Assembly (NCBI GenBank): GCA_034696485.1
Contig: JAQIWT010000003.1
Span: 51,007-115,006, forward strand
DNA from: Isohypsibius dastychi
Taxonomy: Eukaryota > Tardigrada > Eutardigrada > Parachela > Isohypsibiidae
Direction of reading: 5' to 3'
Length of the DNA stretch: 64,000 nt
Shown piece after piece: positions 1 to 64,000 of the stretch (positions are counted from its first letter, which is position 1; each line of letters starts with the position of its first letter). Both the position numbers and the translations under genes were made by a program. A model generated the notes under the pieces. That model saw only the letters and a program-made list of their open reading frames with translations, did not search any database and was not told the DNA's origin.

Positions 1-1325
1 TATTGCCGGGAACACAATCAATCGCGCTCGATATGACGGGTCGGAAGTTGAAGTTGTAGTCCGAAATGGTAAGTCTATATCATATCGGTGCTTTGTCATG
101 GATTAATGTTCATTCTTCTTCTAGTGCAATCGGCGGAAGGTTTAGCCATTGACCATGTTAGTGGCAACATTTTCTGGACCGATTCCGCCAGCGATCACAT
201 CGCGGTGGCTAAATTGTCGGATTTGAAAAGCGGCTCAAAGGTCATCATCGGCAAAAATCTTTCCAATCCACGTGCGATCGCTGTTCACCCTGCTCGCGGG
301 TAAGGGCATTGATTTTCTGGCCAAAAAAATGAAGGCTTTCGGTTGTTTAAACTAGAAAATAGCAATCTGCTCAATTGTCAAAAACTTCTATGCAACAGGT
401 TCTCACTCGTACACATTGTCATATTTTCATTTGGTTTATCCTGCTCTAAGGACATCACACTGATTTTGTTCTTTTTCAGATCTATATATTGGACTGACTG
501 GAACCGTTTGGAGCCGAAAATTGAAACTGCGAATACCGACGGAACCGAGCGACAAGCTTTGGTCAGCCGCGACCTTGGTCTTCCAAATGCTCTGACTATT
601 GATTTCCTGACCGACGAAATCTGTTGGGCAGATGCAGGTAAGATGTTGTCGGAACCCAAGTTATTTGTTGTACAGAAGTCGTGTAATTCCAGTCTGACGA
701 TTCGAGGTTCATATGACATATTTGATTGCCTTACAGGTGCTCAAAAAATTGAATGTGCTTCCATCAACGGACAAAACAGACGTTTGATATTTGTTGGCAC
801 GACATATCCTTTTGGAATCACTCTTCACTCAAACACAATTTTCTGGACGGACTGGACAGCGTAAGTAATGCCGCACACAGTGTTTGACACTTACGTATTT
901 GTAAAAGTTGACCGTGTCTATCAGAGGGAACATCCGCAGAACCTAAAGATAACATAGGATGCACGAGCATTCTGTTGTGATGGAAAAAGTCAGCACGAAA
1001 CACAACTGTGTTTATTTTTGCAGGAATACCGTTATGAGTGTCAGTAAGCATGGTGGCGCTTCACGTTCTTATGAACTTCCGCTTGGCAGCAGCGGTAAAG
1101 TCTACGGTATCGTTGCTGTTCCCGAACAATGCCCTAGACGTGAGTAGTTCAATACATCGAGATGTGCATTCAACATAATGCCTGATTTTGTTTGCAGTTC
1201 AAAACGCCTGTGCAGCCGGAAATGGTGGATGCACTCATATCTGCTTGCCTCTTCCAGGAGGAAGAAATGCTTGTGTTTGTCCAGATGGTGTCAGTTCTGA
1301 TCAGTGCCGGCCAAGTGCTGTGTAA
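1..1325 (+). CDS. nid: Nidogen (entactin), C-terminal part; 5' end outside window
   Basis: Basement-membrane glycoprotein that links laminin and collagen IV; secreted. Six exons are visible (about 1-67, 125-299, 480-637, 737-860, 1024-1140, 1198-1325), all with GT-AG junctions that keep frame. They encode the last YWTD/LDL-receptor-type beta-propeller blades (NIFWTD, SIYWTDWNR, EICWADAG, TIFWTDWTA) and then one C-terminal EGF-like domain (NACAAGNGGCTHICLPLPGG...CVCPDG...DQC) just before the stop TAA. A propeller followed by a single terminal EGF is the nidogen G3 arrangement. Blade motifs such as PKIET, LVSRDLGLPNAL and YPFGIT match what I recall of vertebrate nidogen better than LRP or LDLR, which continue with further repeats or a membrane anchor. 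The reading is open at base 1, so the start, the G1/G2 domains and the promoter lie upstream. Confidence 0.88.
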
Positions 1326-4300
1326 ATCGTTTGGGTTGACTTAAGAGTTAAGACGCAAAATATTGTGGATTGAAGTTTCATATTTCGAAATTCTCGTTAC
1401 TGTTCTTTGTTTTCTATTTTTTGTCATGTCCAGTTTATAAAGTAGCAGCTACGACTGGCCACCTTTTCATTGACGCGTACTTAATTGACCTTTCCTCACC
1501 TTTGAAGCGCTTGTAATGTGGAGAACTCTTTCCGCAAAACTCCACATCGTCTGAAGCCCAAATTAAATAGATGGAGCCGGCAGATGAGCGACGTGCCGAA
1601 TGCGAGGGTAGACGTCGACATACAAATGAAAGGTCATGAAAATCTGGAACAGTTTTCCACTATGTAGCACCCTTTCGAAAGTGGTCCGTTCAAGTTCACG
1701 GTTTCACGGATCTGACAGGTTTCCCGGAAACCTGTTCGAGACCATTTCCGTCTGGAAAATGTTGTAACTTATACACATGCGAAGTTGTTTGGGACCGCAC
1801 ATCTTTGACGAAAATTTCCATTTCGCATCCACGCACTTTTTTCGCACATTTTGAAAATGGTACCCATTTTCTGATCCCTTGCTACCATAGGATACCCTAC
1901 TGGTCCCCGGGCGCATTCTGATTCTATTTTCAACAATGTTATTTCCGTTGGGTTTTGGACATTCATTTGAACGATACCTGGAGAAAAGGCCCAAGAAGGT
2001 ATTCATAGTAATGCACGAAAAACTGTCTGACTGAGAAATTCTTTCATTTTCGATTTCGTTATCAGGAAGAAAGGTTTGCGGAGGATTTGGTCAAAAACCA
2101 TGGAAATGTTGAAGAAGCAGACTGGTCCGCCGTTCAGGTATGATGCCGACTGTGACATCCTAACAGATGTTCAGTTACTCTTACATTGAGCAGCTGCAGC
2201 GACCTACCATTCTCACCCTTGTTTTCCTGCATATGGACTCTGTCTCGCGGATTAGCTGTTGAATTCCAACTTGTTTTTTGAAGAGCCTTATCCTGCAATC
2301 GAGGAGGATGAGTAATGAAGTGTGGCCAGTTACTTTTGTTCCGCGTACCTTTTGACCTTTCTTACACTGCCTTTTCGAGGAGGGCTGCCTTGCCTCACAA
2401 ACAATGAACTCTCCACAGTGCTACCGTATTGTAATGTAATTCTTACTTGGTGCATACAGTATAAACCATTCCATTTCTTCTTGCGGCGTCAATTAGAGAA
2501 CGATAAAAACGTGTAGGAAGAACCCCAATCCACGATTTGTCGAATCGTGTTATATGATAAAATGTAAGGGAGCGAATAATCTTCCCACAGTGAAGTTGCC
2601 ACAACTGGGACTACCAGGTGACACGAGTTTGCAAATGTGGTTGTTATTTTATGCTCGATATCTGATTCTATGGGATCGTACCGGTAGGTATCCTTGACAT
2701 AGGGCCACGCTGGGTGAATTGCCATCTGTGGCAACCCAAAACATCGGTAATTTCTCACGGTTCATTCATTTTGACAGCGGTCACCACCAACCCAAAAAAC
2801 ACGTCTACCTACTACAACGAGATCAGTTTAATGGTCCATATTCTACGGTGTCTTTACCGGATGACGTACATTACATAAACCGCGACAGAAAATCTCATAA
2901 CGCTACGGTTCAAGAATTAAACTGCAAACGTCCAAGTTATTCTATTCAGGAAAGTGCGGTGGTTGGCGGAACTGATTTCACGTCAGTAAACACACATCTT
3001 CACGTGCCTTGTTTTCCTAACCGTTAGGTCTTGAAAGAAAGTTGAGGGAAAGAGTGTTGTCATATTTTTGATACATTGATTTACATCGCGTCCTGGTCAT
3101 CCCGATTGTTGCCTCTGTGATACCCTCAGGATTAACACGAATTCGCGCCCAGATTCACTAGAAGCGGTAAGGGATCAAATTCCATGAGTGTCGGCATGCG
3201 AAAAATCGTGGTTATTATTTATGATTATTTTTTTAAAGCCACCTTTTCTAATGTGTTGTAAATAAATAAGTCAGATTTTGTGTAATCGGAATTCTCGACA
3301 AATTAAATGTTACTCGAAAATTGAACCAGCTTCCTTTGTTCGGCTGGGGTCTTTAACGGAGAACTGCGTACACCCTGGGGCATTAGCGTACACCTCGATA
3401 ATTCTCGTTTGTTTACGTTCTGGGAATTTCGGTTCTGGAATTATTAGAATTTCGATCGATGTAGTTCTCCTGAATTCCAAATGCTCTGGTTTTACTCCGA
3501 TGAAATTCGTGCGATCCGTCAAGAACACCATTCTGACTGATCCGTTTCCCATCAAGATCCAATTGTTCGAGAAAGATCAGGATGCATGTCGATTATCCCA
3601 AAACATTTTGAGTCCTGACGCCTGTTTTATTCTTGCCATTCTGCGTTCTTCTACTGCGCGTTTCAGGATGGAACAAATATGGTGCTTGTTTGTTGGCGCT
3701 TCACCTGCTGCAAGCCGTGCGTCTGAGCACCATCTGCGCCCCGGAATGCTTTGTCAAACAACATGCAGCTCTTGTCTACCTGTTTGGTATTCCTGGTCAG
3801 CGGTTCACCTACTACTTAGTTGTCAACCCATCCATCCATCGCCCTGCATAATCTTCGTCATCGAAGAGTTGCGATTTTCGGTTTGAGGAATCGAAATAGG
3901 AGCTTTAATTTCTATTTCCGCCTTGAATCCGCCGGACGAGTTGGGAATTTTTGATGCCAAAGTTTTCTGCAAGTTGAGGTTTAATCTTGTCATTTCCGCT
4001 GATGAGACGAACGTGCTTTCCGCCATGTCATCTTCACACCCGGTCAAGGATAATGGAACTGAAACTTGTTGAGAACGCGTCTGTGTTTATGGGAAGCAAC
4101 TTCAGCCGTGAAGGCATCTTCAAAGAGAAAGTGAATCTTTTTCAAGTCTTTATCTTGAGGCCTTGTGAAAAATGATTTTAGAGAAAGTCGTAACAAATGA
4201 CAAGCCGATTCGCCTGGATTGCTCGACTAAGGATCTCGACCTCGAGGCAAATCTATTCAGTGATTTTGGCGGAATTAAGTTTCCGCGGTTTGTGGTTGGA

Positions 4301-5279
4301 TCCTTTTTTGCGTTGGTCGGAAATTAGTCCGTATTCTGTTTTCATCTGAACGATAACTAACGTCGTTAAACCTGTTGATCCGCATTGTACAGATTTCGTG
4401 ACTGAGTGATCAGATTCTGATTTTTCAGATTGATCAGATGGACCGGATTAATGGACTGTTGAAACTCGCCCAGTATTATTAACCGGATTGTACATTATTC
4501 AATTGACCAACTGCACTGAGATCGTATGACCTTTTGGGGATTGTGTGAATTCTCGGGAGCTGAAGACTTATTAGGTAAGATGTTTTGGTTCTGATAAGTG
4601 GCAAATATCCCCATGTACGTACTCAGTTTTGGAGCTCTAGGTCATTCATTTTGTTCAGGTTGATCTCATTTATCCATCGACTTATGAGATTTATTTGCTC
4701 GGTGCAAATATATTCGCAAGCATATCCGGAGTGCTGACTAATGAAAAACCATTATTTTTCTAATCGGCCACCTTTTATAGGTTTATGAGATTTATTGCTT
4801 TCTAATTTTGTTCCACGTCACTTTTAGCTCACATGCAGTATTGGCTCCATGTCAGTTTGTGATCCTTGTTGAAAGCCGTCGAAATCTGTTTTCGAAATCT
4901 GCAAGGTTTTTCATTTCTTTTTATTATATCCTAACGGCGGAAGTATGAAATTTTGTAAGATATCTGCGAATGTCTTCTTTCGGTTTTTTCATAAATGTGA
5001 AGATAAGAAAACAGTTTTAATGCAATGTTGTTCAAGCGTCACTCAGAAAAGGTCGTACTCTTTATGTTAAACTCGGCTCTGTCGTAAAACGAGATTGTTA
5101 AAGCTCATGTAATTATCGATGTGGTTTATGTAAATCATTTCCGCTCTCTGCTTTCTTTTCAGGTGGAACCAGTGAGGTGTGAATGCGAGACCCGTGTGGA
5201 ACCGGTGTTCTTTCGGTCGCCGTTTAGCTGGAATCTGGTTTCGAGGGGGTAACAAGACCACACGGCAACGCAGCGGATC
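1326..5279. other. Intergenic stretch, no assigned gene; possible isolated exons
   Basis: Nearly 4 kb between the nidogen stop and the start of the long disordered-protein gene. No gene can be assembled. Three pieces have coding-like composition. One is a minus-strand open frame at 3310-3592 (listed separately). Another is a plus frame at about 2779-2979 flanked by a plausible acceptor (ttgacag) and donor (gtcagt). The third is a short plus exon-like piece at about 2068-2138 encoding EERFAEDLVKNHGNVEEADW. The last ~200 bases before 5280 probably contain the 5' UTR of the downstream gene. An AATAAA occurs near 3258 with no clear owner. Confidence 0.5.
3310..3592 (-). CDS. Possible exon with major-sperm-protein/VAP-like domain pattern (tentative)
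   Basis: Read on the minus strand, this open frame gives an all-beta-looking run: SVRMVFLTDRTNFIGVKPEH, then L-E-F, then SIEILI, ending at a TAA near 3310. The spacing of hydrophobic residues, the F-x-x-V-x-P core and the following S-I-E-I-x-I strand match the pattern of MSP/VAP beta-sandwich domains (V-F-K-V-x-T...V-x-P...S-x-x-I-x-V). That match is recalled family knowledge, not a search. A second coding-like minus frame upstream (about 4030-3835, containing MAESTFVSSAEMTRLNLNLQ) could be an earlier exon. I could not connect the pieces convincingly, and the plus strand is also open over part of this range, so the gene may be real, decayed or a chance reading. Confidence 0.28.
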
Positions 5280-8200
5280 ATGACGAGAACAGAATCCACC
5301 TGCATGAAGCCTTCACTAAGTACCGGCGGATTTGATTGCCAACATTGCGGATTACATGTTGACGAGTGTATTGAAGAAGACGACAACTATTTACAGGTAG
5401 GCAAGTAGCCCGCTCGCTGTGCTTTCATTATGTAATCCACTTTACTCGTATTCTCCATTGTGTTTTTATTCATGCGGACCTTCTGTTCATTGCTATTGTT
5501 GGGATCGTTTTTCGCCGTCTTGAGATTTTCTTTTCGATGCGTTTATGAGTTGATTCATGCGTCGCGACTCAAGCGGAATCATAGCTGCTTGAGTTTTTTG
5601 TCTTTTATGAACGACCGAAAGTGAGCCGGTAATTCCTACTTCTTTCGACTCACCCGAGATGTTGTATTAGTCAGGTGATTGGTAATTATATAAGACCAGA
5701 AAATATTTTGCTCCGGGGTTAGTGTGGATTTTTTTCGGCTGTCGCCGCTCTTCCGTTTAGCTTTCCTTTTGAGTTTTTTCTGATTTTTATGAGTCCGTTA
5801 ATCTTGACTACCATAACTTATGTTGTTGCAATTTTCTAATTGTTCGAATTTCGTTCTGTCAACATTGTTGAATCTTTGATATTTGCCTGAATTCTTTATT
5901 TCAATTCCGTTTGGCTTTGCTTTTGTGCAAATGGCGTGGGAGGATAGTTCCCTATCCAGTGAATCGGTGATTATTTTGTTTGAATAGGGGCAGAGCAAAG
6001 CTTTTTGTGGAACTGAAAGATCGTTTCTTCCCTGGATGCAGTGCCCTGTTATTTTCATTTGCCGAAAATTTGGTTTTTGGTTATACTTAACTGTTTTTTC
6101 GACGTTTGAGTAGTTCAAGCTATTTTCTGATATGTTTTTACATCTTACGTTATATCTTAATTTTCGGCTATTCTTGTGCAGTTTAACTTCAGTGTGTTCC
6201 TCTTGATGCTTTTTTGTGAGGTTTCACATCGATTTTAGTTTGGACTTTCATCGTTATAATTGACTGTGAAAGTGAGCCGATAAGTTGGGAGATTGAAAAG
6301 CGATTAGCTATATAAACAGTCGATACCATATTTATGGTAATCATATCTGACCAACCTAAACAAGACAAATTTGTTTGTGATAATTTTTCTCTGGCCAGAT
6401 TGTGAAGATCAAGTATTTTTGAATCACGTTTTCGAACTTCATGGTTTTCATTTATTGCAGGATGAACGATTTGTAACGGAGCGAGAATATGAGGAAACTA
6501 ATACCGGTCGGATCCTCTCGACAACCGCTCACCATACCCGTTTGTACACCGATCTAGCACGAAACTCCTTGAACCGGAAGTCACCGATCGGTGCGTTTTT
6601 ATTGGATCAAATGGATTCAAATGCATTTCGTGATGCTCCCCTATCAAACGCTCGTCAACCTGACTTGAGGACCTTCACTTTCCGGAACTCGATTTCGTCT
6701 TCCGAGCCAACTAAACATGTGATTGTATATGATGTCGTGAATAGATCTCCTCGATTCACGATCAAGACGATTCCCAGGAGGATTGCCTCTTCGACGGAAA
6801 CTTCATCAGTTGCCGATAGCGAAGAGATTTCTGTCGATGGAGAGGAATATTCAGCTGATGTTGACAACGCTGAGGTGTTGGTTGACTGGCCGCAACAGCT
6901 GGAACCTGGAGAAGTGTCGGTTGATGGACCGGAAGTTGGGCAATTTGATTATCAGGTGAGTGTGGTTTTGATTACTGCGCTCGGTTACCCGGCGAGTCTA
7001 AATTTTCATTCATTGCACAAGATTGTGAAACAAGGTATTTTGAATTTTTTTTCGCGTAAGATTTTTGGAAAATGACGGATTTTCCTCCAAAATCGTTATG
7101 ATTTTATTCGTCGAGTTGTGAGTGTTTCAGACAGCCGGAATTTTCTTATCGGCGGTTATGAAAACTGTGTTCAGTTTTATAGTCATTTAATATCGAACGG
7201 CATACTTCGACTTGATATTCTTAGTAGCTGCGGGATGTAAAAGAATCGATAATGTAAAGCGCCGTCATACCAGAACTATTTTATTGAAGCAGCAGGTAAC
7301 ATACTCGATCCAGGCGAATATTGATTGAATTACACGCTCCACTTCGGAATTCCTGACTTCACCTGAAATTCCCTTGTTTATCATTGTTATTGTCCCGCAC
7401 CGGATAGTATTTACATTGATCCAAATTTATTCCCTGTTGATTCATTTTAGAACAATGAGGAGTATTTACTGATTTCTCGTGGCTGAACTTTTTAGCCATG
7501 AATTCGGTGAGTTGGTCTGCGACGCATAAGTTGGAACAGGTTACTAAATTGGTCGGTTTCTCAGGTGGTGTGTATAACGCGTGCAGTAATTAGATTTGTG
7601 AGTAATACGGATTTTTCCCGCGTGGTTGTTGTTATGAGTTATGTTCAAAAATCGCGATAAGAATCTAGTGCGACGATTAGAGTTAGTTCGTTCTGGGAAA
7701 ACTTTCGGGAAAATGTTGTTTGATTTTCAAAAATTCGACATGCATCTGATGGTTTTTGTAGCGGGTTATGTACTCATGTTTTTTATTGGACTGTTTGCCC
7801 TAATTAGTTTCCGGGCAGTTTGGAAAAAATGGGTAAATATTCGTTCAGTTGATTTTAGTCAGTTTGCCTTTTTGTTTTATTTGGATGTTACCCTCGTTGA
7901 CCCTCCTCCAATATTGACGTTTTTTCTCTTTTCCTCCTCCAGCAACAAATGATTTATGCTCCTCAAACTGCCGGCTCATCAAATACAACCACGTATTTCC
8001 AAGAATATAATCGCGAAGAATATAATCGAGGAAATTTGGACCGTCCAGCTTCTAGTCTTGTATCTCCCATTGAAACTGACACTTCCGCTGTGACCGACTC
8101 CATTTCGCCTGACTCATCAGGAGCACGCGTCTTCTCTCCAGAAAACCACTATACTTTGCCAACCATGACCCAAATGCATCCTTCAAAGTCAATGACGGAA

Positions 8201-11200
8201 ATCAATCTGTATAAAATATTCTATCCTGAGCGCCTCGCACCTGGAAATGTTGCGCCAGCTGCCGACGTTCCCTTTGTTCCTCACCATCTCCAAAGTGTCA
8301 AACGCTTAGCTCAATCAAGACAAACCGATATTATTAATCGCACGAAATCACCGTCAAATGTTTCGGGAAAATCAAGCGAGGAATTTCCCAGTCCGCCGAG
8401 TTTCGAGGAGCTTACCTTCAAAGGTCATGATTTTAATACGGTGAGAAAAAGATGGCATAGTGTTGAAACGCCGGTCAGAAAGTTGGAGGAGTACCGGAAA
8501 TCACCAGAGGAGAAAAAGTCGGTTGTAGTCCGCCCACCTGGCCAACTGGAAATCGCAGGAAGTGACGTGTCGATTGCCGAATTGAGTGAGAAGGCGAAAC
8601 GAGTTGTAGTGACAAGCAAAACTGACCAAGCTGGTGAGCGGAACGTCATTAATATTACACCGGCCCAGCTACCTTCAACTCCGTCCATTTCCACCTCACC
8701 AGTGCAAGTTCAAGTCCATCGGCAACAGTCACAGCAAAAACAACTTTTCGGCGGTTATGAAGTTGATAATGTCGAGGTGAAGACTGAGAAAGTTGGGCGA
8801 GAGAAAGTATCACCGGAAAAGGAACGTTTGACTAAATCGCCAAGTCAAGTCGTCCATAAAGAGGAATACGTCACCAAAAAAGTCGTCAAGCAATCAGGTA
8901 AGCACCGAAGATTAACAATATTAATTTAAGATTAGCTTTCGCGTGGAATAGTTTGCTTTATTTACTTTGTGATGACATTTATGTGAATTTTGAAGCAAAT
9001 ATGTTTTTACCGGTAATTATAATGGCAGGTAATAACAGATCGATATATGATCCAGATCCCGAGGGTTGACCTAGACCAAAAGTACTGGAAAATCGATTTT
9101 TTCCGTAGTTTGAATTTTGATTGACGGTGACGAATCCAGGTCATACGATTGTTTCGATTCCCGGAAACCTGGAAATAATAATATAAACCCAAGATTAATG
9201 CCGCATTTATTACGAGAGCTTTTTGAGAAGTTGAGCTCGTCTGGCTTTCGGCATTGATGATGTTAGCGTGTGGTTTTCAGCATTATTTATAAACGCATTT
9301 GAAAGCAGCAGTCAAGGACGAGGTTACACTACAAGAGCTCGCCAAAAAAACGCCAGACCGCTTTGCGGTGCCTTTCTGTTTATTATACTAATGACCAGTC
9401 TGTGCGTTCTGCGGTTTAACGATGGCGAAAATCATCGCATCTGGCAATTCTATTTTTTCTGAATAAATAATTGCTGCACATTTTTATAGCGCTGGAAAAA
9501 ACATGATTTTCTTACTTTGAATTGTTTTTTCGTTTTTAAAAGTTTGTGATGCGAGCAAGCTTCTTTGTGCTTACTGCTTATTACTGCGTGAATAAGTCTC
9601 CATCAAAAGAAAATGATTGCAGTTTTTCGTTTTATGAAATTTGGAAATCTGACCAAATCTCAAAAGATGTTTCTTGTATGGAATGAAATTCCCCTGAAGC
9701 ATCATTCCGATCATCCAGTTATTTCACCTGATTCATGGTGGCTCTTCGTGATTTTTGGACAGAGAGAAAAATTTGTTGTTCGGTTGAGGGGTCAGACTTG
9801 TAAATTCATATGAAACTGCTCTCTGACTATTTTCTTCTCGTCATCCATTTTCGGCACTTGTTATTCGGAAAAACTAGTTTTTGCTGGAGAATATCTTTAC
9901 CTTGTCAGGCTTGACCGGTCAGATGAGAGAGGGCCTGCTGCTGGAGAATGTATGCTTTACCGCTTATCGCTTTCTGATAATATGATTTTTAAAATAACGC
10001 CCTTATTTCCACATTCCACGAATGTTTTGATTGTGATTTCCTTTAGCAGTTTTTTCACCTTGGTATTTTCTTAGTATGCCCACATGTTCGGAATGTCGAT
10101 TTTGATTTAATTTAGGTTTAGTTAATCCACGAAATAACCTGTGCTTTTAGCTGACAAATTTTTTTCGTTCGATTATTTTATCCTGGTTTTTTTTGCGGCT
10201 GATAAAAACTTCAGAAGTGTGAGAATCGGTTTTAATTCGGCCCCAGGCAAATCAGATTTATATTGTATCGACCGATAATCATAAGAGTTCAAGAAATGTA
10301 ATCAGCATCGATGTCGTTTAGAAGATGAGAGACAGTGTTTGTGCTGCATTGACTGTGAGGGGTCGAATTGACAATTGACCAGCAGATTTTCTTGTTCATT
10401 CTCTTGTGTGTTCTCGCAAAAAGCGCTGCAGGGTATCGGAAATTGGGTTTCTCATCTTGTCACGATCGGTTTTATCCCTGTCCAAGTGATTGCCCATCTA
10501 ATTGAGGCTAAAAGATTGATATTTCACAAGTCAGGACAAATTTTCCAGTGGACCTAATTTCAGAGCCTTCGATCGATGTGAATTGAATTCTGCGCAGTGT
10601 TGAAAAGAATTTCTAAGATGGTCTTGATAATTTCATAAAGATACGGAAGTAAAGTACCATTTGCAGTGAGTTGATTTATAATTCAAGCTTTGCTGTTGAT
10701 GCGAGTTTTGTTAATGTTCGTTTTAATTTTCACTATCTGCCATTTTTGAGACTAGGTAGTGTACTGTATTTCAAGATTTCAAACTTTTTTTCGACAAAAT
10801 ATTTTGAACGGTTTTACGCTCCTGTCGGCATTCTGTGACGACCTCATTTCCACAAATACCCATCCGCAACGTTGGGCAAATCAAATACCGAATTTAATAT
10901 CTCCGCAAATAACGCCGATAACTTATTGCGTCGATGCGTTGATAAGCCGGCTGAGGTACGTTGGACGCTTTTTTAATGCCCGGTTTTACGCTGTCGAATT
11001 TCACCAACGTTCGTTTGCTCCGATTTTCAACAGCCATTGTTCCGATATTATCTCAGACTTTTCGCTGACACATAATTGTTTTGTTTTGTTGGAATATTGG
11101 AATTTGAACCAAGATTTGATCTCCAAAAAAAATAATTCCATTGTTGGTATTTTGTTTCGTATTGATTGTTGGAATCTGGGGACCTGAACCATTACGTTAC

Positions 11201-14200
11201 GAGAAACATTCGGGAATACGACGTTATGTCCGGATTATGTGGGTTGGAATGGAAACTAATAACTGGTTTTGACGGCTTCTTTTAATTACAATTCGTTTTA
11301 TTGGATTGAAATGCACCCAATTTTAAGTCAGTTAGTTGGACAATTTTTTAATATCATGTAATAATGCTTTCCGCTGCCGACGCTTACGCTTGTAAGAAAC
11401 TGAGTGACTCGGTTTTCGGCCATTTCTTTTGTTTATGTCGATCGTGCTGTTCTTTGCTGAAACCTGATACTTAGCTCAAACTCAAACAAAGCGCCGTGTT
11501 TTTCCATTCAGGTGCTATTTTCTTGGTTATGTTCTAGTGGTTAAACAAGCAAATTAAGGAGGTTAATCGCTTCAATGGCTTTATATTTCCAGCCTCTGAA
11601 GCGCCAACGACTGCTGACATGCAGACCGCTACGTCCTTCTCCTACAATAATCGTGGGCTCACCGGAAGTAATATGAAGAGCTCACCAACAGGCTATGCAA
11701 CTTCCGCGCAGTTGCAAAGATTCTTGGCCTCTGATCGCGATGGCGGCGCTTCTACAGTATCATCGTTAACACTCCCGTATTCTGTCGATGGGACAAAAGT
11801 AATCTATCCAACTCGCTCTCAGCAAGCAGGTATGTTGTTTAATGGTCCAAGTTGTTGTGTTTTCTTCGAGGATTCACAGTTTCTGGTGGTTTGAAAAAAA
11901 ATTGAGAATATCCCAACAGTCAAATTTTCCGCCAAGAGTTGAAGAGTAATTTCTTAGAACAATATGTCGTCGGTACAGTTAGTACTTTCCCTTACATGAA
12001 AATGGATCTCAAATCTTGTTGCGGATATCTTTGACAACTGACTGAATTGACAAATGATTGCTGATATTTAGAAATAAACGCAGCCCTTCCATTCACCGGT
12101 CATTCTCTGGCAGAAATGGTTTTTGGTTGTTTGTTTTTACTCTTGAATGATAGAAGACAGCAAATTACAATATCTCTAAAAAACAGGTTCGAACATCAAC
12201 TTGACAGTGAGGTTGAAATAACTCTCCTCCTTAAAGGAGATTGTTAATCATAATAGTTCATTTTCTGAAGTTACTCGTACGCAGAGGTACCGATGTTTGT
12301 TAAAGTTAAATTTAAATGCAGTACGTAAGGATGGTGAGATTTTGCTGTAAAACTTGGCTTGCGTTTTCAGTTTTCTGATTTTCAGGTGGGGGATACGCAT
12401 CTTCTCGAGTGAGTACAACTTCGGAGTTGGATGGTTACCAGACATCCCCATCGCCAAGTATTCCAGACAGCAGTTATAGTCTGGCCTCGCGCGGAAGTGC
12501 GGGAAGACAGTCGCGACGCACTCATGCAACAATATATCTGAAAAGTGGCGAACCGGAAACCAGCTCGCAGAAATCTCGCTCAAAAGTGGATCTGACCGTA
12601 GAGAGTGAAACCGGCTTGCCGCTAGAGGAGCTGCAGCGCATACCGGCCAGTATGCAGGAACAAGTCCGCCGAGCTTCGTCTTCTTCGAGCTCTGGACGCG
12701 GGGTGCAGAAACTTACAATCAAGATGACGCTGAAAGAAACTAGGAGCAACTCTGGATCGACGGCGAATTTAGAAGGTCAGTAAGCGGGATTGGGACAGGT
12801 TTTAAACTGAATGCAAACTGAGATCAGTCACCTCAGATTGATCTGATTGGATTAACGGTTTGGTGCATAACCAGCTTTCTAGGATGTAATGATTCTGTTT
12901 TTTATTGTGAGCCGAATATTTGCATAATCTATTGTTAGAACGGTATTGTAGCTGCACAGAAATAGTGCTGACAACGACAGGTTTTTTGACGATTGTGCAT
13001 GATGTCGAGCATGACAACCATTGAATCAAGCTGAGCAGGGTTGACTTATAAACAGCTTCTAATAGTGCTGTTTTGTAAAAAACATCACTCGATTTGAATT
13101 GATAGGCGATACCGATGGAATGATATTATTTTGACCGAAACTGAAAATTATTACGGAAGAAAATTGTAATTTACAGCTCTTTAAGCGCAGTTCGGAACAC
13201 ATTCAGGTTGAAATAATCCAATGGAGTGAAGAACGAAGGAAACGGTAGACAATTCTGAGCAAATTTCACCTCAATTTAAAACCAGGTCGCAAAATGCAAT
13301 GAAAGTTTATCGATTTTGGCTGTTTCTGATTTTATACACGGAAAGTGAATGAAAATAAAACTATATAGTACATACTATACGGTACTATCGAACTCTAGTT
13401 TCAGTTCCTTCGTTTTACCGATTTCTAGTAATCACCGGAACTATAAGAGGAAAGAGGAACAGTCTAGCACATGCGATCGAAATTTTCAGTGTAAACACAG
13501 TATCAAAGAGAACTAGATTTGCTGCCTTAAGGTCACCATTTGTTCGTCAAACTAAAGTGGTGATTGTGGATGATTTTTCATTCGCCATATATTTTGGTGT
13601 GAATTAAACGTCTGAGTTCTTGAAATCATAGCAATGTACTTCGAATACTTTGTAGATGATTGTATGGTTTTTATGATTTTTAGGTGTGTCACCGTCGACG
13701 ATCCCATCTCCGAGTCAGGTAACTCAGGTGAGAAGCACTGACTCAGCCATCTCGGTAAGCCCGCCCGCTAACCGCAACAGTGATGATCTGCCGAATGGGG
13801 CGACAGCTGCGAGTACCACGTCCACCGCAAACACAAACACATCCTCTTATCGCTCTTCTCAACAACAGTTACTGCCAAGTAAACTCGCCGAAGCCGATCA
13901 CCGTCGCGCTGTTTCCTCATCATACTCGGCTATCACCAAATTTCTCCATCCGGCCACCAAGCGAGCCCACTCTGAGTCGAAAGCTAAATTGAGTGCCAGT
14001 CAAGTGGAATTATTCGAACCGGAAGTTATCATGACGGAAGTGCCCCAACAGCAACCGGGCTCCCGAGTTCCCATTTATGAGCGGCGTTTGATCAGCACAC
14101 GCGATTCATCCGCACGGAATTTCACGCCTTCAACCGAGAATTTCTTCCCTGCCAAAGCTATTCCGTATCGGTCGTATGAGCGATTGGATATCGAAAGTGA

Positions 14201-17200
14201 AGATGGTGGACATGTCATGCGTGAAGTGGTTGAGGAATTGAAGAATAATGTTATCAATATCAAGGTTCATGAGAGAGGAGATCATTTGTCTAAAGAACGT
14301 GCTAGGAGGCTGGAAAGCGGAGAGGATTCTGTGGTTGAGCCCATTGAACAGACTGTACCAGCTATTGAGAAGGCGTTGACCGCTGGCAAAGACGGTACGT
14401 GGCATTTTTTACCGTTCATATTTTATTTTCATTCGATGAAAGCGAAACACCTGTGCTCCGCATATTTCTCGCTGCTTTTTTCGAAATGATCATGATTTGT
14501 ATTTACGAATACGAATTGGTCCAAGTAGGGGCCGATATTGATTTTCTTTGGCTGAACATAAACTTTGATCTGTTTTACGCGCCAGAATAATTCAAGCAGT
14601 CGAAAAATATGCATATTGGGGTAAAAAATCGTAACGGGATTTTAGATTTCATTTTAAACTGGGCACTTGGAATTTATGAATTCTTTACCGGAGATGCTCT
14701 GAAATCTGATAATTTCATTTATGATTAGTAATAGGGATATCGACTGCAGACCATTATCAAACCTGATATGTAATCAATAAAACGTAAACGTTGCATTCCA
14801 CGCAAGAAATCAGATCGACCGGAAATTCGTAAATGAAATTTTCAGTTGCCGTCCGGGCATTCGACAAGCGGTTTTCACTCAGACGAGCATTTCAAATTTG
14901 TCGATATCGGCGTTAAATAATCATTGTTCTGTGTTTCTTGTGATGGTGTCATTATTTTGCCAATTTGAGGATTTGTTTCCCATTACGAAATCGTGGAATC
15001 GAAACTGTTTTCTCACCAGTCATGAATGTAGTGTAAAACCAGGGCTGAGAACCAGCTTGTACGTATTTTCCTCGAAACCGAGGTAATGCTTGTTTTTGTT
15101 CCTGCGTTTTTTCATCGATGTTATTGAATGTATTCATAACAATGTTGCTCTGGTCAAGTGTAACATTCTAACAAGCTCGTCTTTTGATAGTTGAACTTTC
15201 TCAAGAGGAACTTGAAGACCTCTTATAACGGACCTCATTAATTTTTGCAGGCTCGCTGGTCTTACCAGAAAAACCAGCTTCACCTCGTTCGCGAAGGGAT
15301 AAGTACGAGCTGCATCAGGCCATGTCTTGGAAGCGTGAGTTTGATATGGACGGCTCAAACGGCATTCTCACCCCAGCAGCCAACACAACGGAAGTCGAAT
15401 ATGAGATGACCTTTCCGCCGGCAAGACCTGACCCCACTGTTGTTCGAGAAGAAACTCGCATCGTTGATTCGCGCGCCGTTTCCGCCCCAGCTCGAACCGA
15501 ACAACCACGAGTTTGGAATGCTAATGATTACATTAAACGACCTGCATCACCTCCACACGCCCCGGTGATATCATCCGATTACTATTCGACGACTTCAGCT
15601 GATCATCATCATATTTCTTATCGGAGCATTTTTGATAAATGTAAGTCAACGTTTTTACGAGTGGCTCACATTTCCCGTGAAGCTTTATCGACTGTTTTCG
15701 TCACTCATGTGGAAATATTCAGGTTTCGAGAACGATTGGCGACAGGAATTTGTCGCAAATTTGTTTGAACCCACATTTGTCATGAATTTACTCAATCGAT
15801 TTGTAGAAAATCAAGTTAGTCTTGGAAGGCTTAATATAACCCGTGGAGAAAAACGTTGAATATCAAATACAAAAATATTAGGAAATAATCACAATATTGG
15901 AAAAAATATTAAAAACAAATAACGGTATCAAAATTATTAGAAATTATTCAGAAAAGTAATATCTCCAGTTTTTTTTTCACTGAGTGAGCAACTTTTTTAC
16001 ACTGCATCAGTCAGCGCGGATTTTCATAACATGTTTTTAAACGCTCTAATTTTCCACTCGGTATTCTTCGCTCTTTTAGGGCTCTAGACTACAAGTTTTT
16101 GACTATCGGCTTAATTTTTTTGCACGCAATTTTGAGTAAAAGACTGTCGTTCCATGCTATTTTGCTATGCTTACCGTTAACTAGAATGCGTGAAACATGT
16201 GGCTTGCTTCAAGAATTCCAGGGTAGAAGGTTATCAGTCAAAGGTTCTACATTTTTGATTACAGCTATTAACCCAACACTACCTGAATCAACAATAACAA
16301 TTCGGCTAATGAAATTCTTTCCAACAGGTTTCACGGACGAACGCGTAGAGGAATTACGTAAATCAGCAAGTGACCTGCGTGCCTTGGCCGATGCCGACAA
16401 GTCCTTTTCTTTCAAGCCAACCACTCTTCCCTCCAAGTCCAACAGCAGCACTTACCAGCCGGCTCGCCCCCCTTTACCGACGTATAACGCCCAACCTTAT
16501 CCGTCAGCTAATTTCAAGTGCGATTATCCACCAGCGGCGCCGCCGAGAACTTCATCAGCGAAAAACGGGGAAACTACCCACTTTTCTGAAATCAAATCTT
16601 CACACCATGAAGTCTATTCTAATACAACTTCAGCTAGTTCGACCTCTTATAAAATCCCGGAAAGCCGAAGTGTTGTGAAAGATCCCGAGTTCAAGTTTAT
16701 TACGCAGTATAAAAGCTCACCGACTCTACGTCATCCGGAACCTTCCCGATTTGAGGAACCCAGACAATCGGCATCAATGTGGAAGCCGACGGACTCGTTT
16801 ACTTATAAGCCGAAGGAATCATTGAGTAGTTATGAACTTAAAAACGAGTTCAAGAATTATGAACCGAAAAGTTCGTACAAATCGTACGAACCAAAGCCAG
16901 TCATGACGGAAAAAGCGGCGGAGAAGCTCTCTGGATATTCATCTTATACCCGTGAATCCACTTATGCGCAGTCTGCGTTCAAAGAACCAGAGAAACACGA
17001 AAAAGGCAATTATCGAAATGGAAACGATTCTGGGAAAAGTAGCGTGGTCGGCTATTCATCTCCGAAACCAAAGGAACAAGATGGTGCAAGGATCGAGCCA
17101 CGCTCAACAGGTTGGTTCTAAAAACTTCAAATTCAGTACGCATTTTGCTGCATTTAATTAGTCATGATATTGCAGTGAGATCTAAAATAGTGATGGATAA

Positions 17201-19139
17201 TGTATAAATTGACACATGAAGTGAAATTTGTATTTTCAAATTATTATCTGCATTTAAGTATTATTAATATAAAATATAATGGAAGTTTGGCCAGTGATGA
17301 CCTTTCCTCAAGGTACCGAGGAAGCACATACCACCGCTTCTGTTTGAAGACAGTTAAGGTCTGAGGCTTTTTGGACACAGAAACAAATTTCTGGAAATGG
17401 AAAACGTTTTCAAACGTTCAAAACATGTGACTGTTTTCAGGCCATTGATTGGATATCTATGAAATTGAAATAATTGTTCTCTAGCAAATCTACGTCTTTT
17501 CTAAATCATTTTGTTTTATCATTCAGGTTCTGCCTGGGCTTATGCCTATAAATTGCCAGATGAACAATATCGCTCAATAAGTGCCGACCGTCCATTGCCA
17601 ACCCGTTCAGAATATTCTGCTCCTTCACGTGCTCCACCGGTTCGAACTGTCGAGCCGGCTATCATAGAAGCCCTTCGAACAAAAAAACCGTCGCCGCCAT
17701 CATCTCCCGACATTCGCCCAAAAGACTGGGTTCCTCCCTGCAAAGCCAAAATTCTGCAGGCTAAGCGGAAATACATGAGCCAACAACCACCTGTCCCACA
17801 ATCTCATTCCGTTCAAGATCCATTTGAGAAATACAAATACGGATCACGTGATCGAATGCCATTGAGAATGAGTCGGGAAAGTTTGGACGCTATCAACAGA
17901 GAAGTGTACAGAGGTCGCGGAAATGCTCGTGGTAGCGCACCAGACTTGCGTGGTTCCCAGCGAACCCTGGCTGATCCCGGTGTTTATCGGAGCAAGATTC
18001 AATGGCCAGAACGAGAAATTCAGGCCAAGTTATCAGAGTCACAGGAATATCTAGCCAGAAAATACGACCCTGATTACGATTCACGTCCAACGACTTCATC
18101 GTTCGCAAATCGCTGGGATGCGCGCTCGAGGAGTCTCCCACCAATGTCGCGATATTCGAAGAGTGCGGCCAATACGCCAATGGAGTCTCCTTACCCGGAA
18201 TACATGGATTCCAACAAAGCGAAAAGTATGGAGTTTTTGGCGGATGTCAAAAAGTACGATTACCGCATTGTTCCTGAAAACCAACTTCAGCGAGAGAACA
18301 TTTCCGGTTATTCCCGGTCACGACAGCCCGAACGCGAAAATGACAATCCGTATTCTGATCAAGTGCGGAAATCACTTCAGAAGCTTGATCTGCCGGACTG
18401 GTATGTCAACTCCCCCTATTCGCAACCGGGGGTCATGGAGGGAACCATCCTGCGTCATCGCGCCCATTCAACCACCGATTCCAACTATTCGCCATATGAT
18501 ACTTTAGACCGATCGGAAATGGCTTCGCCAGCTGGAACAACGAGGTCGACGGAAGTTCCAAGACATCACGAGTACCGGAAGTCGACCTCCAGGCCGGCAC
18601 TTTCTACCTCGCGAGACGAGCGCACTTGGGACATGTACACGGGCTCTTTTTATGACAAGAAGAAAACCCGACCAACTCCTATTTATTCGCCCGCCTCGGA
18701 CACGCGCGCACATTACAACCCCCATGACTCTGGTTGGTCTTCCGACTGGAATAGTCATCCAGAATCCAGTCAGGATTCCGATGAATCCAATACGGACGCT
18801 CGAACCAGTCCCCGCGCGTGGAACTCGAATGTCCCACCTCGGAGACCAGCTTCTGATTGGTACCAGAACCCACTGCAGAGAAGAGATCACAGCGAACCCG
18901 CGCGACCCCGGGAGAATTATTCTCGACCGGAAATACATCGGACGCAGACGAGTTATGGTGACCCGCGATTTCCGGATAGACGAGTGTTGCAAGAAACACC
19001 ATGGGAAGTCATCTCGGTGAAAACGGAAACTTTCAAGAAGGAGAATTTGGCCAAGAAGACGTTTGTGACGGAAACGAATGACCCGGTGAAAATTAGCCAG
19101 TTTGGACCGGATAATTCCCAGTGGGGGAGTTATGTTTGA
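5280..19139 (+). CDS. Large intrinsically disordered Ser/Pro/Tyr-rich protein, ~1,896 aa, nine exons, function unknown
   Basis: I do not recognise this protein. Nine exons join in frame: 5280-5396, 6461-6955, 7943-8897, 11593-11829, 12386-12775, 13684-14394, 15251-15640, 16328-17110 and 17527-19139. The summed length is a whole number of codons and the terminal TGA is at 19137-19139. After the first two junctions (phase 0) every junction is phase 1. Residues 1-39 hold four cysteines (STC, DCQHCG, DEC) that could bind zinc; no complete LIM or RING domain follows. The rest is low complexity, rich in Ser, Pro, Thr, Arg and Tyr, without signal peptide or membrane segment. Exon 8 repeats a short Tyr-x-Pro-Lys theme (FTYKPKE, KNYEPKS, KSYEPKP). 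The C-terminus is more conserved-looking (TPWEVISVKTETFKKENLAK to QWGSYV). This make-up suits a cytoskeletal or junctional scaffold, but that is inference. Introns 2-9 are 0.4-2.7 kb, longer than in neighbouring genes. The start is the first ATG in exon 1; an internal ATG follows at codon 9. Confidence 0.72.
8898..11592. other. Long intron (2.7 kb) of the disordered-protein gene
   Basis: The largest intron of the gene at 5280-19139, bounded by a GTAAGC donor and a TTCCAG acceptor, both phase 1. It contains only short open frames without domain or splice support and no recognisable mobile element or RNA gene. Its size relative to other introns in the window could accommodate enhancers or an alternative first exon, but I see no direct sign of either. 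Confidence 0.5.
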
Positions 19140-19409
19140 GTTTGCCGAAGTATTTTGTAATTTTATTTGTATTTGCATTTCGGATATTGTATTAGGATAC
19201 TTCGTTTATCAGGAATGCATGTTTGAGTTTGTAATCTTTTATTCTTGGTGGTAATTGTTTGAGCTCGGTGCTGCTATCCCCGGCTGGATAAGAGTTCTAT
19301 TTGCGAATTTTTACATGTTTTAATGTTTGGAATACCTCTTGTGGCCTAGGTGAACGCCATTTGTTCTTGTTGATCGGCCGGTTCGAAGTTTTTGTGTTCA
19401 TTGGTATAT

Positions 19410-19415
19410 AATAAA
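19410..19415 (+). terminator. Polyadenylation signal AATAAA
   Basis: Canonical AATAAA about 270 bases downstream of the stop of the long disordered-protein gene, in a T-rich 3' region; the likely 3' end signal for that transcript. Confidence 0.55.
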
Positions 19416-20209
19416 TGGATGTTGAACTTTTGGCTACGTTTGGTGTGAGATATCCGTACGGTTAGAGCATGTCTCTGTTGTTGTAACTACATTGCTCAAT
19501 ACTACCATACTGTAGATCAAGTAACCTCAACATTTCGAAAAACAAAAGAACAACAGCTGCTTAGTCTGATGAGGGAAAATTGCTTGTGCTCACTGTAACC
19601 CGCTGCGCCGCGCAACGCACTGGTATGCGTGCACAATATTCCTGAATATCTTTCACGCGAATATTCTTTCTCAGTGGAATATTTTCCGCCAGAAATTTCT
19701 CGGAATTAATTTAATTCTGGAAACGAACCAGTGCATACTTTTCTGAATAACCTGGCTGCATGGGAAAAATAAAACACGTTTTGAAAAAAATCAATTTTTA
19801 TAATAGAACGTGTGAACCAAATACGTACGATAGTCGGTCGATAGGGTCGAAAGATAAAACCATAGTGAGATTAAAGAGTCATTTACTTGCACTATGATAT
19901 AACCCCTACTCTGATCAACCAGTTGTATCTCTTCCATTTAAAAAATTCGGTGTCTCTTTCACTCTGGCGTCAAAGTTATGCAAGTATCATTATCAACAAC
20001 GAAATAAGGTCTTTCATCAACCTACGAGTTGGCAGACTAGGTGGCAAACGGTTCGGAAAGTTTCCTGTTTGAAGGATTTTGTTCTTCCCAAACCAACTTC
20101 GTCACAAAACGACAAACTACCGCACTTCATTTGATTTGATCATTGATCGCACTCCGTTGATTTCACAATGACAATTACCTTCAAAACACATTAAAACTGA
20201 TGCCACGCT
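19416..20209. other. Intergenic space between convergent genes
   Basis: About 0.8 kb between the 3' end of the plus-strand disordered-protein gene and the 3' end of the minus-strand MRRF gene. No gene, repeat array or RNA gene is evident; only short random open frames. Confidence 0.5.
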
Positions 20210-21363
20210 TTACTGTGTGGCCAAAAGGTCTTTCTGTTTTGCTTGCAACGCAACATCCAGTTCTTTGCCGTAGAATTCCGCGCGTTCCATAAGCTAGAAG
20301 AACTCACATAAAATAAAGAATAAATCATTGCCTGACTGAGCTATTCGTACTTTTTGCACAACATTATGGACGAGATCTTCCGACTTGTCAGTTTGGTTCT
20401 TGGCTGTCCTGACGAAATTGTTCTGCACACCACGGAGTCGTTCCCTGAACTTATTATTGGCAGCTTTGGCGTTTTTGGAGAGGTTCTCACGGTGATCCCG
20501 CGAAACTCTAAACAATGAATTTTACCACATACCTCCATCTTCAATCAACTAGTTTAAGCAGCTACAAAAACTACAAACGAAGCTCACTTAGGGACTGCGA
20601 TATAGACGACGTGACCTTCAACTTGTGGACTCAGGTTCAGACCGGAAGCTTCCAAAGCTTTCACGACAGCTGGGACATAGTTGGGATTTCCCGAAAGGTT
20701 CAGCATTACCAGCTGCGGAGTCTTGAAAGTAATCTGAACCAAAGTGTTGAGGGGCTGCTTCTTCCCATCGAATTCCACTGATATCGACTCAAACGAAGCT
20801 GAAAAGATAGAAACATAAAACTTGACAGAGCGCAAGGGGGATCGGTCGACGCAAAAATCTATTCCATAATCCACATATTTGAAAAAAACTCCAAAAATGC
20901 TGACCATGTTTTTACCTGAGCTGGTTCGTAAGGCAAACTGTTTGGACAACAAGTCTTTGAATTCTTCGACCAGATTCTTCAAGCTGGCTTCGTATTCCGC
21001 AAAATCAACAACTTCTTGTAGCTCTTCCTGAGTAATCTGAACGCTTTTGGATTTCCCTTTATCTTTCTTTACATTTTTGGAAGCAAGGGAACGAGACGAG
21101 CTTCCCAGAAACAGATGCTCCTTCCTTTCCAGTTTCACATCGCGACGATATATGGAAAAATGGCAGGTGGGATACGCAATCCTCTAAACGCATCAAGATA
21201 TCATTTTGTTTTGCAACAGGAAGAAAACGATAGCAGAGCACAGCTCATCAACTACGAATACCTGGATTCTGGAGACCGACACAGCTGATCCAGCTCCGGT
21301 GCCACACGATCCAAGCCAGCGATAACTTGCCCTCAGGGTGGTCAAGATTAGAGAGGATTTCAT
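20210..21363 (-). CDS. MRRF: Mitochondrial ribosome recycling factor
   Basis: Separates mitochondrial ribosomal subunits and releases mRNA after termination. Four exons on the minus strand. Exon 1 starts at ATG 21363 and encodes a Ser/Arg/Leu-rich N-terminus (MKSSLILTTLRASYRWLGSC) suited to a mitochondrial import signal, with donor CAG|GTATTC. Exon 2 carries a Lys-rich segment (KNVKKDKGKSK) and then the start of the RRF fold. Exon 3 has TPQLVMLNLSGN, then KALEASGLNLSPQVEGHVVY, then VSRDHRENLSKNAKAANNKF, the diagnostic RRF helix/hinge region. The final short exon gives LMERAEFYGKELDVALQAKQ and ends with TAA at 20210-20212. Alignment from memory with human MRRF is continuous across all of these. 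The least certain part is the acceptor of exon 2 (either of two neighbouring AGs near 21187). The gene is convergent with its upstream neighbour. Confidence 0.87.
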
Positions 21364-22682
21364 GACGAAGGTTGAAGAATGCCTTAATGCAAAGTTATAA
21401 TGGGAAACATAGAAGAATGGCGATCCAGAACGCCAATCAGAATTTGAACTGCACTTCAGAAAACTGGTTCTGTTCCGAATGTTGTGGTTTCGCGTTACCA
21501 TTACATGGGTTACCATTTGCCAGCGTAACACAATCAACGCAGGGTCATCGCCACTGGTCGCTTTTGTTGTTGTCGCATTCTGTCTAGGGAAACGACTATT
21601 CTGAAATTGAGAACCAGTTCAATTCCGATTTTGTTGATCAACTGAATTTGGAACTTGGCCTTTACTTTGAATATTTCTGAAATGCACGAGCAACTTGAGA
21701 GCTCTTCCTGGGATGCAACTGTATGACTCGCCTGCGAAATGGAGGAAAACTTCTGTTCTTTGGAATATAAATATACCGCTTTTGGGTCCGAGTTCAGGTC
21801 CTGTATCGCAACTGGTATGTGTTAGTAGAACAAAATGGAATTTCAATAAAATACGCTGAAGAATATTTTGCGGTTGATATATTTTGCGGTTGATTATATT
21901 TTCGGTTGATTGTATGGAAAAGTGTGATAGCGCAGCTCATACTCTGTTTAATTATGTCATGTTTAAATTCAGCATGTGTATGGTCGGTCGTTTGTTATGT
22001 CGAAAGTCATTATTCCGGGAAATATTTCAATCTGATAAAATTAATTTGATCTTGTTAGCACAGATCGCGATCCTTTTGTGTGTTTGGTGGTTAGAGAACA
22101 TTGAATATTGCCTTACAGGCTGGTGTCATCCGTCTGTAATCTGAATTATTTTTTGGAATCGGCGTAAATTGGCTTCAATTATCAGGACAAGAAAATGTTT
22201 TATTTAATTTTATTATGTTATGGAAAAGTGTCAGGTTTCGAGTGCGTCGGCGTCGTATTGTTCATCTCATTTGTGTGGAAAGTATACTTGGTGTTTTCAA
22301 TACAAATCGGTTTATTTGCACCCTGCAGTTTCCGTCGCCGCGGTTAAGAACATGAAGACTCATCAAAAAATAAAAATCTCAATGTATATCAATATAAATT
22401 AACTCGTCGTTTTGCCCTCGTTTTTTGATCTGGCGTTCTTCGGTCCGGTTGTGATTTGATCCGGTGGGTGTTCTGTCCATTAAACTCTCGATGGCACTTT
22501 CTGTTGTTCTTTTCCGAACACTTGTCTTCGATTATCGCGGTTATTCTTTTTCATCTTTTAGGTCCACCACTATTAGCCGGTACATTGCAAAGAAACAGCT
22601 TGTGAAAGTAGCTCATCATTTTCATTCGGCTCGCTGGTAGACTATTTCTCACATTCGCATCAACATCATCAACTAGCGCGTC
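21364..22682. other. Intergenic region with divergent promoters (MRRF / protease homologue)
   Basis: About 1.3 kb between the start codons of the minus-strand MRRF gene and the plus-strand trypsin-fold gene, so both promoters should lie here. No gene, TATA box or RNA gene is identified. A short AT-rich tandem repeat (listed separately) is the only distinctive structure. Open frames at 21884-22144 and 22220-22402 lack signal, domain or splice support. Confidence 0.5.
21863..21910 (+). repeat. Three tandem copies of a 16-bp unit
   Basis: ATATTTTGCGGTTGAT is present twice exactly and a third time with two changes. It lies about 500 bases upstream of the MRRF start and 770 upstream of the protease homologue. 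It may be a microsatellite-scale expansion or repeated binding sites. Confidence 0.8.
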
Positions 22683-25600
22683 ATGGAGAGTTGTACCGGT
22701 GGTTTGTGGCTGCTGGTGAAATTTCTCACCTTCTTAATGGTGGTCAACTGCGAAGGTAATTATCTCGCGCATGGAAACTATGAAGTACTTCGTAAATATA
22801 CCAATTAATAACGAATAATTTTTGCATCGTACAGTATTTTATTCTGAATCGTTCCTTACAATAGATTACATTTCCGTGTTATTTGTTCCGAGATTCTGTG
22901 AAATCGTATTTTATGCTGAAGAGAACATTGAATTAGTTCAGAATAAAAATTGCAGAATCTTTGATAATGCGGGCAACTTTTGCGGGTGAAAGAGGTTAGT
23001 CGGCTTGAGTTGTTTTTCTTCGAGTTGCTCGTTTTCTTATTCATTGTTCTTTTCCATGCCGAAGTACTTCAAGCTCTTTGTTTACAGGTCCGGTGTATCG
23101 GAAATACATTTCGCCGTTCAGCATAATTTCCGAACCGGTGTTCGAAACGAGAGATATATTCCCGTTTTCGAGTCCGCTGGAACAATTGTTCCAAATTGCG
23201 TTGACCAGGACCGAAAGGCAGCCGGATCTGATCGAAGAACCAGAATTCAAATTGAAACTGAACAGAAATCGATTTGCATTCACTAAAGTTGGATATACTT
23301 GTGGAGTCCCCGGAAATGGAATTATTGATCCTTTTGAACTTGGACCTAAATTCGTAGCACCACCTAGGAGTATTCTGGCTCGTTTGACCAGAACGGGAAA
23401 ATTTAAGGCTGAAGAAAAAGACGATCCAGCGTCGCTTCTTCCCGCAGAAGCACGAGCCGTGCGATTTCCGCGGGCAATCGATACCGTTACGGAGAGAGTT
23501 GTTGGGGACCTCGTGGAACCCAATGTTCTTTGTTGGCAAGTATGTACCATTTTTCACTGTTTCTCCGTTTGTGCTTTGAAGCATGTTAATCTTGTTTTTG
23601 TCGCTTTGTAATATTGGTCAAATTCGGGCCACTGCCACGCAAAGTGGTGTTTTTGAGCGAAGTGGGTGTGATTGGAGTTGCAAATAATTCTTGATTACGG
23701 CTTATCTAATCACTTACAATTTCTTTTTTTGCGGAACAATAATAAATTTTATTTCATACTATGGTACTTTATGAAATAATTTATCATCACAGGTGCATCC
23801 GACAAAAGCTGTAAATTTTTAGCTTCGCGATTTTTTTCAGCGTGATTAACCAGCAAGTCAAGAAACGTGCAGGGATATATTTCATCCGTTCAGATTTGTT
23901 ATTGTAACCTTGCAGAAGTGCATTATTTCTCATGATAATAATTAATGGCGTGCTAAGTGTCATTGAGAGTCTATGATTTGCAGGTGAAGCTTCGTTTCGA
24001 TCTTGGAAATGGGACATCCAAGCTGTGTGGCGGATCGATCATCGGGTCAAGAACAATCCTAACGGCGGCGCATTGTCTAATAGACAGGTACGCTAAGAAC
24101 TGTGTTAATGGTATGGAAATAAAATCTATTACTCAGTTTGACAATGAGATTCTTGCTATTGCTGATGTTGCATAATGATTACTATTTATTTGTAATCCCG
24201 AACGTAATGGAATTACTAGAATCAAATCAAGAAACGGAGAACATACATTTATTTTAACCAAAATGTTTTTCAGCTAATTTGCACGAACAACAGATGCTCG
24301 TGGGAGTGCGTTCTTTTGCCGGAAATGTGTCTCATCAGAACAGTTTATTGTCTTTATTTGTCAGCAAATACATTCAAACCACAGAACTGGCTGGTCCCAT
24401 AATTTTTGAAAAGCATGCTTGTCAAGTTACAGTTCGAAGAAAATAACGATTACAATGTATGACATCTATCAAAATGAAATGCTTAGTTTAGCCTTTGTTG
24501 TTTCTTTGAAAACTAATAGATTTTCCAAGTGATAATTCAACGTACATATTCGGCTGAACAGTGGATAAAATTGAAATAAACGTTTTCGTTGTTGCAAATT
24601 GGATGGTGGGACAATACTGTACTGAATTAAGTAAACTTGATCTCCAAGTGGAAAATATCATTTTCCGTGGTCATCAGAATAAATGTCATTGTCATTTTAT
24701 TGTTTTTGTTTTTTTATTCAGCCGAAAAGCGAAACCATTTCATCCGTCGTTGGTGACCGTACAAGTCGGACAAGACGGCGAGCAGTGCGCTGAAATTTTC
24801 CCTGCTGACTTGTTGATCCCTCATTCCGGTTATGATACTAAGCTGGAAGACAATGATATTGGAGTAATAATTCTGGCTCGAGAAATTGATTTCCTAGCAA
24901 AACCTTGTGCCTGTAAACTATGCGTCAAGGATATGCAGCCAAGTGTCGGAGACGTCTGCATTGTTTACGGATATGGGCAGAACGTAGAAAGTGAAAGTGA
25001 GTTGACATCTATTCGACCTTTGCTTTTGGAAGATTTTGCTCTTTTTGATTAATTTTGGTTTCTCCTTCTTTTGTGTCACCGCTCTTCATGAATCAACGAA
25101 AAGTGACTGAAATGTCATATGAAACATTAATGCCTAAATTTCAAAACATGCCAACAATCAGTATTTCAATGTTCAGCACAACTGTTTGTTCTTCAGCCCA
25201 ACTCTTACAAGTTCATTAAATCGATTAACAACTAGACTATTTACTATTTAGTTTTACCAGTTTTTTTCGACTCTGTCATTTTGATAACAGAATACGAAGA
25301 CATCACTATAAAAACTGTTTTCGCTTTGGAAATATCGTTCTTAAATTGTGAGATTCGTAATTATTCGTGTTTGTTCAACAAAAAACTTCCTATGATTGAC
25401 CGGTGCTTTCTCTAATCTGCAGTTTCCAACGCCCAGGAGCTTAGATGGCATAAACAGCTGGTCCTTACCCAGACTTTCGACAGCCGATGCGCATTCCACA
25501 TCGGCGGCGGAAAGATAACTGATCTGGACAAGTTCATCTGTGCGGGCGATTTATTTTTTGACACAAGCTGCCAAGGTGACGAAGGGAGCTCATTCGTATG

Positions 25601-25787
25601 TTTCGACAGAAGGTCATCCAGCCACTACGCAGCCGGAGTGATTGCCTTCAGTGCCGGATGCGGAAAACGAATTGGAAGCCAGTATGCGAAAGTGCAGGCA
25701 TATCTGGATTGGATCGAAGCTAACACACCATCGCAGAATGTCAGGGTTCAGCGGGGATGGAATCGGGAGATAGCGCGCAACTTGTAA
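22683..25787 (+). CDS. Secreted trypsin-fold protein with catalytic Ser replaced by Glu (serine protease homologue)
   Basis: Five exons (22683-22755, 23088-23539, 23984-24087, 24722-24996, 25423-25787) give ~422 residues. An N-terminal signal peptide (LWLLVKFLTFLMVVNC) is followed by a ~150-residue pro-region with one Cys (YTCGVPG) that could pair with the protease domain. A zymogen-type activation site then reads ERVVGDLVEPN, with expected cleavage after Arg. The domain keeps LCGGSI, the catalytic His in LTAAHC, the catalytic Asp in DNDIGVIIL, the C-terminal GVIAFSAGC strand and the final helix AYLDWIEANTPS. At the nucleophile the usual GDSGGP reads GDEGSS: gac gaa ggg agc tca at about 25576-25590. 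The protein should therefore be proteolytically inactive. In arthropods such homologues act as cofactors in clotting or melanisation cascades; any such role here is inference. Splicing is intact and there is no frame damage, so this looks like a maintained non-enzymatic protein, not a pseudogene. Confidence 0.82.
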
Positions 25788-26972
25788 CCCACTTCTCTGT
25801 TTGGATGTTGTGCAAAATGCAGTTTTTCAGTATTCTTTTTTATGAACCACGCGACATACTGTATGATCTATGTGGTCGTGTTCCTGCCTTCTCATCAATT
25901 TTCTGTACTTTGCCAACAATTGAAAAAGGGTGACACCAAAGACGCCCGTGTCCGTGTTCTGTTACCGCCACCCTGTTTTTGAACTGATTGCAGAAGCTCA
26001 TACCATACTAAATATGAATCACGAAATATTTTGATTCATAACGAAACTGCAAGTCAAAAGCTATAGCATGTTATCATGAGAGTGAATGCTTGGTGACTTG
26101 GTGTCCCTCTTTCGGGCGATTCAACGTTCTCCCGGATCCTGATGGCTGGAGCATTCTGTGACGTGATGCTAATATGGTTCAACTTCATCGTCTCGGTAAA
26201 CTCCATGGTCGAAAGCGAACCTAGGCTATCAGGAGAACAACGTACGAGAACGTTCCAGTATTGATAAAATATGTGACTTGACAGAAACATTTCAATGCGG
26301 CAATCCCAAGTCCTGGAACTGGAAGCACGTATGATCGGTCCGCACTGCGGACTCCGCAGTTGACATTTCTGCGACGCTTGCTTGTTGGTCAGAATATTCA
26401 CAGAAACCCGGTTCTGAAAGCGTAGCTTCCACATATACATTCACGCCGAGGTTGACATAAGTTTGGCGGGCACTGTCCCCTAAATTTCTCTCTGTTGGAA
26501 AAGTCGCACTTTCGCGCAAACGATAATAATCGGCTTGAACCATTAAAACACCCCGTGTCGTGACTCGTGACTCTTCATAAACTGAGTTCCGTCTGATTTT
26601 TGTCCTCATTTGTACCACTCTCAGTGTCAACAAAATACCATAAGTCATCCGATGCGTAGCCGCCGAAGCTCGGTGGCACTGCTTGGCATACTGTACAGAC
26701 GCTGCCAGTGTGGTACCCAGACTTCCCGGCATTCGTGAGTCTCTCCCCATATCGCGTCAATCAATTGAGTTCTTGTGAGAAAGGATGACACAACGCAGAG
26801 ATGGTGATCTGCGACCTTTCGAACTCCCGGGAAAACACAAATGCTGTCAGGGCAAGCCTACACACGAAGTGAATGTAACGAAAACGGTGCAACGCTGGAA
26901 ATCAGAATACACACTACCAGTAGATGCGAAGTTTATGGTTCAACAACAATTCCCTTTATTTCAAACTTCAAA
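25788..26972. other. Intergenic region with overlapping minus-strand open frames
   Basis: About 1.2 kb between the protease homologue and family gene A. Minus-strand frames of 152, 128 and 61 codons overlap at 26054-26760. Some short pieces look cysteine-rich in isolation, for example QCPPNLCQPRRECICGSYAF, but the frames conflict and no exon chain with proper splice sites emerged. It could be a decayed gene or chance. The promoter and 5' UTR of gene A should be in the last few hundred bases. Confidence 0.4.
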
Positions 26973-28002
26973 ATGGCGAATTGCCGAACGTTGTGTGCTT
27001 TGCTTCTCATTGCTTTGGTAGGTGCGAGTCAGCTGAACCACCGGCGACTTCTCTAGGAACGTCATGCATGGAAACTACGATTAGTTTTACGTACTATCAA
27101 TTTCGCCAAAGGCAACGGTTTTGTTTCTAGGTAGCACAAGTGTCTTCTCAGCAGCCGCACTTCCCAGGAGAGCACGACTACATCAAGGTTGATGTTGAGC
27201 TAGTTCAACTGCTCAACCCGCAAGGACTCACTTCTGATGGCTTGAAATGCGATTCCACGAACGAGTGCGACCCCAAAATCACAGCGTACCTTGACACGTG
27301 AGTTTTCACAATTTAAACAAAGACGATCAGCCCTAAAGGGAGACCAGAACAGCCTTATTATAACCTAGTTAGGCGAAAAGAATTAACCGCTAATTAAGAA
27401 GCTCGCGAAGATTCATTCCGATGTATAAATCATTAGTTACTTCGCTTTACAGCGACATGCCTCTAATGGCCTGGCCAGGGGGGAAAGCTGAGTCGGATTA
27501 TGACGCGTTCGCCACTTTCTCCAACACCAACTCACCAGTCATAAACAAGAACATCAGCAAAAACATCTGTGGTGGATCGATTAATGTGAGTGGCATCCTA
27601 ATTATCTTAATTCGTCACATCTCCTCTGATGAATAGTTGAGTGACCTTTTCAACCCATATTTCACAGAAAGTAAACCTTAGGGTCCACATTGTTGATGAG
27701 GACCCTTTCAGCAGCAAGGCCGTGATCGACGACTTTGAATGTCTTTTTGTGGCTGATTACGGATTAGTGCACTCATCATTTGCGACTTCCGAATGGTCGG
27801 CGACCCAGGACTGCCGACCTTTGAGACAGAATAACAAAGTCCGGTGAGTAACACTTCCGGTCTTCCATGACTCCAACTACAAATTTTTTGAATTATCATT
27901 AAACATTTTCTTTTCAGACTTCAATATCGCCATCGTCTGTACGACATACCGCCTTCGGAGTGCGGGATCAAGTCTAGTTCCGGCACGGTAGTTCGCCATT
28001 AA
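26973..28002 (+). CDS. Family gene A: secreted single-module protein, MNNL/C2-like
   Basis: Five exons: 26973-27016 or so (signal peptide MANCRTLCALLLIAL), 27131-27297, 27453-27585, 27668-27843 and 27918-28002. All join in frame, giving ~200 residues. The single module reads, in order: DVELVQLLNPQGL; a Cys pair in LKCDSTNECDPKITAYLDT; MAWPGGK; SPVINKNISKNICGGSI; KVNLRVHIVDED; DFECLFVADY; SEWSATQDC; LQYRHRLYDIPPSECG. Six cysteines suggest three disulfides. The pattern V-E-L...N...C...CDP, a WPG, a strand L-R-V-H-V-V-D, a W, and a closing L-Q-Y-R-Y-R-L strand resembles the MNNL domain of Delta/Jagged ligands. No DSL or EGF domain follows. It is separated from the other five members by CPT2 and midasin. 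Function is unknown; a secreted signalling antagonist or structural role is speculation. Confidence 0.78.
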
Positions 28003-28090
28003 CGCGTTTTTCAACCAAAACGCAAAAGTGGAGAAGATTTTCTGAACGGTCTGTTTATGGTGCTCACTTTGACATCTACCAAGAATAGCA

Positions 28091-28096
28091 AATAAA
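28091..28096 (+). terminator. Polyadenylation signal AATAAA of family gene A
   Basis: AATAAA about 90 bases after the stop codon of gene A and ahead of the convergent CPT2 gene. Confidence 0.6.
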
Positions 28097-28287
28097 AGTG
28101 TCTATGCAAGGTTAAATAAGAAAGAGCAAGATGAATGTTATTCCAGCAAAATGCCAGCTTTTAAACAAATCATTTAAATTAGTTTGAAAAAAACACATCA
28201 GACGTGTTAGTTCGAACTTGTAAAGAGGCAGTTCACAATACGAGATGATAATTTTAGGCTGTTAGTGTGGGCTGGTTGATCTCAGTA

Positions 28288-30897
28288 TTATTTATGAGAA
28301 ATCACTTTCAGCAAATCGTCGAAACTGTCTTTGATGGCTTCCGTTAGCTGCTTACCGCTCCTCGTTTGCGGAAAATAGAAAACAACACATCCCATCGAGT
28401 GATCCATACAGGAATAACCCAACCCGAATCCATCCGGCACAACGGGAGCAAAGCCACCGGCGGCAATGGCTGGACTTTGAAGAGTCGAAGTAGACATAAT
28501 GTTGTGATTCATGCGAGCATACGCGGGATCTTTGAATATTGCCAGCTCCTTTCCTTCACCTTCAGCCAGTTTACGAAGTGCGAATAAATGGCGATCAAAA
28601 CCGTGGCCTGCAACCCACAAATATACATTATAACTGCGTTGGACTAACTCTCATTTGTCAGACAAATATTCAAAACAATGCCAGTCACGTCATGATTTGA
28701 AAACAATGTTTTTAAGTTTTTCAAAATTAGATTTTTCAAGCATGAAAAATATCAACGGGAACGGAAGTTCAGCATACCCATTGCTGCTTCTTTGGTCAGA
28801 AGGCCATGATAATCTGAACACTTTTTCAAAAGGTCTTTTAGATCCTGCGAAGGTCTAGCTTTCTCTTTTACGATGATCTCAGACAATTGTTTGGTCAGAT
28901 TTGTGGCGGACCGAATACACTCTGTTCTCCCGTGCTTGAAAGCCGCGGTGCTGCATGACTCGTACGTCGGTGCGACTTCACCACCGGTCATCCGGTAGTA
29001 AGCCATCTGTAAATGCAGTTACGTCAACAAGATAGTAATAACAGAAGACGAATTATCCAACACAGTAGGTCCAACAAACGTAAGCATGTACCTGGAAGGC
29101 CAACTGCATCAGAGAGTCCGGGTAGAAGCCGAATTTCTTAATTTCTTCTTTCCCATAACCTCCGTACTCGAGGATACTGAGATCAATGCTGTTAACACTC
29201 TTATCAAATTGATGTCGTGCGATACCGATCTGTTTCTGGATTTCAGGTGTCATTTTGAAATCTGAAACGGGTGATGTTTTTAAAACCTACAGACATAAAA
29301 AAGCCTGATCACTTACGCATTTTGGACACATGCACGGATGGGTCAATCGTGTGAGATGAAGAGCTCCCCAAGGTGAAATTATGCTCCTTGGCGTCCTTGT
29401 AAATTTCATTCACAAATCGCAGAACAGCCACACCATCTCCCCAAGCGTGCTCAAAATTAACGGCTGCTCTTCCTGCTTTATCGACGATGAGAGAAAAGCT
29501 TTTGTCAAACCATCTGAAAACAAAAATCAAACGTTTTAAACAGTCCTTGGATTACCGTTTTTCGAGTTTCCAAACAATCGATAGGAAGAAAAATCTCACC
29601 GATTATACCCATCGCCATGCAGCAAGTTTTTGCACGAGAAGAAGATATCGTCACTTCCATGATGATCCAATGACAAAGTGAAAATGGCCGAATCAATTTT
29701 ACGAAGTAGCGCTTCGTTTCCGGCTTCCACAAGTTTGTCGCGAACAGCGGCCCAGTGATTCCGCTCACCACCGGAAAGAACAGCAATGGAATCCGGCGAA
29801 GGTGCAGGTGACGTCTTAATGATGTGATCGTAACATTTCTTGATTTCATCAGCCGGTAAAATATTTCCTTGAATTACAATGCATTCCGAATCGTAAAACG
29901 AAATAGCAAATCAAAAGAACTCACCATCTTTGTCGTAAACATCAAATGTATAGAAAATGCCAGTATGAAGAACAGCGATATGGTTGGCATTCTCATCCTT
30001 GTAAAGCACGTCCTTATTCGCTTTTGGAATGCGGGTTGAATTGAAGAGATTCTCGTATTGACTCATGTCCAGCGGGAAAGCTTTGTACAAATAAGCGCCA
30101 TACCATGAGATGGCCGGCGGAAGCATTCTGTGAATATCCAACACGTTTTCGATTTGAAATTATTGCACTAGCATTTTAACTAACCAGTACCTCACAAATT
30201 TACGGAAGCCAAGTGTGTCAGTCTTTTTTGGATTCAGGTGATAAACATCCGGTTCTAAAAGACTCTGCCGAACACTGTTTCGGAATCGCAGTGCACTGTA
30301 TGTCAGATCAGCAGCACGAACAGCCTGGAAAACAAATAAATTCAATGTGAAGTTTTCTTTCCAAGCTGCTATCAAACATCCGTACCTGCTTCATCTTTTC
30401 TTTCACTGGATCATCATTCATGGCGATAAATGGATTGAAATTAATAACCAGTGGAGCTCTCGATGTCAAATACATGTCGAACCACAAATCGGAAATATAG
30501 CTGGTATGCTTCTTTGACTTGTCAATCTTGACAAGTTTTTCTTGAAGATCTTAAGGCCAAAACTAACGTCAACATTGCAAATTGGTCAAGTGTAAAACTA
30601 TGTACCTTTTCCGTCGTTCGCGATAAATTCAGCGCAAGCTTTCGCGGTATTTTGCAGCTTATCTGGAGAAAGAAGAGGCTCCTGCGCTTTCAGGTAGCGT
30701 TCAAAGGTCTTCTCCAGTTTCGGAATCGGCAGACGCGGTAAACTCTTTTGGAAATGCATTGTTGGAACAATGCTCCGCTGCAACAGCTGATCATCTTTCG
30801 TCGATCTTCCAGACGATGCAGCAGAAGATGACAGTCTCTGGCTCGATAATAACCAGCATCGGTGATGGACTGCACGTGCATGAATTAGTCCTGTCAT
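28288..30897 (-). CDS. CPT2: Carnitine O-palmitoyltransferase 2, mitochondrial
   Basis: Converts long-chain acylcarnitine back to acyl-CoA on the inner mitochondrial membrane for beta-oxidation. Multi-exon on the minus strand, about 640 residues. The preferred start is the ATG at 30897, giving a Ser/Arg-rich import signal ([13 protein letters not shown]...[10 protein letters not shown]). The first conserved block is [20 protein letters not shown]. Later blocks match CPT2 specifically: [80 protein letters not shown] and [20 protein letters not shown]. The catalytic His lies in [16 protein letters not shown], and the C-terminal acyltransferase signature is [28 protein letters not shown]. The absence of N-terminal membrane helices separates it from CPT1. 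The last exon ends ...LLKVISHK with the stop at 28288. It is convergent with family gene A and divergent from midasin. Confidence 0.93.
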
Positions 30898-31319
30898 CTT
30901 CGTTATCTCTGGGAAAGGGGCCAAGGAAGGAGCAAGAATTCACAGAACAGGAATTTCTCAAAACAAGTTCTCTAAATAGGCGAAGTAAACCAAAACATCC
31001 GCTAAAGCGCAGAATTGCCACACACAGGCCCATTTTATATACGTTTTCGCGCTTCACGGTGAGCGAAGCTTGAAGCAAACTCAAGCGAGCGGCTGTGTGG
31101 CACTTGCATTCGACTTAATCGGCAGTTGATTTGAACGTCATAGAAGTAAGACAGAAATTCAATCAAACAAATACATTGCGAAATGTCACAGAATGCAAGT
31201 TTGATTTCCTGCGTAAATTTAGAAGTGGTTCGATCTCGTGCCGCTCATCTCCTCCGACATCAATTTATCTGGCAAAAAAAATCTCCGTGCGAAGTTGTAC
31301 TGCGTGACATCCACATGGG
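30898..31319. promoter_or_regulatory. Divergent (probably shared) promoter region of CPT2 and midasin
   Basis: Only ~420 bases separate the two divergent start codons, so 5' UTRs and core promoters of both genes must lie here. I see no TATA box near either start. Small open frames in this interval are antisense or leader sequence. Confidence 0.5.
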
Positions 31320-34300
31320 ATGGCGGCCGAAGCCCACGTGAATGGAATCGGCGGTATGGAGGTTGTGGATAATGATATTTCGTCCGACGAGGTATTTATT
31401 GAGGTCCAGGGCTACCAGGAGTTGTCGTCGTTCACTTCACAATACAAGTATTGTAATATGTTATTTTATAGAAGTACGTCCTGCCTTCATCATATTCAGA
31501 GACTTTCGATGATCTGAATTTGTACATCAAACATGGAAAGCCTGTTTTGCTCACTGGAAGTGTTGGATGTGGAAAGAGTGCATTGCTGCATCATGTTGCG
31601 CGTAAAGCAGGAAGATTCAGTGCACCTGAGTTGATCACGATTCAGTTATGCAAGGATATCGATGGGAAAGCGTTATTGGGCTCATACCACTGTACGGAAG
31701 TTGCGGGAGAATTCAAATGGCTTCCTGGACTTCTTACTACGGTACATTACTTACTGAATGCAAACATTTATCAAAATTTTGTATACTTCCGACTCATTGT
31801 CACGCTGCTGTCAATATTCGCAGGCGGTGATGAAGTCTTCGTGGGTGATTTTGGAAGATCTGGACTGTGCACCAGCCGACGTGATTTCGATATTGCTTCC
31901 GCTGATTCAGAAAAGGAAACTGACCGTCACTGAGTTGGGAAAGACTTTCGGAGCTGAGGCGAATTTCCGAGTTTTTGCTACTTTAAGGTAAGTAAAAGTA
32001 CGCTTCAATCCCTGAATCATACTTCGGTCAGTACAGTACTTTCAAAGGAGATTTTGTTTCTGCCCTGTTTGACAGTGTAGATTTGTTTCATGATGCCGAC
32101 ACGTTTTCTCATTATAGAACAAATGACCCATCGTTAAGGTTGGCAAATGCAGATCTCATGATTGCTAGTCACTTCAAAAGACTGCATCTGGAGCCTCTGA
32201 CCCAGCTGGAGATTTTGACGGTAACGAATTCCATGATCGTGATAGGCTCACTACTAATTTTCAGAATTGCAGGTGGCTAAAAGTTTGTTTCCTTCTCTGG
32301 ACATCCTGTTCCCTAGACTCGTTGCTGTGTATGAAAGAATAACACACACGAGTGATCTCGACTTCGCTCTACGGAGGCTGCTTGTCAGCCGGATGTTCTC
32401 TTTGAGGTTCATATCATTTGAAGTTTTGTTGTTGACTATTAAGTTTAGAGTGTGATTTTTTTCAGAGATTTTCTGAAACTCTGCCATCGTATAAGCAGAT
32501 ATTTTCGGCCTGATTTGATGTCGTCGCAAAATAACGACATATTCAGGGATGTCTTCTTGTGTTTTTGTGCCTTCATCCCTGACATTGATCGTAGGAGCTT
32601 TTTGGCCAAAGAGCTCGGAGCCCTACTTCACCTGTCGAATCCAGAGGTAAAGGGATTAATATCATTCTCGATGTGGAAAAGATCTTAGATGATCGTTTGA
32701 ATCAGGTAACTGTGATCGTGAAAGAAGTCTTGCCGACAAGGAATTCCGCCGAGTCATTCGTCGTCGGTAGAACGGAGATGAAGAAACTACCGGAAATACA
32801 CAGTGGGCATCCTAGCCGGTAAGATTTCAAGATGTTTAAGCAGCGCTTCTGCTCGGCTTGTAAATGGTGCTTTTGACCGCTTTTCAGACCGGAAGTTTTC
32901 TCGCTTCATCATTCTGCTGGCCGATTACTAGCGAGCTTGGCTTCGATTGTCGTGAATAACGAAGCATGTCTGCTTGTTGGTGAAACGGGAACCGGAAAGA
33001 CATCGGTAGTGCAGTTCTTGGCAAGGACCTTGAGTAAGTTGATTCAGCGTTAGCGTCTGCCTGGCGAGTCATTACCATATTTTATCTTTTCTTTTTAGAT
33101 CGAAATCTGCACGCTTTGAATTTGAGTCATCAATCTGAGAGTTGTGACCTTTTGGGTGGATATAAACCGGTGGATCCGCGATTGATTATATCAGCTCTTC
33201 GAGATCCTTTCTTGGAATTATTCTCTCAGACGTATTCCAAACGCGGAAATGAAGCTTTTGTATCGACCTTTCTGGTAGGCCGTTTGAATTTTTCTGGAAC
33301 ATGATGTCTGCATTAAATCAAAACTTTTTCCAGACGCAATTCTCAGCTGAAAATTGGGGTCCACTCTCAAAAACTATGCGTCATATCACGGAAATTGCTC
33401 AAAAAGACGGCGGAAAGAAAAAGGGATTGTCAGCTGAATCTTCCCTGGCTTTGAAGACGAAATGGGCGACTTTTAGTGATGAGCTGTCTGTTGTTGAAAA
33501 GCAGCTTCATGCAAGTCAAAAGGCCATGTTGTTCAGTTTTCTCGAGGTAAAACTTGGTCACGATGAGTTTAATTGCGACGCACATTTTGATGTTTTCAGG
33601 GCACTCTTGTGAAAGCGTATCGGTCCGGTGATTGGGTTCTTCTCGATGAAGTCAACCTTGCGAATCCGGAGCTGCTGTCAAGTCTGCACAATTTTGTTGA
33701 TCCTACTTCCAAGTCTTTCATACTAACCGACAGAGGGTGAGAAGATGAGTAATTCATTGAAATATGAATATTGTGGATGTTTCGTTGTTCTAAAGAGGTT
33801 CCGAAGTTGTTTACCGTCATCCGGATTTCCGGTTGTTCGCATGTATGAACCCGGCAACAGATATCGGGAAAAAGGACCTTCCGGCAAACATTCGTGATCG
33901 TTTCACCGAAATATACTGCGACGCACTATCGGATCCATCCGAAGTCAGGATGGTCGTTGAGGATTATTTGAGACCGCTCCAGCTTGGAGAATCCTTGATT
34001 GAAAAAATCGTGGGACTGTACTTTAAGCTTAGCGAGCTAGCGGAAACGAAGCTGATTGATGGGGTTAGCCACAGACCTCATTATAGGTGAGAGCGGCTGG
34101 CTCCTTGTTTTGTTTGTTCTGACGGCTTTTACTGGTTTTTAACAGTTTACGGACATACACTCAAGCTTTGAAATTTGCTGCACGAAACCGGATGGGAAAC
34201 AATCTTCGATCGATTTGCGAGGTTGGTGAATTGCGGTTTTGATATCTTTTCTGCCCAAATGTGACGATTTGTTTTTAGGGATTTTTCTTGAGTTATCTTA

Positions 34301-37300
34301 CACAGCTCAATCGTCAGTCTCAGGCCTTGATGAAGATGACAATTGAAAACCATCTGCTGGGAACGACGAACAGGTCACTAATGACACTTCCGGTTCCACG
34401 ACCTACCTCAGGAAACTTTGAGCCCGTGGAGAATTACTGGCTACCTCGTGGATCAATTGAACCGTTTCGCGACAAGCAATATATTACGACGAAAACTGTA
34501 AAACACAACTTGACCGAAATTGCGCGAGCCATTTCTGCAGGGTAAGAATTTTTCCATGTTATACTTTTCAAGAGAAGCTAATTCCAGTGTTATAGACAAC
34601 TGCCCGTTTTGTTGCAAGGAGAGACATCTATTGGTAAAACAAGCATGATAACTTACCTCGCCAAACTGACCGGAAATCCATGTGTGCGAATCAACAACCA
34701 CGAACATACTGATTTGGAGGATTATTTGGGTTCATATCAAACCAATGAAGCCGGGAAATTGGTTTTCCAGGAAGGGATCCTGGTTAACGCAGTTCGAAAA
34801 GGTCATTGGATAATCCTGGATGAGTTGAACTTGGCGCCGTCAGATGTTTTGGAGGCACTGAATCGGTTGCTCGATTCTAACCGAGAATTATTTATTGCTG
34901 AAACTCAGACCGTTGTCCGGGCCCATCCAAATTTTATGCTGTTTGCAACGCAGAATCCACCCGGGTATTATGGAGGACGAAAGAGTTTATCGCGTGCGTT
35001 TCGGAATCGTTTTATTGAGATGCATTTTGACGAGATCCCACCGGATGAGCTCCAAGAAATTTTGCAAAAACGATGCGATCTCCCGGAGACATACGCGAAG
35101 AAAATGATTGCGGTCATGCTGGAATTGCAAGCTATCAGGAAGAACAGCGGTGTCTTTGCGGGAAAACAGGGCTTTATGACTCTTCGTGATCTGTTTCGCT
35201 GGGCAGACCGTTATCGCCTGTCAGCCGCACCGGTGAAAGGATTTTACGATTTCGACCAACATTTAGCGGATCATGGATTTTTTCTGTTGAGCGGAAGGGT
35301 ACGGAAATTTGAAGAGACCGACACGATTAGACGGACCTTGGAGAAACATTTCAGAAGGACCATTGACCTGATGCGGTTGTTCGAAGACGGTGATGTTCTG
35401 TCTTCCACATCGCAGAAAGTTTTGAGAATGTTCATGGAATGTGATTTTCCGGAATTCGAACATATTGTCTGGACATCGAATATGAAACGCTTGGCGGTGT
35501 TGGCAGGGAATGCGCTGGCCTTCGGTGAACCGATTTTACTGGTCGGAGAGACCGGGTAATACTTGGTTGTTTGTGTTGAACTAAGATCGTTTTGATTGAC
35601 AGATTTGTAATTTTGCAGCTGCGGAAAAACCACGATGTGCCAGATCTATGCCATGCTGAGGAGTTTGCGATTGTTCGATGTGAATTGTCACGTGAACACA
35701 GAAACGTCCGACTTTCTTGGAGGACTCCGACCGGCGAGAAGCGAGCAGGTATTATCACTGGTTCATCGATTTATTCACGTGATTGAAGAAAGACTGTAAT
35801 GAATGGTCCATGAAATTTGTTTGGAAAATAAATTGTTTTAGGACTCTGGAAAGTTGTTCGAGTGGAAAGATGGCTCTCTGGTTGAAGCGATGCGAAACGG
35901 CGGAGTTTTTTTGTTGGATGAAATTTCTTTGGCCGAAGATTCAGTCATCGAACGCGTTAACAGCGTTCTAGAACCTGAGCGGTCACTGGTGTTGACCGAA
36001 AAGAGATGTGCATCGGAGAATCAGAAAGTGGATGAACTCATCGCTCATCCTGATTTCCGCTTTGTTGCCACGATGAATCCTGGTGGTGACTTTGGAAAGA
36101 AAGAGGTACGGTTTACAGGGCGATTTCGGGAGGAAATGATAACAGGCTGTGAGATTGTTTTGTTCTAGTTGTCACCAGCTTTGCGTAATCGGTTTACCGA
36201 AATTTGGTGTAATAATCTGGAAATTCCGGACGACGCGGAAATGGTATTTCGCCATAATTTGTTCAAGAATACGAAATTTGCCGGTGACGCTGAAATCAAA
36301 GAAACGTTCGTGCTGGCCATGAGAGATTTCGTGATTTGGCACAGGAGAGCTTTTCCGAGGTTCGTGTTGTATTTCGATGTCACTCAGTTGACTTATTTAA
36401 AAGAACCAATTTTTGCAGGATTCTCATAAGCAGCCGTGATATTATCAGCTGGATTAGATTCATCAACCATTGCTTGCAACCTGATTCATCTCTGAACATG
36501 AATCCGTTCTCTGCGTATTTCCATGGCGCTTTGATGGTTTTTGAAACTTTGAACGCCCATGATATGTCTAGCGGAAATGCACGTGTATCCAGCGAGATTT
36601 TGCAGTTCCTGGTCAAACAAGCGCGATCTGATCTGCTGACGAAATATTTCTCGGCGAATTTACGTGTCGGTTTGGATTTCGACGAACACATTCTGGATAC
36701 TGAAAATCGATTCGGTGTTCATCCATTTTCCATTCCGAAATGTAATATTTTCTTCAGCTAGTTATCCGTTTTTATACAGCGGTTTTCTTTGCAGATTCCA
36801 CAGTCAGTTCGACGAAGACTTACAGTTTCGAGTCGAAGAGCGTTCGACACAATCTTTTAAGGATACTTCGTGGGTTGACTGTTGCGAAAGCTGTTCTTTT
36901 GGAAGGATCGCCTGGCGTCGGGAAAACCAGCATTGTGTGCGCATTGGCTGCTAAGACCGGAAATAAAATCGTCCGGATAAATCTCAGTGAACAAACGGTT
37001 AGTTTCCACATACTAGTTCCTCATACTTTTGTTCAATTTCATTGGGCTCTTAGGATGTCTCGGAATTATTTGGATCGGACATGCCCACTGAAGGTGAAAG
37101 CGCCGTATTTTCGTGGAGAGATGGACCATTTCTACAAGCCTTGAAGGACGGCTCCTGGATTCTCCTAGATGAAGTAATTTTATACATCTGAATCACGTGT
37201 TAGATGAGGGTTCTGACAGTGACCTTTTCGTAGCTTAATCTGGCGTCTCAGTCTGTCCTGGAGGGTCTCAACGCATGCTTGGACCATCGGGGCGAAATAT

Positions 37301-40300
37301 TCATCCCCGAGCTCGGTAGAACGTTCAAAGTCGATTCTGACAGAACCCGGATATTTGGTTGTCAGAATCCCGTTCATCAAGGGGCGGGTCGAAAAGGATT
37401 GCCGAAGTCCTTCCTGAATCGATTCACTCAGGTATTTCCGGGTGCATTTGCTTTTAGCTTCCGATATTACAGGCGGTTTTTTCAGGTTTATATGGAAGTC
37501 CTTTCCGATGATGATCTGCTGGCGATTTGCCAGAATGCATTTCCTCATATCCGTTCAAGTGAATTAAAAAGCATGTTGCTCTTCAATGATGAAATTCAAC
37601 GGAGTATCCAGAGAAGGCAATTAGGAACTGAAGGTCAACCTTGGGAATTTAATCTGCGGGATGTTATGCGTTGGTGCGAATTGATCACAACTTCGCAGGT
37701 ATGATTGATGTTCTTCTCAAACTGTTTTTACCTAAATGTCTGGGTTTTCAGGATCCCGAAAAGCTGAAAAGTGCATTTGTTGAACTGCTGTATGTCTACC
37801 GTTTCCGTACACCAGTCGACCAGGCCAAAGTCCGCCAAATGGCTGTTCACTCCTTATCATTACCGACCGAGTTTTCACTTACTCGAGAATTTGTGAACAT
37901 GGAGATTTCCAAGCTATCAGTTCAAATAGGAGAAGCGACTCTGCCGTTGTCTCGTGCTTCGTCCGCGGTAAATCCTCCCACTCAGATGCTTCAGTCTCAA
38001 AGCGCCATACTGGAAAAACTCGTCCTCAGTGCTCAGCATAACTTCGTGTCTATCTTGGTGGGAGGTCATGGAAGTGGCAAGACCACGTTAGTTGAGAGTC
38101 TCGCTGCACTCAGTGGAAATCGACTGGATGTGATGAACATGAACAGCTCTACCGATGCCGGAGAACTGCTTGGTGGATTTGAGCAATGGAGTAATGAACG
38201 CCGGCGGGCTGAAATTGTTGAGACATGTGGGAGAATGGCTGAGCTGGTTTCCGATCTTAGTCTGGGCTTCCGGACCCTGCTGTTGAAGCTTGGAAACACT
38301 GTCCGAAACGAAACTGTTTTCCGGTCATTGTGTGCGGACACTTTGACAGAGCTCGAGATGCCGGCTGTTTGGAATGCAGGCGTTGCTCCATATTCCATTG
38401 ATCGACTGAAACACCAACTGAACCGATACATGGTGTGTGAGAACTCGTCGAAAGGAAGTTTTGAGTGGTCGGACAGCATCATCGTTAAAGCTCTTTTGGA
38501 TGGATCGTGGCTTTTGGTAGAGAACGCTAACCTGTGCAGGTAATTGGTCTGTTCAATTTGTTTCTGGTTATCGCCTTAAACCGAATCTTTGTAGCCCGGC
38601 AGTTTTGGATCGATTGAATTCTGTTCTCGAACCCGATGGTCAGCTGGTGTTATCTGAGCGGGGAGCAATCAATGGTTCGATTGCTGTCATAAAAGCCCAT
38701 CCACATTTCCGGCTATTCTTGACTATGAATCCCAAATACGGCGAACTTTCACGCGCGATGAGAAACCGAGCCATCGAGATTTTCGTCTCACCTCCATTTC
38801 ATCCCCGGGACGGCGTTGCGTTGGTTGAAGAATTCGGGTTGTCGAAGAGCACAAGCCTCGCACTAAGAGATGTTTTTGCCGAAATCGGACGAACCCAGAG
38901 TAAGATTATTCTATTTACTACATATAGCGCTGCTGTGGATCAGCCGGTAATATGTTCCTTCTATATGCAGAACTGACTCTTAAGGATACACATGAAATTG
39001 CTCAGGAAGTGTCAATGCGTGGCCAGGGGGTTGACAATCTGCTTCAAAATTCGGATATTGTGAAAGCTGTTGCAAGGTGTACTACGTTGGACGTTACCCA
39101 GGAGGTATTCATTTGTGACCTTTTCCAAGATTCCCTATGAACATATACGCTCAAGTTCGTTGTATGGTTCAAGTTGAATCTTTGCAGTTGGCTGCGCGGA
39201 TTGATCATACACTTTCATGCCGCTCCGCTGATTGTTCACACTCTGTGATGTCATTCCCAGTCTTGCTCCGCAGTGTCCTGGATGAACCTCTTAGTACCAA
39301 CGCTTTGCGCCATCAGAATTCGTTGGCGACTGTTTGGCTCACCTGTGACAATATCATCGGCGCTCTCATAGGATCGACTGAAGCGGTACAGTCTCTTCGT
39401 GATGCTGTCGTACTCCCAGTGATGTTATCCGCGCTTGATGGTTACTTTAACTCGTCATCTGTGGAGGAATGGCACTTGCGCACTTCACTGGAAGGTCTCC
39501 GTAACTACGAATGGCCAAGTGATTTTCGGTTGTTGCTCTCTGCTGTGGAAACAGTCTTCAAAGACCTTGATGATGCTGCCATTGATCGCCATACAGGTAC
39601 CGTTGCTGTTGACCTGCGTTATGAGGTCACTGACTTTTTGTTTACAGATGAGTCGATGGACGTGGATGATGCTCTTGTAAGCTTCGACAGAAAATTGCAT
39701 CTCTGGATCCGTCTTGTGCTGGAGTGGGGTTTGAAGACTGCACAGAAACAGTCCAGTCGGCAGCTCTCATCTTCGCTTGAGCAGTTCCGAGATTTTTTCG
39801 CAAAATTTGAAAAAGTAGTCAACCGTTCGCTCGATGTCGTAAGATCGACAGGGTTGCCTGACAGTGTTTTAGTGGAGCTGGGAAGAGCAGCGCTATGGCT
39901 GCGCAGTGTGTATTACATTTTGGAGAAAAACTCATCCGCCGGAAACGACAACAGCCTCTTGGCAATTCTGTGGAATCTGTTCCTGAAACAAGTTTGGAAA
40001 AGGTTCCCTGGTATGTTATTGTTTTGAACTTCTGCATAAGAAAACTAACTGTTTGTTTTTCAGAACTGATGTTTGAAGCAGCTGACCCAGCGTTGGTAAA
40101 ACGGAAACGTGATTTCGACTCAGATTTCGTTTTCGAGTATAGCAAGGTGACGTCGAAACTCCGACATCAGCTACCTCCTGGTAAACCTTTTGATTCCGAG
40201 GAGAGCTACCGAAAGAATTCAGCTGTTTTGGGAAACGACGTATACCATTCCGATTTGGAGGAGGATTTCCTGCCCGGAACTATCGTCAGCAAACTTGAGA

Positions 40301-43300
40301 AAACGCTGCGGACCGTTGATCCGTTGTTGAATTTGCGCCACAAGAACCAACAACAGCTTGGAAAAGTTACCCAGTTCTGGCGTTTGTACCATCTCGGACT
40401 TATTTTAAACAGCTCAGCAACGGAATGCCTTACTTCGGAAAATTCTGAAAATTTGCGGAACCAAGTTTTGAGTTTGTTGATACGCGATTATGATGCCATT
40501 CCGGTTGCCATTCGCGAAATTTTGTTCGTCGCTGGACTCACAGGAGGTTCTGATTTGTTGAATCCACTCGAATACTTCTCACTACTATATCAATTGTTAT
40601 CGAGTATTCCTCGGAGCGAGCATGATTTGCTGGATGAGGAATCGCTGGTTTCCGGAAACTTGTTTTTGTGGAATCGGGAAATCACCGCTGTGTTGCGTGC
40701 TGGGAATTCAAGTGAATCAGTTTCTTTGGGCAGACTGCATGAACAAATTGACGCGTTGAAGCAGCTAAAGCGCGTCTTATGGAGAACTTCCGCCTTTGAT
40801 TTTGTTGACCCACTGCGGTAAGTGAACCCCCTTCAGATAGATATCCTTGAATACTTGGAGCTCCAGGTTTCTGTTCTGTTTCTGATTTTCAAGCCGGTTT
40901 TGAGATAACACAACTGATTCTGTGTTTTATAGTACTTCACTCTTGAGCAAAATCTTCAAGACTCTGACCTCAGCAGCTGCTGCTGTCTTCCCTGGCTCAT
41001 CGATAAATGTCACCCCATCAGAATTGTTTGCTAGTGTGTGTGACATCCTTCCGGCTAGAGCGAATCTGATTAATCTGGAGAAAAAGTTAACCGAACAACC
41101 CTCAGTTTTCTGTACTGCGTTACAATCCGTTAAAGCCTCGGAAATGGCTGACGAAGAGTCGGCTGCAGTTGGATGGATATTTACGGGTCTGGCTGTTCAG
41201 AAGATGTTCTTCCCGCCAATGATGGATCCGGTGCAGAAAGCTCAGATTAAGCGAGATTGTCATGTTTATCAGGTGAATATTGAAAGTAATTGAAGTTGAC
41301 CATCTGAAAACTTTCACTTCTATTTCAATATTTATTTTAATTTTTTGTTGATTTTTCATTTTTTGTGTCATTTTAGGCGGTTGAGTGTCAAGGATCACTG
41401 CTAGTCACAGCTGAGTATTTCAAGAATCTGTACGGAACCGCCGATGAACGAAATTATGACTCGTTTTTTACCGAGTTCCACAAATCACATTTGGAGAAAA
41501 CGGAAGCGATCCTTTCAGCCGGAAATGTGCATGCCGCTGTATACAGACCTCAACCCTCGATGTATGCTGCTTTGGTTCAAGATGCTACTTTTATCCGCGA
41601 ATCAGTCACCATGCAAGCTGTTGAATGCCTCGAAATTCTCCGGATGGGGCAGTCGGCTGAAAATTACAAAGAGATTAAAAGCATGTTGGAAAATTCGGTC
41701 AGCCGATTTTCGTCCCTAACGCGGCTTGTGGAAGAGAACCGACAGAAGTTCTTGGCGTATAAAGATCTGACCTCGCTCTTTTTGTCCGGAGTCCACCAAG
41801 TAATTATCCACTTGTTGAAACTGGGTTTCTTTTGGGTAATTTTTCTGTTTCAGGTGATATTCGGCATGCGGTTGCTGCACGAAATAATTGCCAAAAAACT
41901 GACTTGGTTCCAGCTAGGATCGAATGACCAGTCTTTACTGGCCTTACATAAAATTCTCGGAGTATTCGCCTTCGGCAGCCCGAATTCGGAATCTTATGCA
42001 GAGATTGCTCGCTTGATTTGGACGAATAGATCTGCCCTAATTAAAATGTTGCGCCCGGATTTGGAAGAAGTTCCTGTTGTGGAGATCGGTCTGGCGGTTT
42101 TGACGCTTGGTGTCATTCAGCAACAGTTTGGGAGTTCTACCCGGATTTCAGATGGAACGGGACGGCTGATCCACGCTGTTTTCGCTCGCATCGCCAAATT
42201 GTGGACCGATCTGGAACTGAAACGCAGGATTGCGGAAGCTGAAAAAGAACAGCTTTACAAATTCGTCAAGAAACCGGAAGTGGACAGTTTTCCAACATTT
42301 CAAGAAGCGTTCGATGACCTTTTCCAAATCCATGATTCTGAACCGGAAACAAAGAAATCCCGAAAGAAGGAGTTTGGTTTGGAATTGCAGAACGAGATTG
42401 TCAGACTTCACAATGACATCATTTCGAAGAAGTCGCCAACGGAAGCTGGAAAAGTTTTTTCGGAAGCCCATAAAATCCTTAGCGAGATTAATCTCAGATC
42501 GAATGGGGCTCTTGGTAATTCGAAATATATATATCACTTCCGTTTGCTGATTTCTAACTGACTCATTGTAGGTGGTCAGATCGCGTCGACATTTCAGCTC
42601 TTACAAGCAAGGTCAGCTGAGATAAATCTTGACAGTGCAACCACATCCACCGACAAAGCCTGGAGTTTCTACCAGGATGCAAATGTGGAGAAAACGCGAA
42701 GTTGTATTCCAGTTCTTATGGATGTCAAGTCCAGAATGACAGAGCTTTTGGAAGAATGGCCATCGAATCCTGTACTGGAAGAAGTGGTCCTGGTCATCAA
42801 CCGGATTTTATCTTTTGATTGCACGGAGCCGATGGCGAAGTTTCTGGCTGGGCTGGAACTTTTGTTGACCAAGTGCCAGAATTGGGAAGTGAAGGCACAT
42901 AGTGGAGTGAGCGTGGAACCACAGATGAAGGTGCTGACTGAGAAGATTTTGGAATGGCGCCGATTGGAGTTGAGGTTTGTTGGTGATATTTTTGTCTTGT
43001 TGGAATTAACCAGTCAGAAATTGATTTCTTTTGGTTAGTGAATGGAAGAATTCATTGAAGAGAGTCAGACTGGATAAGGCTCGGAAAGCTGGGAAATGGT
43101 GGCCATTCGTTTTTACGACAGTCCTCGAATGTATTGAGTCGAAGGTAATTTGAGGTGGAAATTGGAACTTGTTGCAGAAGGTTCACATTTGTTGTGATTT
43201 TTTTAGAACAAAGAGCGAAACGATGAGCTTATTCGTATTCTGCAGAACTTTGTCGAAGTGTCAAGTTTGGGAGATTTCGAAAGTAGACTGGAGCTTTTGA

Positions 43301-46300
43301 AGTCTGTTGCTGACCACTTTGGTGCTGTTGAACCAGTTGCAGGTATTATGTTCTGAATTGCGTTTTCTCGTGGTTTGATGAAGTTAAATGTTTGAATCGG
43401 CTTGTTTAGAGGAGACGTGTTGCATTTTGAGAAACATCCATGGATATTACGCTGTATTCATTCCGGAAATTGAGAAAAAGGTATCGGAAGCACTTCGTCC
43501 GGTTGAGACGGATTTGAAGAATTTTGTGAAAATCGTCCGGTGGGATCCGGATATGAAATATTGGTCTCTGAAACACACCGTTGACAAAGCCCATCGTCGA
43601 GTACTGGAATTCATGCGCAAATTTGAGGTATGAATGATTCAGTTGTCTGGATCGGTTCATTTAGGGAAACGAAGTTGCTTAATAAAGTTTGCATTTAGCT
43701 GGCATTGGACTCCCGCGTGGAACTTGTTCTGATGAACCACACATTGGATCCCCTGGTTGTTAGAGAAAGTTTCGACTGGAGAATTTTGAAGACGTCTGTG
43801 ACCAGTTCTGGTTTTCTGACATCGTTGCCCGGACTCCCGAACTTACCCTTGTTCTGTCGAAAAAGTCAGAAATTTGTGCGGCAAATCTTGCGATCGTTGA
43901 GTTATATGGATAGGGTCAGAGCATTAGTAGATCTTGCAGGTATGGTTTTTCTTTGCTCTTGTAGTCTTGTTGCAAGATCGAACTGATTTTCGCAGACCAA
44001 GCCGAGTTGCGCCACAAGGAGCTTAAAATCGAGCCGCCTGAGAATCTGACAAAAGATAAACGCAAAGAGACTTTGAAGGTTTTGGTTCAGCGTCGCCGTC
44101 TTGCGTTCACCAGCCTATCCAAGAGCTTGAAGGAAATCGGTAAATATATTTCTACCAGAATTTAGTAACATTGGTAGTATCATCATCAGTTGGTGCTCAT
44201 TTAATTACGATTACATTTGTATTCTTACCATACCGATTTTGTGGTTACTTTATGCACAAATACGGTTTCCGCTGTTAATTTCTTTGATTGATTTCAGGTC
44301 TATCGGCAAGAAAAGGGATGACCTTGGCATCCATGAAGAACCCAAACGATTCTTTGGCTGTTCCGTCGATATTTTCAACCAATGCAGGAAGCCACACCGA
44401 ACTGATCAACTCATGTCAAACGGAATATTATTTGAATCTGATCAACCTGGATCTGTTCCGAAAGTTGGCTGAAAAACCGAATAAATCGCTCCCGGGTACT
44501 GTTCTCGCATCCATGAGAGGCTACGTTGAACATCTGCATCATATCATCATTGATAACTGCCGGCTGGCTTCGAGAACTGTGAATGAGAACGAGTCGATTC
44601 GTACCTTCCTGATGTCTGTTCAGAGAAATTCATGGAAAAACGTGGCTAGCGCGCTAACAAATTCGCAGTGCCGACGTTTAACGGTGCGTTTGAGAATAGT
44701 TGAAAATTTTGGTGAATTTGTTTACGGGTAATGGTACTGTATTGCAGGAAGAAGCAGCAGAAATCACATCGGTCATTTTGTCGACTTTGGAGAAATACAC
44801 GTTGCTGATGGACTCTGTCCCAGCCGGAAATGACGAAGATGACAAAGAATTCCTTAACTGCATATTCGGTAATCCCGGTGGTCTGGATTCATCATCGGCA
44901 GAGTGGAAGAAAATCAATCGTTCATTCGAGGTTGAAACATCTTTTCTTGTTTATTATAGCTGAAATTCGGAACGATTTTTTGCATAGAAATCGACCAAGA
45001 TCGCGCGAAACATCATGGAAAATTTCAGATCTAAAACCACGTTAACAGTTGATGGCGGTTCGGATTTTGAGCTACTTTCTACATTCTTGGCTGGTTTCAC
45101 CGAAATTCAAACCGACCTGGAGAATATTTCTGCGATTTTACCGGCCGGCATCAGACCACTTCTTGTTGGACTTTGTGAGCAGTTGAAAGACTTTGTAGCC
45201 AGAATCGCCTTTTCTGCCCACGTTGCAAAAGATCATGATGTTGACAGCATGCTGATGATTCCGACCGGAAATATGACGAAACGCTTGCTGAAGAGCATTC
45301 AGGACATTGTGGGACGTAATAAGAGCGCGCTAAACTGGAAAAAGAAAGAGCTTACGGAATCGGAAGTTTCTAACGACAAACTGCTGACTGACCAGTTGAT
45401 GAAGTCGCTCGAGGCTGATATTGAAGTTTTGGACCTCGATAGAGTACATATCCGTTTTTTAAGTCATGAATATCTTCAAGAAATAATTTTGTATTTGTTA
45501 AAGGTCCTGCGTTCCGTCCGGAATTTCGTGAGAGCATCGCAAAAAGTCACCCCGGACATACGATTTAATGTTTACCTTGAAAGCATTCAGCCATTTTTCA
45601 CGGCTTTCTCTGCAATGTCAGATGGTTTCACCGAGTTGATCTTGGTGAACTTCCAAGCCAGCTGCCGATTGCTGAATATTCTGCTTGGGATTTTTTCGGA
45701 CCTTGTCAAAAATGTGAAGAATTTTGTGTTCCAAGTGAGCGCTGATTATATGTGGATTACGTTTTTAGGCATTTGGCGCAACCGAAGAAATCGACGATGA
45801 ACTGAAAGCCGAGGGATCTGCGCAGTTTGAAGAGGTTCAGTATCAATGCTGATCAAATGAGACTGGAATTCAAAAACCGGTCATTTTTTTAGACGGAACA
45901 AGCTGGAATGGGTGCCGGTGAGGGCGCTAAAGATGTCAGTGAACAGATCGAGAGTCAAGATCAGGTATGTCGCTTCGGAGATAGAACTGGTTAAGTTTTC
46001 AACTGTCTTCAAATAGGCATTTTTCTCGTGGTGACCTTTTCGCATACGTGATATTGTTTCGTATTGTCTGAGAATTTATTCAAAAGCAGATGATTGTCTT
46101 TCAGTTGGAAGACACTCGAAAAGAAGGTGAAGAAAAAAAAGAGGAAGAAGCTCCGAAAGAAGATCTTAAAGATGAAGAACACGGTATTGAGATGGAAGAA
46201 GATTTCGAAGGTGCCATGCACGACATCACTGAAGAAGGTTGGTTTTGATTTCGGATAATGACATTCATAGATTGTACGAATCATTTGATAGAACAAAAAT

Positions 46301-49300
46301 CCGGCGATGAATCTGGTGATGAAGAGGAAAACCCGGAAGTTGACGACGAAATGGGTGATGTTGATGAAAACCAGAAAACAGAACAGCTCGATGATGAGCT
46401 GTGGAAAGATGAAGGTGGGGACGACGAAGACTCCGGTGATGATGGCGAAAAAGACGACAAAGAGGTGATTGGGCAATTTAGTCGGGGAAGGTGGCTGTTG
46501 TCTTATGTTCTCCTTTATTCAGAATTCTGAAGCTGATGCCAAAGGGAAAAATGATGACAAACGGCAAGAACTGGCTGCTGGTGATTCGAATGCCAACCAG
46601 GAGGGCACAGAGGAACCGGCGGAAGATCAGCCAGAGAATGATGAGGTACTTATTAGAAGAAAGGGTCAACAAATGTTTATCTCAATGTTGACGAATTCTA
46701 GATGGACAATCAGACCGGAAATCCAGATGATGTTGATACCAAGGAACCACAAGAGACAGATGAATCTAAAATACCGGAATCGATGGAGATCGGTAAATAA
46801 AATAAAGATGTCGAAAATTTAGCATTTAGATTCAGCATTTAGAAAACCGAGTTTTTTGGGCCTTGTTGGTAACGGTTTCAACATCTTGATTGATTTTTTC
46901 AGAAAACGAGTCGGGAGATGAAGAGAATCCTGATACTGAGGAGATGAAAGAAGGCGAACCGGAAGCTGGTGAAACAGAAGATGAGTCCACTGAGGTAAGC
47001 TGCGACTCTAGTCCGTTCATTATTTCTCACTTCTAATTCTATTTTTGAAAACAGGAAAATCAACCGGCTGAAACTGGAAAAGTTGATGAAGAGTTGGCGG
47101 AAGATACTGAGACTCCGCAACTACCGGAAGCCGATTCCATTCAGCAGCCTTCTGCCTCCGCATCTGACCAGAATGAGGCTGATGGTGGAACAGAGGGAGT
47201 TGGACTTCCGGAACGAGGACCTGATGACCAGTCAAGTGGAACTAACAATTGCGAAGAAGTGATGGCCGATGAAAAAGTGAGTGGCTTTTGAATGAGAAAC
47301 GACTTATACGTTATTTCCGGCCTCCGTTCTGTCGTGTAGCTTTTTCGCTTTTGATCATTTTTCAATCGTCTGTAGGAGTCCTCCACTGCTGAAAATCAGT
47401 CGAACTCTGGAATCACCGCGGACACTTCCGGTCAGAATACTAGCAGCTCTCTTCCCCAGAATTCCGGACATAGTCGTCCAAAGAACATCGACAAACGAAG
47501 TCTGGAACAAACGAACCCTGATAAAACCAGCGGAGATCAAAGTCAGTCATACAAGAAACGGTTGAAGATGAGTCAGACCAAAAACTCGAAACCTGCGGAG
47601 AAAAAATCAGAGAACGACAAAAACGGCGCAGAATTATTCGAGCATGTCAAAAATGAAAACGAACAGTTTGATGCGCAAACTGTCGATGCTGCAAGCACCG
47701 ATGAGGCCGTGAGAAACAAATTGGAGAAATTCCAGATGGATGACGAGAAGGAAGAAGCGATGGAGACGGAAGACGAACCCGCTGTCGAAGAAGTAAGAAG
47801 CCGTTACAGGCCATGCAGCACCTTGAAGGAAATATTGTTCCATTAAATGAGTGTCCGAAAATAGTTCTGATAATTATTCTTAAGCTGATTTTTTCTTGGG
47901 TATTTCATAAATGCTAATTTTGCTTTCTTATTCCTACTGTTTTGCTTTCAGTCTGATTTGAAAACGGACACACTCAACGCTGATGTCGGGAAAATGAATG
48001 ACAAGAAGTCTGATCCCAGCAAGCAACCCGCCTCAGCCCGGATGGAAAGTGACGAGCCAGAATTCGTGGAAACTCCTGGTGATTTTCTGCAAACTCTGGG
48101 AGCTGCTCGAGAGAGTACCTCTTCCTTCCACACACAGTTGTCGGCTTTGGATCGAAGTGGACCTTCTGAGGTATACACAGCGGTTTTGAAAGTTTCGTCC
48201 GATTTGTATGAAATTCGCGTTATTTGTTTATTAGGCCGAAAAAGAAAATCTGAGAAGTGAGCTTGTCGAAGAAATGGCCAACTGGTCGAAGCGGTCATTC
48301 GATTCGGCCGAACACGTGAGTATTTAAGCTGTATCTAGTGAAATTGAAAATAACCTGGGGAAGATTACGTTTTCAGGAACGTATGGCGTTAGAGCTCTGG
48401 AAGAAATATGAGCTGGTCACTCAGAGTTACTCTTACGAGATGTGCGAACAATTGAGGCTTGTTTTGGAACCGACGAAAAAAACGAAACTCAAGTGAGATT
48501 TTGATGAATTTGGGAAAACATTGAATTTGGTTACTAACGTTTTCGATTATTTAGGGGTGACTATCGAACTGGAAAGCGGTTGAACATGCGAAAGGTTGTT
48601 GCTTATGTCGCTAGCAACTTCCGCAAAGACAAGATCTGGATGAGACGAAGTCTACCGAATCAAAGACAGTATCAAGTCATGATTGCTGTCGATGATTCTT
48701 CCAGTATGGCTGACAATCGCACGAAAGAGGTTTGTTTTTGGTTGACCTGGTGAACCGTTCGCGGACAAAAATGTTTTTTTCAGTTGGCGTTTGAGTCGCT
48801 GGCGCTTATCAGCAATTCCCTTACCTTGTTGGAAGTCGGTGAATTGTCGATTTGTTCGTTTGGTGAGAAAGTGGAACTGCTCCATCCATTCAACTTGCCG
48901 TTTAGCGGTCAGGATGGAGCCCGCGTCTTGACCAAGTTTTCGTTTCAACAAAAGAAGACCAATTTGGCTGAGGTTTGTAATATCCTGTGAAAAAACAATT
49001 ATACGCGTTTTTATTGTTTCTGCTTCTTTGTTATTTTTGCTCGCGTACTACCGAGTCTTTTGTTTCTTGTAGATGTTGAATTCCATGAGCGGAGTCTTTG
49101 ACGAATCTCGATCTCGGCTAACAGCATCGTCGAATGTTTCCCAGTTGCTTCTTATTGTGTCGGACGGAAGAGGAGTGTTTCGTGAAGGCGTGGAAATTGT
49201 CAAGAAGGCCATCCGGCGGCTCATTAACACGGGTGTATTCACAGTATTCGTTATCCTTGATAACCCTGGTGGACCCGAGCAGGTACTTGAGAACAAATAT

Positions 49301-49807
49301 GCATAACTTGTCGTGTCGCGAATTTGTTTTACTCGGAACAGAATTTTATTCATTGCATAATTCAGCAACTAATTTAGTAATTGAGATTTAGTAATTATAA
49401 ACAATACCACTCAACTAAATTTAGTTTCCGGAAATTACTGGCTGTCATTTTAGCTGAACTGCTGGGATTTTTTTAAAAATGTCTCAACTTTGCCACTCAT
49501 GATGTGAAGAATTTTCAGCGACTTTCTTTTCAAAATCTGTATTAGAATTTGTTTCTTCGTTTTCCAGAGTTCAATATTGGATATTCGTGTCCCGGTATTT
49601 GGCGCACCTGGTCAGGTAGGAAAAATGTGACATTGATTTTTAGCAAAGGGTGTCAGTATATTTTCATTTTAGCCATTGGAACTAAAGAGCTATATGCAGG
49701 ACTTTCCTTTCCCGTTTTATTTGGTCCTTCAAGATGTTAAGCAGCTGCCCTTAACCTTGTGCGACGCTGTGCGGCAGTGGTTCGAATTGATCGCTTCTCA
49801 TGATTGA
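31320..49807 (+). CDS. MDN1: Midasin (Rea1), giant dynein-like AAA+ ATPase of 60S ribosome assembly
   Basis: Removes assembly factors (Rsa4/Ytm1 type) from pre-60S particles in nucleus and nucleolus. Dozens of exons with introns often below 100 bp. Exon 1 is 31320-31391, joining in phase 0 to KYVLPSSYSETFDDLNLYIK. Six AAA domains follow. AAA1 (~31470-31990) has Walker A GSVGCGKSAL and Walker B WVILEDLD. AAA2 (~32930-34090) has GETGTGKTS and WVLLDEVN. AAA3 (~34600-35140) has GETSIGKTS and WIILDELN. AAA4 (~35500-36420) has GETGCGKTT and VFLLDEIS. AAA5 (~36870-37700) has GSPGVGKTS and WILLDELN. AAA6 (~37990-38900) has GGHGSGKTT and a degenerate WLLVENAN. A long helical linker covers ~38950-46000, and an Asp/Glu-rich tail ~46100-48250. 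The C-terminal MIDAS domain (~48560-49807) has DDSSSM, the metal-binding DxSxS motif, and ends LPLTLCDAVRQWFELIASHD before TGA. This is the family's complete architecture. Exon limits in the linker are approximate. Confidence 0.93.
46100..48250 (+). other. Acidic (Asp/Glu-rich) segment of midasin
   Basis: Several exons inside the midasin gene are dominated by Glu and Asp (for example KEGEEKKEEEAPKEDLKDEE and ENESGDEENPDTEEMKEGEP). This is the flexible acidic tail known in yeast and animal midasins, which tethers the MIDAS domain to the linker so that it can dock on the ATPase ring. Confidence 0.85.
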
Positions 49808-50304
49808 GCATTGCTCAACTACGTACTTTCCTTTAGACAAAGTTCTGAAAATCACTTTTGTTGAAACACTGTTTGTTTTATCTAGTAAATCGAAAGCAGT
49901 ACTAATTAAATATTGATTGGTTATTACTAGTTCGATTTCTCGATCCACGAAGTTTAGAAAGTCGGCTGTATTCTATTGTTTTTTGCGCTTTGGTGACTAA
50001 TTAAGAAGGCAGGTAAAACAGGCTTCCATCGCGCCACTGTTTTTCCAAGCAGGTAAACAATGCCAAAAAATGTGCTGCTTGAAGCTGATTTCAAGGAAAG
50101 TCAAGTCAGCTCTCATCAGTCATCGCCCATACCGATTCTCTTTCCTGAAAAAAGAGAGCGGATATCGGTTTTAGCCGTTCAGGTGAAGCGTATTTAGTTC
50201 CTGGTAAGCACGTTGATATTTTGCTCAGTTTAGCTTAACAAACTTCACAGCATAGATATAATACGTGATATTTGTTTCTCCAGGTCGTTGAAATTATTTG
50301 CGCC
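49808..50304. other. Intergenic region between midasin and family gene B
   Basis: About 500 bases with no gene. It should contain the midasin 3' UTR and the promoter and leader of gene B; no canonical AATAAA was noticed close to the midasin stop. Confidence 0.5.
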
Positions 50305-52507
50305 ATGAAGATCGCAGTTTTCGCATTATGTGTCGCAGCGGTAAGTCGCATTATTAATTATTTTAATTATGAGTTATTTTATTAAATATCATGTTTCGAA
50401 CTTGGTCTTTTGTCTTCGAAAATTGACGTTGAAGATTTTTGTATACATCGCCTTTATTTTATAAGTGAATCCATGGACAGAATTCTTGAATGAAATGTGT
50501 TCAAATTATATGGGTTTTGAATATTTCATGCTTCTCGTTAAACTGGTTCGTGCAATGAATTTGTCCTGTCTTTAGGTTTGCGCTCAGCGGGACAGTTTTG
50601 GCTCCAGTGGCGACCGCTTTGACCCCTCAGGGTCACGAGACAGGTTTCCGGCAACAAGTGGAAATTCTGATCGCGGTCGTGACACTAACCGGGATAGAGA
50701 CCGAGATACAGTTGGAAGTGGCAGTGGAGACCGATTCCCACCCTTCTTCCGTGTTGAAGTTGAAATCCAGAGACTCGAGAATAAGAATGGCTTCCGATCC
50801 GACGGAAAAGCCTGTGATTTGACCAGCGACTGTGATCCCCGTATATCTGCATATCTTGACGAGTGAGTTTGTCTAAATTAAGCGGCCTATATTCATGACA
50901 AAACTAGTGTATAAAAAAGTACAATTAATTCAAAAAAGCAATGCAGCATCAGGTGGCGGTCACCCTGTGTCGTATACCGGTTGAAGTTTTTGGTTTTAAT
51001 TTGACTTCGTTGTATTCGTTGTAGCGATAAGCCATTATCTCCATGGCCTGGCTCAAAACCAGTGAAAGACTGGGCTACAATTTTTGAGGCCACCGACAAC
51101 AATTCCCCAACAATTGGCAAATCTGTCAACCGTGACGTGTGTGGAGGATCAATCAGCGTAAGCAAGCACTAATTACGGTCTACATAGCATAACTCAAATG
51201 CGTTAAAAGAATCTGTTTCAACTATTTTTGCATATTTTAGAAAGTGAATTTGCGTGTGAACGTTGTGGATGTCGATTCGACTGTTGGCAACGATCTCATC
51301 GGCACTTTTGAATGCCTTTTCACCGTGAGTCCACGCGATATCGCCACATCCGCCGGAAACGCACAATGGGGTCCGTCGATGGAATGTGTCGGCGCAACTC
51401 AACAAGGAAAAATCAAGTACGAACTGAGTGCGATGAGCTTGTTACCGACTTCCCGGAAGAGAAGTTGGACAGTGGAGTTTTATGTCGTTTTTGTGTCAAC
51501 AGGTTGTTCGCTAGACTGCGAGGTTATGAAATCGCATCGTCAAGCTGCCAAGCAGTCGCTGGTGAGTTTGCCATTATGTAATCATTTTAATGGGTTTTGA
51601 TAACGATGAATTGGTTTCAGGATCTGGGATGAACACCGATTCATTAGTTAATGGACCATCCGCCAAACGGGAAGGAGAGCATGATTTTATTCGGGTGGAT
51701 GTTGAACTTGTCCAGTTATTGAATCCTCAAGGCGTGACGAATAAAAAAGTTAAATGTGATACCGGCAACGCATGCGACCCTTCGGTCTATGCGTACCTTG
51801 ATACGTAAGTTCGCGGGGATTATTAGAAACAGTTTTTTGCTGAAATTATTTAATGAATTTTTATAACAAATTTGCTTTGGTTTCTGCAGTGATAAGCCAC
51901 TGGCCGCCTGGCCCGGCTCGCGAACTGTGGACAAATATGAGCTGCTCTTCTCGACCAATAATGTCGACTCTCCAGTTATCAACAAAAATCTCGGCAAAAA
52001 TATTTGCGGTGGATCCGTTTCGGTAAATAGTTAATGGACCTCCAACAACTTGTGCATTAATTTAATACTGTTCTTGTTTTTTAGCAAATCAATCTGCGCG
52101 CTCATGTCGTCGATTCCGATGTCACAACCAACGATGATATCGAAGATTTTGAATGCGTTTTCGCAGCTGATTATCGAAAAGTTGCCCGAGATGTCTCTTC
52201 GGCTGACTGGTCTTCAACCCAAGACTGCAAGCCATTGCATCCAGGACATGATATCAGGTAATACTACCAGTACTTTGCATTCTGAAACGTTCCCAGATGA
52301 GACCTCTGAATTTTGAATTTACACCGCATTGGTATTTGGATCAATTCAAGTAATGCTTCGTCTGGACTTGAGTTGAAATTATTTCTCATTTCTAGACTGC
52401 AGTATCGTTACCGCCTGTATGATATCCTCCCAGCGGCCTGTGGAATCAAGCCGGCTGGAAGCAAACCTGCTGCATCCGGTGGCTTCCTCAGCAACATTTT
52501 TGGATAG
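50305..52507 (+). CDS. Family gene B: secreted two-module MNNL/C2-like protein with RD-rich spacer
   Basis: Exon 1 encodes signal peptide MKIAVFALCVAA. Exon 2 (from about 50578) begins with a low-complexity Arg/Asp/Gly/Ser segment (DRGRDTNRDRDRD) and runs into module 1: FRVEVEIQRLENKNGF, KACDLTSDCDPRISAYLD, SPWPGSKPVKDW, VCGGSIS, KVNLRVNVVDVD, NDLIGTFECLF, AQWGPSMEC, KLFARLRGYEIASSSCQAVA. A phase-1 intron leads through a short linker (GMNTDSLVNGPSAKREGEHD) into module 2: RVDVELVQLLNPQGV, CDPSVYAYLDT, AAWPGSR, KNICGGSVS, QINLRAHVVDSD, DFECVFAADY, ADWSSTQDC, LQYRYRLYDILPAACG. It ends with a Gly/Ala/Ser tail and TAG. Each module uses the same four-exon layout as gene A, and the first is of the 'RLRxYEI' subtype also found in gene D. 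Function unknown; no membrane anchor. Confidence 0.76.
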
Positions 52508-53082
52508 TAGGAGTAACCGTGTTGTTACGGGATGATATCACTATCGTATGTGTCGAGATCAAGTATTGTAATTTTCTTGTTTTGAACGGTCGTTTTTTTA
52601 ATGTCATTGATATCTTGTGGTTGGATAAAAAAGTGGAAAACAGCGCCGGTTCACTTTCTTCCGTCTGGTTATGACATGCGCTAGAGACTGATGAATTTCC
52701 TGAAGGCAAATTATAGTCGTTATCGAACAGCTGTGTTGCTTGATATCGTTCACTGAATGCTCTGGAACTTCAAAACAACAAAGCAGAGGAAGTTTTAACT
52801 AATTGCGTACTCGAAGACCGAAGTTTTGCCAAGGTTATTTTTTGTGTTTGCCCGAGGCCATAATTATGAGAACCCACACAAACAATACAAAGACATCAAT
52901 TTCAACGTAATGGAATATACCGTTCATTGATGTAAGTCTCAAATTTTCAGAAGATCTTTCTGGTGAGAAGATATTTCTCCATACAGTACAGTACTCTTCG
53001 ACACAAGCGCTTTGACACACCGGCTTCTTGTGTAGATATACCCTCCCAAAAGCCCTGCTTTCCAGAGTGTCTGACAATCAAC
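52508..53082. other. Intergenic region between family genes B and C
   Basis: About 575 bases without a supported gene. It includes a short run of overlapping CAGTAC/GTACTG words near 52985, of the kind also found at 32030, 61265 and 63035. Confidence 0.5.
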
Positions 53083-54284
53083 ATGAGGTTTATCGTTTTT
53101 GCATTTTGCATCGTAGTGGTACGTTTCGGATACATGACACTTTTGGAAACTAGTTTCTTTACAATGCCAGAATGGAAACTGCCGGATCTCGGTCCTCCAG
53201 AATTGTTATTTACAGGTTTCTGCCGCGAAGCTCGGAAGTCCAGCGGATGAGGAGATCACTGCAGAAGGTGACTCTGCAACTGGAGTTATATTTGGTGCGA
53301 AACTCCCGGGAGAGCATGATAACATTCGTGTGGAAGTCGAGTTAGTTCAGCTTTTGAACCCGCAAAGTGTCACATGGAAGAAAGAGAGCTGCGATTTCGG
53401 AAGCGCTTGCGACACGTGGATTTACGGCACAATGGACACGTAAGCGTTTAAATTATTTTCTCTATGTGATTGTGAACCATCAAAAAATACACTAGATTTA
53501 TCGGATTGGACATCTGTATTACAGAAATTCCTAATTTTCAGTGATAACCCTACCATGGCTTGGCCGGGTTCGAAAGGTGTTGATCGCTTCAACCTTCTAT
53601 GGTCCGGCAACAACGTTGATTCGCCGATCCTGAACAAAATTGCTCAAAAGGATATCTGCGGCGGACTTTCAATCACGGTAATACGGTCGGGTCGCAGACC
53701 CGTAGTCGGTCTCCAAACATCCGTTGTGGAGTAAAATCTTATGTTTTTAAATCTCTAAGTAGGTGAAAAAATTCATAATTATTATTTGCAATAAGACTTC
53801 GTCTTTCTAGTGAACTAAAAAACTTTGTTGTCGGTTTGATGGCTAATGGAATCATTATTCTTCCAGAAAGTGAATTTCCGGGTTCATGTGGTTGATGAAG
53901 ACATAACAAGCAACACCGAAATGGAGGACTTCGAGTGCCTTTTCGCCGCTGACTACCGAAAGGTCGCTCGAGACGTATCATCCGCTGAATGGTCAGCCAT
54001 CCGAGAATGCAAACCCTTTCACTCCGGCCATAACATCAGGTACCAGTCAAACTAATCACACATCCGTCATAAGTTTGCCAACAATAACCCCGCTGTAAAG
54101 AATTGTGTTTTTGATGTTCATGCAATTAAAGATTCGCATTTATCAGTTCAAAATGGAACATTCTTGCAGGCTGCAATATCGTTACCGAATCTGTGATGTC
54201 CCAAGGGATCAATGCACTCCAGGAGAGTCGGCAGGCACTCCCCAAGGTTCCGGGACCAAATTTCAGCTTGTCCTCATCCAATGA
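53083..54284 (+). CDS. Family gene C: secreted single-module MNNL/C2-like protein
   Basis: Exon 1 gives signal peptide MRFIVFAFCIVV. The phase-0 junction leads to an acidic pre-region (SPADEEITAEGDSATGVIFG). The module then reads RVEVELVQLLNPQSVTWKKE, SCDFGSACDTWIYGTMDT, MAWPGSKGVDRF, SPILNKIAQKDICGGLSIT, KVNFRVHVVDEDITSN, DFECLFAADYRKVARDV, AEWSAIREC, LQYRYRICDVPRDQC. The C-terminal tail ends GTKFQLVLIQ with TGA at 54282-54284. That tail is shared with gene D, marking C as close to D's second module. All four module exons have the same phases as gene A. The second cysteine motif is CDTW instead of CDP, as in D module 2 and E module 3. Confidence 0.78.
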
Positions 54285-54915
54285 TCGCCATCAACTGTAC
54301 AATACATGATGTATAGTCGTGTCTTTCTCAAACTTTAAAAAAAGAGTTTGTGTCATCGCGAGTCTCCGAGTTTTCGATTGCATGGTACATCTGTTACATG
54401 TTTGCTTATCGTGACATGCGCTGACAACTGCGCTTGCATTTTAGCAAAGTTCGTATCTGGGAAAATTCAACATGTCTCGATTAACGATTTAATAAGAACG
54501 AATATCAGACCGCGCCCACGGGAACATTTTCGGTGAAATGTTTTCTGTTTCAAGAAATGGACCCTGGCGGCAAAATACACTGCTCCAGCAGATGCCTGGT
54601 GTCATGATGAACTGTAATTGCAAATGCAATAAATTTCTCGTAAATAACCTTGCCACATAATCACAGACCGTTACGATGAAAACCTGTTGCTTCCAAGCAA
54701 TTCTGAATGAACCGCGCATAAAAAACTCAATGTTGGCAGGATGTAACGCTGCCAGAAAAAATGGCTGGAAGCCATATTTCCGCAGTGAATTAGCAGAAGG
54801 CAATCTCATAAACTTTCGTTTTTGAATAAGTCGGGTTGTTTTTTCTTGAACTGTGTGCGGTTTTCCAAGCGTTCACCGGTCGCCTTCTTGCAACGGGATT
54901 GACTACTGTAGAACA
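54285..54915. other. Intergenic region between family genes C and D
   Basis: About 630 bases with no supported gene. The antisense open frame at 54489-54809 has no domain, signal or splice context. Confidence 0.5.
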
Positions 54916-57189
54916 ATGAAATTTTTTACGTTATTTCTGTGCATTGGAGCGGTAAGTATCAAAACTGTATGACATTTTTTCGACAATATCAAATAAAATC
55001 AAATACGTGATAGTCTGAAATCTTTTTCCAGTTTATGGGTTCTCGCACGCTGATCTGTGAATTTGACCGATTTTCAGGCACTCGCTGCAGGAGATTTCGA
55101 AGAGACGACAACAGAGGAGCCTGATGAGGTTACCGCAATGGGCGGGTGGGGAACCGGAGTTCTGTTCCAGTACCCAAAATTCTACCGGCTTGAAGCTGAA
55201 ATAGGAAAACTGGACAATGGGAATGACATCCGATATGACGGCAGAGGCTGCGACAGGAACCCCAGTTGCGATCCAAAAGTGACCGCTTTTATTGACACGT
55301 AAGTCTCTCCTAAAACGCTCATTATCTCTCAGAAAGGTTGCTGGTTCGTGCGATTCTGGTCTAATGTTAATTATAAAATGGTATTTTCCTGATTATAGCC
55401 AGACACCGAGCTCGCTCTGGCCCGGTAAAGTGCCGAGAACCAAGTGGCCGCTGATTTTTCAGATTTCCGACACAAACTCGCCATACATTGGGTCGATCAT
55501 CAGACGGGATTCCTGCGAAGCCCCAGTCAAGGTAAATGCTTGTGGTTCGAACAACTGGTTCAGCATGAAAAGTTATCTAACTCATTTGGCTTTCGGCAAA
55601 AATCGCAACTGCTCCAGCCAGTTGCGCGACTTGATTACTCTGTACCCTCTTTGAAATTCTGAAAATTCCCTGAATATATGTCCGGTATTGTATTACAGTA
55701 AACTCTCTAAATCTGAACGCGGAGATCCCCCCTAATATGATTTTAATGGGCGTTCGCCGGTGCCGGAGATAGCGTTCAGAATTCGGAACTGTTCAGAATT
55801 CGGAGCGTTCAGATCCGGAGCGTTTACTGTATATGCCAAGTGAAATATGATCGAAACAGGCTTTGATTTGACCCTAAAAAGATTCGTGTGTTTGTATTCG
55901 TACACTCTTTTCAGAAAGTGAATGTGCGTGTTCATGTGGAAGACAGCGACTCTGACGCTGTTGAAAACGACTTGATCGACAACTTTGAATGCAAATTCGA
56001 CTTGGGTCCCCGTGATGTAGCCAGCGACGTTGCGAATGTGATGTGGAGCAACTGGTTACCATGTACTAGTCTGAATCAGCCAGGAAAGATCACGTAGGAA
56101 GAGCCCAAGTGTTTTATTACTGAATGATTTCTGAAAACCTGTTCCTATAGGCAATATGTCCGACTTCGCGCCTACGAGATTCCTGCTGGCAGCTGCCAAA
56201 TTAACGGTAGGCCTGAACATGTCATCTTTAGATTCGATTTTCAAGTTCGAAGAGCAAATGTTTTAATCCGAGCGAGCATATTATCATCGCTAGAGCCATG
56301 GTGTTTTTCTAGCTCTCCAGGTAGGACCGGCTAGCAGTGATCCACAGGGTGGGCAGAAGCCAAGACACGATGCCTTCCGTTTGGATGTGGAACTCGTCAA
56401 ACTGGAAAATCCCAAGAGCCACACCTATCAGAACGAAGGTTGTGACACTGGAAGCTCTTGCGACACTTGGGTCTATGGAGCCTTGGATACGTAAGTCAAC
56501 ACCGCCTTTTGGTTGGCTGTGCCAACATGTCACATGCGACACATTCGCTCACCCACTCGCATTTTTTCAGTGAAAAGCCTCTTGCTCCATGGCCCGGGTA
56601 TAAACCAGTGGATCAGTACACTCTTCTGTATTCTACCAACAATGAAGATTCGCCAGTCTTGAACAAGATCGCTGGCCGAAATATCTGTGGTGGAACTTTA
56701 TCGGTAAGCAAACATGATACCCAATGACATTGCATTTTACATTCAAATGTTTCAAAGAACGAGTGTTGGGATTTGGCTTGATCGAATAAACCATATCTTT
56801 AATTGTTAGAACGTCAACTTCAGAGTTCATGTGGTTGATGCGGATTTTACCTCGAGCACCGACATCGAAGATTTTGATTGCCAGTTCGCAGTGGATGATG
56901 ACCTAATTGCCAAAGATCTGGCTTCTGCGCAATGGTCAGCCACTCAGTACTGCAAGCCCCGTCACGCAGGCACCGTGGACATCAAGTATGGTTGACAAAA
57001 TAAAAAGAACAATTTTGAATTCAAGAACATGATTTTGAAACAAGCAATTTGCATATACAATGCATTTTTTCATTTTACAGACTGCAGTTCCGTTACCGGC
57101 TCCACGATCTTCCTCTGGACAAATGTGGACTCACAACCCCCGCGCCAGCACCAGGCGGCTCGAAATTCCAGCTTGTCCTCATTCAGTAG
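54916..57189 (+). CDS. Family gene D: secreted two-module MNNL/C2-like protein
   Basis: Signal peptide exon MKFFTLFLCIGA is followed by an acidic Thr/Glu spacer (DFEETTTEEPDEVTAM). Module 1: FYRLEAEIGKLDNGND, GCDRNPSCDPKVTAFIDT, SLWPGKVPRTKWPLIF, SPYIGSIIRRDSC, KVNVRVHVEDSD, NDLIDNFECKFDLGPRDVA, MWSNWLPC, YVRLRAYEIPAGSCQING. Module 2: FRLDVELVKLENPKSHTYQN, GCDTGSSCDTWVYGALDT, APWPGYKPVDQY, SPVLNKIAGRNICGGTLS, NVNFRVHVVDADFTSSTDIE, DFDCQF, AQWSATQYC, LQFRYRLHDLPLDKCGL. It ends GGSKFQLVLIQ, TAG at 57187-57189. The ND-L-I-D in module 1 recalls the conserved acidic-Leu-Ile position of MNNL domains. The third intron hosts a small transposable element. Modules 1 and 2 are very similar to modules 2 and 3 of gene E, so the two genes share a recent common ancestor. 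Confidence 0.78.
55696..55829. mobile_element. 134-bp non-autonomous Tc1/mariner (pogo/Tigger-like) element in an intron of gene D
   Basis: Imperfect terminal inverted repeats of about 25 bp begin CAGTAAAC at both ends. The inner part ATCTGAACGC is identical in both arms, with four mismatches between the inner and outer blocks. The element is flanked on both sides by the dinucleotide TA (55694-55695 and 55830-55831), the target duplication of this superfamily. CAGT-x-AAC followed by a C/T-rich block and a GAAC-type end is typical of pogo/Tigger termini, from recalled family knowledge. No coding capacity; inserted in the intron, so the gene D transcript is not obviously harmed. Confidence 0.72.
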
Positions 57190-58096
57190 ATTTAATTCTT
57201 GATGTGGAATCATCATGGGATACGGTTGCTTACGTTGTTTTCACAAAAGTGCGCATTGTTCGATGTTTTCACTACGCAAACTCGTAACTCGGGCTGGTTC
57301 GGTTCGGTCTTTTCGCTCCATTGAAAATGGCGATAAATAAGCTAACTTGATATGTTCCTCCGTGATCTCGACCAATCATAAGTATGCTTCTTTGACCATC
57401 GCTTCAAGGAAGCGTCACTGGTTTGCGACATTTTAAGTAACGAGTCAGGCCCTTGCATCTGCTTATGTTTCCGGCATCACAATTCACCACCGACTTCGGC
57501 GGTCCGCTGGCCAACGACCTTTTTTGGATTCCCTGGAAGATTATTAAATTACTGTCTTGATTTCCCATGACCCTAGCAAGCGAGGGATCGCACTTTATTG
57601 CAAAGCATCACCGGTCTTTGAAGAGCTGATGACTTTTGCGAATGAATTTTCGGATCACCCAAGTTGCCTTCGGGTGAACAAACAAACTGGAATGGTTAGT
57701 TCGAACAGTTTTGGGAACTTGTTAACAGCCACCCGCATGGCACAGAGTTTTGAACTAACGAACTTTTTTCGTCGATCACCCAGCTGTTTGTTTCGATTTG
57801 ACAAAATCCGGTTTACCCAGGTATGGCTTTATGCATTTTCCCCGTGAACAGGTTATTTACGGAATCATGTTTGGTAAAGGTCATGGCTTCCCTTGAAACG
57901 ACTGCTTGGAGCTATGCCACAAATAATGCCAGACTCATGTCGTTCCGACGAGTGAATTAGCCACTTATATAACAAGTTTTGGAACTCTAGGTCGGTCGAA
58001 AAGTTTGTTCTGCCGTCCGGTTCAAAAGTTCTTCGCCGGCACATTGTGGCCCTAGATCATTTTTGCTGCGTTCTCGGCACGACTTGAATTGAACGG
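57190..58096. other. Intergenic region between family genes D and E
   Basis: About 900 bases without a supported gene. The last ~250 bases (57845-58096) are recognisably related to the region upstream of gene F (62060-62283), including a shared CGTTCT-x-x-GCACG word just before the start codons. The promoter was therefore duplicated along with the gene. Confidence 0.55.
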
Positions 58097-60723
58097 ATGA
58101 CCATGAGGCTCATTCTGTTCACGTTGCTAGTTGGTGCGGTATAAGTTTCTCACCCAAATATAATCACACAGAAAAATTATCCGTATGTTCCAAAAATTAT
58201 CCTTTCATCCACAACATGAGAAAGCCACTTTTTTCATACTGTCTGATCGATCACCTTTTTGTTTGGTGCAAAATACTACCAATACCTGATATGAACGTCG
58301 ATCGGCAGGTACTGGCACAGGATAAATATCCATCGTCGTACCGAATAGAGCTGGAAGTTATTCGTCTCGAGAACCCGAATGCCCTCTTAGCAAATGGCAA
58401 AGACTGCGACTCCCAATCGTCGGAACTCGTCAATTCCCAGTCCTCTGTCACTATCGGAGGTCACTGCAATCCGCATATTTCTGGCTACCTTGAGCAGTGA
58501 GTTCACCGCATCTGGTTCTAGACTCTAGAGTGACTGGAAGTTTCGCCGCGTTTTTTTACTAAACCTCAACGAATGTGAAATCTATACGGTTGTTACAAAA
58601 ACTCTTGGGCAATCGCTTTGAAAAATCTGTGACATATTTGTGTTCAAAAGTTTGTGTATTCAGATCTTGTCCCAGAGTTGTAAGGGTTCTCACCAAAGTA
58701 TACTTGAAGGTCCACATACGAACTCGTGATTTTGAACGGAGATGCTGTTTTAGTGGCGAAGCTGTTTCTGCCTGGCCAGGGAGAATACCATTGAAAGACT
58801 GGTCTGCAATTTACGAAGAGATAGAGAATGCCAATCCAACCATTGCTCACACGGAAGGCATCACAGTGTGCGGAGAACCAGTCAAAGTGAGTTTGGATGA
58901 AATGACTAAAAGCGGCAAATAGCCAGGCTTTATAGGGCAACATCATATTACCATTTTGTAATGTAGAAAGTGGGTTTCGAAGCCCATGTTGTCCACGAGA
59001 CAAGCCCGGTGGACAATTTTCTTATTGGTGACTTCAACTGTATCATCGACATTCCTTCGCGAGCAATCGGAAAATCGCCCGAACAGGCAAACTGGGGGTT
59101 TCAAAGGGAATGCAAGAAAGTCACCAAAAACGACGAAACTATACTGTAAGACTGACACCCAACGGTCTTCGAGTTTTCTGTCATTGTGTTCTTTCAGTTT
59201 ATTGGCAAGAGCGCGCGCATACGAAGTGCCCTCAGCAGAGTGTCCAGTGTTGCCTGAAAGTAAATATCTTCAAACAGTTTTGTTGCAGGTAGATGTAGTT
59301 TGACCTACTTGTCCAGGTACAGAAAATGGGGACACTCTAAAGCCAGCAAATGCTGCGCCTGTCACGCAAGCAACCATAGCTTCACCACAGGATGAGGAGG
59401 AGACCGTTGGGTCCAGCTCTGCCTCCGGATTTCAACTCCAGTTTCCCAAATTTTACCGACTGGAAGCTGAAATAGGAAAACTGGACAATCCGAATGACAT
59501 TCAATATGATGGCAGAAGCTGCGACAGGAGCCCCAGTTGCGATCCAAAAGTGACCGCGTTTATTGACACGTGAGCTCCTTCTGATTCGTCGCAATCTGGG
59601 TTCAACCTTTTGATTGTCAAATGGAATTTCTCTTTTGTAGCCAGAAACCGAGTTCGCTCTGGCCTGGTCCAGTGCCGCGAACCAAGTGGCCGCTGATTTT
59701 TCAAATTTCCGATACAAGCTCGCCATACATTGGGTCAATCATCAGACGGGATTCTTGCGAAGGCCCGCTACCGGTAAGCACTTGAAAGCGACTTTGAACA
59801 TATCAAGATCTATCTTTTTGTAAGCCCACGCTTTTTCCAGAACATAAACGTGCGCGTACATGGTAAGTTGCCTCTGTTCGGAGTGTTGATATTCTAAAAC
59901 ATTGGCTTGGCCTGTTGACTTCTCTAGTGGAAGACGCCGATTCCGATGCGACTGAAAATGATCTGATCGACAACTTCGAATGTAAATTCCAGTTGGGTCC
60001 CCGTGGTGTATCAAAGGACATCGCCGGCGCAATGTGGTCAAACTGGCTACCATGCACTAGTCTGAATCAGCCTGGGAAGATCACGTAAGGAAAAATAGAG
60101 TTTTTGTTCCCGAATGACTGCTGAAGACTTGATTTTGAAGATTGTACGTCCGACTTCGAGCTTTCGAGATCCCTGCAGCCATCTGCCAAACAAACGGTAA
60201 ACCTAAACGCAGCCCGGGTTTGTTTTTTGATAACTTAACCCCAAGTCCCTTTGTGCTTACCCGAACAACCACGATGTCATCACCAAGTGTATTTATTCTC
60301 AAGCTGTCCAAGGAGGATTAGCTCTCAGTGATCCACTCGGTGGACAAAAGCCAAGACATGATGCCTACCGATTGGATGTGGAGCTGGTGAAACTGGAAAA
60401 TCCAAAGAGCCATACTTACTCGAACGAAGCTTGCGATATCGGGAACGCCTGTGACACTTGGATTTATGGAGCACTGGATACGTAAGTCTACACCGCATCT
60501 TGGTTGACTGCTGTCATCCAGCAATCAAGATGCGTCCAGCATATTCATTAATTATCATTTTTTTAGAGAAAAGCCTCTTGCTCCATGGCCCGGCTATAAA
60601 TCTGTGGATCAATACCAGCATAGGACACAATCCCGGCCCGGATTTCTACGACATAATCTCGCTTCCCCCCAGCCCCCTACAAGATGTAGCATGAGGGTTC
60701 AGGAAGCTGAACCCTCACGCTGA
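58097..60723 (+). CDS. Family gene E: secreted MNNL/C2-like protein, originally three modules, now truncated in the third
   Basis: ATG at 58097 (or in-frame ATG 58103) encodes signal peptide MRLILFTLLVGA. Module 1 is a divergent subtype: YRIELEVIRLENPNALLANG, a 20-residue Ser-rich insert before HCNPHISGYLE, SAWPGRIPLKDW, VCGEPVK, KVGFEAHVVHE, NFLIGDFNC, NWGFQREC, ARARAYEVPSAEC. A Glu/Ser/Ala linker (QDEEETVGSSSASG) leads to module 2: FYRLEAEIGKLDNPND, SCDRSPSCDPKVTAFIDT, SLWPGPVPRTKW, NINVRVHVEDAD, NDLIDNFECKF, YVRLRAFEIPAAICQTNG. This module carries an extra 65-bp intron. Module 3 begins normally (YRLDVELVKLENPKSHTYSN, CDTWIYGALDT, APWPGYKSVDQY) and then enters a transposable element, reaching an in-frame TGA at 60721-60723. 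The truncated product would keep two full modules. Whether it is made is unknown; the first ATG was chosen because it opens the signal peptide. Confidence 0.68.
59863..59927 (+). other. Extra 65-bp intron unique to module 2 of gene E
   Basis: The codons for RVHVED are interrupted after CAT G by GTAAGT...TCTCTAG and resume as TG GAA GAC. Every other module in the window reads through this point. Length 65 is not a multiple of three and the intact frame requires its removal. Consensus donor and acceptor are present. Confidence 0.75.
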
Positions 60724-60831
60724 GCCCTGAACGCTGAACGAAGCTGAACCCTCAAGCTACATCCTATGGGGGGCTGGGGGGAAGCGAGATTATGTCGTAG
60801 AAATCCGGGCCGGGATTGTGTCCTATGCTGG
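60615..60831. mobile_element. 217-bp foldback MITE inserted in a coding exon of gene E
   Basis: Two perfect inverted arms of about 63 bp (60615-60677 and its complement ending at 60831) begin CCAGCATAGGACACAATCCC. They surround an ~90-bp centre that itself holds AGCTGAACCCTCA words in both orientations. The element is flanked by TA duplications (60613-60614 and 60832-60833), as for Tc1/mariner-type insertions. Removing it plus one TA restores GAT CAA TAC ACT CTT CTG, matching gene D (GAT CAG TAC ACT CTT CTG). The arms' perfection indicates a young insertion. It has no coding capacity; the source transposase is not in the window. Confidence 0.9.
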
Positions 60832-61540
60832 TACACTCTTCTGTATTCTACCAACAACGTCGATTCACCGGTCTTGAATAAAATCGCTGGCCGGAATATT
60901 TGTGGTGGAGCGTTATCACCCACTGACATTGCGTTTAAGGTTTTAATTTTTCGAAGCTGATGAAATTCGGCTTGCTTGTATAAACTGTATCTTCCATTGT
61001 TAGAACGTCAACTTCAGAGTCCATGTGGTTGATGCGGATTTCACCTCAAGCACCGACATCGAAGATTTTGAATGCCAGTTCGCCATGGATGATAAAATCA
61101 TTGCCAAAGATCTGGCTTCTGCTCAATGGTCAGCCACCCAGTACTGCAAACCTCGCCATCCAGCTACTCAGGACATCAAGTATGGTTGACAAAATCAGAG
61201 AGAACAATTGATAGCTCTCAGATATGAGTTTGGAACAAGAGTCCTGATTACGTGATCTGCTTATACTGTACAGTACATCTACTTTTTTATAGGCTAGGTA
61301 CAGTTCCGTTACCGGCTCTACGACCTTCCCTTGGACAAATGTGGACTCACAACCGCCGCTCCGGGCGGCTCGAAATTACAGCTTGTTCTGATACAACAGG
61401 TTTCATTCTTGACTTTTAACGTCGTGAGCAATAAGGTACCATGTGAGAAGCCTGTAATGCAGATGCAAGTTGGTTTCCACTTCTTTTCCATCCATTCATT
61501 CAGAAATGGCAGTGACAGTACGAGAATTGGCAATAAATGA
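60832..61540 (+). pseudogene. Orphaned remainder of gene E module 3 (broken)
   Basis: Downstream of the MITE the module-3 sequence continues (TLLYSTNNVDSPVLNKIAGR NICGGALS, then NVNFRVHVVDADFTSSTDIE) but is damaged beyond the insertion. The splice donor after ALS, present in gene D as TCG|GTAAGC, is gone through an ~18-base deletion. Only a weak in-frame alternative (TTTAAG|GTTTTA, 60938) remains. In the final exon extra bases near the acceptor (61291-61301) put the RYRLYDLPLDKCGL reading out of frame for all AGs I tried. The original stop is changed, so the old frame would run on to about 61540. Together with the stop inside the MITE this marks the third module as non-functional. Confidence 0.7.
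61532..61537 (+). terminator. AATAAA polyadenylation signal downstream of gene E
   Basis: GGCAATAAATGA near the end of the broken module; the corresponding place after gene D reads GGCGATAAATAAG. This may still terminate gene E transcripts. Confidence 0.45.
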
Positions 61541-62283
61541 AATTAAAGTGAATACTTCGGTTCCTCAGTTAGCTCGAGATCATGATTCTGTGCGAACGAT
61601 GTCAGTGTCCATAAAAAACGAACGTATACATGATGCAACGCTATAATAAGTCAATCATTCAATTACAACTTGATCAAATTGGGGTCAACCAGACGCTTTA
61701 TTACAGAATAACGACCAATGCAAAGTTTTCCCATGACTCTGGCCAACGAGCTATACATTCCTTTTTCGTAAAGCCGTCCGGACTGTCATTACTGATTCGT
61801 TTCCGCTGCTGACAGCTTTGACGAGCGAACTTGCCGGTTACCGAATATGCCTTCAGGGTCAACAGGTGGAGTAAAGTAAAACGTTTGGGAAATTGTTGCT
61901 CTACCTCGTCCTCATGCATTATTTAGCGTTCTCCGAATCAAGTGACATTTTCTCATCATCAATCACACAGCTGGTTTTATGCAATTGAAATTCGATTAAT
62001 ATAGACATGCCTAGAAAAGTTCTTTGTCTCTGTTGTCTTTCTTGGGACGATAGTGGTTTGATTAACAGAACTGTGTTTAATAAAGGTCACAGCTTTCTTG
62101 TAAACGTTTGCTCGTAGCTATGATTGAAAAATGAATGCCAGGTTCCTGTCATGATAAATAATTTAGTACAAATACTGGCATCCAAATTCAGTTGTAGCGC
62201 ATGTTCAGTTTTTTTTTCTGGGCAGGTGGATTCTCAGACAAATCTGCCGCGTTCTTTGCACGCTTGACCAGGACTGTTTTCAA
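61541..62283. other. Intergenic region between family genes E and F
   Basis: About 740 bases with no supported gene. Several stretches match the D-E intergenic region, for example TTTCCCATGAC..T.GC near 61730 versus 57563, and the last ~230 bases before the start codon. This is the trace of a tandem duplication. Confidence 0.55.
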
Positions 62284-64000
62284 ATGATCATGAGATACAT
62301 TCTGTTGTCACTATTTGCGTGTGCGGTAAGATTTACGCCCGAACTTGCACAAACTACCGCAGAATTCATGGAACAAAACTACCGTTCCACATCACATCTG
62401 AGATCCAAAAATTTATTTTCAGGCACTGGCACAAGATTCCGGTCCGAAAAAATATCCTGCGTTCTACCGAATAGAACTGGAAGTTATTCGACTCGAAAAT
62501 CCGAATGCCATTCTAGCAAATGGCAAAGACTGCGACTCCAAATCCTCGGAACTTGTCAACTCCCAATCTTCTGTCACCATTGGGGGCCATTGCAATCCCT
62601 TTATCTCTGGATATCTTTCTCAGTAAGTTCATATGAAGTGACAAATTTTCTCACCCGAGAGCTCTCTTTACTGAAGTTAAATTCAATTCAGGTTGTCATA
62701 TCAAACCAAACAACATGTCCTTGTAGCAGAAATAAATAAATTTTTGTCTGAATAATTTTATATATTCGGAAGCTGGAGAATGATGAGCCATTCGTGTCTA
62801 AACGCCCGTGTTTACCAACGCACACACTTCATGTTGTTATTTTTCAGTGGTGACGAGGCTTCTACCTGGCCAGGCAAAATACCGTTGAAAGAATGGCCGG
62901 CAATATACGAGGAGATGGAGAACGCTAACCCAACAATTTCTCACAGAGAAGCCATCGATGTCTGCGGGGAGCCCGTCAAGGTAAGACAACCAGATTTGCT
63001 TAAAACAGCTGAAAAACCCGCATGGGTATGGTCTACTACTGTACAGTCTGCATGTTCAACGTAGACCATGTGAAAACAGTTTTGAAATACTGATATGAAC
63101 GTTGTATGTAGAAAGTGGGTTTTCGAGCCCACGTCGTGCACGAGACAAGCCCAGTCGACAACTTTCTAATTGGTGACTTCAATTGTTTAATCGACATCCC
63201 CTCACAAACAATCGGAAAAACTATCGCACAGGCCAGGTGGGGTTTTCAAAGGGAATGCAAGAAAATCACCGAAATCGATGAAACCGTACTGTACGAAGAG
63301 ATACTCAACGGTTTTGGCGTTTTTGTCATTGTGTTCTTCCAGCTTATTGGCAAGAGCGCGAGCATATGAAATTCCTAAAACAAAGTGTCCACCGTCAAAG
63401 GAGGAAGAAGAGGTCGTTGGATCTAGTTCTGCTACTGGAAAGCCACGACCTCAATCCCCACCAAAGGAGGAAGAACAGGTCGCTGGGTCTAGCTCTGCTA
63501 CTGGAAAGCCGAAACCAAAACCCCTACCAAAGGAGGAGGAAGAGGTCGCTGGGTCTAGTTCTGCTACTGGAAAGCCGAAACCAAAACCCCCACCAAAGGA
63601 GGAAGAAGAGGTCGCTGGGTCTAGTTCTGCTACTGGAAAGCCGAAACCAAAACCCCCACCAAAGGAGGAGGAAGATGTAGCTGGGTCTAGTTCTGCTACT
63701 GGAAAGCCACGACCTCAATCCCCATCAAAGGAGGAGGAAGAGGTAGCTGGGTCTAGTTCTGCTACTGGAAAGCCACGACCTCAATCCCCATCAAAGGAGG
63801 AGGAAGAGGTAGCTGGGTCTAGTTCTGCTACTGGAAAGCCACGACCTCAATCCCCACCAAAGGAGGAGGAAGATGTAGCTGGGTCTAGTTCTGCTACTGG
63901 AAAGCCACGACCTCAATCCCCACCAAAGGAGGAGGAAGAGGTAGCTGGGTCTAGTTCTGCTACTGGAAAGCCACGACCTCAATCCCCACCAAAGGAGGAG
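62284..64000 (+). CDS. Family gene F: secreted MNNL/C2-like protein with expanded repeat linker; runs off the window
   Basis: ATG 62284 (or in-frame ATG 62290) encodes signal peptide MRYILLSLFACA, with phase-0 donor GCG|GTAAGA. Module 1 is almost a copy of gene E module 1: FYRIELEVIRLENPNAILAN, HCNPFISGYLS, STWPGKIPLKEW, VCGEPVK, KVGFRAHVVHE, NFLIGDFNC, RWGFQREC. The fourth module exon starts at about 63342 (after CTTCCAG) and encodes LLARARAYEIPKTKC, then passes without a break into PPSKEEEEVVGSSSATGKP and tandem copies of this linker until the window ends. In gene E the same linker (EEETVGSSSASG) is present once and is followed by module 2, so F probably also has further modules beyond base 64000. 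Secreted; function unknown. Confidence 0.72.
63388..64000 (+). repeat. Coding minisatellite, 66-bp unit, at least nine copies
   Basis: The word GGAAAGCC recurs exactly every 66 bases from 63437 to 63965. Each unit encodes 22 residues, approximately KEEEEVAGSSSATGKPRPQS plus PP. Two sub-variants alternate in blocks: KPKPKPP at the second to fourth copies and KPRPQSP elsewhere. This is the mark of expansion by local unequal exchange. The unit length is a multiple of three, so copy-number change keeps frame. The array continues past the window end. Confidence 0.93.

What the first reader, a model, noticed from the sequence alone, without database searches (positions are those of the whole stretch)
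26973..64000. Tandem family of secreted proteins built from a Notch-ligand-like (MNNL/C2) module without DSL or EGF domains
Six genes (A-F) encode signal peptides plus nine recognisable modules of ~190 residues. Ordered landmarks are a V-E-L-V-x-L-x-N strand, a Cys pair ending CDP/CDT, a WPG, CGG, an L-R-V-H-V-V-D strand, a D-F-E-C, a W-S, a Cys, and a closing L-Q-Y-R-Y-R-L strand with a final Cys. The order of strands, the WPG-type turn, the acidic-Leu-Ile site and the closing Y-R-Y-R strand recall the N-terminal MNNL/C2 domain of Delta and Jagged. There the DSL domain follows immediately; here the chain ends or another module begins. An expanded secreted family of such modules could act as free antagonists or as lipid-binding C2-like proteins. 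I know of no description of this arrangement.
Basis: partly seen in the sequence, partly recalled or inferred. Interest (0 to 1): 0.82.

Follow-up and report, generated by a model that had tools for sequence, protein, structure and literature searches.

The report
Water-bear antioxidant C2 gene array
A stretch of a water-bear (tardigrade) genome carries six neighbouring genes of AMNP, a known tardigrade stress-protein family likely to be secreted and to use metal to destroy peroxide; the fold is predicted to resemble the head of Notch ligands although the scanned proteins do not match that family in sequence, and two modules have lost most of the usual metal-binding residues yet look conserved by selection.

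Summary
In detail: six spliced genes carry ten modules, nine clean and one (F3) interrupted by a transposon-like insert. The family is not new: a profile of eight modules finds the crystal structure of tardigrade AMNP/g12777 at E 3.2e-60, published as a tandemly duplicated Mn-dependent peroxidase family (PMC9145152). No scanned module or relative matches Pfam MNNL; this genome's MNNL hits lie on other contigs, one followed by DSL. New here: modules F1 and G1 changed four of five metal positions (D98N, D131E, D161H, D163T), yet dN/dS between them is 0.14. Verdict: a known family, with a possible Notch-ligand-type C2 origin and a site-altered module class worth testing.

The parts
26973..28002 (+). 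Gene A, one AMNP module (A1); exons 26973-27017, 27131-27297, 27453-27585, 27668-27843, 27918-28002
   Evidence: splice model, stop; clade with Hex01090, Rv12633 and Pme594165 (99/99)
50305..52507 (+). Gene B-C, two modules (B1 core 50744-51551, C1 core 51674-52444)
   Evidence: continuous in-frame splice model with stop; two-module relatives P0004 and P0005
53083..54284 (+). Gene D, one module (D1 core 53309-54215)
   Evidence: splice model, stop
54916..57189 (+). Gene E, two modules (E1 core 55177-56199, E2 core 56363-57129)
58097..61390 (+). Gene F, three modules (F1 core 58336-59246, F2 core 59448-60189, F3 60354-61345, F3 interrupted); 3' end approximate
62290..64000 (+). Gene G, module G1 (core 62459-63391) followed by a 22-residue repeat; open at the contig end
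58336..58491 (+). F1 exon core with altered first metal loop (CD, a 14-residue insert, then HCN, instead of CDxxxxCD)
62459..62617 (+). G1 exon core with the same altered first metal loop
58973..59119 (+). F1 exon core with HxT in place of D161xD163
63118..63264 (+). G1 exon core with HxT in place of D161xD163
60615..60831 (.). 217-bp element with inverted ends and TA flanks inside F3 exon 3

Best explanation
This is a tandem array of six genes of the known tardigrade AMNP (g12777) family, whose modules are predicted to be secretory-pathway C2-fold domains that likely hold a Mn2+ or Zn2+ ion at the loop tips and would break down peroxide during drying and radiation stress. Family membership is shown by sequence. 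That each module folds as a C2 sandwich is inferred from a model of a homologue (66% identical to A1) and from crystal structures of relatives. The chemistry (Asp92, Asp98, Asp131, Asp161 and Asp163 with the Cys91-Cys97 disulfide next to the metal) is carried over from one published protein; 7 of 9 clean modules keep Asp92, Asp98, Asp161 and Asp163. Tandem duplication made two- and three-module genes. Modules F1 and G1 changed four of the five metal-binding positions and would do something else, for example bind another metal or act as a non-catalytic partner.
For: Profile of eight modules hits 7dbt AMNP at E 3.2e-60 over positions 12-174 and 7df2 at 5.5e-29. Three homologues in the first search, two from Hypsibius exemplaris and one from Ramazzottius varieornatus; 30 rows in the wider search (27 new), those that carry an organism name being H. 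exemplaris, R. varieornatus or Paramacrobiotus metropolitanus, the rest unnamed metagenome rows, the last of them weak at E 0.03. All six Cys of the three published disulfides, W194 and R216 kept in 9 of 9 clean modules; D92 in 9 of 9; D98, D161 and D163 each in 7 of 9 (residue roles from PMC9145152 sections 6-7). In the tree g12777 lies among first-module rows and A1 with its orthologues. Further copies on nine other contigs at E<=1, five of them with a match at E<=0.001.
Against: Peroxidase activity rests on one protein in one study, at 1/20 of catalase and with higher affinity for Zn2+, which gave no activity. D131 is Asp in only 3 of 9 modules (Asn in 4, Glu in 2). No expression data, no signal-peptide predictor and no structure of a window module itself. 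F1 and G1 lack most metal ligands; so do some relatives (RvY_12635).
Confidence: 0.9

Rival explanations
1. The modules are ordinary Ca2+/lipid-docking C2 domains of the secretory pathway and the peroxidase activity is incidental to metal loading.
For: Homologue fold is C2. H. exemplaris AMNP P0001 passes the Pfam C2 cut-off, 26.3 against 22 bits. The metal Asp pairs sit in the C2 pattern D-x5-D and D-x-D, as in this genome's own C2 domain L035. The relative 7df2 was deposited as a C2 domain protein; its paper, as I recall it, reports Ca2+ sites in the C2 loops.
Against: g12777 binds Ca2+ weakly (Kd 139 uM against 1.9 uM for Zn2+ and 24 uM for Mn2+) and lost cell protection when four of the Asp were changed (PMC9145152). 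Of 13 A3 members only 1 matches Pfam C2.
Confidence: 0.3
2. Free Notch-ligand-like antagonists: MNNL/C2 modules released without DSL and EGF domains.
For: Nearest non-AMNP folds include Jagged, Delta and Serrate C2 domains: 12 of the 47 non-AMNP rows listed and 22 of 46. Profile comparison AMNP-MNNL scores above all 300 column shuffles in each of two runs.
Against: No Pfam MNNL match in any module or relative scanned. The genome's MNNL hits lie on other contigs, one with MNNL plus DSL on C728. hhalign probability only 21-28% over 34 columns. Ordinary C2 domains tie in Z.
Confidence: 0.03
3. The F1/G1 module class is decaying sequence on its way to loss.
For: Changed D98, D131, D161 and D163; long shared branch (1.91); neighbour module F3 is interrupted.
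Against: dN/dS of F1 against G1 is 0.140 over 183 codons (200 codon bootstraps: 0.078-0.229); E1 against F2 gives 0.246 (0.153-0.401), so the intervals overlap; all six Cys, W194 and R216 kept.
Confidence: 0.1

Closest known systems
AMNP / g12777 (OG0000231), tardigrade anhydrobiosis-related Mn-dependent peroxidase, PDB 7dbt/7dbu
   Same: Sequence family, six Cys, CD-CD motif (7 of 9 clean modules), W194 and R216, hydrophobic first exon, multi-copy organisation (35 copies in R. varieornatus, several in tandem, and 39 in H. exemplaris per PMC9145152)
   Different: An array with one-, two- and three-module genes (two-module relatives exist in other tardigrades); F1/G1 modules with altered metal site and a 14-residue insert in the first metal loop
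Tardigrade C2 domain protein, PDB 7df2
   Same: Same family by profile (E 5.5e-29); zero branch length to RvY_00338 in the tree; C2 fold
   Different: A separate, more distant subfamily in the tree
Notch-ligand N-terminal C2 (MNNL, PF07657) of Delta, Serrate and Jagged
   Same: C2 sandwich, extracellular, Cys in the first loop, similar order of strands; among the best non-AMNP structural neighbours
   Different: No Pfam MNNL match, no DSL found after the module, different Cys pattern
Canonical C2 domains (PF00168; E-Syt, ferlins, cPLA2, synaptotagmin)
   Same: Fold; D-x5-D and D-x-D loop pattern (7 of 9 clean modules)
   Different: AMNP is disulfide-bonded and apparently secreted; g12777 prefers Zn2+ and Mn2+ over Ca2+

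Membership tests
AMNP (g12777) | Profile match to the solved AMNP | tested here: met
   E 3.2e-60
AMNP (g12777) | Six Cys of C91-C97, C146-C225, C176-C200 plus W194 and R216 | tested here: met
   9 of 9 clean modules
AMNP (g12777) | Metal Asp D92, D98, D161, D163 | tested here: met
   all four in 7 of 9 clean modules; not met in F1 and G1, which keep D92 only
AMNP (g12777) | Mn ligand D131 | tested here: inconclusive
   Asp in 3 of 9, Asn in 4, Glu in 2; relatives vary too
AMNP (g12777) | Signal peptide | tested here: inconclusive
   hydrophobic first exon joined in frame in six of six genes, judged by eye; no predictor run
AMNP (g12777) | Mn-dependent peroxidase activity and induction by stress | not testable with these tools
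   needs protein or RNA
Notch-ligand MNNL (PF07657) | Pfam MNNL match | tested here: not met
   0 of 4 modules, 0 of 13 A3 members, 0 of 8 relatives; no hit on the window's contig. Positive control: own-genome Delta at 108.9 bits
Notch-ligand MNNL (PF07657) | DSL domain follows | tested here: not met
   genes A, B-C, D and E reach stop codons soon after the last module; no DSL in 4 modules or 8 relatives; genes F and G have no mapped end
Notch-ligand MNNL (PF07657) | Notch-ligand-like C2 fold | tested here: met
C2 superfamily (PF00168) | Pfam C2 match | tested here: inconclusive
   1 of 13 A3 members (P0001, 26.3 bits over cut-off 22); 0 of 4 window modules at E 10 and 0 of 8 further relatives
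C2 superfamily (PF00168) | C2 sandwich fold | tested here: met
   on a model of homologue P0002
C2 superfamily (PF00168) | Loop Asp pattern D-x5-D and D-x-D | tested here: met
   7 of 9 clean modules

The most novel reading that the evidence does not exclude
The tardigrade-only AMNP antioxidants descend from the extracellular C2 head of a Notch ligand that shed its DSL and EGF domains and turned its Ca2+ loop site into a redox metal site; and the F1/G1 modules have since rebuilt that site as Asp92, His96, Glu131 and His161, a mixed Asp/Glu/His centre held by purifying selection.
Probability: 0.2. Interest if true: 0.75.

Novelty: new variant of a known kind. Interest (0 to 1): 0.42.

Why it matters
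AMNP was introduced as a tardigrade gene family without similarity to existing sequences (PMC9145152 abstract). A kinship with a named animal domain class would say where a stress-tolerance invention came from. The site-altered F1/G1 modules, next to modules with an intact site (F1 and F2 lie in one gene), make a ready natural test of whether the published metal site is what the family is for.

Full report
What is there. The window is the last 64 kb of contig C3 of an unnamed animal genome (30.4 Mb in 1648 contigs as held). Reading exons by frame and splice signals gives six genes on the plus strand: A (26973-28002), B-C (50305-52507), D (53083-54284), E (54916-57189), F (58097 to about 61390) and G (62290 to the contig end). 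Each starts with a short exon coding a hydrophobic stretch that ends in phase 0 and joins in frame (A, B-C and D; E, F and G). Each clean module then has four exons with internal phases 2, 0, 2. Modules within a gene can be linked by phase-1 introns (best joins for B1-C1 and E1-E2; F1-F2 and F2-F3 have weaker candidates). F2 has one further 65-bp intron with a GTAAGT donor. Ten modules are present; nine are clean. F3 carries a 217-bp element with inverted ends and TA on both flanks inside exon 3, and no in-frame join to its last exon was found.

What family. Pfam has no match for four modules at E 10. A profile of eight modules against the PDB sequences gives AMNP/g12777 of Ramazzottius varieornatus (7dbt, E 3.2e-60) and a tardigrade C2 domain protein (7df2, E 5.5e-29), then synaptotagmins at 0.11 and worse. 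The protein database gives three homologues at first (two Hypsibius exemplaris, one R. varieornatus) and 30 rows with a wider profile, 27 of them new. Two-module relatives exist in H. exemplaris (BV898_01091), R. varieornatus (RvY_12635) and Paramacrobiotus metropolitanus. BV898_01090 and BV898_01091 have consecutive tags and the same longest-contig length, and RvY_12633 and RvY_12635 share theirs, so the pairing of an A-type and a two-module gene looks old; I did not fetch those contigs. In the tree A1 joins BV898_01090, RvY_12633 and a P. metropolitanus gene (99/99); second modules (C1, D1, E2 and relatives) and the A group form one clade (98/99); first modules and g12777 lie outside it. The species is a tardigrade by these relatives but is not identified (A1 is 66% identical to BV898_01090 of H. 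exemplaris, 60% to RvY_12633).

What is known of the family. PMC9145152 (sections 6 and 7 read; passages) describes 35 copies in R. varieornatus, several in tandem, 39 in H. exemplaris, induction on drying and UVC, a sandwich with three disulfides, Mn2+ on Asp92, Asp98 and Asp131, Zn2+ on Asp92, Asp98, Asp161 and Asp163, heme-free Mn-dependent peroxidase activity and mainly Golgi location in HEK293 cells.

Metal site in the array. In g12777 numbering, D92 is kept in 9 of 9 clean modules; D98, D161 and D163 in 7 of 9; D131 is Asp in B1, E1 and F2, Asn in A1, C1, D1 and E2, Glu in F1 and G1. F1 and G1 have D98N, D161H and D163T, a 14-residue insert between C91 and C97, and a His just before C97. 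No other row of the 27 in that table has His at 161, and D161 and D163 are invariant in the 22 rows of alignment A5. Relatives also vary: RvY_12635 has changed ligands in both modules, the second module of BV898_01091 has D163N and RvY_10595 has D98N. F1 and G1 are 81% identical with dN 0.114, dS 0.816, ratio 0.140 over 183 codons; 200 codon bootstraps give 0.078-0.229. E1 against F2, with intact sites, gives 0.246 (0.153-0.401). By this measure the altered modules are no less constrained than intact ones; the intervals overlap. That they bind another metal through D92, H96, E131 and H161 is a guess from position only.

How it likely works. Modules enter the secretory pathway, hold a divalent metal between the first and third loops beside the C91-C97 disulfide, and remove peroxide when Mn2+ is bound. 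The first two steps are inferred from sequence and relatives, the third is carried over from one published member. Tandem copies would raise dose and allow specialised, multi-module and site-altered forms. Other copies lie on nine further contigs at E<=1; nine loci from six of those contigs were scanned with a profile and all nine hold AMNP-like exons.

Noticed in passing
window 60615-60831: 217-bp element with inverted ends and TA flanks inside F3 exon 3, like a short DNA transposon.
   Followed up: partly
window 63396-64000: 66-bp tandem repeat (22 residues, acidic/Ser-rich) after module G1, running to the contig end; a shorter similar stretch lies in the F1-F2 linker.
   Followed up: no
window 34609-38540: Midasin-like AAA stretches (AAA_5, Midasin lid) between gene A and gene B-C.
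   Followed up: no
L032 (C728): A Delta-type gene with MNNL and DSL in the same genome.
   Followed up: partly
P0010, P0012-P0015, P0017, P0019-P0025: AMNP relatives read without introns on public metagenome contigs of about 1 kb without names, perhaps tardigrade transcripts.
   Followed up: no
P0005 (RvY_12635): Two-module R. varieornatus relative with changed metal ligands in both modules.
   Followed up: partly
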